A stretch of 56,428 nucleotides of DNA, taken from Verrucomicrobiia bacterium. Its GTDB lineage: Bacteria > Zixibacteria > MSB-5A5 > DSPP01. Position 1 is the stretch's first letter, and each line of letters starts with the position of its first letter. A program made the position numbers and the translations under genes. Below are positions 1 through 56,428 of this stretch, in pieces. The DNA lies in the NCBI GenBank assembly GCA_035574275.1, contig DATLYY010000009.1, positions 1-56,428 of the forward strand. The letters run 5' to 3'. A model generated the notes under the pieces. It did not search any database and was not told the origin of the DNA. It saw only the letters and a list, made by a program, of their open reading frames with translations.

Positions 1-655
1 TGCGCCCCGTGATAAAAAAGCCGGCCCGCCAGGCAGCCCCAACAGGGAGGGCCAAAGCCGGCAGAACACAAGACCCTGATGTACCACCCAAGGACGTCCC
101 TTTGCGGCCGTCCAAAATGCGCCGCCTGTTCCGGGCTTGAAGGCGGCAGTTCAAATAAAAAAGCCCAATGTATAGGACACAGGCCCCGCTTTAATGCGGG
201 GCCGCGGCAACGGTACCTGAAGTTTAGAGCCGTAAACCTGATAGTTGAAGAGGGGGTGGCGCCCCCTCTTCACATGCCGCCAAATCCCGCGAACCCAAAG
301 CCCCAAGACCCAAGGGCAGCCAAAAGGGTCACGAAGCCCCAAACCCGCCAAAAGCGGGTTGAGGGGAAAAAGGAAAGGCCAAGGGGCGGAACGTACGCTC
401 CGCCCCTCCCTTCCCTTAAAAACAAATCTCTTGTCCCCTCTCCTTGTAGGAGAGGGTCAGGGAGAGGTTGCATTTCCGCCTGCAAAATCCCTCCGATTTT
501 GCAGCCCGCCTCAAATCCCCGCTACACCTGCGCCCAAAAATTCAAAATCGCAACAAAAACGCTTCCGTTTTTGCTTTCCAATCGTCAATCCCCCAAACTC
601 AAGCTTCCGCCCCAACCAGCCGATTTAAGAAAGGGGGGGCTGCCCCAATATTGGA
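1..655. other. Non-coding region with palindromes
   Basis: No convincing gene is seen here. The open frames are Pro/Arg/Lys-rich, lack ribosome binding sites and overlap one another on both strands. The stretch holds GC-rich tracts and at least two perfect inverted repeats. One is AGGGGCGGA at 382-390 pairing with TCCGCCCCT at 399-407. The other is a 9-bp hairpin at 436-456, described separately. The region may be the tail of a neighbouring transcription unit or a repeat-rich spacer. Confidence 0.6.
435..468. repeat. REP-like palindromic element
   Basis: CCCTCTCCT (436-444) pairs perfectly with AGGAGAGGG (448-456) across a 3-nt TGT loop. It is followed by TCAGGGAGAGG, which echoes the right arm. 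This hairpin plus purine-rich tail has the look of dispersed intergenic palindromes. A degenerate relative (GCCCTTCCC, loop GTCC, GGGGAGAGGGT) lies at 30028-30051. Copy number in the genome cannot be judged from this window. Confidence 0.5.
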
Positions 656-1681
656 ATGGAAGAACTCGTAAAACAAAGCGCCAATTCGGTGCCGTCGCTG
701 GTCGAAAACCTCGACTGGATAATCGGCATCTTCCTGGCCTTCAGCGTGGCCCTTTTCGGGCTGGTCAAACGGATGTCGGAAAGCGCCCGCACCAACGTGA
801 CCCTTATGGTTCTGGGGCTTTTCGCCGTCGCCGCCCTGCGCGACCGCCAGGCCACGGACTCGCTGCGCAAAGTCGTGGACGAACTGCACGCCAACAACAC
901 CGCCCTTTTAAACACCGAGGGAATCCTCGCCGACCGGGCTAAAACGGGGGTGGAGCGGGTTTTGGCCCAAAACGTGCACTACGACTGGCTCTCCGAAATC
1001 CGCAAAGCGACCAATGTAACCATCGCCAAACTGGACTTGAACTTCACCGACAACCCGGAGTACTACTCCGCGTTCGAGATGATTCTGGCCAAGGGGGGCT
1101 CGGTCACGCTCGTTCTGGCCGACCCGCGCTCCCCGGCGATGTGGCTGCGCTATATGGAGGAATCCAAAGGGGACGTGACCTCCAACGGAAAGGAAGAGGA
1201 GACCGCCTGGATTAGGGGGCTGGAAGACCTGGCCGAACAGTCCTACCGGCTTTTCCAATGGCGGATTCGGCTCCTAAAGCAGGGACAGGACATCAACAAA
1301 CTGTCCATTCGCGTTTTTCCCCATTATCCCACCCATGCGTTCTACAAGTTTGACGGCGCTTTGTACGTGCATCACTATCCCTATCTGCGGCGCGGTTTCC
1401 ACGCTCCCGCCTTCCTTTTTGCCAATCCGGAAACCCAGACCTACAAGTTTTTGAAGGGCTGTCTGGACGAGGTGGTGGCGGCCTCCGTGCCTTTGGAAAA
1501 CGCCTATTCCGACATCTGGAAGCAGTACAAAGCGGGCCAGCTTTCCGACCAGGCGGTATCCGGCGCCCGCCTCGTCATCAACAAACCGGAAGGAGTTTCC
1601 AAGCCGGCCTCCGAACAGCCGCTCACCGAAAAAGCTCCAGACATCCCCGCGAAGAAAAGCGATAAAGTTTCCACGCCGTAA
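656..1681 (+). CDS. Membrane-anchored PLD-like (DUF5919-type) protein
   Basis: This 341-residue protein has two hydrophobic segments near the N terminus (about residues 22-40 and 47-60), followed by a soluble domain of about 210 residues. The soluble part alternates strands and helices and contains an HAFYKFDGALYVHHYP segment (about residues 227-242), then a conserved-looking APAFLF strand. That resembles the degenerate phospholipase D fold seen in DUF5919-like domains, but a canonical HxKxxxxD motif is absent, so catalysis is doubtful. The C-terminal 30 residues are Pro/Lys/Ser-rich and probably disordered. No strong Shine-Dalgarno precedes the ATG. Its neighbours (serC convergent, non-coding DNA upstream) give no functional hint. 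The fold assignment is inference. Confidence 0.6.
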   Translation: MEELVKQSANSVPSLVENLDWIIGIFLAFSVALFGLVKRMSESARTNVTLMVLGLFAVAALRDRQATDSLRKVVDELHANNTALLNTEGILADRAKTGVERVLAQNVHYDWLSEIRKATNVTIAKLDLNFTDNPEYYSAFEMILAKGGSVTLVLADPRSPAMWLRYMEESKGDVTSNGKEEETAWIRGLEDLAEQSYRLFQWRIRLLKQGQDINKLSIRVFPHYPTHAFYKFDGALYVHHYPYLRRGFHAPAFLFANPETQTYKFLKGCLDEVVAASVPLENAYSDIWKQYKAGQLSDQAVSGARLVINKPEGVSKPASEQPLTEKAPDIPAKKSDKVSTP

Positions 1682-1691
1682 CCGAACAAAA

Positions 1692-2792
1692 TTACAATTT
1701 CAAAGTTGAGTCGATGGCCCCGGTAAGCCGCAAGAGGTCTTCCTTCGAATGCTGCGGAAAATTGGCGATGCGGATTTGGGAATCCTTGAAAGGCCCGTAG
1801 CCGGAGCCGACGGCCATATTGTGGGCCTTCAACCCCTCCTGCACCGATTTCGAATTTTTTCCCTCCGGTAAAACAACGGGAACGACGGTAAAGGATCGGT
1901 CGGCGGGGTCTTTCACAAATGGCTGGAGCGCCGCATGGTAATCCAGCCATTTATAAAGCAGTTTTGATTTTTCAAGCGATTCTTTTTCAATTGCTTCAAT
2001 TCCGACTTGAAGAAGCCGCTCGAACCGTTTGCCCAGCAAATAGATGGCCAGCATATTTGGCGTGGCCGGGGTTTGGTTTTTCTGGCCGAATTCCTCCAGC
2101 GATAATAGGGAATGATGCGCGCCGATGTCGGCCCCTTGCGCCGCCAAAACTTTCGCTTTTGACAGCGCCTTCTTTGAAACGACAAGGACTGCAAGGCCGG
2201 ACGGCAGGCCGCAGGCCTTTTGCACCGAGAAAAACCAGAAGTCGGCGGTTTCAAAAGGAACCTGCTCGGCGGCGGCGGAGGAGACGATATCGACGGCAAT
2301 CAGTTTGTCCGGAAAGTTTTTGCGGAGGTTCGCCAAAAACTGATACGGCAGCCGCACGCCGGTGGAGGTCTCGTTCTGGGTTAGGCAAAGCAAATCGCAT
2401 TCATCGGGGATTTTTGGTTCGGCGGCCGGGAAGTTTTTCCCCTCCTCGGCGGCGAGATGCGCGGGATTTTTCTTTGTCTGCTGGGCGGAACTGAAAAAAC
2501 GCCGGGCGAATGCGCCGTTTATGAAATGGAAGCTTTTATTGCCGCACAAATTCCGCAGGGCGATTTCCATTGCCTCGACGGCAGAGGAGACGAAGAAGAT
2601 GCGGTAATCGGCGGGGATGGAAAAATAAATCCGAATATTTTCCTTCGCCTTGCGGACGATTTCACCAAACCGCTCCGAGCGGTGGGACAAGGAGAGAATG
2701 TTGTCCTCCAGCGCCTGCCGGATATCCGCCTCGATTTCCGGATACAACCGGGAAGGGCCGGGATTGAAGGAGATGAAGCCGGTGTCGCTCAC
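1692..2792 (-). CDS. serC: Phosphoserine aminotransferase (class V)
   Basis: The protein has 366 residues and belongs to the class-V PLP aminotransferases. It opens with FNPGPSRLYPEI, the substrate-loop motif of SerC-like enzymes, and has the PLP-lysine context FFSVQKACGLPSG at about residue 190. The length matches the family. It would convert 3-phosphohydroxypyruvate to phosphoserine in the cytoplasm. It starts with GTG directly after the TAA stop of serA with no gap, so translation is probably coupled. The two genes supply consecutive steps of serine synthesis, which supports SerC over other class-V enzymes. Confidence 0.88.
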   Translation of the reverse strand: MSDTGFISFNPGPSRLYPEIEADIRQALEDNILSLSHRSERFGEIVRKAKENIRIYFSIPADYRIFFVSSAVEAMEIALRNLCGNKSFHFINGAFARRFFSSAQQTKKNPAHLAAEEGKNFPAAEPKIPDECDLLCLTQNETSTGVRLPYQFLANLRKNFPDKLIAVDIVSSAAAEQVPFETADFWFFSVQKACGLPSGLAVLVVSKKALSKAKVLAAQGADIGAHHSLLSLEEFGQKNQTPATPNMLAIYLLGKRFERLLQVGIEAIEKESLEKSKLLYKWLDYHAALQPFVKDPADRSFTVVPVVLPEGKNSKSVQEGLKAHNMAVGSGYGPFKDSQIRIANFPQHSKEDLLRLTGAIDSTLKL

Positions 2793-3992
2793 TTAGAACA
2801 AGACCCGTACTTTCAGGGTGGCGCGGATTTTGTTCAACTCCGAGAGAACCTCCGGCGTCACCTTGCGATTAACATCTGTAACCAGGTAGCCCAGCTCGTG
2901 GGTGGTGCGCAGGTATTCCCCCTCGATATTGTACTTGTGCCGTGCCAGGATTTCGGCGACCTGCTTGATGATCCCCGGCACGTTTTTGTGGATGTGGATG
3001 ATGCGGTGGTTTTCGTTCAGCACCGGAAGCTCCACTTCCGGAAAATTGACGCTGCCGGTGGTCGTCCCGAATTCGAGAAACCGAATCAGCCGGTTGGAGG
3101 TTTTAAGGGCGATATCCGCCTGGGCCTCCTGCGTGCTGCCGGCGATGTGGGGGGTTAAAATCACGTTCGGCAGCCCCTGCAGGGAGCAGGAAAAACGCTC
3201 TCCCGGGCCGGAGGGTTCGTTGGGATAAACATCGATCGCCGCCCCCTTCAAATGCCCTTCCTTCAAAGCCCGGCCCAGCTCCTCCAAAACCACCACGCGG
3301 CCGCGGCTGGTGTTTATCAAATAGCTCCCTTTTTTCATCATCCCAAGCTGCCGGGCGCCGATCATGTTCCGGGTGGACTGATCCTCCGGCACGTGCAGGG
3401 TGACGACGTCGGATTGGCGCAAAAGCTCCTCCAGCGAATGCACCGGCCGGGCGTTCCCGAGCGCCAATTTCTCGACGATATCGTAAAAAAGGACGTTCAT
3501 ACCAAGCGACTCGGCAATCACGGAAACCTGCGAGCCGATGTGTCCGTAACCGATGATGCCGAGCGTTTTCCCGCGCACCTCAAAGCAGCCGTCATCCCCC
3601 TTGGTCCAGCTTCCTCCGTGGGCCGCGCTGTTGCGCTCAAAAATCCGGCGCAAAAGCATGATAATTTCCCCAATCACCAGCTCCGTCACCGAGCGGGTGT
3701 TGGAATAGGGGGCGTTGAAGACGGCAATCCCCAGTTCCGTGCATTTTTTCAAATCGACCTGATTGGTGCCGATGCAGAAGCAACCGACCGCGAGAAGGTT
3801 GGGGGCTTTTTGCAGGAGCTTGGGGGTCAGCTTTGTTTTGGAACGGATGCCGAGAATCTGGACGCCGCCCAAAGATTGGCCCAGCTCCGACTCGGGGAGT
3901 GAGGCCGGGTTTTCCGCCACGGCAAAATTTTTGGCCTTAAACTGCTCGGCGGCGTTGGGGTGGATTTTTTCCAAAAGGAGGACGTTGGCCAT
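2793..3992 (-). CDS. serA: D-3-phosphoglycerate dehydrogenase
   Basis: SerA of the roughly 400-residue type (399 here): a 2-hydroxyacid dehydrogenase with a C-terminal ACT domain, catalysing the first step of serine synthesis. Hallmarks are GCFCIGTNQVDL, FNAPYSNTRSVTELVIGE, the NAD-binding GIIGYGHIGSQ, LHVPEDQSTRNMIG, the catalytic-His strand LTPHIAGSTQEAQ, and a terminal ACT segment starting near IIHIHKNVPGIIKQVAE. The last ends in VRVLF, close to the well-studied proteobacterial enzyme. I chose the ATG at 3992 (MANVLLLEKIHP) because homology starts there and AAAAGGA precedes it; an in-frame ATG at 4010 is possible. It is transcribed with serC and divergently from the 925-residue protein. 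Confidence 0.93.
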   Translation of the reverse strand: MANVLLLEKIHPNAAEQFKAKNFAVAENPASLPESELGQSLGGVQILGIRSKTKLTPKLLQKAPNLLAVGCFCIGTNQVDLKKCTELGIAVFNAPYSNTRSVTELVIGEIIMLLRRIFERNSAAHGGSWTKGDDGCFEVRGKTLGIIGYGHIGSQVSVIAESLGMNVLFYDIVEKLALGNARPVHSLEELLRQSDVVTLHVPEDQSTRNMIGARQLGMMKKGSYLINTSRGRVVVLEELGRALKEGHLKGAAIDVYPNEPSGPGERFSCSLQGLPNVILTPHIAGSTQEAQADIALKTSNRLIRFLEFGTTTGSVNFPEVELPVLNENHRIIHIHKNVPGIIKQVAEILARHKYNIEGEYLRTTHELGYLVTDVNRKVTPEVLSELNKIRATLKVRVLF

Positions 3993-4142
3993 ATTCCTTT
4001 TATTCGGCATTTGGGCAAACTTATAAATTATGCGCCAATAGTCAATTTTGAGGCGGGCGGGACGGCTACCATTTTGAGAGTTTTTGCGTATTTTATTTCG
4101 GGTGGAGACCAAAAGGGTGACTGCCGAAACCAAGAATACAGG

Positions 4143-6920
4143 ATGAAACGCTTAATCGGAACCCTCGCCCTTTTATCCCTCTTTTCCAGCGCCTCCGCGC
4201 AGTTTTACTTCGGCCAGAACAAGGTGCAGTACACCCGCTTTGACTGGCAGGTTTTGACCACCGAGCATTTCAAAATCTATTTCTACGAGGAAGAGGAGGA
4301 GGTTGCCGAAATCGGGGCGCAACTGGCGGAGGAGGCGTACCGGGAGTTTTCGGCCCTGTTCAATTTGACCATTGGCCGCCCTATTCCGCTGATTCTGTAC
4401 AGCTCCCCGAACTACTTCGAGCAGACCAACGTAATACCGGATTTAATTGACGAGGGGACGGGGGGATTCACCGAGTTTTTCAAGGGACGGGTGGTGATGC
4501 CGTACACGGGATCGTTTGCCGAGTTCAAAAAAGTGCTGCGGCATGAGCTCATCCACGTTTTCACCCTCGAAAAAATCAGCGCCGTTTTGAAAGGGCACAA
4601 AAAGACGCGTGCCCCCTACACGCCGCTTTGGTTCACGGAGGGGATTGCCGAGGCCTGGAGCCGGCCGGAGGATGACCAGGCGCGGATGGTGATGACCGAC
4701 CTGGTAGTGAACAACATTCTGGTCTCCGTTCCGAATTTATATCAAATCTCCGGCAGCTTTATGATGTACAAAGAGGGGGAATCGTTCGTCCGTTTTTTAT
4801 CCGAGACGTATGGATCCGACCGGCTATTGCAGTTGTTCGAAAACTGGTGGCGGGGGGAGACGTTTGAGGAGCTGGTTTATCTGACCTATCAGAAGGATTT
4901 GAAAAAATTGGGGGAGGAGTGGGAATTCTCACTCAAGCAGCGTTTTTATCCCCAAGTCGCCCAAAGAGAGTTTCCGGATCGCCACACCAAAAAGCTCTCC
5001 TCCGGCGGACTTTCGGTGGAACCGGCGCCGGTTACCCTGCACACCGGCAAAGATGCCGGGGACTGGGTGGTGTACAAGGCGAACCGGCTGGGGTATTCCG
5101 GTTTGTATATGGCGCCGATAAACGGCAATCAAAGGAAACCGGAAACGCTGGTCAAAGGGGAGCGCTCCCGGGCTTTTGAATCGCTCCACCTTTTCCGCTC
5201 CGGCATTGCCGCCAATTCAAGGGGGGAGGTGGCGTTCGTTTCCAAAAACAATGAAAAAGACCGGCTGTACGTCTACAGCATTTACCGCCGGGAGGTTATA
5301 GAGGAATACGATTTCCCCAGTTTGATTGAAATATCGTCCCCCGCCTGGTCGCCGGATGAAACAAAACTTTGCTTCGAAGGGATGGAGAAGTCCGGGTACT
5401 CCGATTTGTATACCGTCGAGCGCCAAAGCAAAAAACTGGCGCGGCTGACATCGGACATTTACGAAGACCGGGACCCGGTTTTTTCCGCGGATGGTAATTC
5501 AATCCTTTTCGCCTCCGACCGGGGGGCGTTCGGCTCCGAGGGATTTACCAACCTCTACCGGCTTTCCTTATCAGACGGGCGGATAACGGCTCTCACGTCC
5601 GGCCGGCAGGATGATTTGTATCCCTCGCTGTCGCCGGACGGGAAATGGATTATCTACGCCTCCAACCGGGGGGAGGGGACGGATATTTACCTTCTGGACG
5701 AGGAACTGCGCCCCCGGCGGGTCACCCGCTTTTTGACCGGCGTCACGCACCCGCGCTTCACTTCCGACGGCAAGAAAATCATCTTTTCCGGCTTCAAGAA
5801 TTTCGGCTTCCAGATTTACGCTTTCGATTTTTCCGGCATCGATTCCTTTCCGCCGGAGTCGGTTTCGACAAGCGCACCCTTGGCCTGGAGTCCGGAAAAA
5901 CTGCCGGGGGAAAAAAACAAGGGAAAAATCGAATACAAAAACGATTTTTCGTTCGATCTGGCCCAGTCCGCGATTGCCTACGACGCCTTGTACGGCCCGG
6001 TCGGCGGGCTGCAGACGGCCTTGACCGATGTATTGGGGAACAAGCAATATTACTTCTTTCTTTCCAATACGGCGCGCGACCGGAGCTCCATCCTTTCCAG
6101 CTTCAACGTCGGCGTCACCTACGTCAACAAGACCCGCCGCATCAACTACGGGGCGGGGGTGTACCATTTTTATGACGAATACCTTGATGAGTACGAAGGG
6201 GATTTTTCCGAGCGGCTGGCGGGGGGGCTGGCGTTCGCCAGCTATCCTTTGTCCAAGTTCCAGCGGGTGGAGGCGTTTGGCTTTTTGCGCTACTCCAAAA
6301 GGCATTTCTTTTTCACCGAGCGGAGGCGGGACGCCCTGCTTTTGACCGGGTCCCTTTCTTGGGTAAAGGATAATTCCATCTGGGAGCTTTCCGGCCCCAT
6401 TGACGGCAGCCGCTACAACTTCACCGTCGGGCTGACCTCGGATATCCGCAGTTCCAAGCTTTTCAGCCGTTCCTATTCGGGCGATTTGCGCAAATATTTC
6501 CGGCTGGGGCGGGCTTCCGCCCTCGCCGTGCGGCTGGCTGGATTTTCCTCCTCCGGTGAAGAGCCCCTGCGCATCTATCTGGGCGGGAGCTGGTCTTTGC
6601 GCGGCTATTCCCGCCGGGCGTTTTACGGGCGGCATATGGTTCTCGTGTCCAACGAGCTGCGCTTTCCCTTAATCAACCGGCTGGTGGTTGGATTTCCCTT
6701 TGGCAACATCGGAATGGAGGGGATTCGCGGGGCTTTGTTCTTTGACGCCGGGAACGCCTGGAACGAGGAGTTCGGCCGGATGAAGGGGGCCTTGGGCGTC
6801 GGGGCGCGGGTGAACTTTGGCTATCTCACCGTTCTGCGCTTCGACTGGGCCCGCCGCACCGATTTCCGCTCCCTCGAATCGAAAACCCGCTTCGATTTCT
6901 TCTTTGGGTGGAATTTTTGA
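4143..6920 (+). CDS. Peptidase-MA / PD40 propeller / outer-membrane barrel protein
   Basis: A 925-residue secreted protein with three parts. After a clear signal peptide (about residues 1-20, ending SASA) comes a gluzincin-like domain carrying RHELIHVFTLE (HExxH) and, about 40 residues later, WFTEGIAEAWS, matching the peptidase-MA layout. The middle (about 280-600) holds TolB/PD40-type repeats such as SPAWSPDETKLCFEG and YPSLSPDGKWIIYASNRG. The C-terminal third is rich in aromatic beta strands, contains GGSWSLRGYSRR and ends in Phe, like a surface-antigen/BamA-type barrel. It probably sits in the outer membrane with the propeller and peptidase in the periplasm. The start is set by the signal peptide. 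The substrate is unknown. Confidence 0.8.
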   Translation: MKRLIGTLALLSLFSSASAQFYFGQNKVQYTRFDWQVLTTEHFKIYFYEEEEEVAEIGAQLAEEAYREFSALFNLTIGRPIPLILYSSPNYFEQTNVIPDLIDEGTGGFTEFFKGRVVMPYTGSFAEFKKVLRHELIHVFTLEKISAVLKGHKKTRAPYTPLWFTEGIAEAWSRPEDDQARMVMTDLVVNNILVSVPNLYQISGSFMMYKEGESFVRFLSETYGSDRLLQLFENWWRGETFEELVYLTYQKDLKKLGEEWEFSLKQRFYPQVAQREFPDRHTKKLSSGGLSVEPAPVTLHTGKDAGDWVVYKANRLGYSGLYMAPINGNQRKPETLVKGERSRAFESLHLFRSGIAANSRGEVAFVSKNNEKDRLYVYSIYRREVIEEYDFPSLIEISSPAWSPDETKLCFEGMEKSGYSDLYTVERQSKKLARLTSDIYEDRDPVFSADGNSILFASDRGAFGSEGFTNLYRLSLSDGRITALTSGRQDDLYPSLSPDGKWIIYASNRGEGTDIYLLDEELRPRRVTRFLTGVTHPRFTSDGKKIIFSGFKNFGFQIYAFDFSGIDSFPPESVSTSAPLAWSPEKLPGEKNKGKIEYKNDFSFDLAQSAIAYDALYGPVGGLQTALTDVLGNKQYYFFLSNTARDRSSILSSFNVGVTYVNKTRRINYGAGVYHFYDEYLDEYEGDFSERLAGGLAFASYPLSKFQRVEAFGFLRYSKRHFFFTERRRDALLLTGSLSWVKDNSIWELSGPIDGSRYNFTVGLTSDIRSSKLFSRSYSGDLRKYFRLGRASALAVRLAGFSSSGEEPLRIYLGGSWSLRGYSRRAFYGRHMVLVSNELRFPLINRLVVGFPFGNIGMEGIRGALFFDAGNAWNEEFGRMKGALGVGARVNFGYLTVLRFDWARRTDFRSLESKTRFDFFFGWNF

Positions 6921-6966
6921 ACAAGGGTTGACCCTGCCTGCATAATCCCTTTTAAGTCGTTATATT

Positions 6967-6991
6967 CGCTCTCCGAGATGAAAGGAGAGCG
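6967..6991 (+). promoter_or_regulatory. Hairpin that covers the oligopeptidase RBS
   Basis: CGCTCTCC (6967-6974) pairs perfectly with GGAGAGCG (6984-6991) across a 9-nt loop. The right arm contains the Shine-Dalgarno GGAGAG, just upstream of the ATG at 6995. When folded it would sequester the ribosome binding site. A possible promoter is TTGACC (6928-6933) with TTTAAG 17 nt later. Confidence 0.5.
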
Positions 6992-6994
6992 GCA

Positions 6995-9115
6995 ATGCCA
7001 TCAAAATGTTGTTCCAAAATTTTGGCGCTTTGCATTATGAGTCTTGCTTTGAACGAAACGGTGAACGCCGAAACGATTAGACCGCCGATGGCGAAGATCA
7101 TCCCGAAAACGGACACGGTGAACGGCTACGTCCGGACGGATAACTACTTCTGGCTGCGGAACCGGGAAAACCCGGAGGTTATTTCTTATCTGGAAGCCGA
7201 GAACAAATACACGGAAACGGTGATGAAGCATACCGAACCGTTTCAGGAAAAGCTGTACAAGGAGATGCTTGGCCGCATCAAGGAGACCGATTTGTCCGTG
7301 CCGGAAAAAATCGACGACTACTACTATTACAGCCGGACGGAGGAGGGGAAGCAGTACCCGATTTACTGCCGAAAGAAGGGGAGCTTGGAGGCCGCTGAAG
7401 AGGTGATTCTGGACGTCAACGAGCTGGCGGCCGGTTTTTCCTACATGAAAATCGGTGCCCATGTTGAAAGCCCCAACCACCGCTATCTCGCCTTTTCCAC
7501 CGACACGGCGGGTTCGGAGAAGTTCACCCTGCAGGTCAAGGATTTAACCACCGGCCAGCTACTGCCGGACCAGATTTCGGAAATCTATTATTCGGTGGAA
7601 TGGGGGAACGACAACAAGACGCTTTTCTACACCACCTTGGACGCGGCGATGCGCCCCTACAAACTTTTCCGGCATATTTTGGGGGATGATCCGAAAAATG
7701 ACGTTCTGGTTTACCACGAAAAGGATGACGCCTTTTTCCTCGAACTGGAAAAGACCCGAAGCCGAAAGTTTGTAATAATGAACCTGTCAAGCAACACCAC
7801 CTCCGAGGTTTGGTATCTGGATGCCGACAGTCCAGCCGGGGAGTTCAAGGTCATCCACCCCCGCCAGCACGAAATGGAGTATATGGTCGAGCATCACGGG
7901 GAGAAGTTTTACATTGTTACCAACGATAATGCTAAGAATTTTAAGTTAGTGGAAGTACCGGTAGCTGACCCGTCGAAGGCCAACTGGAAGGATGTTTTGC
8001 CCCATCGAACGGACGTGAAAGTGGATGACGTGGACGCCTTCAAAAATCACCTCGTGGTGACCGAGCGCAAGGGAGGATACAAGCAACTGCGGATAATGAA
8101 ATTTGGTGCCAATGAATTTCATTATATCGAATTTCCGGAGCCGGTTTATACCGTCTCGGCTTCGGGAAACCCGGATTTCAACACGAATATCGTGCGCTTT
8201 AATTATGCCTCGCTGATCACCCCCAACTCCGTTTTTGATTACAATATGGACAGCCGCCAGCGCGAATTGAAGAAACAGACCGAGGTTCTGGGGGGATACA
8301 ATCCGGCCTTGTATCAGTCGGAACGGATCGCCGCCAAGGCCGCCGACGGTACGGAAATCCCGATTTCGATCGTTTACAAAAAGGGGCTTAAGAAAAACGG
8401 CCAAAACCCCTGTTACCTGTACGGCTACGGGGCCTACGGCATAAGCATGGACCCGAGCTTCAATTCCAACCGCCTAAGTTTGCTCGACCGGGGATTTGTT
8501 TTCGCCATCGCCCATATTCGGGGTGGAGGGGAGATGGGGCGGCTCTGGTACGAGGACGGGAAACTCCTCAAGAAGAAAAATACCTTCACCGACTTTGTCG
8601 CCTGCGCCGAGCATTTGATAAAGGAGCAATACACCTCCAAGGAGCGGCTGGCGGTCATCGGCGGAAGCGCCGGGGGGCTTTTGATGGGGGCGGTTCTGAA
8701 CATGCGCCCGGATTTATTTGCGGCGATGGTTGCCAAGGTGCCGTTCGTGGACGTGATGAACACGATGCTGGATCCCACCATCCCGCTCACGGTCATTGAA
8801 TATGAGGAGTGGGGGAATCCGAACAAGAAGGAGTTTTATGACTATATGCTCTCCTATTCCCCCTACGACAACGTGGCGGCCAAGGAGTACCCGAACCTTT
8901 TAATAATGGCGGGGTTGAACGACCCGCGGGTAGCGTATTGGGAGCCGGCCAAATGGACGGCCAAACTTCGGGCTGCCAAAAAAGGAAATGGCCGGCTGCT
9001 TTTGAAAATGAACATGGGGGCGGGGCACGGGGGGGCTTCCGGGCGGTACGATTACCTGAAGGAGGTTGCCTTGGAGTACGCCTTTGTTCTGGATGTTCTG
9101 GGCATCCACAACTAA
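6995..9115 (+). CDS. Prolyl oligopeptidase family protease (oligopeptidase B type)
   Basis: A 706-residue S9A peptidase. Residues 1-25 look like a signal peptide (ending TVNA), so it is probably periplasmic. An N-terminal seven-bladed propeller covers roughly residues 90-420, then comes the alpha/beta hydrolase domain. The catalytic Ser lies in GGSAGG (about residue 558), the Asp in GLNDPRVAYWEP and the His in GAGHGGASGRYDYL. The stretch EEWGNPNKKEFYDYMLSYSP is typical of oligopeptidase B. It would cleave short peptides, perhaps after basic residues. Downstream lies a PQQ-propeller lipoprotein 15 nt away, likely co-transcribed. The exported form is somewhat unusual, as many OpdB enzymes are cytoplasmic. 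Confidence 0.88.
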   Translation: MPSKCCSKILALCIMSLALNETVNAETIRPPMAKIIPKTDTVNGYVRTDNYFWLRNRENPEVISYLEAENKYTETVMKHTEPFQEKLYKEMLGRIKETDLSVPEKIDDYYYYSRTEEGKQYPIYCRKKGSLEAAEEVILDVNELAAGFSYMKIGAHVESPNHRYLAFSTDTAGSEKFTLQVKDLTTGQLLPDQISEIYYSVEWGNDNKTLFYTTLDAAMRPYKLFRHILGDDPKNDVLVYHEKDDAFFLELEKTRSRKFVIMNLSSNTTSEVWYLDADSPAGEFKVIHPRQHEMEYMVEHHGEKFYIVTNDNAKNFKLVEVPVADPSKANWKDVLPHRTDVKVDDVDAFKNHLVVTERKGGYKQLRIMKFGANEFHYIEFPEPVYTVSASGNPDFNTNIVRFNYASLITPNSVFDYNMDSRQRELKKQTEVLGGYNPALYQSERIAAKAADGTEIPISIVYKKGLKKNGQNPCYLYGYGAYGISMDPSFNSNRLSLLDRGFVFAIAHIRGGGEMGRLWYEDGKLLKKKNTFTDFVACAEHLIKEQYTSKERLAVIGGSAGGLLMGAVLNMRPDLFAAMVAKVPFVDVMNTMLDPTIPLTVIEYEEWGNPNKKEFYDYMLSYSPYDNVAAKEYPNLLIMAGLNDPRVAYWEPAKWTAKLRAAKKGNGRLLLKMNMGAGHGGASGRYDYLKEVALEYAFVLDVLGIHN

Positions 9116-9130
9116 GCATTTGGCCCGTTA

Positions 9131-10237
9131 ATGCCCCGATTTGGAAAAGACCGGCGGTGGGGAATTGCGGCCGCCGGTTTTCTTATTCTTTCCTGCGCCA
9201 ATCAGGTGGTTCTGGAACCGTCGGTTCTCCGCTCTCCAAAAGGGGACATCGTTCAGGCAGATTTGACCAGAGAACCGGAATTGGTCTGGAGCTACAAGCT
9301 GCCGGCCGAGCCCTCGGCCCCGGCGGTTCTTTTCGGCGACATTCTTGCGGTACCGCTCAAGAACCGCTCTGTTTTGTTCGTCAACAAAAACACCGGCAAA
9401 AAAGCCGGGGGATACGACCTTTCGGGCGTCCCGGCGGGGGTGGTTTTTGACGGGCGGGAAAATCTTATCATTGCCGAAAAATCGGGAAACGGGGAACTGC
9501 TTTCCTACTCGCTGGTGGACGGGGGGTTGGACTGGCGCTTTGCTTTAAACGAAGGGGGGGAAGTGCCGATACTTAGAAGGGGGGAATTAGACCCGGCGGG
9601 CACGGTCCTTGCGGTTAATCGGGGAGGATGGATATATGCCCTGCGGGCCGATGATGGAAAACCGATATGGAATCAACAACTTGCCCCGTTGTCCTGCACC
9701 CCCTTGGCGGGGGACACCGTTTTTTATCTGGCGGATTTTGAAGGAAAACTGAATGCCTTTGCAAACGGAAAAATCCACCAGTCTCACAAGCAGCCGTCAG
9801 CCGCTTTATGCCTTGAGGCGGCTGGCGGCAGGCTTTTTGCCGGGGGAGGGGATTCCTCGGTTTCCTGTGTATCCTGTTCCGGCGGCACACTTCTCTGGAA
9901 AGTCAAAGCGGACGGGAAGGTCCGCTCACTGGCTGTCCGGGACTCCATTGTTTTCTTTGCCTCCATGCCGGGCACCGTTGCCGCGTGCCGCATTTCCGGC
10001 GGGGAAAAAATCTGGGAGCGAAAACTTGAAGCGCTGGTCAACGCTCCGCTCGCAACTGGGCCGGGGGCGGTTTTCGTCAGCAGTGCCGAGGGACGTTTTT
10101 TGGCCCTGTCGGCATCAAAAGGGGAAATCCTTTGGGAGCGGCGCATCCCGGGCGGGCCGGTGGGAAGGCCGATACTCGAAGGAAATACTCTCTTTGTCGC
10201 CACAAGCGGCGAACGGCTTTTGGCCTTCCGGTTCTAA
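9131..10237 (+). CDS. PQQ-like beta-propeller lipoprotein
   Basis: A 368-residue predicted lipoprotein: a short basic N terminus, a hydrophobic core and a lipobox LILSC with Cys22. The mature part consists of repeated propeller blades with the signature of PQQ-like repeats, for example LVWSYKLPAEPSAPAV, GKPIWNQQLAPLSCTPLAGD, TLLWKVKADGKVRSLAV and EILWERRIPGGPVGRPIL. The fold resembles BamB, the assembly-platform lipoprotein, but such propellers serve many scaffolding roles and the neighbours do not settle it. No strong RBS is visible before the ATG. It ends shortly before the HEAT-repeat gene, so the two are probably in one operon. Confidence 0.75.
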   Translation: MPRFGKDRRWGIAAAGFLILSCANQVVLEPSVLRSPKGDIVQADLTREPELVWSYKLPAEPSAPAVLFGDILAVPLKNRSVLFVNKNTGKKAGGYDLSGVPAGVVFDGRENLIIAEKSGNGELLSYSLVDGGLDWRFALNEGGEVPILRRGELDPAGTVLAVNRGGWIYALRADDGKPIWNQQLAPLSCTPLAGDTVFYLADFEGKLNAFANGKIHQSHKQPSAALCLEAAGGRLFAGGGDSSVSCVSCSGGTLLWKVKADGKVRSLAVRDSIVFFASMPGTVAACRISGGEKIWERKLEALVNAPLATGPGAVFVSSAEGRFLALSASKGEILWERRIPGGPVGRPILEGNTLFVATSGERLLAFRF

Positions 10238-10287
10238 GTCCCGAACCGTTTCTTCTTCAAACGCAATTTCAAACGAAAGCAGGGGGT

Positions 10288-12489
10288 ATGCGGCCGGTAT
10301 TTGCCGATGAGAACATAAATCTGCTTGAGCTCGGAACGGAAATCGTGCGGGAGTGTTTCACCGCCGCCCGCCGGCTCAAGATGTACGAGCCGGAACACCC
10401 GATGGTCGCCTCGGTTGTCGAGCGCCCCTTTTTCCTTTTCAAAAAGTGGTTCCGTCTGCGCCAGTCGCTGGTTTTGGCCCAGGCCGGCAATTCGGTCTCG
10501 GTTTCCGGCATTCCGCTTCTGCCGGTCGTTTTCACCTCCAATTTTTCAAGGGGGATGGGGGAGTCAAAAATTTCCACGCTCACCTTTCTGGACACCCTTT
10601 CCCCCACCGAGCTGGGTCTTTTCTTGAGCCACCTCTTCGGGCTTTCCGCCCGGAAGGTTCCCGTCAAGGGATACCTGGAGCAGAAGAAAGTTCTTTCCAT
10701 TGAAATCGACAGCCCCTCGGCCAAACTCGTTTTGGAGACGGAAAATTCGCTTTCCGCAGCCTACCGGCAGGATTATTCCTACCGGAACATGGCCAAGACG
10801 GTGCTGAAGAACCGGCCGGAGCTTTTGGCGGCGTTCGTAACCGGCGCCATCAGCCGGCAGCGGGAGATGCTGGAGCGGTGGGGAATCGAATTCCGGATGA
10901 AGGTTCTGGAAGAGGCGCTTTTCGCCGTTCTGGAAGGGATGAACGACCCCATGGTTTTATCCTTGCTGGACACCACGCTCCCGGCCGATTTCACCCGGCC
11001 GGAGGAGGTGGCGGCCAGGCAGCAGTCGTTCCGCTTTCTGGTGAACGCCGCCTTGAAAACGCGGGACAAGGAGCAGTTTTTGACCCGTCTGAAGTCCCAC
11101 CTCGATTCCAAGGGGGTGCCGCGGCCGTTTTACGAATCCGCGCTGGACTCCTCCTCCCGGATGAAGCTGGAGATAACCAGCGAGCTGGAAAATCTGGGGC
11201 GGCGGATTCTGGAAGGGGCCGGGGCCGAGGAGCTTTCCCGCTACGCCGACCTTTTCGTCAAATGCCTTAAACTGCGCCGCCCGGAGGTGGTGGGGCATAA
11301 TCTCGGCTCTTTGGCCGAGGCATTGGTTTCACCGGTCGCGGAAGCGCGGCAGGGGGCCTATCTGGTCGCCCGCCGGGTGCTGGAGCCGACGGCGGCAACC
11401 GAGCCGGAGCAGTTTTTGATCTTCCTGCGCCGGTTGGTGGGGTTTGTCGTGGACCAAAAAGAAAGCTTGGAGTTTGCCGAAACCCTTCTGCTCATTTCCG
11501 AGCTTTGCATCGAGAAGAAATTTTACCAGCCCTTGGGGGAAATGCTGGGGCTTTTGGCCGGGCGGCTGGAGCTGGAAGAGCCGGGAAAGCCCCTGGGCAG
11601 CCTGCTCATCCGCAAAGTTTTGGACAATTTGAACCGGCCGGAAATCGTGCAGAAGCTGATTGCCGAACTGGACACGGAGGAACGGGGAAGGGCGGTCTGG
11701 GTGCGGCAGGTTCTCTCCGCCATCGGCTCCTTGGAGACGGCCCAGGCCCTTGCGGAAAAGATGTCCGATCCTTCCCGCTTCGTGCGGCAGAACGTGTTGA
11801 AAATACTTTCCAATCTCGGTAACAACGCACTGGTGGTCGCCGCCACGCTTCTGGCCGACCCCTCCAACTACCGGCGCAGGCCGGACGGCTCGCTGGAGGA
11901 TGAAAGCTGGTACCGGCTGCGGAACGCCGTTCACATCCTCGGCAATTTGCGCAAGGATTCCGCCGTGCCGGTTCTGGAAATGCCGGCCGCCGATCCCGAT
12001 TTCCGGCTGCGGAAGGAAGTGGTAAAGGCCCTGGAGAAAATTCCGGGGCGCCGGGGGCTGCCACTTTTGAAAAAGTTGAGCTTGGACCCCTCCGAAGAAA
12101 TCCGCCGGATGGCGTTCGTGGCGATGGCGGATGCCGCCGGGGAGGAGGATTTGGATTTCCTCTTTTCCCGCTTCGACCCGAACTCGCCGGACGCCATTCC
12201 CGTGACCTATGCCATAAGTTGCATCGGCGGAAGCCGGGCGCGGGACTTTTTAATCGGCCTTTTGGACCCCACCAGCCAATTGGGGCGGCGGCTGATTGAC
12301 CAGACCGGCGGGCAGACGATGCCCGTAAAAGTCGCCATTCTTAAGGGGCTGGCCCGGATTGGGGATGAGCGTTCCACCATTAAAATCAGGGAGGTTGCGG
12401 ATTCCCTATCCAGAACCCAGAGGTTGCTTTTGACGAGCAATCCGCTTTCCGATACCGCCAAAATACTAATCTCCAAGATTCAGAAATAA
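10288..12489 (+). CDS. HEAT-repeat protein
   Basis: A 733-residue protein without signal peptide, almost entirely helical. The C-terminal half has recognisable HEAT repeats, for example PSRFVRQNVLKILSNLG, PDFRLRKEVVKALEKI and PSEEIRRMAFVAMADA. The N-terminal 200 residues (ELGTEIVRECFTAARRLKMYEPEHPM) lack clear repeats. It is likely a cytoplasmic protein-interaction scaffold with unknown partner. The ATG at 10288 follows AGGGGG with little spacing. An upstream in-frame extension would overlap the propeller gene and has no coding character. An intrinsic terminator follows. Confidence 0.7.
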   Translation: MRPVFADENINLLELGTEIVRECFTAARRLKMYEPEHPMVASVVERPFFLFKKWFRLRQSLVLAQAGNSVSVSGIPLLPVVFTSNFSRGMGESKISTLTFLDTLSPTELGLFLSHLFGLSARKVPVKGYLEQKKVLSIEIDSPSAKLVLETENSLSAAYRQDYSYRNMAKTVLKNRPELLAAFVTGAISRQREMLERWGIEFRMKVLEEALFAVLEGMNDPMVLSLLDTTLPADFTRPEEVAARQQSFRFLVNAALKTRDKEQFLTRLKSHLDSKGVPRPFYESALDSSSRMKLEITSELENLGRRILEGAGAEELSRYADLFVKCLKLRRPEVVGHNLGSLAEALVSPVAEARQGAYLVARRVLEPTAATEPEQFLIFLRRLVGFVVDQKESLEFAETLLLISELCIEKKFYQPLGEMLGLLAGRLELEEPGKPLGSLLIRKVLDNLNRPEIVQKLIAELDTEERGRAVWVRQVLSAIGSLETAQALAEKMSDPSRFVRQNVLKILSNLGNNALVVAATLLADPSNYRRRPDGSLEDESWYRLRNAVHILGNLRKDSAVPVLEMPAADPDFRLRKEVVKALEKIPGRRGLPLLKKLSLDPSEEIRRMAFVAMADAAGEEDLDFLFSRFDPNSPDAIPVTYAISCIGGSRARDFLIGLLDPTSQLGRRLIDQTGGQTMPVKVAILKGLARIGDERSTIKIREVADSLSRTQRLLLTSNPLSDTAKILISKIQK

Positions 12490-12494
12490 CTGCC

Positions 12495-12527
12495 GGAATT
12501 ACAGATTTTCTGTAATTCCTACTTTTT
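12495..12527 (+). terminator. Intrinsic terminator after HEAT-repeat gene
   Basis: GGAATTACAGA (12495-12505) and TCTGTAATTCC (12509-12519) form a perfect 11-bp stem with a TTT loop, followed by TACTTTTT. The stem is AT-rich but long. It separates the envelope genes from the heat-shock cluster. Confidence 0.75.
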
Positions 12528-12694
12528 CCCTGCCATTTTGGCATTATGCCCAACTGTATGTTTGTCTTTAACTTTTATGTGTAATGTATTGTAATACTTG
12601 TTGTTGTTATTGGGTAGCATCGGTTGGCATATGACTTGATTTATTACTTGATTGAAAGAGGAAGAAACGAAAAAGAGGAAAGGAGGAATAACAA

Positions 12695-13141
12695 ATGACG
12701 AGACTGGCTTTAAGAACCAACCCGATGCTGGACATCGCCTCTGATTTCACGCGTGAGGCGGACCGGTTGTTTTCCGATTTCATAAACCGCGGCATTTTCC
12801 GCCTGTCGGACGAATGGGCTCCAATGGTGGATGTGGCCGAAACCAAAGACGAGGTTATCGTCCGGGCCGAGGTTCCGGGGATGACGAAAGAGGACATCTC
12901 CGTGACTTTACAGGACAATGTTCTCACGCTGCGCGGGGAGAAAAAGCAGGAAAAAGTGGAAAACGGCACCACCTACCATCGGATGGAGCGGTCGTACGGC
13001 AACTTTGTCCGTTCTTTCACGCTGCCGACGGTTGTCCGGGAGGACAAGACCAAGGCGACGTACAAAGACGGGGTTTTGACCATCACCCTGCCCAAGGCGG
13101 AGGAGGTAAAACCGAAGGAAATCTCGATTTCGGTCAATTAA
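12695..13141 (+). CDS. Small heat shock protein Hsp20
   Basis: A 148-residue alpha-crystallin-family holdase. The domain spans roughly residues 40-148 with the usual WAPMVDVAETKDEVIVRAEVPGM, LRGEKKQEKVENGTTYHRMER, YGNFVRSFTLP and DGVLTITLPKAEE segments, and the sequence ends in EISISVN. It binds unfolding proteins in the cytoplasm and hands them to DnaK/ClpB, both encoded just downstream. An excellent RBS (AAAGGAGG) precedes the ATG. The 205-nt upstream region is AT-rich. I could not identify a CIRCE element or a confident heat-shock promoter in it. Confidence 0.93.
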   Translation: MTRLALRTNPMLDIASDFTREADRLFSDFINRGIFRLSDEWAPMVDVAETKDEVIVRAEVPGMTKEDISVTLQDNVLTLRGEKKQEKVENGTTYHRMERSYGNFVRSFTLPTVVREDKTKATYKDGVLTITLPKAEEVKPKEISISVN

Positions 13142-13160
13142 GACCGGCATCGGAAATTTC

Positions 13161-13203
13161 CCCTGCCTCCGGCCGCTTTGGGCCGGGGGCAGGGATTTCC
13201 TTT
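13161..13203 (+). terminator. Terminator after hsp20
   Basis: CCCTGCCTCCGGCC (13161-13174) pairs with GGCCGGGGGCAGGG (13181-13194), 14 bp with one T-G wobble and a 6-nt loop, then ATTTCCTTT. It is a strong hairpin, so dnaK probably has its own promoter or depends on read-through. Confidence 0.75.
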
Positions 13204-13245
13204 ATGAAGAGGAGGGAAAAGAGTATATTGAGAAACAGACACGCG

Positions 13246-13290
13246 GCGGAAGCCTTCCGGCTTCAACAAAAGAAGCCGGAAGAATTCCGC
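13246..13290 (+). promoter_or_regulatory. Long inverted repeat in dnaK leader
   Basis: CTTCCGGCTTC (13254-13264) pairs perfectly with GAAGCCGGAAG (13272-13282) across a 7-nt loop. The outer GCGGAA (13246-13251) pairs with TTCCGC (13285-13290). No T-run follows, so it is not a classical terminator. It could be an RNA structure or operator governing dnaK. It also lies inside a possible 29-codon leader ORF (13204-13293) that has no RBS. Confidence 0.5.
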
Positions 13291-13323
13291 TGACGAGCGC
13301 AAACGAAAAGGAGATGAGCGAAA

Positions 13324-15234
13324 ATGGGTAAAGTGATAGGCATAGATTTGGGGACCACAAATTCCTGCGTGGCGGTGATGGAAGGGGGCAAACCGACCGT
13401 CATCCCGAACGCGGAAGGGGGCCGGACGACGCCCTCGGTGGTCGCCTTTCAGAAAAACGGTGAAATTTTGGTGGGCCAGGTGGCCAAGCGGCAGGCGATA
13501 ACCAACCCGCTCAACACGATTTTTTCCATCAAGCGCTTTATGGGGCGCAAATACGCCGAGGTGGTGCAAGAGGCCAAGAACTTTCCCTACAAAGTCGTGG
13601 AAGGCCCCAATGGCGATGCCCGCGTTGAAATTGAGGGCAAGCAGTATTCCCCGCCGGAAATTTCGGCAATGATTTTGTCCAAGTTGAAAAAGGATGCCGA
13701 GGCGTATCTCGGAGAAACTGTGACCGAAGCGGTAATCACCGTTCCGGCCTATTTCAACGACAGCCAGCGTCAGGCAACCAAGGATGCCGGGCGGATTGCC
13801 GGTTTGGACGTCAAGCGCATCATCAACGAGCCGACGGCCGCTTCGCTGGCGTACGGCCTCGACAAAAAGAAAGACGAGAAAATCGCCGTCTATGACTTGG
13901 GGGGCGGCACGTTTGATATCTCGATTCTCGAATTGGGAGATGGCGTTTTTGAAGTCCGTTCCACCAACGGCGACACCCATCTGGGCGGGGACGACTTCGA
14001 CAAGCGGATAATGGACTGGCTGGTGGCCGAATTTAAAAAAGACCAGGGAATCGATTTGTCCAAAGACCCGATGGCCTTGCAGCGGCTGAAGGAGGCGGCG
14101 GAGAAGGCGAAAATCGAGCTTTCCAGCACGATGGAGACCAACATCAATCTGCCATTCATCACCGCGGACGCCTCCGGGCCGAAGCATTTGAACGTCACCT
14201 TGACCCGCGCGAAATTAGAGCAGATGGTGGAGGATTTAATTCAGCGCAGCGTAGGCCCCTCCAAACAGGCCTTGGCGGACGCCAAGCTGGGTGTGGACCA
14301 GATTCATGAAGTTGTTTTGGTGGGTGGTATGACCCGGATGCCGAAGGTGGTCGATACCGTGCGCAATTTGTTCGGCAAAGAACCGCACAAAGGGGTGAAC
14401 CCGGACGAGGTGGTGGCGGTGGGGGCGGCGATTCAGGCCGCCGTTTTGACCGGCGAGGTGAAAGACGTTCTGCTTTTGGATGTTACCCCGCTTTCGCTCG
14501 GCATCGAGACCCTGGGCGGCGTTTTCACCAAATTGATTGAGCGGAACACCACGATTCCGACCCGAAAATCGGAAATTTTCTCCACCGCCGACGAGAACCA
14601 AACCTCGGTGGAAATCCACGTCCTGCAGGGGGAGCGGCCGATGGCGGCGGACAACAAATCGATCGGCCGGTTTATGCTGGACGGCATTCCGCCCGCGCCG
14701 CGCGGCATCCCCCAAATTGAAGTCACGTTTGACATTGACGCCAACGGGATTTTGAACGTTTCCGCCAAGGACAAAGCCACGGGGCGGCAGCAGCAGATAA
14801 AAATCCAGCCCTCCAGCGGGCTTTCCGAGTCGGAAATCAAGCGGATGGTGGACGAGGCGAAATCGCACGAGGCGGAGGACTTGAAGCGCAAAGAAGAGGT
14901 GGAGCTGCGCAACCGGGCCGACCAGCTGGCCTACCAGACCGAAAAAATGCTGAAGGAGCAGGGAGAGAAAATCTCCGCCGAGACCAAAAAGAGCGTGGAG
15001 GAGGCGGCCGCGGAGGTGCGCGAGGCGGTGAAATCGGGCGATATGGGACGCATCCGTTCCGGCTACGACAAGCTGACGACGGCCTGGCACAAGGCCTCGG
15101 AGGAGCTGTATAAGCAGACCGCGGGGGCCCCGCAATCCGGCGGCCCACAGGAACCGCAGGGCGGAGCTTCCTCCAGCGGCACCGGCGAGAGCGGCAAGGG
15201 GCCGGTGGATGCGGATTTTGAAGTGGTCAAGTAA
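13324..15234 (+). CDS. dnaK: Chaperone DnaK (Hsp70)
   Basis: A 636-residue Hsp70. The nucleotide-binding domain begins [21 protein letters not shown] and includes [15 protein letters not shown] and [11 protein letters not shown]. The substrate-binding domain starts around [14 protein letters not shown], and a Gly/Ser/Pro-rich tail ends in DADFEVVK, close to the DnaK hallmark EEV end. It works in ATP-driven refolding with Hsp20 and ClpB from the same cluster. A good RBS (AAAGGAG) lies upstream of the ATG. No dnaJ or grpE is found in the window. Confidence 0.98.
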
Positions 15235-15267
15235 AAAGGTTTGAGTCAACCGGGAAAGGTCAGGTCG

Positions 15268-15489
15268 ATGAAAGAGTTGAAGGATTTGAGCAAAATCAAT
15301 CAATACGCCCGCAACCGCTACGAGGCGGTGATTATGGCTTCCAAACGGGCCCGGATTTTGAACCGGAAGCGGCTGAAGGAAAATGAAATGGCCGGGGCGG
15401 AGCCGAACCCAAACACCGGAATGCACCGCGTGGCGGAGGAGGCGCTGGATGAACTTCTGCAGGGGAAAATCGAGGTGAGACGGGATTAG
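15268..15489 (+). CDS. rpoZ: RNA polymerase omega subunit
   Basis: A short protein (73 residues from the ATG at 15268) whose NQYARNRYEAVIMASKRARILNRKR segment matches the omega-subunit core. It is followed by an acidic stretch and VAEEALDELLQGKIEVR, as in RpoZ C termini. Omega assists assembly of RNA polymerase and binds the beta-prime subunit. I prefer this ATG (AAGG 9 nt upstream) over an in-frame TTG at 15241, which sits too close to its purine box. Location between dnaK and clpB is unusual, as rpoZ more often neighbours gmk or spoT. Confidence 0.8.
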   Translation: MKELKDLSKINQYARNRYEAVIMASKRARILNRKRLKENEMAGAEPNPNTGMHRVAEEALDELLQGKIEVRRD

Positions 15490-15498
15490 GTTTGCCGT

Positions 15499-18081
15499 AT
15501 GATCCAACTGGACAAGCTCACCCAAAAGTCGCAGGAGGCCTTAGCGGCGGCTTCCGAACTGGCGCAGGAAAAGAATCATTCCCAAGTCGAGCCGCTGCAC
15601 CTTCTGGCCGCGCTACTTTCCGACCCGCAGGGGTTGGCGCCGGAAATTCTATCTCGAATCGGCATCCGTCCGGAAACCATCGAGCCCCGCATAAATGAAG
15701 AACTGAAGCGTTTGCCGGTTTTGTCCGCACCCGGTCAGGTTTACCTTTCCTCTCACTCCAATCAAATTTTAGAAAAAGCCAAAAAGGAAGCGGCCCAATT
15801 TAAGGATGAATTTATTTCCGTCGAGCACCTGCTTCTGGCCTTGGCCGAAGAGCGCCAAAATCAGGCCGGCTCGATTCTGCGCAGCTTGGGGGCCAACCGC
15901 GAACGGATTATGGCCGCCTTGGCCCAGCTTCGGGGCGGCCAGCGCGTTTCCGATCCGGAGCCGGAATCGAAGTATCAGGTTTTGGAAAAATACGGCAAGG
16001 ATTTAACCGCTTTGGCCGAGCGGGGAAAGCTGGACCCGGTCATCGGACGGGAGGATGAAATACGCCGGGTTTTGACCATTCTTTCCCGCCGCACCAAAAA
16101 CAATCCCGTACTCATCGGTGAGCCGGGGGTCGGCAAAACCGCCATTGTCGAAGGACTGGCCTTAAAGATTTCCAAAAAAGACGTGCCGGAAGGATTAAAA
16201 GGAAAACGGGTGGTGGCGCTGGATTTGGGCGCATTGGTGGCGGGAACAAAATACCGGGGCGAGTTCGAAGACCGGCTGAAGGCGATAATCAAGGAAGTCC
16301 AGCGTTCCGAAGGAAAGGTTATTCTTTTCATCGATGAACTGCATACGCTGGTGGGCGCCGGCGCGACCACCGGGGCGATGGATGCCTCTAATCTGCTCAA
16401 GCCGGCCCTGGCCCGCGGTGAACTGCGCTGCATCGGCGCCACGACCTTGGACGAATACCGCAAAAACATCGAAAAAGACCCGGCCCTGGAGCGCCGATTT
16501 GCCCCGGTTTTGGTGGATGAGCCGATCGTGGAGGATACCATCTCCATTCTGCGCGGCTTGAAGGAACGCTACGAGGTGCATCACGGCATAAAGATTAAAG
16601 ACGCGGCCCTGATTGCCGCCGCGCAGCTTTCGCACCGCTACATTTCCGACCGTTTTCTGCCGGACAAGGCGATCGACTTGGTGGACGAGGCGGCCGCCGA
16701 TTTGCGCCTGCAGCTCGATTCGATGCCGGAGCCCCTTGATACTTTGGAAAAGAAAATCCGCCAGCTCGAAATCGAGCGGGAGGGGTTGAAGCGGGAAAAG
16801 GATTCTAAAAGCCAGTTGAAAAGTGTCGAGAAGGAGCTGGCCGATTTGCGGACGGAGTTTGCCGCATTGAAATCCAAATGGGAAGCGGAAAAGGCGGCCC
16901 TGGCCGAGGTCGTTCACCTCAAAGACGAAATCGAAAAACTGCGTCTTGAAGCGGAGCGGGCCGAGCGGGAGGCGGATTTTGAAAAAGCGGCCCGGCTGCG
17001 CTACGGGGACATCCCGCAAAAAGAAAAATTGTTGAAGGAAAAATCGGCGGCACTTGAAAAACTTGGCGGCCAGCGGCTCGCCAAGGATGAAGTGGACGAG
17101 GAGGATATCGCCCGCGTTATTTCCAAATGGACCAAGATCCCGGTCACCCGCATCACCGAGGGGGAAACGGAAAAACTTTTGCGGCTGGAGGAGGAGCTTG
17201 AGCGCCGGGTCGTCGGCCAACCGGAAGCCCTCCGCAAGGTTGCCGAAGTCATCCGCGCCTCCCGGGCGGGACTGGCCGACCCCAAGCGTCCGCTCGGTTC
17301 GTTTCTTTTTCTCGGGCCGACCGGCGTGGGAAAGACCGAATTGGCCAAGACCTTGGCCTTTGCGCTTTTCGATTCGGAAGAGGCGATGGTGCGCATCGAT
17401 ATGTCCGAGTATATGGAGAAATTTTCCGTCTCCCGGCTCATCGGCGCGCCGCCGGGGTACGTCGGCTACGAGGAAGGGGGCCAGCTCACCGAAGCGGTTC
17501 GCCGCAGGCCCTACTGCGTGATTTTGTTCGACGAAATCGAGAAGGCGCACAACGAGGTTTTCAATCTGCTTTTGCAGGTGATGGATGACGGCCGCTTGAC
17601 CGACAGCCAGGGGCGGGTGGTGAACTTCCGCAATACGATTTTGATAATGACCTCCAACTTGGGCGCACCGGTGATAATGGAGCGCCTCTCTGAATCCGGC
17701 AAGGCCGGGATGGAGCAGGCGAAAAAAGAGGTGTTTGAACTTTTGCGCCAGAATTTCCGGCCGGAGTTTTTGAACCGGATTGACGAAATTGTGCTTTTCG
17801 AGCCGCTCGGGCCTGAAGAGATGGAAAAAATCGTCGAAATCCAGCTTGGCTACGTGCAGGAACGGCTGAAGGAGAAAAATATCGTTCTGGACGTTTCCCC
17901 CTCCGCCAAAAAGTGGCTGGCCAAAGAGGGGTTTGACCCGGTTTTTGGCGCGCGCCCGCTCAAACGGCTGGTGCAGGAAAAAGTGGCTTTTGCCTTGGCC
18001 CGCAAAATACTGGCGGGAGAGGTGAAACCGGACAGCAAAGTTAAAGTCGAAATCGAGAACGGAGAGTTGGTTTTTAGGTAG
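15499..18081 (+). CDS. clpB: ATP-dependent disaggregase ClpB
   Basis: An 860-residue Hsp100 protein. It has an N-terminal Clp domain (residues 1-145), a first AAA+ module with [15 protein letters not shown] and [15 protein letters not shown], a long coiled coil (about 410-530, [20 protein letters not shown] onward) typical of ClpB rather than ClpA, and a second AAA+ module with [15 protein letters not shown] and [12 protein letters not shown]. It threads aggregated proteins through its pore in cooperation with DnaK. The stop of rpoZ is 9 nt upstream. A weak AGG lies 9 nt before the ATG. Length is normal for the family. Confidence 0.98.
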
Positions 18082-18101
18082 TTTCCCTTTGTAGCAATAG
18101 G

Positions 18102-18991
18102 TTAGCCAGCTTCGGGAGCAAGGAAGTAAACGGGTCTCAGAGGCAGTAGCCGTCGATGTTCCTCCGGAATCTTTACGTAGTGCTCTTTCCAAAGGTCGAA
18201 GAGCCGCCGGAGATCGACAAGCATAGTCCGACGCTTCTCTTGGTTTCTTACCTCGTCTTCAGCATCCTTCGTAAAGCCTCCTGCAGAGACAAAAAGTCCA
18301 ACATCACCGTCTGAGAGAACCGCCAAAAATGAACGGATTTCCTTGACGGTCATGCGTTCCACGCCGCGCTTGACCTGGACCTTTATTCGGGGCCCTCTCA
18401 CACCAAGCGGAGATCGCTTTGGGCAATTACGTCTATGCCCCTGTCTGGGCCGGGAGGTGCTATCCACACTACGTGATAACCCATGCCCTGAAGGAGGCCA
18501 GCAACAAGATTCTGAAAATCGTAAGGGTTCATCCCGCTCAGGTGTGACTCGATTTCCGACCAAGATGACTCCTCGGCTTCCTCGAGCGTCGTGGCTGCGA
18601 CTGTATCCTCTTCCTCATAGTCTGGTTCTTCATCCGGGGGTTGCTGGCGTTTCCATTGACGGTACAGACGTACAACCTCTGCAAAGAATCGCTCCGGATC
18701 TGGGTATTGGGTGAAAGCCTTTCGACCTTCGTCAGTCAGCGACCAGAGCCCCTTATTCTTGATGAGCCAACCTGCCTTAACTGGCCCGATAGTGGAAAAC
18801 CGTACGATCCTTTCATAACGTCGGACGTTTGGCCGTTCAGGATATGTTGTCCTTTCGAACTCCATAGGAGGTACGTCAGACTCAAGACGAGAAAGCACCT
18901 CCTTGACTGGAAGGCCGTCGGGATGCGAGAGCAAGATTTGGAATACGCCGCGTACCAATTCTCCTTTACGGCGTCGGGTAATTTCAGCCAC
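18102..18991 (-). pseudogene. mrr: Mrr-type restriction endonuclease, frameshifted
   Basis: Two overlapping minus-strand frames together encode one Mrr-like protein. The first (GTG at 18991, preceded by GGAGG) carries an N-terminal winged-helix domain (MAEITRRRKGELVRGVFQIL) and the start of the nuclease (MNPYDFQNLVAGLLQGMGYHV then DRGIDVIAQ), then stops at 18398. The second frame continues with GVRGPRIKVQVKRG, supplying the QxK half of the D-QxK active site, and runs to 18102. The switch falls near 18405-18420. A single missing base would restore the frame. It is either a decayed modified-DNA restriction gene or a sequencing error. No partner methylase is nearby, which fits Mrr enzymes. Confidence 0.75.
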
Positions 18992-19260
18992 TACTCGTCC
19001 TCCAGGGCCAATCGATATTTATAGGGTTTCGAGATATTACCGTTATACGAGTTCTGCGTATAGGTTTCATCGTGCAAAAGCATAACAAATCTGCAGGATT
19101 CCGTCAAACGCAGCGTACTAAATCATTGACAGCCACAACCGGTTTGTTTTTTTCACTGTGCGCGCCGGCTTAGTCAAAGACCACGGGCATATCGAAGGGG
19201 CGGTTTCGGCTCCTTAATTTAGTTTAACGCGGCGCTTAGCCGCTGGGCGTGTCTGAAGGG
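18992..19260. other. Intergenic spacer, no gene seen
   Basis: No open frame with coding character is seen. It includes a TTGACA (19126-19131) in the context ACTAAATCATTGACAGC, which nearly repeats ACTAAGTCATTGACAGC at 21221-21237. No good -10 box follows at 17 nt. The 3' part leads to a strong hairpin on the plus strand. Confidence 0.5.
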
Positions 19261-19316
19261 GGCGACTGGCCGGATGCACGTTATGCTCGTTGCGGCCAGT
19301 CGCCGTTTCGTTTTTT
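19261..19316 (+). terminator. Plus-strand terminator-like hairpin
   Basis: GGCGACTGGCC (19261-19271) pairs perfectly with GGCCAGTCGCC (19294-19304), and the plus-strand 3' side runs into TTTCGTTTTTT. The T-run lies on the plus strand, although the adjacent citrate synthase is on the minus strand and its stop codon overlaps the T-run. It may end an unrecognised plus-strand transcript, or serve citrate synthase as a stabilising hairpin only. Confidence 0.55.
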
Positions 19317-20673
19317 ATCCCCGACGCTCAATTGGAACAAAATCGCGCTTGTCGTAACCGAGATACACCTGGCGCGGGCGGGCGATTTTCTGCTCCGGGT
19401 CGAGGAGCATCTCCTGCCACTGGGCGATCCAGCCCGATGTCCGCGGGATGGCGAACAGCACCGTGAACGCATCGGTGGGAAATCCCATGGCCTGATAGAT
19501 GATGCCCGAGTAGAAGTCGACGTTGGGATAGAGCTTTCGCTTTACGAAATAATCATCCTCGAGTGCGATCCGTTCAAGCTCGAGTGCAATGTCGAGCAGC
19601 GGATTGCGGCCGGTCACCGCGAACACCTGGTCGGCCGTCTCCTTGATGATCTTGGCGCGCGGATCGTAGTTCTTGTAGATACGGTGCCCAAATCCCATCA
19701 AACGCCCGCCCTCGCCCGATTTCACGCGCTTGATGAACTCCGGAATTTTGTCCTTCGAGCCGATCTCCGTCAGCATGCGCAAGACCTGCTCGTTGGCGCC
19801 GCCGTGGAGGGGCCCATACAGCGCCGCGGCCGCGCCGGCCATCGCCACAAACGGGTCGGCATGCGAGCTGCCGATGCTCCGCATGACGTTTGCGCTGCAG
19901 TTCTGCTCATGGTCCGCGTGCAGGATAAACAGGATGTCGAGGGCCCGTTCGAGAACCGGATTCGGCTTGTACTTGGGCTCCGTCATCTTGTACAGCATGT
20001 TCAGGAAGCTGCCGGTGTAGCTTAGTTCGTTGTCCGGGTACACGTACGGGAGTCCCAGTCGGTGGCGGTATCCGTAGGCGCCGATTGTCGGCATTTTCCC
20101 GATGAGCCGGTAGATCTGCAACTTGCGCGACTCCGCATCGTGGATGTTGCGTGCGTCCGGATAGAACGTCGAGAGCGCCCCAATCGTGCTGACGAGCATT
20201 CCCATTGGATGCGCGTCGGGGTGGAAGCCCTCCATGAATTTCTTGATGTTCTCATGCAACATCGTATGATAGGTGATGTTGTGGGTCCAGTCCTCCAACT
20301 GTGTCTTCGTGGGCAGTTCCCCATGGATTAAGAGATAGGCCACCTCCAGATAGGTGCACTTCCCGGCCAGCTGCTCGATCGGATAGCCGCGGTACCGCAG
20401 GATGCCTTTGTCGCCGTCGATGAACGTGATTTTGCTCTGGCACGACGCCGTATTCATGAACGCCGGGTCGTAGGTCATAAGGCCGAAATCCTCGTCGGAT
20501 ACCTTGATCTGACGGAGGTCCATCGCCTTCACCGTTCCGTTAGCAATGGGAAGGGAATACTCCCTGCCTGTCCGGCTGTCAATAACTTTGAGATGATCGG
20601 ACTTGGTCATCTCCTTGGGGATATCGAACTGCTTCCCCGACTTGCTGTCCGTCACCTTCAGATGTTCTGCCAT
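19315..20673 (-). CDS. gltA: Citrate synthase (type II)
   Basis: A 452-residue citrate synthase that condenses acetyl-CoA and oxaloacetate. Catalytic-region motifs are present: GPLHGGANEQVL, MGFGHRIYKNYDPRA and YPNVDFYSGIIYQAMG, plus SKITFIDGDKGILRYRGYPIEQLA. The N terminus has an approximate duplication: residues 4-19 (HLKVTDSKSGKQFDIP) and 27-42 (HLKVIDSRTGREYSLP). Codon use differs from the surroundings, favouring C/G at third positions (CTC, CTG, ATC, CGC) where neighbours use TTG, CTT, AAA and TTT. That suggests acquisition by transfer. GGAAAGGAG precedes the ATG. The upstream promoter is listed separately. Confidence 0.96.
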   Translation of the reverse strand: MAEHLKVTDSKSGKQFDIPKEMTKSDHLKVIDSRTGREYSLPIANGTVKAMDLRQIKVSDEDFGLMTYDPAFMNTASCQSKITFIDGDKGILRYRGYPIEQLAGKCTYLEVAYLLIHGELPTKTQLEDWTHNITYHTMLHENIKKFMEGFHPDAHPMGMLVSTIGALSTFYPDARNIHDAESRKLQIYRLIGKMPTIGAYGYRHRLGLPYVYPDNELSYTGSFLNMLYKMTEPKYKPNPVLERALDILFILHADHEQNCSANVMRSIGSSHADPFVAMAGAAAALYGPLHGGANEQVLRMLTEIGSKDKIPEFIKRVKSGEGGRLMGFGHRIYKNYDPRAKIIKETADQVFAVTGRNPLLDIALELERIALEDDYFVKRKLYPNVDFYSGIIYQAMGFPTDAFTVLFAIPRTSGWIAQWQEMLLDPEQKIARPRQVYLGYDKRDFVPIERRG

Positions 20674-20736
20674 GATTGACTCCTTTCCTGTAATGTCATC
20701 TATTCTTGTATCTGCTTAAGCGATATAGGTTTCATT

Positions 20737-21036
20737 CTACCCAAGCATAGCGAATTCCCATGCCTCTGTCAATGACTCCACTAAATCCTTGACTGGTGCA
20801 GCGAACCAGCTTTTGGATATCCCGAGGAAAGTGGAGCAGCCGCCGGATGAGTTTTCCTGCAATTGCTGATCGGAACTGTGAGGAATCGCCGCTTTACTTT
20901 TCTGACGAGCCTCCTTTTTCCAAGTCAAGTTCTCCATATTCAGTTTGGCGGGCGGGCTCGACTTCCCAGATGTTTTTGAGCCGGCAAGGGGGATGCTCAA
21001 AACAATGGCCATTAGCAACGCTTTCGCAATTCTCAT
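20737..21036 (-). CDS. Small putative secreted protein
   Basis: A 99-residue frame starting at ATG 21036, with AGAAGG 6 nt upstream. The N terminus (MRIAKALLMAIVLSIPLAGS) looks like a signal peptide. The rest is Ser/Lys-rich without a recognisable domain. Its last 15 or so codons overlap the promoter of citrate synthase, which lies on the same strand, so the coding capacity could be a remnant or fortuitous. The good RBS and signal peptide argue for a real gene. Function is unknown. Confidence 0.4.
   Translation of the reverse strand: MRIAKALLMAIVLSIPLAGSKTSGKSSPPAKLNMENLTWKKEARQKSKAAIPHSSDQQLQENSSGGCSTFLGISKSWFAAPVKDLVESLTEAWEFAMLG
20744..20772 (-). promoter_or_regulatory. Promoter of gltA
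   Basis: On the minus strand TTGACA (20767-20772) is followed after exactly 17 nt by TATGCT (20744-20749), a near-consensus sigma70 promoter about 70 nt upstream of the citrate synthase start. Confidence 0.75.
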
Positions 21037-21229
21037 TGGCACCTTCTGTTTGTGGTTGGGTTCGATTTACAGCTAACCATTGTTTGTATAGTTTCCAGAT
21101 AAAAACGCAGCTTTGTTTCGTATCCCGTTTCATTATGCAAAAATATAGCATGCCTCCGTAGCTCCGTCAAAGTAGTCAATCTTTCCGTTTCTTGTGTGAG
21201 GGGGGTCAAAGACACCGTTCACTAAGTCA

Positions 21230-21258
21230 TTGACAGCTCCAAGCATCCTCTGTTTATT
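21230..21258 (+). promoter_or_regulatory. Promoter of the leucyl aminopeptidase gene
   Basis: TTGACA (21230-21235), a 17-nt spacer and TTTATT (21253-21258), placing the transcription start about 15 nt before the ATG at 21280. AAGGAG follows as RBS. Confidence 0.7.
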
Positions 21259-21279
21259 CGCCCTTTCAAGGAGAAAATT

Positions 21280-22770
21280 ATGGAAATCAATGTGCAGGTT
21301 GGGAAGTTGGAGGAATTGAAGGCCGAGGCAGTTTATTGCCCGGTTTTTGAGGGAAACAAAATCGAGCCGGATTTTGCGGCTTTTGACAAAAAAACTGGCG
21401 GAGCTTTGGCACGGGTCTTGTCCACTGGTGATTACAAAGAAGGGCAAACGACCGTCGTCTATCTCAACGGCTCCATCAAACGTGCCATCCTCGATTGGTA
21501 TGGCAAAAGGCGCTACGAAGCGGAAGCGACGCGGTGCGCCATCGGGCGGGTGGTCAACAAGGCGAATGAATTGGGACTGAAAGAACTCACGCTCGTTTAC
21601 CCCAAAGCGCTCGCCGTAAGCGGGGCGGAAGAGCCGACCGTTGCAATGGTGGAGGCGGCGCTTTTGGCCAATTACAAGATGATGGAGTATATGACCACGC
21701 TGGACGAGCGGCAGAAATCCCGATTGAAGCGGCTGAACATTCTGGTCGCTAGCCGGGCGGTTGCCCAACGCACAGAGAAGGGGGTCAACCGGGGACGGAT
21801 TGGGGCGGAGGCGACGATTCTTGCACGGGATTTGGCTAATTATCCCAGCAATTATCTGACGCCGACCCGCTATGCCGAAATTGCCAAAAGCGAGGGGAAA
21901 AAGTGGGGATTCAAGGTTCAGGTTTTGACCAAAGCGGAAATTGAAAAGCTTGGGATGGGGGCGCTTCTCGGGGTGGCGCGCGGTTCGGCGGAGCCGCCGG
22001 TTTTTATGATTTTGGAGCACAACCCTGACAAGCCTCGGCTCGATACCATCGTGCTTGTGGGCAAAGGGGTCACCTTCGACACTGGCGGCATTTCGCTCAA
22101 ACCGGCCGACAAGATGGATGAAATGAAACAGGATATGTCCGGCAGCGCGGCGGTCCTTGCCGCCGTAGGTGCCGCCGCGCGGTTGAACCTGCCGGTTCAC
22201 TTGGTCGGGCTGATGCCGGTGACAGAGAATATGCCTTCCGGCACGGCCACCAAGCCGGGGGATATTTTGAAGGCGCTGAACGGCAAAACCATCGAGGTCA
22301 TCAACACCGATGCCGAGGGGCGCTTGATTCTGGCGGATGCTCTAACCTACGCCGAGCGATTCAAGCCGAAAGCGGTGGTGGATATCGCCACGTTGACCGG
22401 CGCCTGCCGGACGGCGTTTGCGGACGTTTGCGCCGCCGTCTTGGGCACCGACCAGCGGCTCGTTGACCGGCTGAAGAAGGCCTCCGCGCAGACCTTCGAG
22501 CGGCTCTGGCAGATGCCGCTTTATGATGAATACGACCAGCTTATAAAAAGCCAGATAGCGGACGTCAAAAACTCCGGCGGGCGGTACGGCGGGGTTATCA
22601 CCGCCACCCGATTCCTGAAAAAATTCATCGGCGACTATTCCTGGGCGCATATTGACATCGCCAGCGTCGATTTGGAGGAACGTGGAAGACCGTACGTCCC
22701 GAAAGGGGCGACCGGTTTCGGCGCTCGGCTCTTGTTGCAATTCGTGGAGAATTGGGCCAAACGGAACTGA
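21280..22770 (+). CDS. pepA: Leucyl aminopeptidase (M17 family)
   Basis: A 496-residue cytosolic aminopeptidase with the M17 two-domain layout: a variable N-terminal domain (1-170) and a C-terminal catalytic domain. Metal and active-site motifs are VGKGVTFDTGGISLKPADKM and the family signature NTDAEGRLILADALTY, with the bicarbonate/arginine site in the latter. It removes N-terminal residues from peptides with two divalent metals. It has its own promoter, a good RBS (CAAGGAGAAA) and a strong terminator, so it is monocistronic. Related PepA proteins can also bind DNA, but nothing here indicates that role. Confidence 0.95.
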   Translation: MEINVQVGKLEELKAEAVYCPVFEGNKIEPDFAAFDKKTGGALARVLSTGDYKEGQTTVVYLNGSIKRAILDWYGKRRYEAEATRCAIGRVVNKANELGLKELTLVYPKALAVSGAEEPTVAMVEAALLANYKMMEYMTTLDERQKSRLKRLNILVASRAVAQRTEKGVNRGRIGAEATILARDLANYPSNYLTPTRYAEIAKSEGKKWGFKVQVLTKAEIEKLGMGALLGVARGSAEPPVFMILEHNPDKPRLDTIVLVGKGVTFDTGGISLKPADKMDEMKQDMSGSAAVLAAVGAAARLNLPVHLVGLMPVTENMPSGTATKPGDILKALNGKTIEVINTDAEGRLILADALTYAERFKPKAVVDIATLTGACRTAFADVCAAVLGTDQRLVDRLKKASAQTFERLWQMPLYDEYDQLIKSQIADVKNSGGRYGGVITATRFLKKFIGDYSWAHIDIASVDLEERGRPYVPKGATGFGARLLLQFVENWAKRN

Positions 22771-22795
22771 CGGCCGCAGCGGTGTTTTGTTCAAC

Positions 22796-22843
22796 AAAGG
22801 CCTCCGGCGTGCGTATCAGCAAAAGGAGGCCTTTTTGTTTTTT
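22796..22843 (+). terminator. Terminator after pepA
   Basis: AAAGGCCTCC (22796-22805) pairs perfectly with GGAGGCCTTT (22825-22834), and the right arm continues into TTGTTTTTT. A clear intrinsic terminator. Confidence 0.9.
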
Positions 22844-22854
22844 GAAAGGATAGG

Positions 22855-23322
22855 ATGGAAGAGTTAGGACGGCGGGATTTTTTTGGCTTGATGGCGAAGG
22901 GGTTGGGGGCTTTTGTAACAGCGCTTTTGGCCGTGCCGCTCGGCGGTTTCGTGTTAAGCCCCGTTTTGCGCAAGGAAACCGAGGGCAGTTGGGTCTCACT
23001 CGGCAGTGCCGACAAGTTCGCATCCGAACGGCCTGTCCGCGTCGAATATTCCTACGAAAAGCAGGACGGCTGGATGAAAACGAAAGTCAGCCGGTATGCC
23101 TTCGTCGTCCAGCGTCCGGAGGGACTGGCCGTTTTCTCCCCCGTCTGCACCCACTTGGGCTGTTCGGTCGGCTGGAACGAGGAGAAAAAACATTTCAACT
23201 GCCCCTGCCATGGCGGGGTGTATGATGCGGCGGGAAAAGTTCTCTCTGGCCCACCGCCCAAGCCCTTGACGCAATTTGAAACGAAAGTGGAAGAGGGCAA
23301 ACTGTTCATTCGCGTTGCATAA
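22855..23322 (+). CDS. qcrA: Rieske iron-sulfur protein of a bc complex
   Basis: A 155-residue membrane-anchored Rieske protein. The N terminus has a Tat-like GRRDFFGLMAKG followed by a hydrophobic anchor. The [2Fe-2S] site is CTHLGCSVGW (about residue 99) and CPCHGG (about residue 119), with the Cys-His pairs intact. It accepts electrons from menaquinol/quinol at the Qo site and passes them to the c-type heme. The cytochrome b-c fusion gene starts 6 nt downstream, so the two form a complete compact complex. An AAGGATAGG box lies just before the ATG. Confidence 0.93.
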   Translation: MEELGRRDFFGLMAKGLGAFVTALLAVPLGGFVLSPVLRKETEGSWVSLGSADKFASERPVRVEYSYEKQDGWMKTKVSRYAFVVQRPEGLAVFSPVCTHLGCSVGWNEEKKHFNCPCHGGVYDAAGKVLSGPPPKPLTQFETKVEEGKLFIRVA

Positions 23323-23328
23323 GGCCGG

Positions 23329-24684
23329 ATGAAAAAACTGTATCGTTTTCTGGATGAACGGCTGGGCTTGGAAGCGTTTGCCAATTTCTGGCTGCGCAAA
23401 CTTTTGCCCCCTTCCACTAACTGGCTTTTTACGCTGGGAGGTGCGGCGCTTTTTCTTTTTGCCGTCCAGATAGCCACCGGCATTTTTTTAGCCCTCTATT
23501 ACGCCCCGACGCCAGACGGAGCACACGCCTCCGTCACTTACATTCAGGAAAAAGTGCTCTTCGGAAAAATCATCCGGGGCATCCACAACTGGGCGGCGTC
23601 GTTTTTGATGGTCATCGTGCCGTTGCATTTACTGCGGGTTTTCTTCTGGGGAGCTTACAAAAAGCCGCGCGAGCTGACCTGGATTTTCGGCGTGTGTCTT
23701 TTTCTTTTGACCGCTGCCTTTGCCTTCACCGGCTATCTTTTGCCGTGGGACCAGAAAGGATATTGGGCCACCGTGGTCGGAACCAATATGATGGGGTTGG
23801 TGCCGGTTGTTGGGGAGTATATCCTGAAAATCGTGCGGGGCGGGATGGAATTGGGCGCTTTGGCTTTGACCCGCTTCTACGCCGTCCATGTGCTTATCCT
23901 TCCGGTGCTTCTGATATTCTTTCTCGGGTTGCACCTCTTTTTGATTTCCAAACACGGCTCGGCTGGAAGCTGGGATGAAAGCAGAAACGATTTATCCAAA
24001 GGTTTTCCCTTTTATCCCAAGCAGGCGGGGCGGGATTTGGCGATTTCGTTTGCACTGATTTCCGCCCTGTTGATTCTGGCTTGGAAAATTGGCGCGCCGT
24101 TGGATGAGCCGGCCGACCCGGCGGACGAAACCTACATCCCCCGGCCGGATTGGTATTTTTTGTTTTTGTTTCAATTGCTGAAATATTTTCCCGGGAAGTG
24201 GGAAATATTCGGCGCCCTTGTGATTCCCGGCGTTTTTGTTACGCTTCTTTTGCTTTTGCCGTTCATTGATAAAAAACCGCGCAAAGCCCCGTACCGCCGT
24301 CCGCTGGCGTTGCTTTTTGGCGGCGGAGCGGTTTTTGCCTTTGTGTTTTTGACCCTGCTTGCCGTCAAGGAGGATTTGAAAATCCGGGCCGAGCAGGCGG
24401 AGGCGGCCCGGTTCGACCCTGCATGGGCGCAGGAGGGTGAGAAACTTTTTACCGATAACGGTTGCGACGGCTGTCATCTGGAAGGGGGAAGGAAGACGGG
24501 AACCGGGCCGTCCTTAATCGGCTCCGCCCGGCGGCATCCGCAGGAGTGGTTAATCCAACACTTTAAGGACCCGAAATCCGTTTCTCCCGGTAGCACCATG
24601 CCCAAGTTTGATTACCTACGGGAGGAGGAGATGATTAAGCTGATACATTACATAAAGAGCTTGAAAAAGATTCCGCCAAACTGA
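23329..24684 (+). CDS. qcrB: Cytochrome b6/subunit IV/cytochrome c fusion
   Basis: A 451-residue protein joining three modules of a quinol:cytochrome c oxidoreductase. Residues 1-215 are a cytochrome b N-terminal half with four heme-ligand His (HNW and HLLR in one helix, HVLI and HLFL in another; the second pair is spaced 15 apart, as in b6-type proteins). Residues 230-350 resemble subunit IV, with the Qo motif as PDWY. The C-terminal 100 residues form a class-I cytochrome c domain with CDGCH and a Met ligand probably in STMPKF. The Rieske gene is directly upstream. PDWY variants are associated with menaquinol-using enzymes. The acceptor could be the periplasmic multiheme cytochromes encoded further on. 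Confidence 0.92.
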   Translation: MKKLYRFLDERLGLEAFANFWLRKLLPPSTNWLFTLGGAALFLFAVQIATGIFLALYYAPTPDGAHASVTYIQEKVLFGKIIRGIHNWAASFLMVIVPLHLLRVFFWGAYKKPRELTWIFGVCLFLLTAAFAFTGYLLPWDQKGYWATVVGTNMMGLVPVVGEYILKIVRGGMELGALALTRFYAVHVLILPVLLIFFLGLHLFLISKHGSAGSWDESRNDLSKGFPFYPKQAGRDLAISFALISALLILAWKIGAPLDEPADPADETYIPRPDWYFLFLFQLLKYFPGKWEIFGALVIPGVFVTLLLLLPFIDKKPRKAPYRRPLALLFGGGAVFAFVFLTLLAVKEDLKIRAEQAEAARFDPAWAQEGEKLFTDNGCDGCHLEGGRKTGTGPSLIGSARRHPQEWLIQHFKDPKSVSPGSTMPKFDYLREEEMIKLIHYIKSLKKIPPN

Positions 24685-24698
24685 ATATAAGCAGAGGC

Positions 24699-24727
24699 TT
24701 GACACCTTCAATCCCGCTTTCTATTTT
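24699..24727 (+). promoter_or_regulatory. Promoter of the sorted secreted protein gene
   Basis: TTGACA (24699-24704), 17-nt spacer, TATTTT (24722-24727). Transcription would start about 15 nt before the ATG at 24750, with AAAGG as RBS. Confidence 0.75.
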
Positions 24728-24749
24728 CCCGATCCACAAAGGCCAAACA

Positions 24750-25886
24750 ATGCACCGGTTGCAGGCAGGAATAATCGGATTAATCCTCTCGGGTTCTCTA
24801 ATTGCCCTTGCCGAGCCGGCTCCCGTTAAATACCTGACCGGACAGACAGAAGCCGGACAGCCGCACTTGTACTGGTTCGGCGCGGCGGCGGTGGAAAACC
24901 CCATTGAATTTGATGATGGAGTCCCGAACGTTTTTGCCAATGTGTCCGATTTCCATACCGACAATCAGGCCTTGATTCGGGTTCAATCGTTCCTCCCATC
25001 GCAACCAATTTTAATTTCAGAGATTAAAGCATTGGTTGCTCCGAGCACCGGAAGTGATAGTTCCATGTTTATCCTTTCCGTCCGGAGGGACACCGGTTCG
25101 TCCGTCCCAGGGGAATATCTGTTCTTGGATACCGTTGCCATCGACTGGAACGGCCAGTCGTCCTTCTGGGCAAGCGCGGAGCCATTTGTTTCTCTGTTCG
25201 AAGAAGGGGATTTTTGGGCCGGATTGCAATGGATGCCTGCGACACCTTCCAATCCTCTGCTTGGCCGCGATTATTCCGATCCGGGACCCACCTCCTACAT
25301 TTGCACGCTGGGGGTATGCAGTCCACCTTATTTAGGGCTGTGGATGATTCGAGCTAAGGTAATGCACAACGATTCAGCAGCTGAAGCAGCCGACGGCTTT
25401 CGGGTTTATCGTGGGGTTGATTCAAATTCAATTATAAACATCGCGACAGTCGGGCCGGGACAATTTGACTATTTGGATTCCCCGCCGACTTCGGGAGTGT
25501 ACTTTTACCGGGTCAGCCGATTGGAAAATGGAGTTGAAAGCCCCATGTCCAAAGCCATTCAATTGACAGCTTCACCTACATCTGTTGAGGGTAAAGAAAC
25601 TGGAAAACACGCTTTTCTGCTCTCCGAGCCGTTTCCCAATCCAACCTCGGCGGGGGTACTTTTCACGACGCGGACGGACAAACAAATGGAGTTGGGATTT
25701 TCGATTTACAACCTGCTCGGACAGAAGGTGTATTCCAGACCGGCGGCCGGGTATCCGGCCGGGGAGCATCGGTTTTTCTGGGACGGGCAGGAAGGTTCCG
25801 GCCGACGGCTTCCCTCCGGGATGTACCTCCTCCGCTTCCAAGCCGGGGAGGAAGTTTTGGTCAAAAAGATAACGCTACTCCGTTAA
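24750..25886 (+). CDS. Secreted protein with FlgD-Ig/T9SS-like C-terminal tail
   Basis: A 378-residue exported protein. A signal peptide (MHRLQAGIIGLILSGSLIALAEP) is followed by a beta-rich domain without a recognised family and a short fibronectin-like region (DGFRVYRGVDSN to YFYRVSRLENG). The last 85 residues form a typical C-terminal tail: LSEPFPNPTSAGVLFTT, LGFSIYNLLGQKVYS, GEHRFFWDGQ, LPSGMYLLRFQAGEEVLVKKITLLR. That matches FlgD-Ig / Por-secretion tails seen across FCB bacteria. It is probably delivered to the cell surface, but the exporter is not in this window. The start was chosen at the signal peptide, behind a close promoter and RBS. Confidence 0.75.
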   Translation: MHRLQAGIIGLILSGSLIALAEPAPVKYLTGQTEAGQPHLYWFGAAAVENPIEFDDGVPNVFANVSDFHTDNQALIRVQSFLPSQPILISEIKALVAPSTGSDSSMFILSVRRDTGSSVPGEYLFLDTVAIDWNGQSSFWASAEPFVSLFEEGDFWAGLQWMPATPSNPLLGRDYSDPGPTSYICTLGVCSPPYLGLWMIRAKVMHNDSAAEAADGFRVYRGVDSNSIINIATVGPGQFDYLDSPPTSGVYFYRVSRLENGVESPMSKAIQLTASPTSVEGKETGKHAFLLSEPFPNPTSAGVLFTTRTDKQMELGFSIYNLLGQKVYSRPAAGYPAGEHRFFWDGQEGSGRRLPSGMYLLRFQAGEEVLVKKITLLR

Positions 25887-25924
25887 ATCTCCTTTTCCTT
25901 GTTTTCATGCTTTATATTTAAAGC

Positions 25925-26353
25925 ATGGGACGTTACGAATTCATCCCCGGCGTGGCGATTGCCGATTTGGCCTTTGAAGTTCATGCCGAAAGCCTAAATG
26001 AGTTGTTTTCCCTTTCCGCCCAGGCACTTTTTGACGCGATGGTGGAGTTGCAGGATGTCCGTCCAGAACACGAAGTCAGGATTTCCCTTACCGCCGAAAA
26101 GCTGGACAACCTGCTTTTTGACTGGCTGGCGGAGCTGGTCTATCAAAAAGACCTCGACGCCCAGCTATTTTCCCGATTTGAAGTTTCCATAGACGAAAAT
26201 CGGAACTGTAAATTGGAGGCCACCGTCCGGGGAGAACCGATTGACCCCGCCCGGCACCAGCTAAAAACGGATGTCAAGGCGATAACCTACCACATGTTCA
26301 AACTGGAAAAGAAAGAAAACGGCTATTACGCCCGGGTGGTTTTGGACACATGA
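25925..26353 (+). CDS. Archease, activator of RtcB
   Basis: A 142-residue archease. It starts MGRYEFIPGVAIADLAFEVHAESLNELF and ends with the characteristic HQLKTDVKAITYHMFKLEKKENGYYARVVLDT, which carries the conserved Lys/Asp/His cluster used to activate the ligase. The stop overlaps the start of rtcB by 4 nt (ATGA), so the two are translationally coupled. Archease speeds guanylylation of RtcB and broadens its nucleotide use. Confidence 0.92.
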   Translation: MGRYEFIPGVAIADLAFEVHAESLNELFSLSAQALFDAMVELQDVRPEHEVRISLTAEKLDNLLFDWLAELVYQKDLDAQLFSRFEVSIDENRNCKLEATVRGEPIDPARHQLKTDVKAITYHMFKLEKKENGYYARVVLDT

Positions 26354-27801
26354 AAATGAAAATTTCCGAAGTCGAGCCGGGGGTTTGGGAAATCCCCCCC
26401 ACGGAAAAGCCGGGAATGCGGGTGCCGGCGCGAATTATCGCCACCAAAGAACTCATTAACACGATGGATGAAGGGGTCTTCAACCAGGTGACCAACGTGG
26501 CTTGTTTGCCCGGGATCGTCAAATACGCGCTTTGCATGCCGGACGGCCACTGGGGATACGGCTTTCCAATCGGCGGGGTGGCCGCCTTCGATTTGAAGGA
26601 AGGGGTGATTTCTCCGGGAGGCATTGGTTTCGACATCAACTGCGGGATGCGCCTCGTCCGCACAAACCTTGTTTTGCAACAGGTCGAGCCGATTTTGGAA
26701 AAGCTGATGGATACCCTCTTTGAGCTCGTCCCGGCCGGTGTAGGATGCAAAGGGCTGTTGAAGCTGAATAAAAAGGAGTTCGCCGAAGTGGTGGAAGAAG
26801 GGATCCCCTGGGCTCTCCGCCGGGGGTACGGCTGGCCGGAGGACGTGAATTTCATCGAACAGGGGGGTGGGCTGCCGGGGGCCAACCCTGAAAAAGTGAG
26901 CGAAAAGGCGCTTTCGCGGGGAATGGAGCAATTAGGCACCCTCGGCTCCGGCAATCATTACCTCGAAGTGCAGGTGGTGAAGGAAGAAAACGTTTTTGAC
27001 TGGGAAACGGCCAAAAAATTCGGCATAGACCGCCCCAATCAAATTGTGGTGATGATTCACTGCGGCTCCCGGGGCTTCGGCCATCAGGTCGCCACCGATT
27101 ATCTGCGGGTGTTCGAAAAGGCGATGCCCAAATATGGCATCACCGTCATCGACCGGGAATTGGGCTGCGCCCCCTTCAGCTCTCCCGAAGGAAAGGATTA
27201 TCACGCGGCGATGCTCTGCGCCGCCAACGCCGCCTTTGTCAACCGGCAGATGATTATCCATCGCATCCGGGAAGGGTTTGAAAAGGTTTTTAAAAAGTCG
27301 GCCTGGGAATTGGGGATGCATACCGTGTATGACGTGGCGCATAACATTGCCAAAGTCGAGGAGTACGAAACAAACGGCCACCCCAAAAGACTGCTTGTGC
27401 ACCGCAAGGGGGCCACCCGTTCTTTTGGCCCCGGCGACCCGGAGCTTTGTCCCGTCTACCGCGAAATCGGCCAGCCGGTCATTGTCGGCGGTTCCATGGA
27501 GACCGGTTCCTACCTTTTGGTTGGAACTAAAAAAGCCCATGAGATGACCTTCGGTTCCACCCTGCATGGCTCCGGGCGGACCATGTCCCGCACACAGGCC
27601 AAAAAAAAGATCCACGGGCGGCAACTGCAAGAGGATATGCGAAAGCGGGGGATTTTGGTCAAAACCGTTTCTTATACCGGATTGGCGGAAGAGGCCGGAC
27701 TGGCCTATAAGGACATCGCCGCCGTGGTGGATGCCGTGCACCAAATCGGCATTTCACGCAAGGTGGTGCGCTTAAAGCCGATTGGCAATATCAAGGGGTA
27801 A
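26350..27801 (+). CDS. rtcB: RNA-splicing ligase RtcB
   Basis: A 483-residue 3'-phosphate RNA ligase. Key segments include PDGHWGYGFPIGGVAAFD, GGIGFDINCGMRLVRTN (metal-binding Cys/Asp), GSGNHYLEVQ, HCGSRGFGHQV, DVAHNIAKVE, and TLHGSGRTMSRTQAKKK with the His that becomes guanylylated. It joins 2',3'-cyclic phosphate or 3'-phosphate ends to 5'-OH ends using GTP and Mn, in tRNA or rRNA repair. It is the second gene of the archease-rtcB pair. No sigma54 activator (RtcR) or RNA cyclase RtcA is adjacent. A nested hairpin RNA candidate lies just downstream. Confidence 0.97.
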   Translation: MKMKISEVEPGVWEIPPTEKPGMRVPARIIATKELINTMDEGVFNQVTNVACLPGIVKYALCMPDGHWGYGFPIGGVAAFDLKEGVISPGGIGFDINCGMRLVRTNLVLQQVEPILEKLMDTLFELVPAGVGCKGLLKLNKKEFAEVVEEGIPWALRRGYGWPEDVNFIEQGGGLPGANPEKVSEKALSRGMEQLGTLGSGNHYLEVQVVKEENVFDWETAKKFGIDRPNQIVVMIHCGSRGFGHQVATDYLRVFEKAMPKYGITVIDRELGCAPFSSPEGKDYHAAMLCAANAAFVNRQMIIHRIREGFEKVFKKSAWELGMHTVYDVAHNIAKVEEYETNGHPKRLLVHRKGATRSFGPGDPELCPVYREIGQPVIVGGSMETGSYLLVGTKKAHEMTFGSTLHGSGRTMSRTQAKKKIHGRQLQEDMRKRGILVKTVSYTGLAEEAGLAYKDIAAVVDAVHQIGISRKVVRLKPIGNIKG

Positions 27802-27812
27802 GTACTGCCGAA

Positions 27813-27838
27813 GGCGGCCATTTTGCTGGCCGCCGTTT
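27813..27838 (+). terminator. Hairpin after rtcB
   Basis: GGCGGCCA (27813-27820) pairs with TGGCCGCC (27827-27834) and GTTT follows. The U-tract is short, so termination may be partial. Confidence 0.5.
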
Positions 27839-27855
27839 CCATGCAAAAATAAAAT

Positions 27856-27920
27856 GAGGGCGTTGCTCTGGCAGGGTAGAGGGGGCTAGGAAACTACCCT
27901 GGAATCAGAGGTTCACCCTC
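27856..27920 (-). ncRNA. Nested hairpin, candidate small RNA or terminator
   Basis: Three helices nest exactly: GAGGG (27856-27860) with CCCTC (27916-27920), CTCTG (27866-27870) with CAGAG (27906-27910), and CAGGGTAG (27872-27879) with CTACCCTG (27894-27901). On the minus strand the 3' side reads into ATTTTATTTTTG, as in an intrinsic terminator. It lies about 50 nt past the stop of the minus-strand DUF1573 gene and between convergent genes. It may be that gene's second terminator, or a stable RNA. Eighteen base pairs in a short interval are unlikely to be accidental. Confidence 0.45.
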
Positions 27921-27947
27921 AAAACGACAATATGCCCCGCCGGGGCA
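27921..27947 (-). terminator. Hairpin after the DUF1573 gene
   Basis: Minus-strand TGCCCC and GGGGCA (plus-strand 27933-27938 and 27942-27947) form a tight hairpin. It is followed on the minus strand by TATTGTCGTTTT. It lies about 25 nt after the DUF1573 stop. Confidence 0.5.
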
Positions 27948-27972
27948 GGGTTGTCAACCGAGAACAAAAGCC

Positions 27973-28692
27973 CTATTTGGGCGAAACGTAAAATCCCTGA
28001 ATCGGGATTGAAAACCGACTTTTCTTTTGGTCGTCGCAAACCACCGTAAAGGAAGTTCCGAATTCGCCAGCCGGCGGAGCTTTGTCCAAAACGATTTCTA
28101 TTTCAGCTTCCTTGCCGGGGGCCAGTTTTTTCTTTCGGGCCTTCAAATCCACATAGTCCATCGGCTGTTCGGCAATGCTGAAGCTGACGGCCTGGGAATC
28201 GATGTTGGTCACCTTGACCGAGGCCCGTACCGGGAGCTGGCGAATGGTGTCAAACTTGATGAAAAACGGATCGAAGGCCAAAAGGGTTGAGGGAACAGAA
28301 ACGTTGGCCAAAAAAGTGACGTCGATGAACGGCTCAATCGGGTCGTTGGATTCGACATATACGGCCTTGGAAACGGGGCCCTGGTAACTGCCGGAACTGA
28401 AGGTTACTTCCAGCTGAGTGGTGTCCCCGGGGGAAAGGACGGTCTTGCGCAGAGGGGCCGCCGTACAGCCGCAGCTTTTACGCACGTTGGTGATTCTCAA
28501 CGTGTCGTTCCCCACGTTTTTCAAAAGGAAATTATGGGTGACCTTGGCGCCCCGCGGAATGAAACCAAAATCCCAGCTTTTCTGGGAAATCTCCAATCGT
28601 CCGGCCTTGATGTTCTGCTGGGGCTGCTCCTGGGCAATCACCAAGCCGAAAACCAAGACCGCCAATAAAGCCGTAAAGAAAACCCTTTTCAT
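27973..28692 (-). CDS. DUF1573 exported protein
   Basis: A 239-residue protein with a signal peptide (MKRVFFTALLAVLVFGLVIAQ). It is followed by an Ig-like DUF1573 domain: WDFGFIPRGAKVTHNFLLKNVGNDTLRITNVRKSCGCTAA, containing the characteristic SCGC, then LSPGDTTQLEVTF. A second beta-rich Ig-like domain follows (about 125-239). Such proteins are periplasmic or surface-exposed and of unknown function, common in Bacteroidetes and related phyla. The start was placed at the ATG preceded by GAGGAG. It is 38 nt downstream of the cysteine-synthase-family gene and probably in its operon. Confidence 0.8.
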   Translation of the reverse strand: MKRVFFTALLAVLVFGLVIAQEQPQQNIKAGRLEISQKSWDFGFIPRGAKVTHNFLLKNVGNDTLRITNVRKSCGCTAAPLRKTVLSPGDTTQLEVTFSSGSYQGPVSKAVYVESNDPIEPFIDVTFLANVSVPSTLLAFDPFFIKFDTIRQLPVRASVKVTNIDSQAVSFSIAEQPMDYVDLKARKKKLAPGKEAEIEIVLDKAPPAGEFGTSFTVVCDDQKKSRFSIPIQGFYVSPK

Positions 28693-28730
28693 ACTTGCTC
28701 CTCGTTTTTCATTGTCCATTCTCTTATACC

Positions 28731-29732
28731 CTAACGCACCAACGAAGTTTTTGTTTGTTTTTTTGTCAAGTAGCCGGAGGCCTCCATCCATTCATCGTTA
28801 AAATACCGTGAGAGGTATCTAAGCCCGGTATCCGGAAAGACCGTGACCATGACGGCTGGCCCCGTCAATTTTTTTCCGGATTCCAAACAGGCCCAAAGGG
28901 CGGCGCCGGACGAGCCGCCTGCCAGTACTCCTTCCGATCGAGCCAGCTCCCGGGTCAGCCGAAAAGCCGCTCCATCCTCCACCTCCACCACTTCATCTAT
29001 GATGCTTGTGTCCAATGCTTCCGTTACCATCTCGGACCCAATACCCTCTAATTTATACGAACTTGGCCGGATTTCAACCCCTTTTTCTATGTAGGACTTG
29101 AAAACTGACCCTTTCGGGTCGACGGCAATTACCCTGATATTCCGGTTTTTTTCTTTAAGAAACCGCCCGGTTCCGGACAGGGTGCCGCCCGTGCCGATGC
29201 CGGCGATAAAGACATCCACCTTTCCATCCGTTTGCTCCCAAATTTCCGGCCCGGTGGTCAGGTAGTGGGCTTCCGGGTTGGCTTGGTTGTGGTACTGGTT
29301 CAGCCGGAACCCGCCACTCCGCCGGGCTATTTCGTCCGCCCGGGAATAGGCGCTTTCCGGGTCGGCAATCGGCACGTCCGATGGGCAGGTCACCACCTCC
29401 GCCCCGTAGGCCCGCACGAGATTGATTTTCTCCTCGCTCATCCGGTCCGGAATGGTCAAAACCGCCCGGTACCCTTTTACGGCGGCAAAGATCGCCATTC
29501 CGATACCGGTGTTTCCAGAGGTGTTGTCCACCAGAGTGTCCCCCGGTTTGATACGTCCCTCTTTCTCTGCCCGGGAGAGGATGTGGAAGGCCATCCGGTC
29601 CTTGACCGATCCCCCCGGATTGAACATTTCCAGTTTGGCCAGAATGGTCAGATGTTGATACGGGTTTAATTTTTGAATTTTGACCAGAGGCGTTCCACCA
29701 GCCAGTTCCAGGATGTTTTCAGCCGTTTGCAT
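28731..29732 (-). CDS. Cysteine synthase / cystathionine beta-synthase family enzyme
   Basis: A 333-residue fold-II PLP enzyme. The PLP-lysine lies in GGSVKDRMA (about residue 44), the asparagine-loop motif is DNTSGNTGIGMA, the phosphate-binding loop is GIGTGGTLSGTGRFLKE, and the late motif is GVLAGGSSGAALWA. It lacks the C-terminal CBS pair of regulatory enzymes. It would form cysteine from O-acetylserine (or O-phosphoserine), or cystathionine from serine. The EGIGSEM region resembles both subgroups, so the exact substrate is open. It could use serine from SerA/SerC. Confidence 0.88.
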   Translation of the reverse strand: MQTAENILELAGGTPLVKIQKLNPYQHLTILAKLEMFNPGGSVKDRMAFHILSRAEKEGRIKPGDTLVDNTSGNTGIGMAIFAAVKGYRAVLTIPDRMSEEKINLVRAYGAEVVTCPSDVPIADPESAYSRADEIARRSGGFRLNQYHNQANPEAHYLTTGPEIWEQTDGKVDVFIAGIGTGGTLSGTGRFLKEKNRNIRVIAVDPKGSVFKSYIEKGVEIRPSSYKLEGIGSEMVTEALDTSIIDEVVEVEDGAAFRLTRELARSEGVLAGGSSGAALWACLESGKKLTGPAVMVTVFPDTGLRYLSRYFNDEWMEASGYLTKKQTKTSLVR

Positions 29733-29829
29733 TTTCTTGTTCCCCCAAATTATACACGGCAGAAATCAAGTCAATCTTTAATTGAATCGACGGGTATTTA
29801 ATGGGGAAACGGGACGCTTCCTGGACAAT

Positions 29830-29904
<75 letters not shown>

Positions 29905-30123
29905 CGGACTGACTCAATTTATTCAAATCCGATTGATATGCAAGTAATCCCAACATCTTCCTGCCGGAGTGTGGAAGGGGTGCTCCTCAATGATTCGTAG
30001 GGGCGCTAAAATTACCACAAGTGCCCGGCCCTTCCCGTCCGGGGAGAGGGTGAATTCGCCTAACCGCTTGTTCCAAGGAGGGTTGCCCCGGCCTAAAAAA
30101 ATGGCCTAAAGTATCAATCTTTG
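29905..30123. other. Intergenic spacer with degenerate REP-like hairpin
   Basis: No gene is seen. GCCCTTCCC (28-36 of this kilobase, i.e. 30028-30036), loop GTCC and GGGGAGAGGG (30041-30050) resemble the palindrome at 436-456 near the window start, with mismatches. Confidence 0.4.
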
Positions 30124-30124
30124 C

Positions 30125-30163
30125 TTGACGATAGTTTTCCTGTAGCATATCTTATTGTTGACA
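30125..30163 (+). promoter_or_regulatory. Promoter(s) of the amino-acid/2-oxoacid operon
   Basis: TTGACG (30125-30130), 17-nt spacer, TATCTT (30148-30153). A second -35-like TTGACA starts at 30158 but has only a poor -10. CAGTGGAG at 30168-30175 equals the left half of the Rrf2-type operator found further on, at a similar distance from the -10. The right half is not conserved at the usual 7-nt spacing. Confidence 0.6.
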
Positions 30164-30209
30164 TACTCAGTGGAGGGACTGTATCCTCTGGTATGGAGAA
30201 GACCGATGA

Positions 30210-31748
<1,539 letters not shown>

Positions 31749-31755
31749 GTGTCCG

Positions 31756-32655
31756 ATGGCTGAGTTTGAAATCGTGGGGCGGCAGGATTTTTCGGACACG
31801 ACCTACCTTTTGGAAATCCGTCATCCGCTTCTGGCGCGGGCCGCCAAACCGGGACAATTCGTCATCGTGATGTCCCGCCCGGAAGGGGAACGAATTCCCC
31901 TGACCATTGCCGACTTCAACCGGGGGAGGGGGACGATAACCTTGGTCATCCAAGCCGTCGGCAAAACGACGAGAGAGATGCAGCAAAGTTGCCGGATTGG
32001 AACCTCTTTGTATGCTTTAGTCGGCCCGATGGGGCTGCCGAGCCCCATTGGCAACACCAAAAAAGTCCTGTGCGTGGGGGGCGGGCTTGGCGTGGCGCCG
32101 GTTTTTCCGCAGGCAAGGGCTTTCAAGGAAGCCGGGGCGTACGTCATCGGCGTTCTCGGTTTTCGCAGCAAAAATCTGGTTTTTTGGGAACGGAAATTCC
32201 GCACCTGGTGCGACGAGTATCTCCTTTGTACGGATGACGGCTCGGCGGGGATCAAAGGGACGGTTGTTGAGGGAATCCGACAGGCGATTGAAAAACATCC
32301 CGATATCGAAGAGTGCATCGCCATCGGCCCGCCGGTGATGATGAAAGCGGCGGCCGAGGCAACCCGTCCCCATAAAATTAAAACCGTCGTGAGTTTGAAT
32401 CCGTTGATGGTGGACGGTACGGGAATGTGCGGCGGCTGCCGGGTGAAAGTAGGGGGGAGGGTGAAATTTGCCTGCGTGGATGGACCGGATTTTGATGCTC
32501 ATCAAGTCGACTTTGACGATTTGACAAGCCGGCTCAAGCGATTTGCCGAAGAGGAAAAGGCCGCCTTGGAGCGCTGGTCAGAGGCCTGCCGTTTGAGGCA
32601 ATTTGCGGGTTCCTCACCGTCGGATGTTACTTTTGACAGAAAGCGGAATGCGTGA
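31756..32655 (+). CDS. nfnA: NADH-dependent ferredoxin:NADP+ oxidoreductase, small subunit
   Basis: A 299-residue protein of the NfnA/SudB type. It has an FAD-binding domain with ERIPLTIADFNRGRGTITLVIQAVGKTT, an NAD-binding domain with VGGGLGVAPVFPQARAFKEAG, and a C-terminal [2Fe-2S] site DGTGMCGGCRVKVGGRVKFACVDGP (three Cys visible, Asp as probable fourth ligand). With the next gene it would form an electron-bifurcating complex linking NADH, NADPH and ferredoxin, or a sulfide dehydrogenase. The stop overlaps the start of nfnB in TGATG. Confidence 0.88.
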   Translation: MAEFEIVGRQDFSDTTYLLEIRHPLLARAAKPGQFVIVMSRPEGERIPLTIADFNRGRGTITLVIQAVGKTTREMQQSCRIGTSLYALVGPMGLPSPIGNTKKVLCVGGGLGVAPVFPQARAFKEAGAYVIGVLGFRSKNLVFWERKFRTWCDEYLLCTDDGSAGIKGTVVEGIRQAIEKHPDIEECIAIGPPVMMKAAAEATRPHKIKTVVSLNPLMVDGTGMCGGCRVKVGGRVKFACVDGPDFDAHQVDFDDLTSRLKRFAEEEKAALERWSEACRLRQFAGSSPSDVTFDRKRNA

Positions 32656-34232
32656 TGGCCAAGAAAAAGACGATACGCACGATTCCGCAAAAGCGGACGC
32701 AGGCTCGCGAACAGGAGCCGCAAGAACGGACTAAAAACTTTGCAGAAGTATCCAACGGTTACTGTCTCGAAGAAGCGCTGAATGAAGCCGAGCGCTGTTT
32801 GCTCTGTCCCGAACAGCCCTGCATCGCCGGCTGTCCGGTCGGCATCAACATCCCCGGTTTCATCCAGAAAATCACGGAGAAAAACTTTCGCGGCGCCTAT
32901 GAAATCATCACCGCCACCAATTTATTGCCCGCGGTCTGCGGACGGGTCTGCCCGCAGGAGACCCAGTGCGAGGCGGTTTGCACTGTAGGGGAGAGCTTGG
33001 AACCGGTCGCCATCGGCCGGCTGGAACGTTTTGTCGGTGATGCCGCCATCGACGGGGGCTGGTCGGCCGTTCCGTACATTGAATCGAACCGTTTCAAAGT
33101 CGGCATCGTCGGTTCCGGGCCGGCCGGGATGGCCTGCGCCGCCGATATGGCCAAAGCCGGCTGCAGTGTCACGGTTTTTGAGGCGTTCCAGGAGCCGGGG
33201 GGCGTTTTGCGCTATGGCATACCGGATTTTCGGCTGCCCAACGTAATCATCGACGCCGAAATAAGGAATTTGGCCAAGCTGGGGGTGAAGTTTGAATGCA
33301 ATACGCTTGTGGGGCGGCTTTTCACCATTGAGCAGATGATTGATGAGTTGGGGTTTGACGCCGTCTTTGTCGGCACGGGGGCCGGTTATCCCACCCTGCC
33401 GGGCATTCCAGGCGATTCGCTAAACGGTGTGCTTTCCGCCAACGAACTATTGACCCGTTGCAATTTGATGCGGGGCCGGGATTTTCCCACCTACGACACC
33501 CCCTTGCCGCATGGAAGGCAAGTTGCGGTGATTGGCGCGGGGAATACGGCGATGGATGCGATGCGGGTTTCGCTGCGTTTGGGAGCCGAAAAAGTTTTCT
33601 GCATCTACCGCCGCAGCCGGGTGGAATGTCCGGCGCGGGCGGAGGAAGTTCATCACGCCGAAGAAGAGGGGATTGTTTTCCACTGGCTGACCAACCCGGT
33701 GGAAGTTTTGGACGACGGCAAGGGAGGGGTGCGCGGTTTGCGCTGCATCCGAATGGAGCTGGGGGAGCCGGATGAATCGGGGCGGCGGCGCCCGATTCCG
33801 ATTGCCGGCAGCGAATTTGAAATAGAATGCGATTTGGTGGTGTTTGCCATCGGCACCAACGCCAACCCGATTATCGGCCAAACCTCCAAATTGAAGCTTA
33901 ACAAAAGGGGATACATCGAAGTGGGTGATAATCTGGCCACGTCGATGGCCGGGGTATTCGCAGGCGGCGACATCGTCACCGGCGCGGCGACGGTCATCGA
34001 GGCAATGGGAGCAGGCCGGAGAGCCGCCAAAAGTATGAAAGCCTATCTCGGCCTGCGCGAGCCGGACGCGTTCCATGCTGCGGGCGGGAAAGTTGTGAAA
34101 CATTTTGGAATTGAAGAGAGAGAAAAGAACTTCGTGCGCATCCGTGTTGCGCCGGCTCCCTGCAAAGAGCCCGCCGCCGTTTCTTCCGCCGAACACGCTA
34201 TGCCTACCTCGGCTACAGGGAAAAATCCATGA
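32655..34232 (+). CDS. nfnB: NfnB / GltD-like NADPH-binding iron-sulfur flavoprotein
   Basis: A 525-residue protein. An N-terminal ferredoxin-like region carries two clusters (CLLCPEQPCIAGCPVGINIP and CGRVCPQETQCEAVC). It is followed by FAD binding at VGIVGSGPAGMACAADMAKAG and NADPH binding at VAVIGAGNTAMDAMRVSLRLG, ending with the FAGGDIVTGAATVIEAMGAGRRAA motif of GltD-type enzymes. It has a Pro/Ala-rich tail (about 490-525). Being paired with nfnA points to Nfn rather than glutamate synthase beta chain. Its end overlaps korA by 4 nt (ATGA). Confidence 0.9.
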   Translation: MAKKKTIRTIPQKRTQAREQEPQERTKNFAEVSNGYCLEEALNEAERCLLCPEQPCIAGCPVGINIPGFIQKITEKNFRGAYEIITATNLLPAVCGRVCPQETQCEAVCTVGESLEPVAIGRLERFVGDAAIDGGWSAVPYIESNRFKVGIVGSGPAGMACAADMAKAGCSVTVFEAFQEPGGVLRYGIPDFRLPNVIIDAEIRNLAKLGVKFECNTLVGRLFTIEQMIDELGFDAVFVGTGAGYPTLPGIPGDSLNGVLSANELLTRCNLMRGRDFPTYDTPLPHGRQVAVIGAGNTAMDAMRVSLRLGAEKVFCIYRRSRVECPARAEEVHHAEEEGIVFHWLTNPVEVLDDGKGGVRGLRCIRMELGEPDESGRRRPIPIAGSEFEIECDLVVFAIGTNANPIIGQTSKLKLNKRGYIEVGDNLATSMAGVFAGGDIVTGAATVIEAMGAGRRAAKSMKAYLGLREPDAFHAAGGKVVKHFGIEEREKNFVRIRVAPAPCKEPAAVSSAEHAMPTSATGKNP

Positions 34233-36133
34233 GCGGAACGAACAATCAAAAGCCGACGGCCGCGAAGGAAGGCAAAAAGAAGCTCACGTCGCTGAATGAG
34301 CACATTGTCGAGGTAATCAGCGACTCCGGCGAAGGGGCCCAGCGCTGCGGACAGACATTCGGCGCCATCGCCGCGCGGATGGGATACGGCATCTGGACGG
34401 TGGAAATCATCCCGGCGGAAATCCAGCCGCCGGCCCGCAGCGTGGAAGGGGCCAGCGGTAACCGCATCCGGCTCGGCTCCAAGCCGGTCACCAACGGCGG
34501 GGACGAAGCGGACTTGGTGGTGGCGTTCAACGAGCAGGTTTTGTGGGGCCGGGTGCGGGCCGGAGAGTTGAAGAAAAACTGCATCATTCTTTTGGAAGAG
34601 ATGTGGCGGCACGATCCGGATCCGAAAATCGCCAACGCCTACTCCGAAGCATTCGTGCGCTTTACGGCGTCCGGCTACCGCGTGTATGAGGTGCCGATGG
34701 AGCGGGAGTGCCGCACGCTCGTTTCCGATCCGCGGCGGGGGAAAAACATGTTCGCCCTCGGGATGCTGGTGAACCTTTACGGCCTGGATTTGGACCTGGC
34801 CAAAGACCAGATTGCCCTTACGTTCGGCAAAAAAGCGGCTATGGTCATCCAAACGAACGTAAAGCTGCTTGAGGCGGGTTACCATTGGGCGGAGACGCAT
34901 CTCAATTTTGGCTTCCGCATTCCCTCTATGAAGAGAAACGAACCGCAAATCGTCGTGAACGGAAACACAGCTTTGGCCCTGGGGGTCTTGGCTTCGGGAA
35001 TGGAAATCTGCGCGATGTATCCGATTACCCCGGCCACCTCCGCCTCGCACTACCTTTCGGATGTTTTCGAGAAAGTGGGAGGGCTGGTTCACCAGGCGGA
35101 GGATGAAATCGCCGCCTGTTCCTTTGCCATCGGCGCCTCGTATGCCGGCAAGTGTCCTATCACCATTACTTCCGGCCCGGGCTTTTCGCTGAAGCAGGAG
35201 GCTCTGGGGTTGGCCGTAATGGCTGAAATTCCTTTGGTGGTGGTGAACGTCCAGCGGGGTGGGCCGAGCACCGGGTTGCCCACCAAAGCGGAGCAGGGGG
35301 ATCTCTTTGCAGCGATGTTCGGTAGCCACGGGGACGCTCCCAAGGTGGTGATGGCCGCCTCCAGCATCGAGGATTGTTTTTATTCAATGATTACAGCCCG
35401 CAAAATCGCCGAGGCGTTCAATATGGTCGTCATTGTGCTTTCCGACGCCAATCTGGCCACGGCGCAAACTCCCTTTCTCCGGCCGCAATTCAACGAAAGC
35501 TGGCTGGCGCCGCCGGTGGACCAGACGCCGGTTGAAAATGGTGCAAAGCCTTATGACTGGCATCCGACAACCGGATTGGCACGCCGGTTTGTTCCCGGAC
35601 AGCCGAACGGCATGCACACGCTTACGGGCCTTGCACACGACCGGGCCAGCCATGTGGCCTACGACCCGGAAAACAACGAGCGGGGCCTTCACGCCCGCAG
35701 TTTAAAGCTGGCCGCCCTGCAAAAGACCTTGAAACTCCCGCCGCTGTTCGGAGAGGAAGAAGGAGACCTCTTGGTCATCGGCTGGGGGAGCACCAAGGGA
35801 GCGATTGAAGAGGCCGTCGGTCGGCTACAGGCCGAAGGGCACAAGGCTTCCTCGCTCCACCTCCGCTTTCTGCAACCGATGCCTTCCGGTTTGAGGGAAG
35901 TGATGGCGGGCTTCAAGAAAGTGATGACCATCGAGGGAAACTGGTGCGACCGGCCGGAGGATGAAATCATAGACGAAAACAACCGGCGTTTCTCCTCGGT
36001 CGCCTTTCTTTTGCGCGCCCGCTATCTCGTGGACGTGGACTGCTGGAGCGAGGTGCGCGGCCAGCCGATAAAGCCGGGCGTCATTTACCGCGTGCTTCAG
36101 GAGCGGCTCAACGGGAGGGAAAAAACTAAATGA
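34229..36133 (+). CDS. korA: 2-oxoacid:acceptor oxidoreductase, fused gamma-alpha subunit
   Basis: A 634-residue fusion: an N-terminal gamma domain (about 25-200; SGEGAQRCGQTFGAIAARMGYGIWTVEI) joined to an alpha/pyrimidine-binding domain (about 240-634) with MYPITPATSASHYLSD, ITSGPGFSLKQEALGLA and VVNVQRGGPSTGLPTKAEQGDL. This is the KorA/OorA arrangement for 2-oxoglutarate or related oxoacids. With KorB it decarboxylates the oxoacid to acyl-CoA and reduces ferredoxin. Overlaps on both sides (ATGA) show tight coupling. A charged 25-residue N-terminal extension is present. Confidence 0.92.
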   Translation: MSGTNNQKPTAAKEGKKKLTSLNEHIVEVISDSGEGAQRCGQTFGAIAARMGYGIWTVEIIPAEIQPPARSVEGASGNRIRLGSKPVTNGGDEADLVVAFNEQVLWGRVRAGELKKNCIILLEEMWRHDPDPKIANAYSEAFVRFTASGYRVYEVPMERECRTLVSDPRRGKNMFALGMLVNLYGLDLDLAKDQIALTFGKKAAMVIQTNVKLLEAGYHWAETHLNFGFRIPSMKRNEPQIVVNGNTALALGVLASGMEICAMYPITPATSASHYLSDVFEKVGGLVHQAEDEIAACSFAIGASYAGKCPITITSGPGFSLKQEALGLAVMAEIPLVVVNVQRGGPSTGLPTKAEQGDLFAAMFGSHGDAPKVVMAASSIEDCFYSMITARKIAEAFNMVVIVLSDANLATAQTPFLRPQFNESWLAPPVDQTPVENGAKPYDWHPTTGLARRFVPGQPNGMHTLTGLAHDRASHVAYDPENNERGLHARSLKLAALQKTLKLPPLFGEEEGDLLVIGWGSTKGAIEEAVGRLQAEGHKASSLHLRFLQPMPSGLREVMAGFKKVMTIEGNWCDRPEDEIIDENNRRFSSVAFLLRARYLVDVDCWSEVRGQPIKPGVIYRVLQERLNGREKTK

Positions 36134-37143
36134 CCGCCGAAGTTGCCTGTCTTTTGCGGGCCTACGAAGAGCGCCGGACGCTGGAGGATTATCAGGGCGG
36201 CGTGCCGCGCTGGTGTTCCGGCTGCGGCGACAACGCCATTCTCACGGCCGTCCAGAAACTCTGCCGGGATGAAAATCTGCGCCCGGAGAAAACGGTATTT
36301 GTTTCCGGCATCGGCTGTTCCTCCCGGCTGCCCCATTATATGCGGGCCTACGGCTTCCACGGCATCCATGGACGGGCTCTGCCGATTGCCGAGGGAATCA
36401 AGATGTCCCGCCCCGACTTGGATGTTTTCGTCACCACCGGCGACGGCGACTGCTTGAGCATCGGCGCCGCCCACTGGATACACGCTTTGCGCTACAATAT
36501 GAACTTGACCGTGTTTCTGCATGACAATCAGATTTACGGACTCACCAAAAAACAGGTCTCGCCGACCTCTCCGCGGGGCTTGAAAAGCAACACCACGCCC
36601 CGCGGCAGCGCGCTGGAGGCGCTCAATCCCTTGACTGTGACTCTGGGCGTGCCTAACGTCTCCTTTGTCGCCCAAGCTGTGGACTGGATACCGGAGGTGT
36701 TGTACGATTTGGTAAAAGCTGCTTTCCACCACAGGGGTTTTTCCTTTCTGCGCATTCTTCAGCGCTGCCCGGAATGGCTGCCGGAGCAGTTTGCCCCTTG
36801 GATTTCCGACCCGCAGCGTGTCAAACTGCTGTATCACGGAACGGGTATATCCTTGAGCCCGACTTTGGCAAAGGTTTACGGGAATCAAGAACAGCACAAT
36901 CCTTTGGATTTGAACCGGGCGCGGGAGATTGCATCGCAAATCGACCCGATTCCGGTCGGGATTCTTTATCAAAACCCAGAAGTTCCATGTTACGAAGAAC
37001 TGCGCGCCAACGGGCCGTTGCGCACGGCGGAGCACATTCGCAACGGACTTGAAGCGGAATTTGACAAATTCACCATCTGGCCGGAGGAGAAAAAGGAGGC
37101 CCATCCGGCGGCGTATGGCCCAAACGGGCAGGGTGATGAATAG
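36130..37143 (+). CDS. korB: 2-oxoacid:ferredoxin oxidoreductase beta subunit
   Basis: A 337-residue TPP-binding subunit. Features are the cluster Cys motif WCSGCGDNAI, VSGIGCSSRLPHYM, and the TPP motif GDGDCLSIGAAHWIHALRYNMNLTVFLHDNQIYGLTKKQ with SPTSPRG. It pairs with KorA. The substrate cannot be read reliably: 2-oxoglutarate, pyruvate or aromatic/branched oxoacids are possible. The tnaA-like first gene of the operon yields pyruvate. The last 8 nt overlap the next gene. Confidence 0.92.
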   Translation: MTAEVACLLRAYEERRTLEDYQGGVPRWCSGCGDNAILTAVQKLCRDENLRPEKTVFVSGIGCSSRLPHYMRAYGFHGIHGRALPIAEGIKMSRPDLDVFVTTGDGDCLSIGAAHWIHALRYNMNLTVFLHDNQIYGLTKKQVSPTSPRGLKSNTTPRGSALEALNPLTVTLGVPNVSFVAQAVDWIPEVLYDLVKAAFHHRGFSFLRILQRCPEWLPEQFAPWISDPQRVKLLYHGTGISLSPTLAKVYGNQEQHNPLDLNRAREIASQIDPIPVGILYQNPEVPCYEELRANGPLRTAEHIRNGLEAEFDKFTIWPEEKKEAHPAAYGPNGQGDE

Positions 37144-39280
37144 TTTGAACCAGAGCCAGCTTGCGTTTTATCTGACCGGCCAAAAGGAGGGCACAGAAGA
37201 GCTTGGGTTGTGCCCTGCGCTTTTGGCTTCGTACCGTGATTTGACCCGGTTGCGCTATGATTTTCCACTTGTTCTGACAGCGGGCAACGCGGCCGGGCCG
37301 GGTGTTCGTGGCCTTTCCGAGCTTATGGATGATTTAAGGCGAGAGGTCGCCACGGGAGAAGATTCGTTGCGAGTGAACCGGCATATGCTCCGGCTGGAAG
37401 AGGAAATCCGGAAAATGGCGGTTGCCGGTGTTAGCGGACCCTTGACAACACTCTGGAACCGGGCCGCCGAGCGGCTGGGCGTACGCGAAAGCCCCCTTCT
37501 GCGGGACAGTTTGGATCGCGCCCGGGCTGCTCTGCGAGTCGAAGGGGACGTAATCGATTGCAACGCCGGCTTGCCGGGGCGCTTGCTGCTTCACTTTTGG
37601 CAGGAAAAGCAGAAAGAGAAAGCCGTACAGTTTAAAAAAGAAATCGCCCGCTTGTCCCATCAGCTTTTTGAAATCCTGCGGGCCGACTTCGTCCATTCAG
37701 CGGCCGGCACCAGCGTCCAAAACTTGCAGGACTCGTTCGGCCCCTTGCATTCTGCCGATTTTGACTTTGCCGAGATGTCCCGGCTTTTGACGGGTTGCCG
37801 TCCTGCGCAGGGCTTGACGGAGGGTCGCCAGCGGCGCATTCATCGTTTGCTTTCCATTTTTAAATTGCAGCATTTTTATCCGAGTGCGGAAAGCAATCGG
37901 GATAATTCGGACTATTCGTTTGTTTTTGACAGCGCCTGCGGCGCTTTGAGATCCTACCGCGAACGGTTGCCTGCCTTGGCGGAACTGGTCGGGGCAGTTT
38001 TGGCCGCCAAACTGGAAATTTCCGGCGAATACAATGAAACCCTGCATGATTCATATTTCAAAACCTTCAGCGCCGAGCAACTGGATCCGCAGGATCTGGC
38101 CGGTTTTCCGGATTACTTTGTCCACATTGATGTCGACCGTCTGGATGCGGAGGAAACCGCAGCCCTGACCGAAATTCTTTCCGCAGGGCTGCCGATGAAG
38201 ATGCTCTTGCAGACCGACGACATTCTGGATGGGCCGGCTTTGGGCGGCCGTCAATTAGGTTTGGCGCGGCGCAGCAGGCCCCTCGTCCAACTGGCTTTGG
38301 GGCTGAATGAGGTCTATGTTCTGCAATCCGCCAGTTCCCATCTATATCAAATGCGGGATGAACTGCTTCGGGGGTTCACCTGTTCTGGACCGGCGTTATT
38401 CCACATTTTCTCGGGTGCAGCCAAAACGGCCGGCCGCCTCCCGGCCTATCTGGTGGCCGCGGCGGCGATGGAGTCGCGGGCTTTTCCGGCTTTCGTCTAC
38501 GATCCAACCGCCGATGCAGGCCAAGCCGGGCGCTTCCGGCTCGAAACCAATCCGCAGACCGAACGGGATTGGCCGGTTCAAAAACTTTCCTATGAAGATG
38601 ACAAATACCAGAACGTCACCGAAGAGCTTCCGTTTACCCTGGCGGATTTCATGGCCATGGACGCCCGCTTTGCCGGACATTTTACCAATATTCCGAAGGA
38701 AGAGTGGAATGAAACATTGGTCTTCATTGATGACTGTCTAAACAGTTCCGGTACGGGAATGCCGGAAAAACTTCCCATCCTTTTGATGGTCGATGCGAAC
38801 AACCGGCTGCAAAGAGTTCTGGTGGATGAAAAAATGCTGCGCGAGGCCCGCCGCTGTCTCGAAGCGTGGAAACATCTGCGGGATTTGGCCCAGCCACAGA
38901 CTACCATAATCCGTGCACCGTCAGAAACCGTAAAAGAGGTACCAAGCATCCCGGCGCCAAGTGTGACACCGGTGCAACCGCTTACCGTCACACCGACCGC
39001 CGCTCCGTCGGAAGCCAAGGCGGAGATTTCATCCGACGATCCCTATATCGAAACCCCCCGTTGCACCACCTGCAACGAATGCACCAATATCAACAGCAAG
39101 ATGTTCGCCTACAACGAAAACAAACAGGCCTACATCGCCAATCCGGACGCCGGCACCTTCGCCCAACTGGTGGAGGCCGCCGAAAGCTGCCAGGTCGCCA
39201 TCATCCATCCGGGCAAGCCGCGCAATCCAAACGAGCCGAACTTGGAAGAGCTTTTGGCGCGGGCCGAACCCTTTCGGTAG
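37136..39280 (+). CDS. KOR-associated protein with C-terminal [4Fe-4S] ferredoxin domain
   Basis: A 714-residue protein that I do not recognise as a characterised family. Residues 1-600 are mostly soluble alpha/beta. The stretch AAAMESRAFPAFVYDPTADAGQAGRF (about residues 440-465) recalls segments of pyruvate:ferredoxin oxidoreductase-type proteins. A Pro/Thr-rich linker (about 595-640) leads to a small ferredoxin domain, PRCTTCNECTNINSKM, with a last Cys in AAESCQVAIIHPGKP (C-x2-C-x2-C...C). The gene starts inside korB (8-nt overlap), so it is surely part of the KOR system. It is possibly a tethered electron acceptor replacing the missing ferredoxin delta subunit. Confidence 0.6.
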   Translation: MNSLNQSQLAFYLTGQKEGTEELGLCPALLASYRDLTRLRYDFPLVLTAGNAAGPGVRGLSELMDDLRREVATGEDSLRVNRHMLRLEEEIRKMAVAGVSGPLTTLWNRAAERLGVRESPLLRDSLDRARAALRVEGDVIDCNAGLPGRLLLHFWQEKQKEKAVQFKKEIARLSHQLFEILRADFVHSAAGTSVQNLQDSFGPLHSADFDFAEMSRLLTGCRPAQGLTEGRQRRIHRLLSIFKLQHFYPSAESNRDNSDYSFVFDSACGALRSYRERLPALAELVGAVLAAKLEISGEYNETLHDSYFKTFSAEQLDPQDLAGFPDYFVHIDVDRLDAEETAALTEILSAGLPMKMLLQTDDILDGPALGGRQLGLARRSRPLVQLALGLNEVYVLQSASSHLYQMRDELLRGFTCSGPALFHIFSGAAKTAGRLPAYLVAAAAMESRAFPAFVYDPTADAGQAGRFRLETNPQTERDWPVQKLSYEDDKYQNVTEELPFTLADFMAMDARFAGHFTNIPKEEWNETLVFIDDCLNSSGTGMPEKLPILLMVDANNRLQRVLVDEKMLREARRCLEAWKHLRDLAQPQTTIIRAPSETVKEVPSIPAPSVTPVQPLTVTPTAAPSEAKAEISSDDPYIETPRCTTCNECTNINSKMFAYNENKQAYIANPDAGTFAQLVEAAESCQVAIIHPGKPRNPNEPNLEELLARAEPFR

Positions 39281-39374
39281 TCCCCGGACTTGATTTAAAG
39301 CAACTGCCATCCGCTCAAGGCCGTTCTTCTTGGCATCCTTGGGCTTACGGGCTTTCGTGATTTTAAAAATATTC

Positions 39375-39403
39375 TTGACAGAATTCCGCGCGGGCCGTAT
39401 CAT
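39375..39403 (+). promoter_or_regulatory. Promoter of the 42-heme cytochrome operon
   Basis: TTGACA (39375-39380), exactly 17 nt, TATCAT (39398-39403). Transcription would start near 39410. The same TTGACA-N17-TATCAT occurs at the hexaheme gene (48915). Confidence 0.85.
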
Positions 39404-39412
39404 ATATGGAGT

Positions 39413-39435
39413 CAATGGAGCAAATGACTCCATTA
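39413..39435 (+). promoter_or_regulatory. Rrf2-type operator, site 1
   Basis: CAATGGAG-N7-CTCCATTA, 9 nt after the -10 box. It sits within a larger perfect repeat, ATGGAGTCA (39406-39414) with TGACTCCAT (39425-39433). The half-sites match those at the two rrf2 genes (CAGTRGAG-N7-CTCYACTG). Its position at the transcription start suggests repression. Confidence 0.65.
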
Positions 39436-39450
39436 TAGAACGGAGGCGAG

Positions 39451-39522
39451 ATGCAGCGCCGGCAGAAAGGGTGGGGTGAAAGGCCAGGGCTCAAAGGTGG
39501 GGGGGGTGAGGTATGGCTGTAG
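39451..39522 (+). CDS. Possible 23-residue upstream ORF
   Basis: An ATG with an excellent RBS (GGAGGCGAG) opens a 23-codon frame rich in Gly, Arg and Trp. Its TAG overlaps the start of the next gene (ATG 39513). It may act by translational coupling or as a leader peptide, or the RBS may simply be coincidental. The frame includes a run of 8 G (39499-39506). Confidence 0.25.
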   Translation: MQRRQKGWGERPGLKGGGGEVWL

Positions 39523-39983
39523 GTGGAAATGGGAGAGGGGTGATAGGTTGGCACCTCCTATGCCGGGGGCTTTTCGCCGTTCTGCTGTTGCCGGTAATTG
39601 CCCATGGCGACAAGGATAAACCGAAGCTAAGCGGCATAACGATGCGCGCGTACCACCTGCTGTACCCGGATTACAGCCAGACGTTCACCGTGGGGCTGAA
39701 TCAAAAAGTCCAACTGGCGGACACCAACCTGTTCGCGGCGGTCGAGGAGTTTGTGCCGCATTTTGCCATCGACACGGTAACCCACAAGGTGTTCGCGCAG
39801 TCGCAAGAGCTAAAAAACCCGGCCTTCAAGGTGGGGATTTACATCGGCACGGAAAGAAAGGAGGAACAGTGGGCTTTCTTCAAATTTGCCGTGCCCCATT
39901 TCACCCGCCAGACCGGGCTGCGCTTCGAGGTCTTGAAATTCAATTATAACGGCAGAACCTACCGTCGGGAAAAATTGAAATGA
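39513..39983 (+). CDS. Small exported protein of the cytochrome operon
   Basis: A 156-residue protein with a long signal peptide (core LFAVLLLPVIAHG, about residues 19-32) and a mature part of about 120 residues that is beta-rich (YHLLYPDYSQTFTVGLNQKVQL, NPAFKVGIYIGTERKEEQWAFFKFAVPHF). The NPAFKVGIYIG...WAFFKF section vaguely recalls a ResB-like strand, but I do not assign a family. It is the first gene of the 42-heme operon and overlaps the cytochrome start by 4 nt (ATGA). It may help cytochrome maturation or assembly. Confidence 0.6.
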   Translation: MAVGGNGRGVIGWHLLCRGLFAVLLLPVIAHGDKDKPKLSGITMRAYHLLYPDYSQTFTVGLNQKVQLADTNLFAAVEEFVPHFAIDTVTHKVFAQSQELKNPAFKVGIYIGTERKEEQWAFFKFAVPHFTRQTGLRFEVLKFNYNGRTYRREKLK

Positions 39984-42900
39984 AACGGCTGGTGTGGAAA
40001 ATATTTGTCCTCGCTGTGGCCTTGGTCGCCGGATTTTCTGCGACTGCTTTTTCCCAAGGGAAAACCTGTTACGACTGCCATACCAAGGCCAAACAGGAAT
40101 ACAAAAAGAAGTTCGTACACGCCCCGGTGGCCAAGGGGGATTGCGAATCGTGCCACGACCGCCATGGTTTTGCGCAGCGGCTGGTTTTGAAAAAGAAGGG
40201 TGCGGAACTCTGCTACACCTGCCACGCCGATACCAAGGATAAATTCACAGCCGGTACGGCTCATCCCCCCGTTTCACAGGGGAACTGTACCTCCTGCCAC
40301 AATCCGCACGCTTCGGATGAAAAAGCCCTGATCCGAAAATCAGAGGATGGACTGGTTTGTTTCGTTTGTCATGCGGAAACGAAAAAGCAGGACACTCTGG
40401 CCGTTCAGCATGCCCCCTTTAAAAAACAGGAGTGCGCCAGCTGCCATTCAGCGCACAATTCTCCCCATCCCGGCCTTTTGACCCGGCCGGGCGGCGAGCT
40501 TTGCGCTTCCTGCCATTCCCCCGCGGATAAGAAGCTTTCCGAAATGCACGCCAAATTCGGGGCCAACAATTTCAACTGCACGGATTGCCACTCCCCGCAT
40601 GCCTCGGCGGAAAAATATCTCTTGAACGGGAAAGCCCACCCTCCGGCGGCGCAAGGGGAATGCGAAAGCTGCCATAATCTTCCGAAAAGCGGAGAAACCG
40701 TTCAACTCGTTGAACCGGTGGAACAACTTTGTTTGACCTGCCACGATACCGTCAACCATGACCTGGCATTGAAAGGCAAGCATCCCCCAGCGGCGGAAAA
40801 ACAGTGCACCACCTGTCACCAGCCCCATTTTTCCGGTCAAGACCATCTTTTGGTGGACAAACAAAAGACCTTGTGTCTGACCTGCCACGACAATTTGGAG
40901 AAACAGGGGAAGGACCCCTCCGTGCACGCCGCCTTTGTGGAGGGAAGCTGCAGCAGTTGCCACGAGCCGCACGGTTCCTCCGAAGAACATCTCGTAAAAT
41001 CTGCAGGCAATGAACTTTGCCTTGCCTGCCACAAGGAAATTGAGAACCAGACCCGTTCTGCTTTTCCGCATGCCGCAATAGAACAGGCCAATTGCCTGGG
41101 CTGCCACAAGCCACATTCCTCCAAAGAGCCGGTCTTGCTGGCCGACAAGGAAAAAGCGATCTGTCTGGGCTGTCATGCAGATATGGGTGAGCTGGATAAA
41201 AAAGAGGTTCAGCATCCGCCGTTCAGCCAGGGGGCTTGCGGTGCCTGCCATACTCCCCACGGTTCCCCGTTCGCCAAACTGGCGCGGGGAGAACAGCTAA
41301 AAATGTGCGCTTCCTGCCATCCGGCGGTGGTGAAAAAATCTCAGGAAAAGAAACTGCACGCACCGTTCAGGGAAAATAATTGCCAGGTCTGCCACAACCC
41401 GCATGCCGCGGATTCAAAAAACTTGTTGGCGGCAAACGAAAAGACCGCCTGCCTTACCTGCCACAAAGATAAGTCGTCCCAATTTGAACAGAAATTTTTG
41501 CATACGCCGGTAGCCAAAAATGAATGTTCCGGCTGCCACGAGCCGCACGGCGGCGGGTTCGACAAGCTGTTGAAAAGCAAGAGTGATGATTTGTGCTACA
41601 GCTGCCATAAGGCGGAAGAAAAGAGCTTTGCCCAGGGGACCGTGCATCAACCGGTGGCCGAAAAGCAGTGCCTGGCCTGCCACAGCCCGCATGGCGGCCC
41701 GGTCAAAAACGGCCTGACAACACCGGTGCCGGAACTTTGCGCTTCCTGCCACGATTTGAAGCAGAAAAGTTTAAAAGAGGCGCATGGCGGCTATCCTTTG
41801 GACAGCGCCAACTGCACGAGCTGCCACAACCCGCACGCCTCCCCAGAAAAGAAGCTGCTAACGGCCCAAAAGCATCCTCCCTTTGCCGAAAAAAGCTGCG
41901 ATGCCTGCCACGCCCCGCCGGATGAAAGCGGACAGGTCAAACTGACGGCGCCGGTACAGGAGCTTTGTTTGACCTGTCATTCCGGTCAAGAAGCGGATTT
42001 GAAGAAGCCGGTCGTACATTCACCCGTCAAGTCCGGCGAGTGCCAGAGCTGCCACAATCCGCACGCGTCGAGTTTTTCCAAATACTTGAACGACAAAATG
42101 CCGGATTTGTGCTTCAGCTGCCACGAAGGGGTCCGAAAAGAGGCCGCGCAGGCCGTGGTGCATCCCCCCGTGTTGGAGGGGAAATGCCTCGATTGCCATG
42201 AAAAACATTCCTCCGCTTCCCGTGGGCTTTTGGCCAAACCGGCTTTGAAATTGTGCCTCTCCTGCCATACTGATTTGGAAAAGCGGTTCAAAACGGAGAC
42301 CCTGCATGCGCCGGTGGCGCAGGGGCGCTGTTTTGCCTGCCACCAGCCGCACGGCTCGGCCAATGCCTACTTGTTGAAGGATTCCAAGGAAAAGCTTTGC
42401 CTCTCTTGTCACAAAACGGACCTTCCTGCTTTCAAGGCAAAACACTTGAATTTTCCCGTGGCCGGCTCGGATTGCTCTTCCTGCCACGATCCGCATTCGA
42501 CCCCAAAGGGGAAATTGGCGCTCCTTTATCCCGCCAATCACCAACCGTTTGCTACCAAAAACTGTCTGGCCTGCCACGCCTCGACGAATTCTCTTTCCAT
42601 TAAGAAGGAGGGTTCGGATTTGTGTTTCGGGTGCCACGGAGATAAAAAGGGGAATTTTTCGGGGAAAGTGGTGCACCGTCCAATTAAGACCGGCCAGAGC
42701 TGTCTGGCCTGCCATTCGCCGCACAATTCCTACACGGCTACGCTGTTGAATGCCAAAAAGGAGCGTTTCTGTTACCAGTGCCACGACCGAAAGATTTTTA
42801 AGAAAAAGTTCACTCATCCGCCGGTTTTGGAGGACTGCCAGACCTGCCACCAACCGCATGCGGGTGAAAACGGTTCCCTTTTAGTGGAGGCGAAGGTGAA

Positions 42901-43090
42901 CGACCTTTGCAGCCAGTGCCACGACGCCCAAAAAACCCACATGCATCCGACCGGCGAGCCGCACAAGGACCCCCGCACGGGTGGGCCGCTTACCTGCATC
43001 GGCTGCCATAACCCGCATTCCGCCGACTATGAAAAACTTTTGCGCGGTAGCCAAGACCGGGAGCTTTGCATCCTGTGCCACAAGACCTGA
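39980..43090 (+). CDS. 42-heme c-type cytochrome
   Basis: A 1036-residue exported protein. After a signal peptide (MKRLVWKIFVLAVALVAGFSATAFS) the whole chain is a tandem array of doubled-CXXCH units. I count 42 CxxCH motifs, about one per 24 residues, with no other domain. The repeat alternates HxPxxxGxCxSCHxPH and a following LCxxCH about 20 residues later. CHNPH/CHEPH and the upstream His of HAPV/HPPV are likely distal ligands. The regular spacing suggests an elongated heme chain, periplasmic or extracellular. Lys content is high. It is followed 1 nt later by an NHL-repeat protein. System I genes for heme attachment (ccmEF) lie 8 kb downstream. Confidence 0.93.
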   Translation: MKRLVWKIFVLAVALVAGFSATAFSQGKTCYDCHTKAKQEYKKKFVHAPVAKGDCESCHDRHGFAQRLVLKKKGAELCYTCHADTKDKFTAGTAHPPVSQGNCTSCHNPHASDEKALIRKSEDGLVCFVCHAETKKQDTLAVQHAPFKKQECASCHSAHNSPHPGLLTRPGGELCASCHSPADKKLSEMHAKFGANNFNCTDCHSPHASAEKYLLNGKAHPPAAQGECESCHNLPKSGETVQLVEPVEQLCLTCHDTVNHDLALKGKHPPAAEKQCTTCHQPHFSGQDHLLVDKQKTLCLTCHDNLEKQGKDPSVHAAFVEGSCSSCHEPHGSSEEHLVKSAGNELCLACHKEIENQTRSAFPHAAIEQANCLGCHKPHSSKEPVLLADKEKAICLGCHADMGELDKKEVQHPPFSQGACGACHTPHGSPFAKLARGEQLKMCASCHPAVVKKSQEKKLHAPFRENNCQVCHNPHAADSKNLLAANEKTACLTCHKDKSSQFEQKFLHTPVAKNECSGCHEPHGGGFDKLLKSKSDDLCYSCHKAEEKSFAQGTVHQPVAEKQCLACHSPHGGPVKNGLTTPVPELCASCHDLKQKSLKEAHGGYPLDSANCTSCHNPHASPEKKLLTAQKHPPFAEKSCDACHAPPDESGQVKLTAPVQELCLTCHSGQEADLKKPVVHSPVKSGECQSCHNPHASSFSKYLNDKMPDLCFSCHEGVRKEAAQAVVHPPVLEGKCLDCHEKHSSASRGLLAKPALKLCLSCHTDLEKRFKTETLHAPVAQGRCFACHQPHGSANAYLLKDSKEKLCLSCHKTDLPAFKAKHLNFPVAGSDCSSCHDPHSTPKGKLALLYPANHQPFATKNCLACHASTNSLSIKKEGSDLCFGCHGDKKGNFSGKVVHRPIKTGQSCLACHSPHNSYTATLLNAKKERFCYQCHDRKIFKKKFTHPPVLEDCQTCHQPHAGENGSLLVEAKVNDLCSQCHDAQKTHMHPTGEPHKDPRTGGPLTCIGCHNPHSADYEKLLRGSQDRELCILCHKT

Positions 43091-43091
43091 T

Positions 43092-43994
43092 ATGAGACGA
43101 ATAGCCCCCCTCCTTTTATTGCTCGCTTTTTTCAGCCCCTCGGTGGCGCAAGAGATGAGCTTGAAAAGCTCCTTTCAAATCACCGGAGCGCCGGGAAAGG
43201 GATTGGAAAGTCCCGCTTCGTTTGCCTACGATTTCAATCGGGAGCGAATCCTTGCGGCCAACACCGGCGCCAACGTTGTTGATGTTTTCACGGCGGCGGG
43301 AGAGTTTCTTTTCAGAATTGGGGAAACGGAGCTGCTTTCAGCGCCCATTGGCGTGGCGGCTCTTGCTTCCGGTCAAATTGTTATTCTGCAGGAAAAAAAC
43401 ACCATTTTGAAAATTTACAACGAAGATAGTCAGCGGCTGGATACCTTCAATCTCACGGCCGTCGATTCAACCCTCAAAGTCCGCGTCAGCCGGATTTTGG
43501 CCGACGGTAGGGACAATCTTTACTTGCTGGATGTCGGCAACAACCGGATTTTGGTTTTGGACAAAACTTGGAAAAAAACGGCGGTTGCGGGCGCAACGGG
43601 TCGCGGCAAGCCGCGGCGGCCGGTTGACTTGGCGCTGGACAACGCCGGCAGGATTTATTTGGCCGATGAATCGGACTGCCCCATACGGGTCTTTGACCCC
43701 AAGGGGAGGTTTTTGTCCTGTCTGGAAAAATATTCCCCCGGGCGGAACACCCGCTGGCGGCCGGCAGGGGTTTGTGTGGATTCCAAAAACCGTATCTGGG
43801 CCATCGATGCGGACGCATCGACGTTACGGGTCTTCGACGCCAACGGCAATCTGCTCCAAACCATCGACTCGGTGAACGAAGGGGGCCGCAAGTTTTTCTT
43901 TCCGGAAGAGATAAGCATCGACCGTTACGGACAACTCTACCTTTTGGAAAAGGGAAAAAACAGCATCGAGGTGTTTCAAATTGAAAGTTATTGA
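43092..43994 (+). CDS. NHL-repeat beta-propeller protein (first copy)
   Basis: A 300-residue exported protein: a signal peptide (MRRIAPLLLLLAFFSPSVAQ) and about six NHL-like blades, for example GKPRRPVDLALDNAGRIYLADESDCPIRVFDPKGRFL and WRPAGVCVDSKNRIWAIDADASTLRVFDANGNLL. Propellers of this type are protein-binding scaffolds often encoded next to multiheme cytochromes and barrels. The gene starts 1 nt after the 42-heme stop, and its own stop is 4 nt before the heptaheme start. No heme or metal motif is present. Confidence 0.85.
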   Translation: MRRIAPLLLLLAFFSPSVAQEMSLKSSFQITGAPGKGLESPASFAYDFNRERILAANTGANVVDVFTAAGEFLFRIGETELLSAPIGVAALASGQIVILQEKNTILKIYNEDSQRLDTFNLTAVDSTLKVRVSRILADGRDNLYLLDVGNNRILVLDKTWKKTAVAGATGRGKPRRPVDLALDNAGRIYLADESDCPIRVFDPKGRFLSCLEKYSPGRNTRWRPAGVCVDSKNRIWAIDADASTLRVFDANGNLLQTIDSVNEGGRKFFFPEEISIDRYGQLYLLEKGKNSIEVFQIESY

Positions 43995-43998
43995 GCGG

Positions 43999-45108
43999 AT
44001 GAAAAGATTTCGGCTCTACTTTTTGCTCTTTGCCGTCGCAGCCTGTTCGCTTGCCGTCCGGGCCCAGACCGACTACTACGACACCTCCCCGCACGGCAAT
44101 CCGGAAACTGGCGCCCTGCGCGATAACCGCTTTACCCGCGGCGACTGTAATCAGTGCCACGTCTCTCACAAAGACATCGCCCCGGCGGCGCTGGTGCTTT
44201 TCACCGAAAACAACAACAACCTCTGCTACCATTGCCATTCCCAGAGGCCGAATGGCTATCCGGCCCAGGAATCAGACCGGATGCCGCTTACGAGCGCCCA
44301 TCCCGGCTATTTCGAATACAACGCCAACGGAGTCAAAATACCGGGCGTGGAAAACCGCAAGCGCTGGCCGGGGCAATTGGTTTACGAGAATTCCGGCCTC
44401 TCCGCCAGCGGCCACTTCTTCTCCCCCCACCGGTCCGATTTGGACATGCCCAAAAAGGACAACAATGGCGCCGGAATGTGCCTGAATTGTCACAATCCCC
44501 ATGGCACGAAGAACACCTTTGATATGCTGGACACCACCTATCTGAACATAGAGGGGGCTTTTGTTTCCGGTCGTCCGCAAAACTATGAGCTTTGCTTCAA
44601 ATGCCATTCCGTCGACGGCCCAAGCGGAATGGATCCGGAAAACAAAAGGATTGCGGACTACTACGACAAATCGGTTAATAACGATGGCGAGTCGGGCCAT
44701 CAGTTCAAAACCGCTTTTGGATACGTTAAAGCGGGGGACAAACTTCCCTGCTACGACTGCCACAATCCGCACGGCTCGGCTGGCAACGACGGGCTCCGTC
44801 CCAATGCCTATCTGTTGAGCGACGAGCGCCCGGGCTGGTCTGGGCTCGATTCGATCAAAACCTCCGCCGCGCAGGCCCGCCGCTTCTGCTTCGGCTGCCA
44901 CCAATCTTCCGACGGGCAGGGGGGAGGGGTGGTGGAGGGTGTCACTTTGAACGCCTTGCCCAATGAGGTCCGTCAGCACGCTTTCAGCGACACCACCCAC
45001 TGCTACGACTGCCACGGGCGGGATTATTCTTCCTCCACATCCCGTAACGTTCATCACCCCGCAACGGGGGAGGCTGAGGGTCCCATAATCTATGAATTGC
45101 CCCGCTAA
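43999..45108 (+). CDS. Heptaheme c-type cytochrome
   Basis: A 369-residue exported protein with seven CxxCH motifs (CNQCH, CYHCH, CLNCH, CFKCH, CYDCH, CFGCH, CYDCH) and a signal peptide MKRFRLYFLLFAVAACSLAVRAQ. Hemes are less dense than in the 42-heme protein, separated by beta-rich or loop segments. Two carry the CHNPHG form typical of doubled-CXXCH cytochromes. I chose the ATG at 43999 over an in-frame TTG at 43981 for the signal peptide. Its end overlaps the barrel gene by 17 nt, so it may be the cytochrome that plugs or docks on that porin. Confidence 0.9.
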   Translation: MKRFRLYFLLFAVAACSLAVRAQTDYYDTSPHGNPETGALRDNRFTRGDCNQCHVSHKDIAPAALVLFTENNNNLCYHCHSQRPNGYPAQESDRMPLTSAHPGYFEYNANGVKIPGVENRKRWPGQLVYENSGLSASGHFFSPHRSDLDMPKKDNNGAGMCLNCHNPHGTKNTFDMLDTTYLNIEGAFVSGRPQNYELCFKCHSVDGPSGMDPENKRIADYYDKSVNNDGESGHQFKTAFGYVKAGDKLPCYDCHNPHGSAGNDGLRPNAYLLSDERPGWSGLDSIKTSAAQARRFCFGCHQSSDGQGGGVVEGVTLNALPNEVRQHAFSDTTHCYDCHGRDYSSSTSRNVHHPATGEAEGPIIYELPR

Positions 45109-46708
45109 GACTGTATGGTTCAGCCTGGCTTTTCTTCTCTTGGGGGTGGAGTCCGGCTGGGGCTATCCCCAGATTTTCGGCAACTACCAGTTCAACTACC
45201 AAAGGCAAAACCAGCCGCAGACGGACTTCAATCTGTACAACCAGAGTTTGTATTTCAACCTGCAGGATTTTGTGATGGTCAAAAATCGCTTTCTTTTCAG
45301 CGCCTACATCATCCGCAACGAGTACAACGCCGGAAGCAAATGGGTCGATTTCCGCCCCCGGCTTGATTTTGACTTGAGCGGTAGCTCCTACAAGCTTTTT
45401 TTCAGCTACCTGCCATACCGCCTTCCAGGATTCGGCGGCTCAAAGACCTACTACCGACAGTATCACGGTCTTGCCAACGTCCGCCCCGCCAAATGGCCCG
45501 ATTTGCGCTTCAACTGGACCCGCTCCGACGTGCACGACAACCTGCCCATACGGCTGTCCGATGCGTCGCTTAGGACCTGGTCGGTCGGGTCGGGCTGGAC
45601 CAAAAACGCCTTCAACGCCGTTATGACCTACATCCGCCAGGAAAATTCCGACCGCATGCGGGGGCTAAAGACGCAGGAGAACAACACCTTCAACGCGGGG
45701 GCGGGATTAAATCGTTCCGTTTTTGGCTCCGGCTATTTTTCTTCCAATTACAATTATTCGTTCAATCAACGGAAGGAAAGGGGCATCCGAACCGGCTCGT
45801 CCAACACCCATTCCTTGACCACCCAATACACTGCACCGGTGGGGAAAAAACTTTCCTTTGCCAGCAACTATTCGGGGCGCTTTTCCTTTGTGGAACAGCC
45901 GCTGCAAAATCCAGAGTTTCAGGATCAAACCCTCAACAATTCGCTATCCTTTGTGCCGGTTTCCCGGATGGACATTTCGTTGGTTCGGGGGGATGTCCGC
46001 TCCCTCGGGCCGGCGGCACGCACCAGCCAGGAATACTGGGCCGGTGTTTTCAATTACTCCTTCCCGGTCTGGCAGAATATCGACGGCAGAATCTCGTACT
46101 CAAAGACCTATTTCGGCGTATCAACACAGGGGCGTTATTTCTCGGACGTTTATTATCTCTCGCTGGTTGCTTTGGCCTATCGCAACCTTCAAGTGCGCGG
46201 AGACCTTACGGTTAATTTCCGTTCCGGGCCGCTTTTTGTCGAAAGCCGCTACCAGACCTCCCGCTTTCTGGACATCCGTTCCCATCCTTTGGAAAAATTG
46301 CAGTTGAACTACTACTACCAGTCCGCCATCAGTTCCCAAACCCTTGTCTTTGCCCAGGTGTCGTCGGAAAGCCACAACCTTTCCTTGGGCTACACACCCG
46401 TGCCAACCTGGAGCACCACGCTCAATTATCTGGTGCGGTATGCCCCGGGGGCCGCCGGCAAGCAGCAGCTTTTGTCCGCGCAGATTTACCACACCTTCCG
46501 GAATCAATTCAACTGGAACGTCAACTACGGCCTCACATTTCATTCCGCCCCTCTGCCGGGTCAGGTGCGGCAAAGCGATAATTTTTCCTCGCAGCTCGTC
46601 ATTTTTCTGGAACGCAAAACCGTTTTGAGCTTGAGTTACTCCGCGGTCAATTTAACCGCCGGCAGTTTTTCCTCCAATCTGGGAGCCACCCTTAACCAGC
46701 AATTTTGA
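45092..46708 (+). CDS. Outer-membrane beta-barrel protein of the cytochrome operon
   Basis: A 538-residue protein with signal peptide (ending GWG) and a mature chain of alternating amphipathic strands rich in Tyr, Asn, Ser and Phe (for example FGNYQFNYQRQNQPQTDFNLYNQSLYFNLQDF). It ends in Phe as Bam substrates do, and has about 20 potential strands. No CxxCH is present. By position and size it is a functional analogue of MtrB/PioB or porin-cytochrome barrels, though I see no sequence kinship. It would carry electrons across the outer membrane by hosting a cytochrome. It starts inside the heptaheme gene. Confidence 0.78.
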   Translation: MNCPAKTVWFSLAFLLLGVESGWGYPQIFGNYQFNYQRQNQPQTDFNLYNQSLYFNLQDFVMVKNRFLFSAYIIRNEYNAGSKWVDFRPRLDFDLSGSSYKLFFSYLPYRLPGFGGSKTYYRQYHGLANVRPAKWPDLRFNWTRSDVHDNLPIRLSDASLRTWSVGSGWTKNAFNAVMTYIRQENSDRMRGLKTQENNTFNAGAGLNRSVFGSGYFSSNYNYSFNQRKERGIRTGSSNTHSLTTQYTAPVGKKLSFASNYSGRFSFVEQPLQNPEFQDQTLNNSLSFVPVSRMDISLVRGDVRSLGPAARTSQEYWAGVFNYSFPVWQNIDGRISYSKTYFGVSTQGRYFSDVYYLSLVALAYRNLQVRGDLTVNFRSGPLFVESRYQTSRFLDIRSHPLEKLQLNYYYQSAISSQTLVFAQVSSESHNLSLGYTPVPTWSTTLNYLVRYAPGAAGKQQLLSAQIYHTFRNQFNWNVNYGLTFHSAPLPGQVRQSDNFSSQLVIFLERKTVLSLSYSAVNLTAGSFSSNLGATLNQQF

Positions 46709-46721
46709 AACGGAGACGCCG

Positions 46722-47300
46722 ATGAAAACCTGTCTGAAAAACCTCACCCTGCTGGCGCTTCTGGCCGCCGGTTGCGGCGGGCCGCGCAGCTTCGTGCATC
46801 CTTCCACGGACATCGCTTTTTACAAGCGGCTGGGGGTGGTGAACTTCGCCAATATGACCGGGGACCGCTTTGCGGGGGATAAAATGACATCCTCCTTTTT
46901 GACGGAACTGCTTTTGCAGAAAAAATTCGAGGTGGTCGAGCCGGGGGAGTTCCAGCGGATTGTGGCGGAAGTGCGCGGCTCTTCCGGCGAGGAAAGGAAA
47001 GATCTGGGGGCCGAGCAAATCAAGCTGATAGGGGAGAGGGCCGGCATTAACGGCATCATCGAGGGGGAGGTGAAGGAATTTCAAATGACCCGTATCGGCC
47101 CCGAGGATTTTCCCCTGATTTCAATCACCATCCGGCTGGTGGACGCCCCCTCCGGGCAGGTGGTCTGGATGTCCTCCTACACGGCCAAGGGGGGGCCCAA
47201 ATTCCCCATTTTCTCCTTCGGAGAAACCCGTACGCTGGGAGAGCTGGCCCAAAAGGTCTGCAAGAAAATGGTGAAGGATTTTGTTTCCCGGGCCTACTGA
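46722..47300 (+). CDS. CsgG/LpoB-like lipoprotein (first copy)
   Basis: A 192-residue lipoprotein (lipobox LAAGC, Cys18). The body matches the CsgG/LpoB-type fold in pattern: YKRLGVVNFANMTGDRFAGDKMTSSFLTELLLQKKFEVVEPGEF, then IGERAGINGIIEGEVKEF and ISITIRLVDAPSGQVVW. In other systems such lipoproteins form outer-membrane secretion pores or activators. Here they could help assemble the conduit or export a cytochrome. A paralogue follows 1 nt downstream. Confidence 0.75.
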   Translation: MKTCLKNLTLLALLAAGCGGPRSFVHPSTDIAFYKRLGVVNFANMTGDRFAGDKMTSSFLTELLLQKKFEVVEPGEFQRIVAEVRGSSGEERKDLGAEQIKLIGERAGINGIIEGEVKEFQMTRIGPEDFPLISITIRLVDAPSGQVVWMSSYTAKGGPKFPIFSFGETRTLGELAQKVCKKMVKDFVSRAY

Positions 47301-47301
47301 T

Positions 47302-47871
47302 ATGAGAACAAGGCTTGGCTGGATCTTGCTTCTGGTTGGGCTGGCCGGCTGCGGCCGGGCACCCCGGCTTTTCTTCAAACCGGCCTACGATTTTTCCAGC
47401 CCCAAAAAAATCGCCGTTCTGCCGTTTGAAAACCTCTCCGACGACGGGGGTGCGGGCGAAAAACTGCAGAAAATCTTTCTGGTCGAATTGCTGAAGCAAA
47501 AAAAATGGGAGGTATTGGAGCCGGGAGAGGTGGAAGAGGCCTTGAAGGAGCTGCGCATCCGTGCCACGGACAAGCTTTCCGCCGAACAGGCCCGCCGGTT
47601 GAAGGAAAAATTGGGACTGGACTGGATTTTTTTCGGCACCGTGTTGGAATTTTCCACCCCGCAGGCCGGGTCGAACGAACCCCCGGTGGTCTCCTTGACG
47701 GCCCGGATTTTGGATGCCGGCAAAGGAGAGATTGTCTGGGCCGCCTTCGGCTCCCGGCAGGGGGATGATTCCGAATTTCTTTTCGAGGTTGGAAAAGTGA
47801 ACTCCACCTCCGAGTTGGCCAAAAAGGTAGCAGAAAAAATGGTGACCGCCTTGAGCAGGGGCGGGAGTTGA
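47302..47871 (+). CDS. CsgG/LpoB-like lipoprotein (second copy)
   Basis: A 189-residue lipoprotein (lipobox GLAGC, Cys17) of the same family as the gene before it: KKIAVLPFENLSDDGGAGEKLQKIFLVELLKQKKWEVLEPGEVEEAL, LKEKLGLDWIFFGTVLEF, VSLTARILDAGKGEIVWAAF. The tandem arrangement points to a duplication followed by divergence, and perhaps a heteromeric assembly. The start is at the ATG just after the previous stop (TGATATG). Confidence 0.75.
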   Translation: MRTRLGWILLLVGLAGCGRAPRLFFKPAYDFSSPKKIAVLPFENLSDDGGAGEKLQKIFLVELLKQKKWEVLEPGEVEEALKELRIRATDKLSAEQARRLKEKLGLDWIFFGTVLEFSTPQAGSNEPPVVSLTARILDAGKGEIVWAAFGSRQGDDSEFLFEVGKVNSTSELAKKVAEKMVTALSRGGS

Positions 47872-47874
47872 AGT

Positions 47875-48840
47875 ATGAAAGAGCGGTTTTGGGTGCCTGG
47901 AATGAAGCGGATGTTTGTTGTCCTTATCGTGTGGTCTATAACGGGAGTTTTACGGGCCCAGGAGTCCCCTTTGGATGTGCGCCTAAGATTTCTGACCGCC
48001 GGGTACAGCTATGAACTCCCCTTTTCCAGCCCGCAGGGGGTTTTTTATGACCGTAAAAACAAAGAGATATACGTCTGCGACGCCGGCAATCATCAGGTGG
48101 TGATTTGTGATTCCAGCGGTTTTCCAATTTATCGCTTCAAGCACTGGGTGGAAAGCGGGGGGCGCCGTTTTTTGGGAGAGCCTCGCAGCATAGCGGTCAA
48201 CTCACTGGGGGATATTTATTTGGTCGATAATCTTGCGGATTATATCGAAGTGTTGGACCACCGGGGGGAACGGCAGTATCAGATTCATCTGGCTCCCCTG
48301 CTCGGTTTGCCTTCCGCCAAGCCGACCTGTCTGACGATGGATGCGGACGACGTTTTGTACGTCAGTTTCCGCAACCAGAAAAGTGAATTGGTAGCTCTGG
48401 ACGCCGATTTGAAAATTCTTCTTCGGCTGGAAAACCGGGAGGAGAACCAGCAAAATTTTGGCGAAATTTCCGGCCTGTGGGTCGACTCAAACATTTATCT
48501 GACGGATGCGGTGGCCGAACCCTGCGTCCGGGTTTTTTCCAAAGAGGGGAGCTACCTTCTCGGTTTCGGCACGCATGAAGTCGGCTGGGAGGGCTTTTCG
48601 TTGCCCTCCGGTGTCGTTGTCACGAATGGCGGGATCATTTGGATTGCAGACACTTTCCGGCAGGTGGTCAAGGCGTTTGATTCAAAGGGCACCTTCTTGC
48701 GCTACATCGGCGGATACGGCGTCCAAGCCGGTGCAATGGACTATCCGGTTGCGCTGGGCGGGGACGGGGAGTCCCTCATTTTCGTTTTGGAAAAGGCCGG
48801 AGAACGGGTTCAGGGATTTGAAATTGCGCCGGATGAGTAA
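47875..48840 (+). CDS. NHL-repeat beta-propeller protein (second copy)
   Basis: A 321-residue exported propeller with repeats such as PFSSPQGVFYDRKNKEIYVCDAGNHQVVICDSSGFPIYRF and LPSGVVVTNGGIIWIADTFRQVVKAFDSKGTFLRYIGGYG. The signal peptide core MKRMFVVLIVWSITGVLRAQ begins at residue 10, so an ATG at 47902 is an alternative start. It resembles the propeller at 43092 in organisation, and it closes the operon. No terminator hairpin is obvious between its stop and the next promoter at 48915. Confidence 0.82.
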   Translation: MKERFWVPGMKRMFVVLIVWSITGVLRAQESPLDVRLRFLTAGYSYELPFSSPQGVFYDRKNKEIYVCDAGNHQVVICDSSGFPIYRFKHWVESGGRRFLGEPRSIAVNSLGDIYLVDNLADYIEVLDHRGERQYQIHLAPLLGLPSAKPTCLTMDADDVLYVSFRNQKSELVALDADLKILLRLENREENQQNFGEISGLWVDSNIYLTDAVAEPCVRVFSKEGSYLLGFGTHEVGWEGFSLPSGVVVTNGGIIWIADTFRQVVKAFDSKGTFLRYIGGYGVQAGAMDYPVALGGDGESLIFVLEKAGERVQGFEIAPDE

Positions 48841-48914
48841 TTGACGCCCGTCAAGTCGCCCCCAACCTTTTGGGCGGCAACGGAATAAGCGGTTAAATTA
48901 AGTTCCGATTTTGC

Positions 48915-48943
48915 TTGACAAGAAGCGGTATGATATTTATCAT
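48915..48943 (+). promoter_or_regulatory. Promoter of the hexaheme cytochrome gene
   Basis: TTGACA (48915-48920), 17-nt spacer, TATCAT (48938-48943). It is identical in both boxes and spacing to the promoter of the 42-heme operon. Confidence 0.85.
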
Positions 48944-48956
48944 AGGTATGTCAAGT

Positions 48957-48979
48957 GAGTAGAGTCACTGGCTCACTTG
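48957..48979 (+). promoter_or_regulatory. Rrf2-type operator, site 2
   Basis: GAGTAGAG-N7-CTCACTTG, 13 nt after the -10 box, overlapping a perfect repeat TCAAGTGAG (48951-48959) with CTCACTTGA (48972-48980). The TRGAG-N7-CTC core is preserved. The outer right half deviates from the other sites. Confidence 0.5.
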
Positions 48980-49021
48980 AACTCTTAAATGAGGATGAAC
49001 GGCACATATAAGCGGAACGAA

Positions 49022-49044
49022 CGGGGCGTTGCCCGGTTTTTTTT
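49022..49044 (+). terminator. Attenuator-like hairpin in hexaheme leader
   Basis: GGGC (49024-49027 region), loop GTT, GCCC and GG followed by eight T (49037-49044). The stem is short, but the U-tract is strong. It lies about 95 nt into a leader of about 255 nt, before the coding start at 49205, so it may end transcription early. Confidence 0.4.
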
Positions 49045-49204
49045 CGACATTCATGTGAAACGAATCACAAGTCAAACCCAAAAAAAGGAGGCGTATCGAC
49101 AGGAGATGGACTTCCTTAAAAGTATTTCGAAGACCGCGAGGGGAGATTCAATTCATTTCGGAAATGACCCAAACCACAAATCCAACAGGGAGGTGAAACA
49201 ACTC

Positions 49205-50317
49205 ATGAAGACATTCGTACTTGTCGCCTTCTTTGTGCTGGGGATGATGGCGGCCGCCATGTCCGGGGACTACCATTACGGTACCACCCTGATCTGTTCG
49301 GACTGTCACGTCATGCACTTTTCGCAGGCGCACGGCTACAACAACGACGGCGGCGGCACTTTCGTTCCTTTGGGGAGTAACGCGGAACACTATCTCTTAA
49401 GGGATGAGGTGAACAAGCTCTGCTTGAACTGCCATGACGGCCAGGCGTTCGCTCCGGATGTGTACGGCAGCAACACCGGATCGCACAACCGGCAGGCGGG
49501 GGCTTTGAACAAGGCCACCGACGCGGGACCGTACTACCCGCAGGACGGGCACACCCTGTTTGCAACCGCAGCCCCTCCCGGGGGAACGGGCTGGACACCG
49601 GATGCCACGCATGGCTTGAACTGCATCGACTGCCATCATCAACACGGCCATCCGGGAACCGGTTTTGCGGCCTACGATTCGGCAGGAACGGGCGTTCTGG
49701 GAACCGGCACCTATCGGAATCTAAAAGCGAACCCCGGCAACGCCAGCTCCACAAGCAACCCGAACCGCTGGGTGACCTACCGGGTGGGAACCAATTCGCT
49801 GCTCTCGGACGTGTTCGAAAGGACCACAGGACCGGGGGTGGCGGCCCACTATGACGTTTCCAACGTTGACTTCAACGAGCCGAACGCCGCGGCATCGGCC
49901 TATGGCGCCTGGTGTCAGGGGTGTCACAGCGATTTCCACGGCAGCGCCGGAGACGCGTGGATGCGCGATCAGGGCTATCCAGTGGCGGGGCATGGCTGGT
50001 TCCGCCACCCGACCGCGGGCATCAACATTGGCGGCCAGCCGACCAGCGGGCATTCGTCCTTGGCATCCTTCCGGAACAACCTGTTCCGCACACAGGTGAT
50101 GAGCCCGACCGGTGTCTGGGGATCGCAGGGTGCCGCTTGGACGACCGCTCCGGCCGACCTGACGCAATCCTGCTTCTCCTGTCACAAAGCTCACGGCAAC
50201 AAAAACGCCTTCGGGCTGATTTTCGCCAAAGGAAATGCGGCTCTGGGTGAGGAAGGGGATGGCGCGGACGCCAGAAACCTCTGCCGTCAGTGCCATGTTC
50301 AAGGGGCAGACCCGTAG
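49205..50317 (+). CDS. Hexaheme c-type cytochrome
   Basis: A 370-residue exported cytochrome with six CxxCH motifs (CSDCH, CLNCH, CIDCH, CQGCH, CFSCH, CRQCH). The signal peptide is MKTFVLVAFFVLGMMAAAMSG, and the start is preceded by GGGAGGTGA. The frame stays open upstream to 48989, and an ATG at 49106 also follows a purine run, but those extensions would bury the signal peptide. Glycine, Asn and aromatic-rich loops separate heme pairs, which end in HxxHG segments typical of doubled-CXXCH proteins. It has its own promoter and operator, and a terminator downstream. Confidence 0.9.
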   Translation: MKTFVLVAFFVLGMMAAAMSGDYHYGTTLICSDCHVMHFSQAHGYNNDGGGTFVPLGSNAEHYLLRDEVNKLCLNCHDGQAFAPDVYGSNTGSHNRQAGALNKATDAGPYYPQDGHTLFATAAPPGGTGWTPDATHGLNCIDCHHQHGHPGTGFAAYDSAGTGVLGTGTYRNLKANPGNASSTSNPNRWVTYRVGTNSLLSDVFERTTGPGVAAHYDVSNVDFNEPNAAASAYGAWCQGCHSDFHGSAGDAWMRDQGYPVAGHGWFRHPTAGINIGGQPTSGHSSLASFRNNLFRTQVMSPTGVWGSQGAAWTTAPADLTQSCFSCHKAHGNKNAFGLIFAKGNAALGEEGDGADARNLCRQCHVQGADP

Positions 50318-50337
50318 AACTTGCTCTATGCAGCACC

Positions 50338-50365
50338 GAGGCGTCCGAAAGGGCGCCTCTTTTTT
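50338..50365 (+). terminator. Terminator after hexaheme gene
   Basis: GAGGCG (50338-50343) pairs with CGCCTC (50354-50359), followed by six T. Confidence 0.8.
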
Positions 50366-50425
50366 ATGCTTTAATGCAGGAGTTGGCCGGATTGCCGGAA
50401 GCGGCTGCCCGCGGAGAATAACTCG

Positions 50426-52690
50426 TTATTTCGTTACCGGCGCCCTGCTTTTAAGTGTTTCTTTTTTGACCGCTTGCTCGCCGATTCGCAGCAGCCGCGG
50501 CCGTTCCTTGGCACGACGCCAAGTGGAAAGCACACCGCCCGACAAAAGTAGGATGGAACCCAGCCATACCAGGATAATCAAGGGTTTCTTGGAGACCTCG
50601 ATGGAAACGGCGTCCGCCGTCTTGCCGGCGGCCGGGAGGGTTTCCAACGCCAGCATAACCTGCCGACTGTCGGCCTGGACGCCGATGAGTGACAGCTTGG
50701 TCTTGTCCGGCAGCTCCACGGGCGGGGAATTTACCTGTCCCGTCACCGTTTGAATGAGCTTGGGAGTCAGCTCCTGCGTCCTGCCGTTCTGTAAAATGGA
50801 CAGTTTGGCCCCGACCTGGAATTCGTTTCCTTCCGGGTTCATATGAACCCCTTCAAAACCGAGAAAAGTGATTTGGTATTCCAAAATTTTACGCGCTTCG
50901 CCGGCGGTCAGAAGCAATGTGTCGGCCGCTTGGGCCTTCTCTCCGGCGCCGGAATGGTCGATGGGCGAGATGTAAATGTCGTACAAAAGCCCTTTTTGGA
51001 TGGCCGGGTTGCGCATATATCCCTGATTATACTCCGACCAGTAAAAGCGAGGCCGGGCCTCGGAAATTTTCCCCGTATGTTCCACGCTAAAAACAAGCGC
51101 GTTTTCAGACGGTTTGGCGCCCGCTACCGTCCCCTTGTAGGTCAGCGTATAGCCGAAGGCGGATTTGGCCTCTCCGGCTGTCAAGTTCATCCGTTCCGAC
51201 TGGGAATAAACGCCGGAGAAGATGAATCCAGCCAACAACATGGCAACGCCGATGTGCGCCAGATAACCCCCCGAGTTGCCCGGCCGTTCGGCCAGGCGGC
51301 GGGAAAAGGCAAAAAAGCTGGAAAAAAGGGCGAAGAAACAAAGAAAGTAGAACAGAGGATAAAACGACTCTTTGAACCCGGCAATAAAAGTCACTACTGC
51401 AAACCCCAAGGCCAGGATGGCGGGCCAGAACGCTTTGCGCAGTTTTTCGGTCAAGGAATCGGCGCCGTACGGCAGATTGGGGGTTATCGCCAAAAGAAAA
51501 GCCAGTAGAACGCCAATCGGGAGATGGGTCTTTACGTAATACGAGACATCCACCGCCGCCGCTTTTCCAAACAGGCGGGTTATTAACGGGGAGGATGTGC
51601 CCAAAAAGACGAGCGCCGTGGAAAAGGCCATCACCAACATGAATACCAAAACGGACCAATCCGCGTTGACCAAAAATCTTCCATACGGTTCTCCCTTGAT
51701 CTCCCGCATTCGGTAAAGAAGCATTCCAAAACCAAAAAGCACAAAGGTTAGAAGGAAGAGAACCAAAAGGCCGTTTATTCCCAAGTCGGTAAAGGAATGC
51801 ACGGAGAAATCGGCCAAAATACCGGAGCGGGTGAGAAACGTGCCGTAGACGACCAACAGAAACGTTACCAGCGCCAGAAGAAAATTGGTTTTGGGGAGCG
51901 CGTTTTTATGTTTCTGAATCAAGAAGCCGTGAATAAGTGCGGTAGCGGCCAAAAACGGCATCAGCGAGGCGTTTTCCACCGGGTCCCAGCCCCAATAACC
52001 GCCCCAGCCCAATACTTTGTAGGCCCAGAAGCCGCCGACGATAATTCCGGCGCCAATGGCCAGCCAGGCAAAGTTTACCCACGGGAAGGAGACGTTCACC
52101 CAGCCGCGGTACTCCCGGCGGGTCAGGGCGGCCATCGCCAGGGCAAAAGGCACGGCCAGCGCGGCAAATCCCAAAAAAATGACCGGCGGGTGAATCACCA
52201 TCCAGAAGTCCTGCAGGAGGGGATTCAATCCCCGGCCGTCTGCGAGAACCTGTGCGGCCGGCTCGAACGGCGAGCGCTTGATTAGAATGAAAAGCAGAAA
52301 GAGTTGAACAAGCGAATAGAAAAACATTCCCCGCTCCTCGTATTCCCCCAAGCGCTTGAGCATGAACAACCCCAAAAGGGCCGACAGCCCGAGCCACAAA
52401 AGAAAAGACCCCTGCTGCCCGGCCCAGACGGAGGAAAACAGATAATGGAAGGGCAAATCGGAAGAGGAGTATTCGGCGACGTAGGTGATTTCGTAATGCT
52501 TGGCCACGAAAAGATAGAAAAGATAAACGAGCGCGCCAACGGAGAAAAGGGCGGAGACCCAATAGAAGCGGCGGCCCCAAATCAAGGTTCCCTTGGTTCG
52601 GCCCCATGCGTACAGGTAGCTGATAACGGAAAAGAAACCGAAAAGAAGGGAGATGCTTAAAAAAAGGTTGCCGGTAAGGGAGGCGTTCAT
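50426..52690 (-). CDS. ccmF: Cytochrome c heme lyase CcmF
   Basis: A 754-residue polytopic membrane protein. The WWD heme-handling motif WGGYWGWDPVENASLMPF and HPPVIFLGFAAL are diagnostic of the CcmF family, with many helices through about residue 480. A periplasmic segment of about 240 residues, beta-rich (FGYTLTYKGTVAG to the PELPDKTKLSLIG region), precedes the last helix near the C terminus. It ligates heme, delivered by CcmE, to apocytochromes. The ATG at 52690 overlaps the ccmE stop by 4 nt. No ccmABCGH genes are found in the window, so they are either elsewhere or absent. Confidence 0.95.
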   Translation of the reverse strand: MNASLTGNLFLSISLLFGFFSVISYLYAWGRTKGTLIWGRRFYWVSALFSVGALVYLFYLFVAKHYEITYVAEYSSSDLPFHYLFSSVWAGQQGSFLLWLGLSALLGLFMLKRLGEYEERGMFFYSLVQLFLLFILIKRSPFEPAAQVLADGRGLNPLLQDFWMVIHPPVIFLGFAALAVPFALAMAALTRREYRGWVNVSFPWVNFAWLAIGAGIIVGGFWAYKVLGWGGYWGWDPVENASLMPFLAATALIHGFLIQKHKNALPKTNFLLALVTFLLVVYGTFLTRSGILADFSVHSFTDLGINGLLVLFLLTFVLFGFGMLLYRMREIKGEPYGRFLVNADWSVLVFMLVMAFSTALVFLGTSSPLITRLFGKAAAVDVSYYVKTHLPIGVLLAFLLAITPNLPYGADSLTEKLRKAFWPAILALGFAVVTFIAGFKESFYPLFYFLCFFALFSSFFAFSRRLAERPGNSGGYLAHIGVAMLLAGFIFSGVYSQSERMNLTAGEAKSAFGYTLTYKGTVAGAKPSENALVFSVEHTGKISEARPRFYWSEYNQGYMRNPAIQKGLLYDIYISPIDHSGAGEKAQAADTLLLTAGEARKILEYQITFLGFEGVHMNPEGNEFQVGAKLSILQNGRTQELTPKLIQTVTGQVNSPPVELPDKTKLSLIGVQADSRQVMLALETLPAAGKTADAVSIEVSKKPLIILVWLGSILLLSGGVLSTWRRAKERPRLLRIGEQAVKKETLKSRAPVTK

Positions 52691-53076
52691 TTTTCCGCCT
52701 TGTAGGTTTGCACTTCCTCCCCCTGATACTTGGAGGGGCATTTGACCAACAATTGGTCGGCCTGGAATACTCGTTCCCTATAATTTCCGATTGCCACAAT
52801 CTGGGTGGCCTGGTCGAAGTTGCCGGGACGGACTCCCTTGTAGGAGACCTCCAGCATCTCCCCGTGGCTGTCCTTCAGCGTGAAGTACAAAAGCCCGGCG
52901 GTCGTATCATACCGGGTGGCGGATTTTTCCAGTTCCCCCATCACCTGCACGGTCTGGGGGGAGCTTTTGGCCTCGGCAAAACTGACGTAGGGGGTCAAGC
53001 TGGTTTTCAGGCTGACCGCCCCGTAAATCACGAACCCCACGATTATGACCAGGGCGACGATATAACGGATTTTCAT
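52687..53076 (-). CDS. ccmE: Heme chaperone CcmE, CxxxY variant
   Basis: A 129-residue membrane-anchored OB-fold protein: a single N-terminal helix (YIVALVIIVGFVIYGAVSL), VQVMGELEKSATRYDTTAGLLYFTLKDSHGEMLEVSYKGVRPGNF, and QLLVKCPSKYQ near the C terminus. The heme-binding residue is Cys in CPSKY (C-x3-Y), not the His of HxxxY in the common form. This variant is known from archaea and some sulfate reducers, where CcmH is missing. Good RBS AAAGGAG. It is translationally coupled to ccmF. Confidence 0.93.
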   Translation of the reverse strand: MKIRYIVALVIIVGFVIYGAVSLKTSLTPYVSFAEAKSSPQTVQVMGELEKSATRYDTTAGLLYFTLKDSHGEMLEVSYKGVRPGNFDQATQIVAIGNYRERVFQADQLLVKCPSKYQGEEVQTYKAEK

Positions 53077-53258
53077 ACGGCTCCTTTCATATATTTGGAA
53101 TTGCCGGAATGATCAAAAGAGGCCGGGGCTCCGAAAATACAGCATGGGATCCGCAGGTAGGGGAGGATCCGGTAGGGAATGGAACCCCGGCCGTGGGTGT
53201 GGCGGTTGCGGCTTTGTTCGCATTGAAGCATATGCTAGGCGATGGAACGGGCGGTCGT

Positions 53259-53717
53259 TTATGACGGTTCATTCTTCCTTCCGTTTCCGGCCCGCTCGGG
53301 AAGCACCTTGCTCAAATCCGTGGCCAAAATCCCGCCGAGACATTGATTCAGCCGTTTCTGGAGGGTCATCCGCTGACGGTGGGCCGGGCAAATCCGCTCC
53401 CCCGGGCAAAGGCGGTGCTCGTCCAACAAACAGGCCTCGTGCCCAAGCGGCCCGTCGCAGGCCTGGATGATGTCACGGGCGCTGATCTGCCCGGGTGGGC
53501 GGGAAAGAGAATACCCCCGCACGTTGCCCCGGTGGGAATTTAGGATGCCCGAGTGAGTCAAAACCTGCAGGATTTTGGAAAGAAAGGAGGCGGGGATTTC
53601 GGTCTGGCGGCTCAACTGGCCGGTGGTAAAAACCAGCCCGGCCGGCCGGCCGGCCAGATAGGCCACCGTCCTCAGCGCGTACTGGCACCCCTTGGAAAGG
53701 GGCATCAACCGGGTCAT
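53259..53717 (-). CDS. Rrf2-family regulator (copy A)
   Basis: A 152-residue winged-helix regulator: MTRLMPLSKGCQYALRTVAYLA, recognition region TTGQLSRQTEIPASFLSKILQVLTHSGILNSHRG, the Rrf2 wing RGYSLSRP, and a Cys cluster in HEACLLDEHRLCPGERICPAHR (three Cys) that probably holds an iron-sulfur cluster, as in IscR, NsrR or RsrR. I placed the start at the ATG with AGGAA upstream. It is divergent from the tetraheme gene and about 51% identical by eye to copy B. Its own promoter has the palindromic operator, so it is likely autoregulated. Confidence 0.9.
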   Translation of the reverse strand: MTRLMPLSKGCQYALRTVAYLAGRPAGLVFTTGQLSRQTEIPASFLSKILQVLTHSGILNSHRGNVRGYSLSRPPGQISARDIIQACDGPLGHEACLLDEHRLCPGERICPAHRQRMTLQKRLNQCLGGILATDLSKVLPERAGNGRKNEPS

Positions 53718-53731
53718 TCGTTCCTCATATA

Positions 53732-53754
53732 CAGTAGAGCCGCTCGCTCCACTG
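53732..53754 (-). promoter_or_regulatory. Rrf2-type operator, site 3 (rrf2 copy A)
   Basis: CAGTAGAG-N7-CTCCACTG on the plus strand, which is CAGTGGAG-N7-CTCTACTG on the minus strand. It sits between the -10 box and the RBS of regulator copy A. Confidence 0.75.
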
Positions 53755-53760
53755 ACTCCA

Positions 53761-53789
53761 AGATAAGCGCGGGCCGCCCGGCCTGTCAA
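53761..53789 (-). promoter_or_regulatory. Promoter of rrf2 copy A
   Basis: Minus strand: TTGACA (53784-53789), 17 nt, TTATCT (53761-53766). An 18-nt spacing to TATCTT is equally possible. The operator begins a few nt downstream. Confidence 0.7.
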
Positions 53790-53858
53790 GCACTTTTTTT
53801 GGCCCCCCGCCCCGGCGGCGAACGCGGCCGGCAAGGCGGGATGGGGACAAGAAAATGC

Positions 53859-53887
53859 TTGACAGGCGGCTCTTCACCCCCTACTTT
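53859..53887 (+). promoter_or_regulatory. Promoter of tetraheme cytochrome gene
   Basis: TTGACA (53859-53864), 17-nt spacer, TACTTT (53882-53887). Transcription would start near 53894, inside or just before the operator. Confidence 0.75.
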
Positions 53888-53897
53888 GCGGTGGGCA

Positions 53898-53920
53898 CAG
53901 TGGAGTCGACTGCTCTACTG
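53898..53920 (+). promoter_or_regulatory. Rrf2-type operator, site 4 (tetraheme gene)
   Basis: CAGTGGAG-N7-CTCTACTG, ten nt after the -10 box. Apart from the 7-nt centre, this is the same sequence as site 3 read on its own strand. Confidence 0.8.
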
Positions 53921-53995
53921 ATTGACGAGGAGGGTGGCCGGAAGCAGCCTGTGAAAAGGGAACGGAAAAGACGGAACGCGAAACAAGGAGGAGCC

Positions 53996-54544
53996 ATGTT
54001 TAAAAAACTGACGGTCGGAATGTTGTTTTTGGGGGCGGCCGCCCTGGTGTTTGCCGGGCCGGCCGGAGCCGGGTTTAAGTATGTCGGGGCCGACAAGTGC
54101 AAAACCTGCCACAACACGCAGGCGATGGGGAAAATGTACGATAAATGGATGCAATCCGCCCACGCCAAGGCGTATGCCACCCTGGCATCAGACACCGCAA
54201 AGGCGGTGGCCAAAAAAATGGGCATTGACGACCCGCAGAAAAGCGAAAAATGCCTGAAGTGCCATACCACGGATTACGAAGCGCACAAAGCCCAGGCCCC
54301 GGACATGGCCTGGGTGGCGGAGGGGATCGGCTGCGAGCAGTGCCATGGCCCGGGCGAAAAGTACAAAGCCTTGAGCGTGATGAAAGACAAAAAGCTCTCG
54401 ATGCAAAACGGGCTTATTGTCCCGGACGAGAAAACCTGTTTGAAATGCCACGGCAACCCGGAAAATCCGTTCAACAAACCGTTCGTTTTTGCCGAGGCCT
54501 ACAAAAAAATCGAACACCGGAAGCCGAAAACCGGGACAAAGTAA
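53996..54544 (+). CDS. Tetraheme c554-like cytochrome
   Basis: A 182-residue exported protein. A signal peptide (MFKKLTVGMLFLGAAALVFAGPAGA) is followed by FKYVGADKCKTCHNTQAMGKMYDKWMQSAHAKAY, the typical start of cytochrome c554-family proteins. It has four CxxCH motifs (CKTCH, CLKCH, CEQCH, CLKCH), and AEGIGCEQCHGPGEKYK is the family core. It is probably a small periplasmic electron shuttle between the bc complex and the conduit, or part of a nitrogen or iron pathway. Strong RBS AAGGAGG. It lies between the two rrf2 genes. Confidence 0.9.
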   Translation: MFKKLTVGMLFLGAAALVFAGPAGAGFKYVGADKCKTCHNTQAMGKMYDKWMQSAHAKAYATLASDTAKAVAKKMGIDDPQKSEKCLKCHTTDYEAHKAQAPDMAWVAEGIGCEQCHGPGEKYKALSVMKDKKLSMQNGLIVPDEKTCLKCHGNPENPFNKPFVFAEAYKKIEHRKPKTGTK

Positions 54545-54566
54545 TTCCAGTTGCGGGCTTGACGCG

Positions 54567-54607
54567 GAGCGGTCGGATCGCCTTGCAGGGCGGCGGCCGC
54601 TCATTTT
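54567..54607 (+). terminator. Hairpin after tetraheme gene
   Basis: GAGCGG (54567-54572) opens a long imperfect stem closed by CCGCTC (54597-54602), with inner CGCC/GGCG pairs and a TTGCA loop, then ATTTTC. A plausible terminator separating it from rrf2 copy B. Confidence 0.55.
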
Positions 54608-54641
54608 CTGGCCGGTTTCCCGCCCGGCGGCCGAAAACCGC

Positions 54642-54670
54642 TTGACGGACACCAAGGGCCGCCCTACATT
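54642..54670 (+). promoter_or_regulatory. Promoter of rrf2 copy B
   Basis: TTGACG (54642-54647), 17-nt spacer, TACATT (54665-54670). Confidence 0.65.
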
Positions 54671-54681
54671 ATGGGCGGAGT

Positions 54682-54704
54682 CGGTGGAGAAAATGGGTCT
54701 ATTA
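54682..54704 (+). promoter_or_regulatory. Rrf2-type operator, site 5 (rrf2 copy B)
   Basis: CGGTGGAG-N7-GTCTATTA, eleven nt after the -10. The left half agrees with the other sites at seven of eight positions. The right half is degenerate (compare CTCTACTG and CTCCATTA). The alignment extends into AATTAAACG against GATTGACGA at site 4. Confidence 0.5.
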
Positions 54705-54727
54705 ATTAAACGGGAAAGGATGAACTG

Positions 54728-55189
54728 ATGGCACGACTATTACCGCTTTCCAAAGGCTGCCAGTACGCCATACGCACGGCTGCCTATCTTTCTTTGGAAC
54801 CGATGGGCACGGTTTTCCCCCGGCAGGAAATCAGCCGGCGGACAAAAATCCCCTATGCCTTTGTTTCCAAAATTCTTCAGTCGTTGACCAAGGCCGGACT
54901 TCTCCGTTCCCACCGGGGGGCCCGGCGGGGCTATTCGCTGGCCCGGCCGGCGCAGAAAATCAGCCTGCTGGATGTCATCGCCGCCTACGACGGCCCGTTG
55001 GGGCATGAGGGGTGTCTTTTGGACGATTACAAGCTTTGTCCGGGCGAACGGGTTTGCGCCGTCCACCACCGGCGGATGGCCGTCCAGAAAAAGCTGACCG
55101 AGGACCTTTCCTCGGCAAAGATCGCCGAAATTGCCAAAACGCTCTTCACTCGCCACAGCGGGGGAAAGCATAACTTATTGGAGGGGTAA
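54728..55189 (+). CDS. Rrf2-family regulator (copy B)
   Basis: A 153-residue paralogue of copy A: MARLLPLSKGCQYAIRTAAYLSLEP, PYAFVSKILQSLTKAGLLRSHRGARRGYSLARP, and the three-Cys cluster HEGCLLDDYKLCPGERVCAVHHRRM. The near-identical helix-turn-helix suggests the two proteins read the same operator. Copy A has an additional Cys in IIQACDGPLG and in LNQCLGG that copy B lacks. It starts with ATG after GGAAAGGATGAACTG. It may respond to iron, redox state or nitrosative stress through an iron-sulfur cluster. Confidence 0.9.
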   Translation: MARLLPLSKGCQYAIRTAAYLSLEPMGTVFPRQEISRRTKIPYAFVSKILQSLTKAGLLRSHRGARRGYSLARPAQKISLLDVIAAYDGPLGHEGCLLDDYKLCPGERVCAVHHRRMAVQKKLTEDLSSAKIAEIAKTLFTRHSGGKHNLLEG

Positions 55190-55258
55190 AGGAGGCCGCC
55201 GCAGCCGTTCGGCGCTCGGACGTTCTTCCGCTAAAATTCGGGGGACAAAAAATTTTAA

Positions 55259-55332
55259 AGCGGGAAACGGGATTCGAACCCGCGACATTCACCTTGGCAA
55301 GGTGACGCTCTAGCCAGCTGAGCTATTCCCGC
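55259..55332 (-). tRNA. tRNA-Gly (GCC)
   Basis: Minus strand: acceptor GCGGGAA/TTCCCGC, D arm TAGCTCAGCTGGCTAGAGC, anticodon stem TCACC/GGTGA around TTGCCAA (anticodon GCC), T arm GGGTTCGAATCCC, discriminator T. The CCA end is not encoded. Confidence 0.95.
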
Positions 55333-55368
55333 ATCGATAGAAAAGAATATAACTTCCACCGCCGGTTG

Positions 55369-56428
55369 TCAATATTTGCGGGCGGCCAAAAGCTCCGCCG
55401 CCCCGGGTGCCAGCCGCAAAAGAAACGAATCCTGCACGGCCGCCTCGGCGTGGCGCTTCTGAGCCATGAGCAAATCCCGGTAGTAGAACCGGCCCAAGGG
55501 TCCTCCGCCGTCCAGCTCCATCCCCTTTTTAAGATAGCTTTCCACGGAATCGGTTTGCCCGGCAAGCGAATAAAAATAGGCGAGCATAATGTAGCCGCCG
55601 GAAAAGTCTCCGGGGCCTAGACCGATCGCCTCCCGCAGCCGCTCAATTCCCAGAATGGGGTTTTTGGCGGCAAGCTGGTTTAATGCCTCGTTGAAAAGGT
55701 TGGCGAACTGGGGGGGGCGGTCCGGCCGCAGCCCGGCGGGCCGGTCTTGGAAACGGCGGTAAAAGACGTCGAAAAGCCCCCCCTGGTACGAAAACTCCAG
55801 CCGGTAATTCTGGCGGAAGTCCGGATACAAGAGCAACGCCCGCTCCGCGGGGGCGGAGGGCTTCACCCCGGTCGAGAACATAATCACCTCCGGCTTTTGA
55901 GCGAGCACGTATCCAGCGTTGTAATGTTTTTCCCGCCAGGAGGAGACGATTCCCTCTATCCTTGCCGGATTGCGCGCGATGGCGGGCTCGGTCAGGCCCA
56001 GCATGTCGATGACCCGCCGGTTGCCGACTGTGTAGGAAAACGCCCCGATGGTCGAAATGGCGAAGCTCTGCGCGGCCGTCTTCCGGGCAAAATAATCGGC
56101 GGCATGCGTCATGCTTTGAATCAGCGCCACTTCATTGACGGCCGCATTCCGGAGATAGGGAAAAGCGGCGCGGTAGGAAAGGCCCGCCATGGCCAGAATC
56201 GTCAAAATGAAAACCGGAGCGCTGTACCAGCGTTTGCCCAACAGCCGATGCGCAACCTCCGCCGTGGGCGGGTATAGGAAGAAGAGAATGGGTACGAAGA
56301 AGCGGTGGGCTTTCAAGACGTCGCCGCCAATCAGGACAAGGTAGAGGGTGTAGCCGGCAAAAACCAAAAGGGAAAATTGCGAAAAGGTCGAAAGTTTCTT
56401 CCAGAATAGGACGGGGAGGAGTAGAAAA
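55369..56428 (-). CDS. Polytopic membrane protein with TPR-like tail (partial)
   Basis: A minus-strand gene that runs off the window end: no stop interrupts the frame up to 56428, so the true start lies outside. The visible 350 residues begin with hydrophobic segments (LLVFAGYTLYLVLIGGDVLKAHRFFVPILFFLYP, then APVFILTILAMAGLSY), followed by an exposed region with VIDMLGLTEPAIARN and a C-terminal helical repeat part (NPILGIERLREAIGLGPGDFSGGYIMLAYFYSLAGQTDSVESYLKKGMELD) resembling a TPR. The layout resembles ArnT/mannosyltransferase-like membrane proteins with the catalytic N terminus off-window. Function is not assigned. Confidence 0.65.
   Translation of the reverse strand, partial: FLLLPVLFWKKLSTFSQFSLLVFAGYTLYLVLIGGDVLKAHRFFVPILFFLYPPTAEVAHRLLGKRWYSAPVFILTILAMAGLSYRAAFPYLRNAAVNEVALIQSMTHAADYFARKTAAQSFAISTIGAFSYTVGNRRVIDMLGLTEPAIARNPARIEGIVSSWREKHYNAGYVLAQKPEVIMFSTGVKPSAPAERALLLYPDFRQNYRLEFSYQGGLFDVFYRRFQDRPAGLRPDRPPQFANLFNEALNQLAAKNPILGIERLREAIGLGPGDFSGGYIMLAYFYSLAGQTDSVESYLKKGMELDGGGPLGRFYYRDLLMAQKRHAEAAVQDSFLLRLAPGAAELLAARKY

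What the first reader, a model, noticed from the sequence alone, without database searches (positions are those of the whole stretch)
39375..54704. A shared palindrome behind five promoters: an Rrf2 regulon for multiheme cytochromes
Five TTGACN-N17-TAnnnT-type promoters carry a related inverted repeat 5-13 nt after the -10 box: CAATGGAG-N7-CTCCATTA (39413), GAGTAGAG-N7-CTCACTTG (48957), CAGTGGAG-N7-CTCTACTG (minus strand at 53732-53754 and plus strand at 53898), and CGGTGGAG-N7-GTCTATTA (54682). They precede the 42-heme operon, the hexaheme gene, the tetraheme gene and both Rrf2 regulator genes. The two regulators have near-identical recognition helices and three-Cys clusters. The simplest reading is autoregulation plus coordinated repression of an electron-transfer conduit by iron-sulfur Rrf2 proteins. 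The sites are seen; binding is inferred.
Basis: partly seen in the sequence, partly recalled or inferred. Interest (0 to 1): 0.85.

Follow-up and report, generated by a model that had tools for sequence, protein, structure and literature searches.

The report
Rrf2 regulon for electron-transfer cytochromes
Four sister Rrf2-type regulator genes in an uncultured Zixibacteria bacterium each carry, just behind their promoter, the same kind of palindromic DNA switch that also sits in front of the cell's large multiheme-cytochrome and electron-conduit gene clusters, so these genes are very probably switched together by repressors that sense through an iron-sulfur cluster.

Summary
A matrix built only from sites in front of two paralogous Rrf2 genes elsewhere (this genome and its nearest sequenced relative) ranks exactly these five first among 56,404 window positions. 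The hexaheme site (48956) ranks seventh, not significant alone.

The genome carries four paralogues (R1, R2 in the window; R3, R4 on contig C20). Each has its own operator variant; R3's and R4's are conserved in the relative, which lacks R1, R2, the window's tetraheme and porin genes, and the window-type motif. Other sites precede a DmsE/MtrB-type conduit operon, a second oxidoreductase operon, a sugar-dehydrogenase operon and five secreted-protein operons, so the regulon is wider than cytochromes.

Repression is inferred from site position, an Fe-S cluster from an invariant CX6-7CX5CX2H motif. The signal is unknown. R1 and R2 recognition helices are not near-identical (8/12). The founding Rrf2 represses the hmc electron-transport operon, so this is a new member of a known kind.

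The parts
30125..30153 (+). promoter TTGACG-N17-TATCTT of the 2-oxoacid oxidoreductase operon
30219..37143 (+). genes behind that operator, incl. 2-oxoacid:acceptor oxidoreductase alpha subunit (34229-36133, TIGR03710 over its cut-off)
   Evidence: the other gene identities are by eye
39375..39403 (+). promoter TTGACA-N17-TATCAT of the 42-heme operon
39412..39436 (+). operator TCAATGGAG-caaatga-CTCCATTAT
39980..43090 (+). 42-heme cytochrome (42 CXXCH)
43981..46708 (+). 7-heme cytochrome and a putative outer-membrane barrel of the same cluster (barrel by eye; no Pfam hit)
48915..48943 (+). promoter TTGACA-N17-TATCAT of the hexaheme gene
48956..48980 (+). tentative operator TGAGTAGAG-tcactgg-CTCACTTGA (weak)
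   Evidence: rank 7, E=0.84; rank 7
49001..50317 (+). hexaheme cytochrome gene (6 CXXCH)
53760..53789 (-). promoter TTGACA-N18-TATCTT of R1
53731..53755 (-). operator TCAGTGGAG-cgagcgg-CTCTACTGT of R1
53259..53717 (-). Rrf2 regulator R1 (CX7CX5CX2H)
50426..53076 (-). ccmE (52687-53076) and ccmF (50426-52741), downstream of R1 on the same strand; possible R1 operon, co-transcription not shown
53859..53887 (+). promoter TTGACA-N17-TACTTT of the tetraheme gene
53897..53921 (+). operator ACAGTGGAG-tcgactg-CTCTACTGA
53996..54544 (+). tetraheme cytochrome c554-like gene (4 CXXCH)
54642..54670 (+). promoter TTGACG-N17-TACATT of R2
54681..54705 (+). operator TCGGTGGAG-aaaatgg-GTCTATTAA of R2
54728..55189 (+). 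Rrf2 regulator R2 (CX7CX5CX2H)

Best explanation
The palindromes are operators of a lineage-specific group of four paralogous Rrf2-family repressors (R1 and R2 in the window; R3 and R4 on contig C20). A dimer contacts two 9-bp half-sites (TCARTGGAK) separated by an uncontacted 7-bp spacer, on DNA that begins 4-13 bp behind the -10 box and so covers the transcription start. It thereby blocks its own promoter and those of electron-transfer operons: the 42-heme operon, the tetraheme gene, possibly the hexaheme gene, a DmsE/MtrB-type conduit operon and two 2-oxoacid:acceptor oxidoreductase operons, and also several secreted-protein operons and one sugar-nucleotide operon. Shown from sequence: the sites, their position, their genome-wide non-randomness, their link to the regulator genes, and the conserved CX6-7CX5CX2H motif. 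Inferred: that the R proteins bind them, that binding represses, and that an Fe-S cluster held by three Cys and one His gates binding. My guess for the switch (about 1 in 3) is RsrR-like: the oxidised cluster form binds, and reduction or loss of the cluster releases the genes.
For: A matrix from R3/R4 self-sites only ranks five window sites first of 56,404 positions. Nine of nine places in the genome with at most one mismatch to the family pattern lie behind TTGAC promoters. Each of R1-R4 has a variant operator at the same promoter position; R3 and R4 operators are conserved in G001, R3 with 18 of 18 arm bases kept and 2 of 7 spacer bases kept. G001 lacks R1 and R2, the exact window motif, the porin of the 42-heme operon and the tetraheme protein. 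R3 lies directly upstream of the DmsE/MtrB cluster in G001, while the same cluster here is separate but has its own R3-type operator. Distant homologues in Ignavibacteria carry a different palindrome about 28 nt before their own start. The N7 spacer matches the central 7 bp without base-specific contacts in Rrf2-DNA structures (PMC9338935). C96, C104, C110 and H113 are invariant in 38 homologues. Best sequence and fold match is the [2Fe-2S] regulator RsrR.
Against: No binding or expression data. Only two genomes of the genus are held, and R1/R2 exist in one. The hexaheme site is not significant alone. Many targets are not redox genes. R1 and R2 sites cannot be told apart, so which regulator binds which site is open. 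Repression is read from position only. Most outside sites were found with patterns derived from the window, so only the test is independent. Mismatches in the palindromes lean towards G-U-compatible ones (17 against 7, p=0.06), which leaves a role as RNA possible.
Confidence: 0.78

Rival explanations
1. The palindrome works as RNA: a 7-9 bp hairpin with a 7-nt loop at the extreme 5' end of each transcript that stabilises the mRNA or binds a regulator.
For: The element always lies at the expected start of the transcript. Among non-Watson-Crick pairs, G-U-compatible ones outnumber A-C ones 17 to 7 (p=0.06).
Against: The arms follow the Rrf2 paralogue across two genomes, and the motif is missing where R1/R2 are missing. 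Several sites carry A-C, G-G or T-T mismatches that break a stem. Rrf2-DNA complexes have the same 7-bp uncontacted centre.
Confidence: 0.08
2. The palindromes are operators, but of a different transcription factor that controls the Rrf2 genes and the cytochrome operons in a hierarchy.
For: Binding by R1-R4 is untested; a factor from elsewhere in the genome could share the sites.
Against: Each paralogue has its own conserved variant rather than one common site. Distant Rrf2 homologues show the same habit with a different motif.
Confidence: 0.08
3. Activation rather than repression, or mixed control: the R proteins raise transcription from some of these promoters.
For: Other Rrf2 regulators such as IscR are known to act both ways (own knowledge).
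Against: All sites lie downstream of the -10 box over the start region, a position typical of repressors; the promoters are near-consensus in the -35 box.
Confidence: 0.07
4. Chance resemblance of inverted repeats behind promoters.
For: Possible for the hexaheme site 48956 only (E=0.84).
Against: The other sites exceed chance by about two orders of magnitude or more.
Confidence: 0.01

Closest known systems
Rrf2 of Desulfovibrio vulgaris Hildenborough and the hmc operon
   Same: An Rrf2 protein described as repressor of an electron-transport operon (PMC1274295); the founding case of the family
   Different: Its sequence and operator were not compared here; here there are four paralogues and a defined 9-7-9 operator at many operons
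RsrR of Streptomyces venezuelae
   Same: Best hit by sequence profile (E 7.5e-16) and by fold; [2Fe-2S] redox switch (PMC9338935)
   Different: About 25% identity; cluster type, redox response and operator sequence of R1-R4 unknown or different
IscR of E. coli
   Same: Ligand pattern with three Cys and CX2H (Cys92, Cys98, Cys104, His107; PMC5411485); dimeric operators
   Different: Fails the IscR equivalog cut-off (46.8-51.1 against 207.55 bits); spacing CX7C, not CX5C; no isc genes seen beside R1-R4
NsrR
   Same: Three Cys; 23-bp operators with an uncontacted centre. R4 heads a copper-nitrite-reductase-like gene, and hemerythrin genes lie near R3 and R4
   Different: Fails the NsrR cut-off (19.9-29.4 against 182 bits); Gln, not Asp, before the helix-1 Tyr/Asn; different operator

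Membership tests
Rrf2 superfamily (PF02082 / TIGR00738) | Profile score over the curated cut-off | tested here: met
   PF02082: R1 81.9 and R2 98.3 bits against 30; TIGR00738: R1-R4 85.7-95.8 against 73.3
Rrf2 superfamily (PF02082 / TIGR00738) | Winged helix-turn-helix fold of Rrf2 structures | tested here: met
   AlphaFold model of R2, pLDDT 83.7; first 38 PDB matches are Rrf2 proteins
Fe-S cluster Rrf2 regulators | Three cluster Cys plus a fourth ligand | tested here: met
   C96, C104, C110 and H113 invariant in 38 homologues; by sequence only
Fe-S cluster Rrf2 regulators | A bound cluster that controls DNA binding | not testable with these tools
   Needs purified protein
IscR | NCBIfam equivalog cut-off | tested here: not met
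   TIGR02010 46.8-51.1 against 207.55 bits
NsrR | NCBIfam equivalog cut-off | tested here: not met
   NF008240 19.9-29.4 against 182 bits
RirA / CymR / SUF regulator | NCBIfam equivalog cut-offs | tested here: not met
   All far below their cut-offs
Rrf2 of D. vulgaris (hmc repressor) | Orthology and adjacency to an hmc operon | not tested
   The D. vulgaris sequence was not fetched; only the kind of target is alike
Rrf2-type operator | Dyad of half-sites around a centre without base-specific contacts, near the regulated promoter | tested here: met
   9-7-9 dyad, arms about 1.07 bits and spacer about 0.42 bits per position, 4-13 nt behind the -10 box

The most novel reading that the evidence does not exclude
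Four diverged Fe-S Rrf2 sensors form a small network whose half-site variants (GGAG, GGAT, AGAGGAG) partition or overlap the control of outer-membrane electron conduits, their electron-feeding oxidoreductases and cytochrome maturation, so that the redox or Fe-S state of the cytoplasm directly sets the expression of extracellular electron transfer.
Probability: 0.35. Interest if true: 0.7.

Novelty: new member of a known kind. Interest (0 to 1): 0.5.

Why it matters
How bacteria decide when to build multiheme conduits is poorly known outside a few models such as Geobacter and Shewanella. This gives a precise, testable set of operators and regulators in an uncultured phylum, ties it to the founding role of Rrf2 in electron-transport control, and names further conduit and oxidoreductase operons as members of one regulon. 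The paralogue/operator pairs are also a natural series for working out how Rrf2 proteins recognise bases.

Tried and rejected
Pattern RRTRGAG-N7-CTCYAYY at 2 mismatches is swamped by chance (186 against 393 for the control). The same pattern at 0 mismatches in 57 relatives shows no enrichment over its control, consistent with R1/R2 being confined to this genome. The RNA-hairpin reading was tested by mismatch type and left unsupported but not excluded (p=0.06). Leaders of three secreted-protein loci were aligned: those at C6 and C26 are alike and carry a second promoter, the C75 one does not align well. No paper was found that links Rrf2 with MtrB or decaheme cytochromes, and the few that mention both Rrf2 and multiheme cytochromes or extracellular electron transfer do not describe such a regulon in the passages looked at. 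G001:C13:9242 was rejected as a site because it has no clear palindrome.
Full report
WHAT IS THERE. The five inverted repeats are present where stated. Written as 25-mers in the direction of transcription they are: 39412 TCAATGGAG-caaatga-CTCCATTAT; 48956 TGAGTAGAG-tcactgg-CTCACTTGA; 53731(-) TCAGTGGAG-cgagcgg-CTCTACTGT; 53897 ACAGTGGAG-tcgactg-CTCTACTGA; 54681 TCGGTGGAG-aaaatgg-GTCTATTAA. Each begins 4-12 nt after the -10 box of a TTGAC[A/G]-N17/18-TAnnnT promoter. A sixth site, 30167 TCAGTGGAG-ggactgt-ATCCTCTGG, lies 13 nt behind TTGACG-N17-TATCTT ahead of genes that include a 2-oxoacid:acceptor oxidoreductase.

IS IT MORE THAN CHANCE. The genome encodes five Rrf2 proteins. Four form one subfamily: R1 (53259-53717, -), R2 (54728-55189, +), R3 (C20:14985) and R4 (C20:36795). 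Looking in front of R3 and R4, without using the window motif, shows TCAATGGAT-tattata-ATCCATTGA and TCAGAGGAG-tgggcaa-CTCCTCCGA at the same place behind the promoter. The only other genome of the genus in the search set (G001; its contig matches Zixiibacteriota isolate PMV_8.32) has R3 and R4 with TCAATGGAT-aaagtga-ATCCATTGA and TCAGAGGAG-tgggaaa-CTCTTCTGA. A matrix made from these four sites alone ranks 30167, 53897, 53731, 39412 and 54681 as the five best of 56,404 window positions (scores 14.1-21.5; reversed-window best 11.8). The hexaheme site is seventh (12.6). With a matrix from all outside sites, E-values for the window are 0.001-0.02, and 0.84 for the hexaheme site. That second matrix is not fully independent, because most outside sites were found with patterns derived from the window. 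The promoter+site pattern is found 5 times in the window against 0.07 expected.

GENOME-WIDE. The family pattern with up to one mismatch occurs at nine places in the genome, all behind TTGAC promoters. The promoter+site pattern gives 21 hits against 6 for its reversed control in this genome, and 6 against 6 in G001. By inspection 14 of the 21 look real. With C6:13139 and the hexaheme site that makes 16 in this genome: R1, R2, R3, R4; the 42-heme operon, the tetraheme gene and (weak) the hexaheme gene; C20:22763 ahead of a DmsE-family decaheme cytochrome (TIGR03508, 257.7 against 192.2 bits) and an MtrB/PioB porin (TIGR03509, 312.3 against 240.05); C9:30167 and C77:49935 ahead of two 2-oxoacid oxidoreductase operons; C17:30101 ahead of genes that look like UDP-glucose dehydrogenase and glycosyltransferases (by eye); and five secreted-protein loci (C6, C26, C31, two in C75). 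The motif is thus frequent in front of electron-transfer genes but not confined to them.

LINK TO THE REGULATORS. Three lines tie the sites to the Rrf2 proteins. First, the operator variant follows the paralogue across two genomes: R3 keeps 18 of 18 arm bases but only 2 of 7 spacer bases, and R4 keeps AGAGGAG. Second, G001 has no R1 or R2, no exact window-type motif, no homologue of the porin of the 42-heme operon and none of the tetraheme protein; G001 is 93% complete, so absence is likely but not certain. Third, R3 sits directly upstream of the DmsE/MtrB cluster in G001, while in this genome that cluster is separate and has its own R3-type operator: the link survived the rearrangement. Independent support comes from Ignavibacteria, where distant homologues carry TAATCAGAY-N6-RTCTGATTA about 28 nt before their own start, and the same motif precedes genes that look like RIC/ScdA di-iron repair proteins (the latter identification is by eye).

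HOW IT PROBABLY WORKS. In the structures of Rrf2 regulators with DNA the central 7 bp receive no base-specific contacts (PMC9338935). The N7 spacer with conserved flanks fits this: the half-site averages about 1.07 bits per position, the spacer about 0.42. The operator covers the start region, so bound protein should block RNA polymerase; repression is therefore inferred. Cys96, Cys104, Cys110 and His113 (R2 numbering) are invariant in 38 homologues. This resembles the ligand set of IscR (Cys92, Cys98, Cys104, His107; PMC5411485), so a [2Fe-2S] cluster is the likeliest cofactor. The best sequence and fold match is RsrR, in which one-electron reduction of the [2Fe-2S] cluster leads to release from DNA (PMC9338935). 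If R1-R4 act like that, a reduced cytoplasm would induce electron-export genes. This last step is a guess. NO or Fe-S status are alternatives, suggested by hemerythrin genes near R3 and R4 and a copper-nitrite-reductase-like gene behind R4 that falls below its family cut-off (174.6 against 296.3 bits).

R1 and R2 share only 8 of 12 recognition-helix residues, while R2 and R3 share 11 of 12. The hexaheme site is weak, and its best palindrome has another spacing. The best-matching site of the window (30167) was missed. There are four regulators, and the regulon is wider than cytochromes. R1 is followed on its strand by ccmE and ccmF, which would bring cytochrome maturation under the same control if they are one transcript (not shown).

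COMPARISON. Rrf2 was first described in D. vulgaris as the repressor of the hmc electron-transport operon (PMC1274295; PMC9338935), so Rrf2 control of such operons is the founding precedent. R1-R4 pass the superfamily model but none of the IscR, NsrR, RirA, CymR or SUF-regulator models. They are a new subgroup with a newly described operator, hence a new member of a known kind. A scan of genome representatives of 84,980 species found one locus above 41% identity to R1, the one in G001, so the subgroup appears confined to this genus in the held data.

Noticed in passing
L005 (C26:37224) and L006 (C6:13139), downstream of the operators: Both operators are followed by a similar leader with a terminator-like stretch, then a second promoter (GGTTGACAATCCC...GTTGTGCCTCATCTTA) directly before unrelated secreted-protein genes; the first promoter could make a short RNA of its own.
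   Followed up: partly
L158, L173, L214 and over 20 further Ignavibacteria-type loci among L149-L226: Distant Rrf2 homologues have their own palindrome TAATCAGAY-N6-RTCTGATTA about 28 nt before their start; the same motif precedes RIC/ScdA-like genes, which looks like an Rrf2 regulon of its own.
   Followed up: partly
L025 (C20:36760-39600) and G001:C13:75832-78300: R4 heads a conserved operon with a copper-nitrite-reductase-like multicopper oxidase (below the family cut-off) and, in this genome, a hemerythrin gene, which hints at NO or nitrite.
   Followed up: partly
window 50426-53076 (-): ccmE and ccmF lie directly downstream of R1 on the same strand with no site of their own, so cytochrome c maturation may be in the R1 transcript.
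   Followed up: partly
window 48950-48979: In front of the hexaheme gene a perfect 9-bp palindrome with a longer spacer (TCAAGTGAG-N12-CTCACTTGA) overlaps the weak Rrf2-type site and may belong to another regulator.
   Followed up: no
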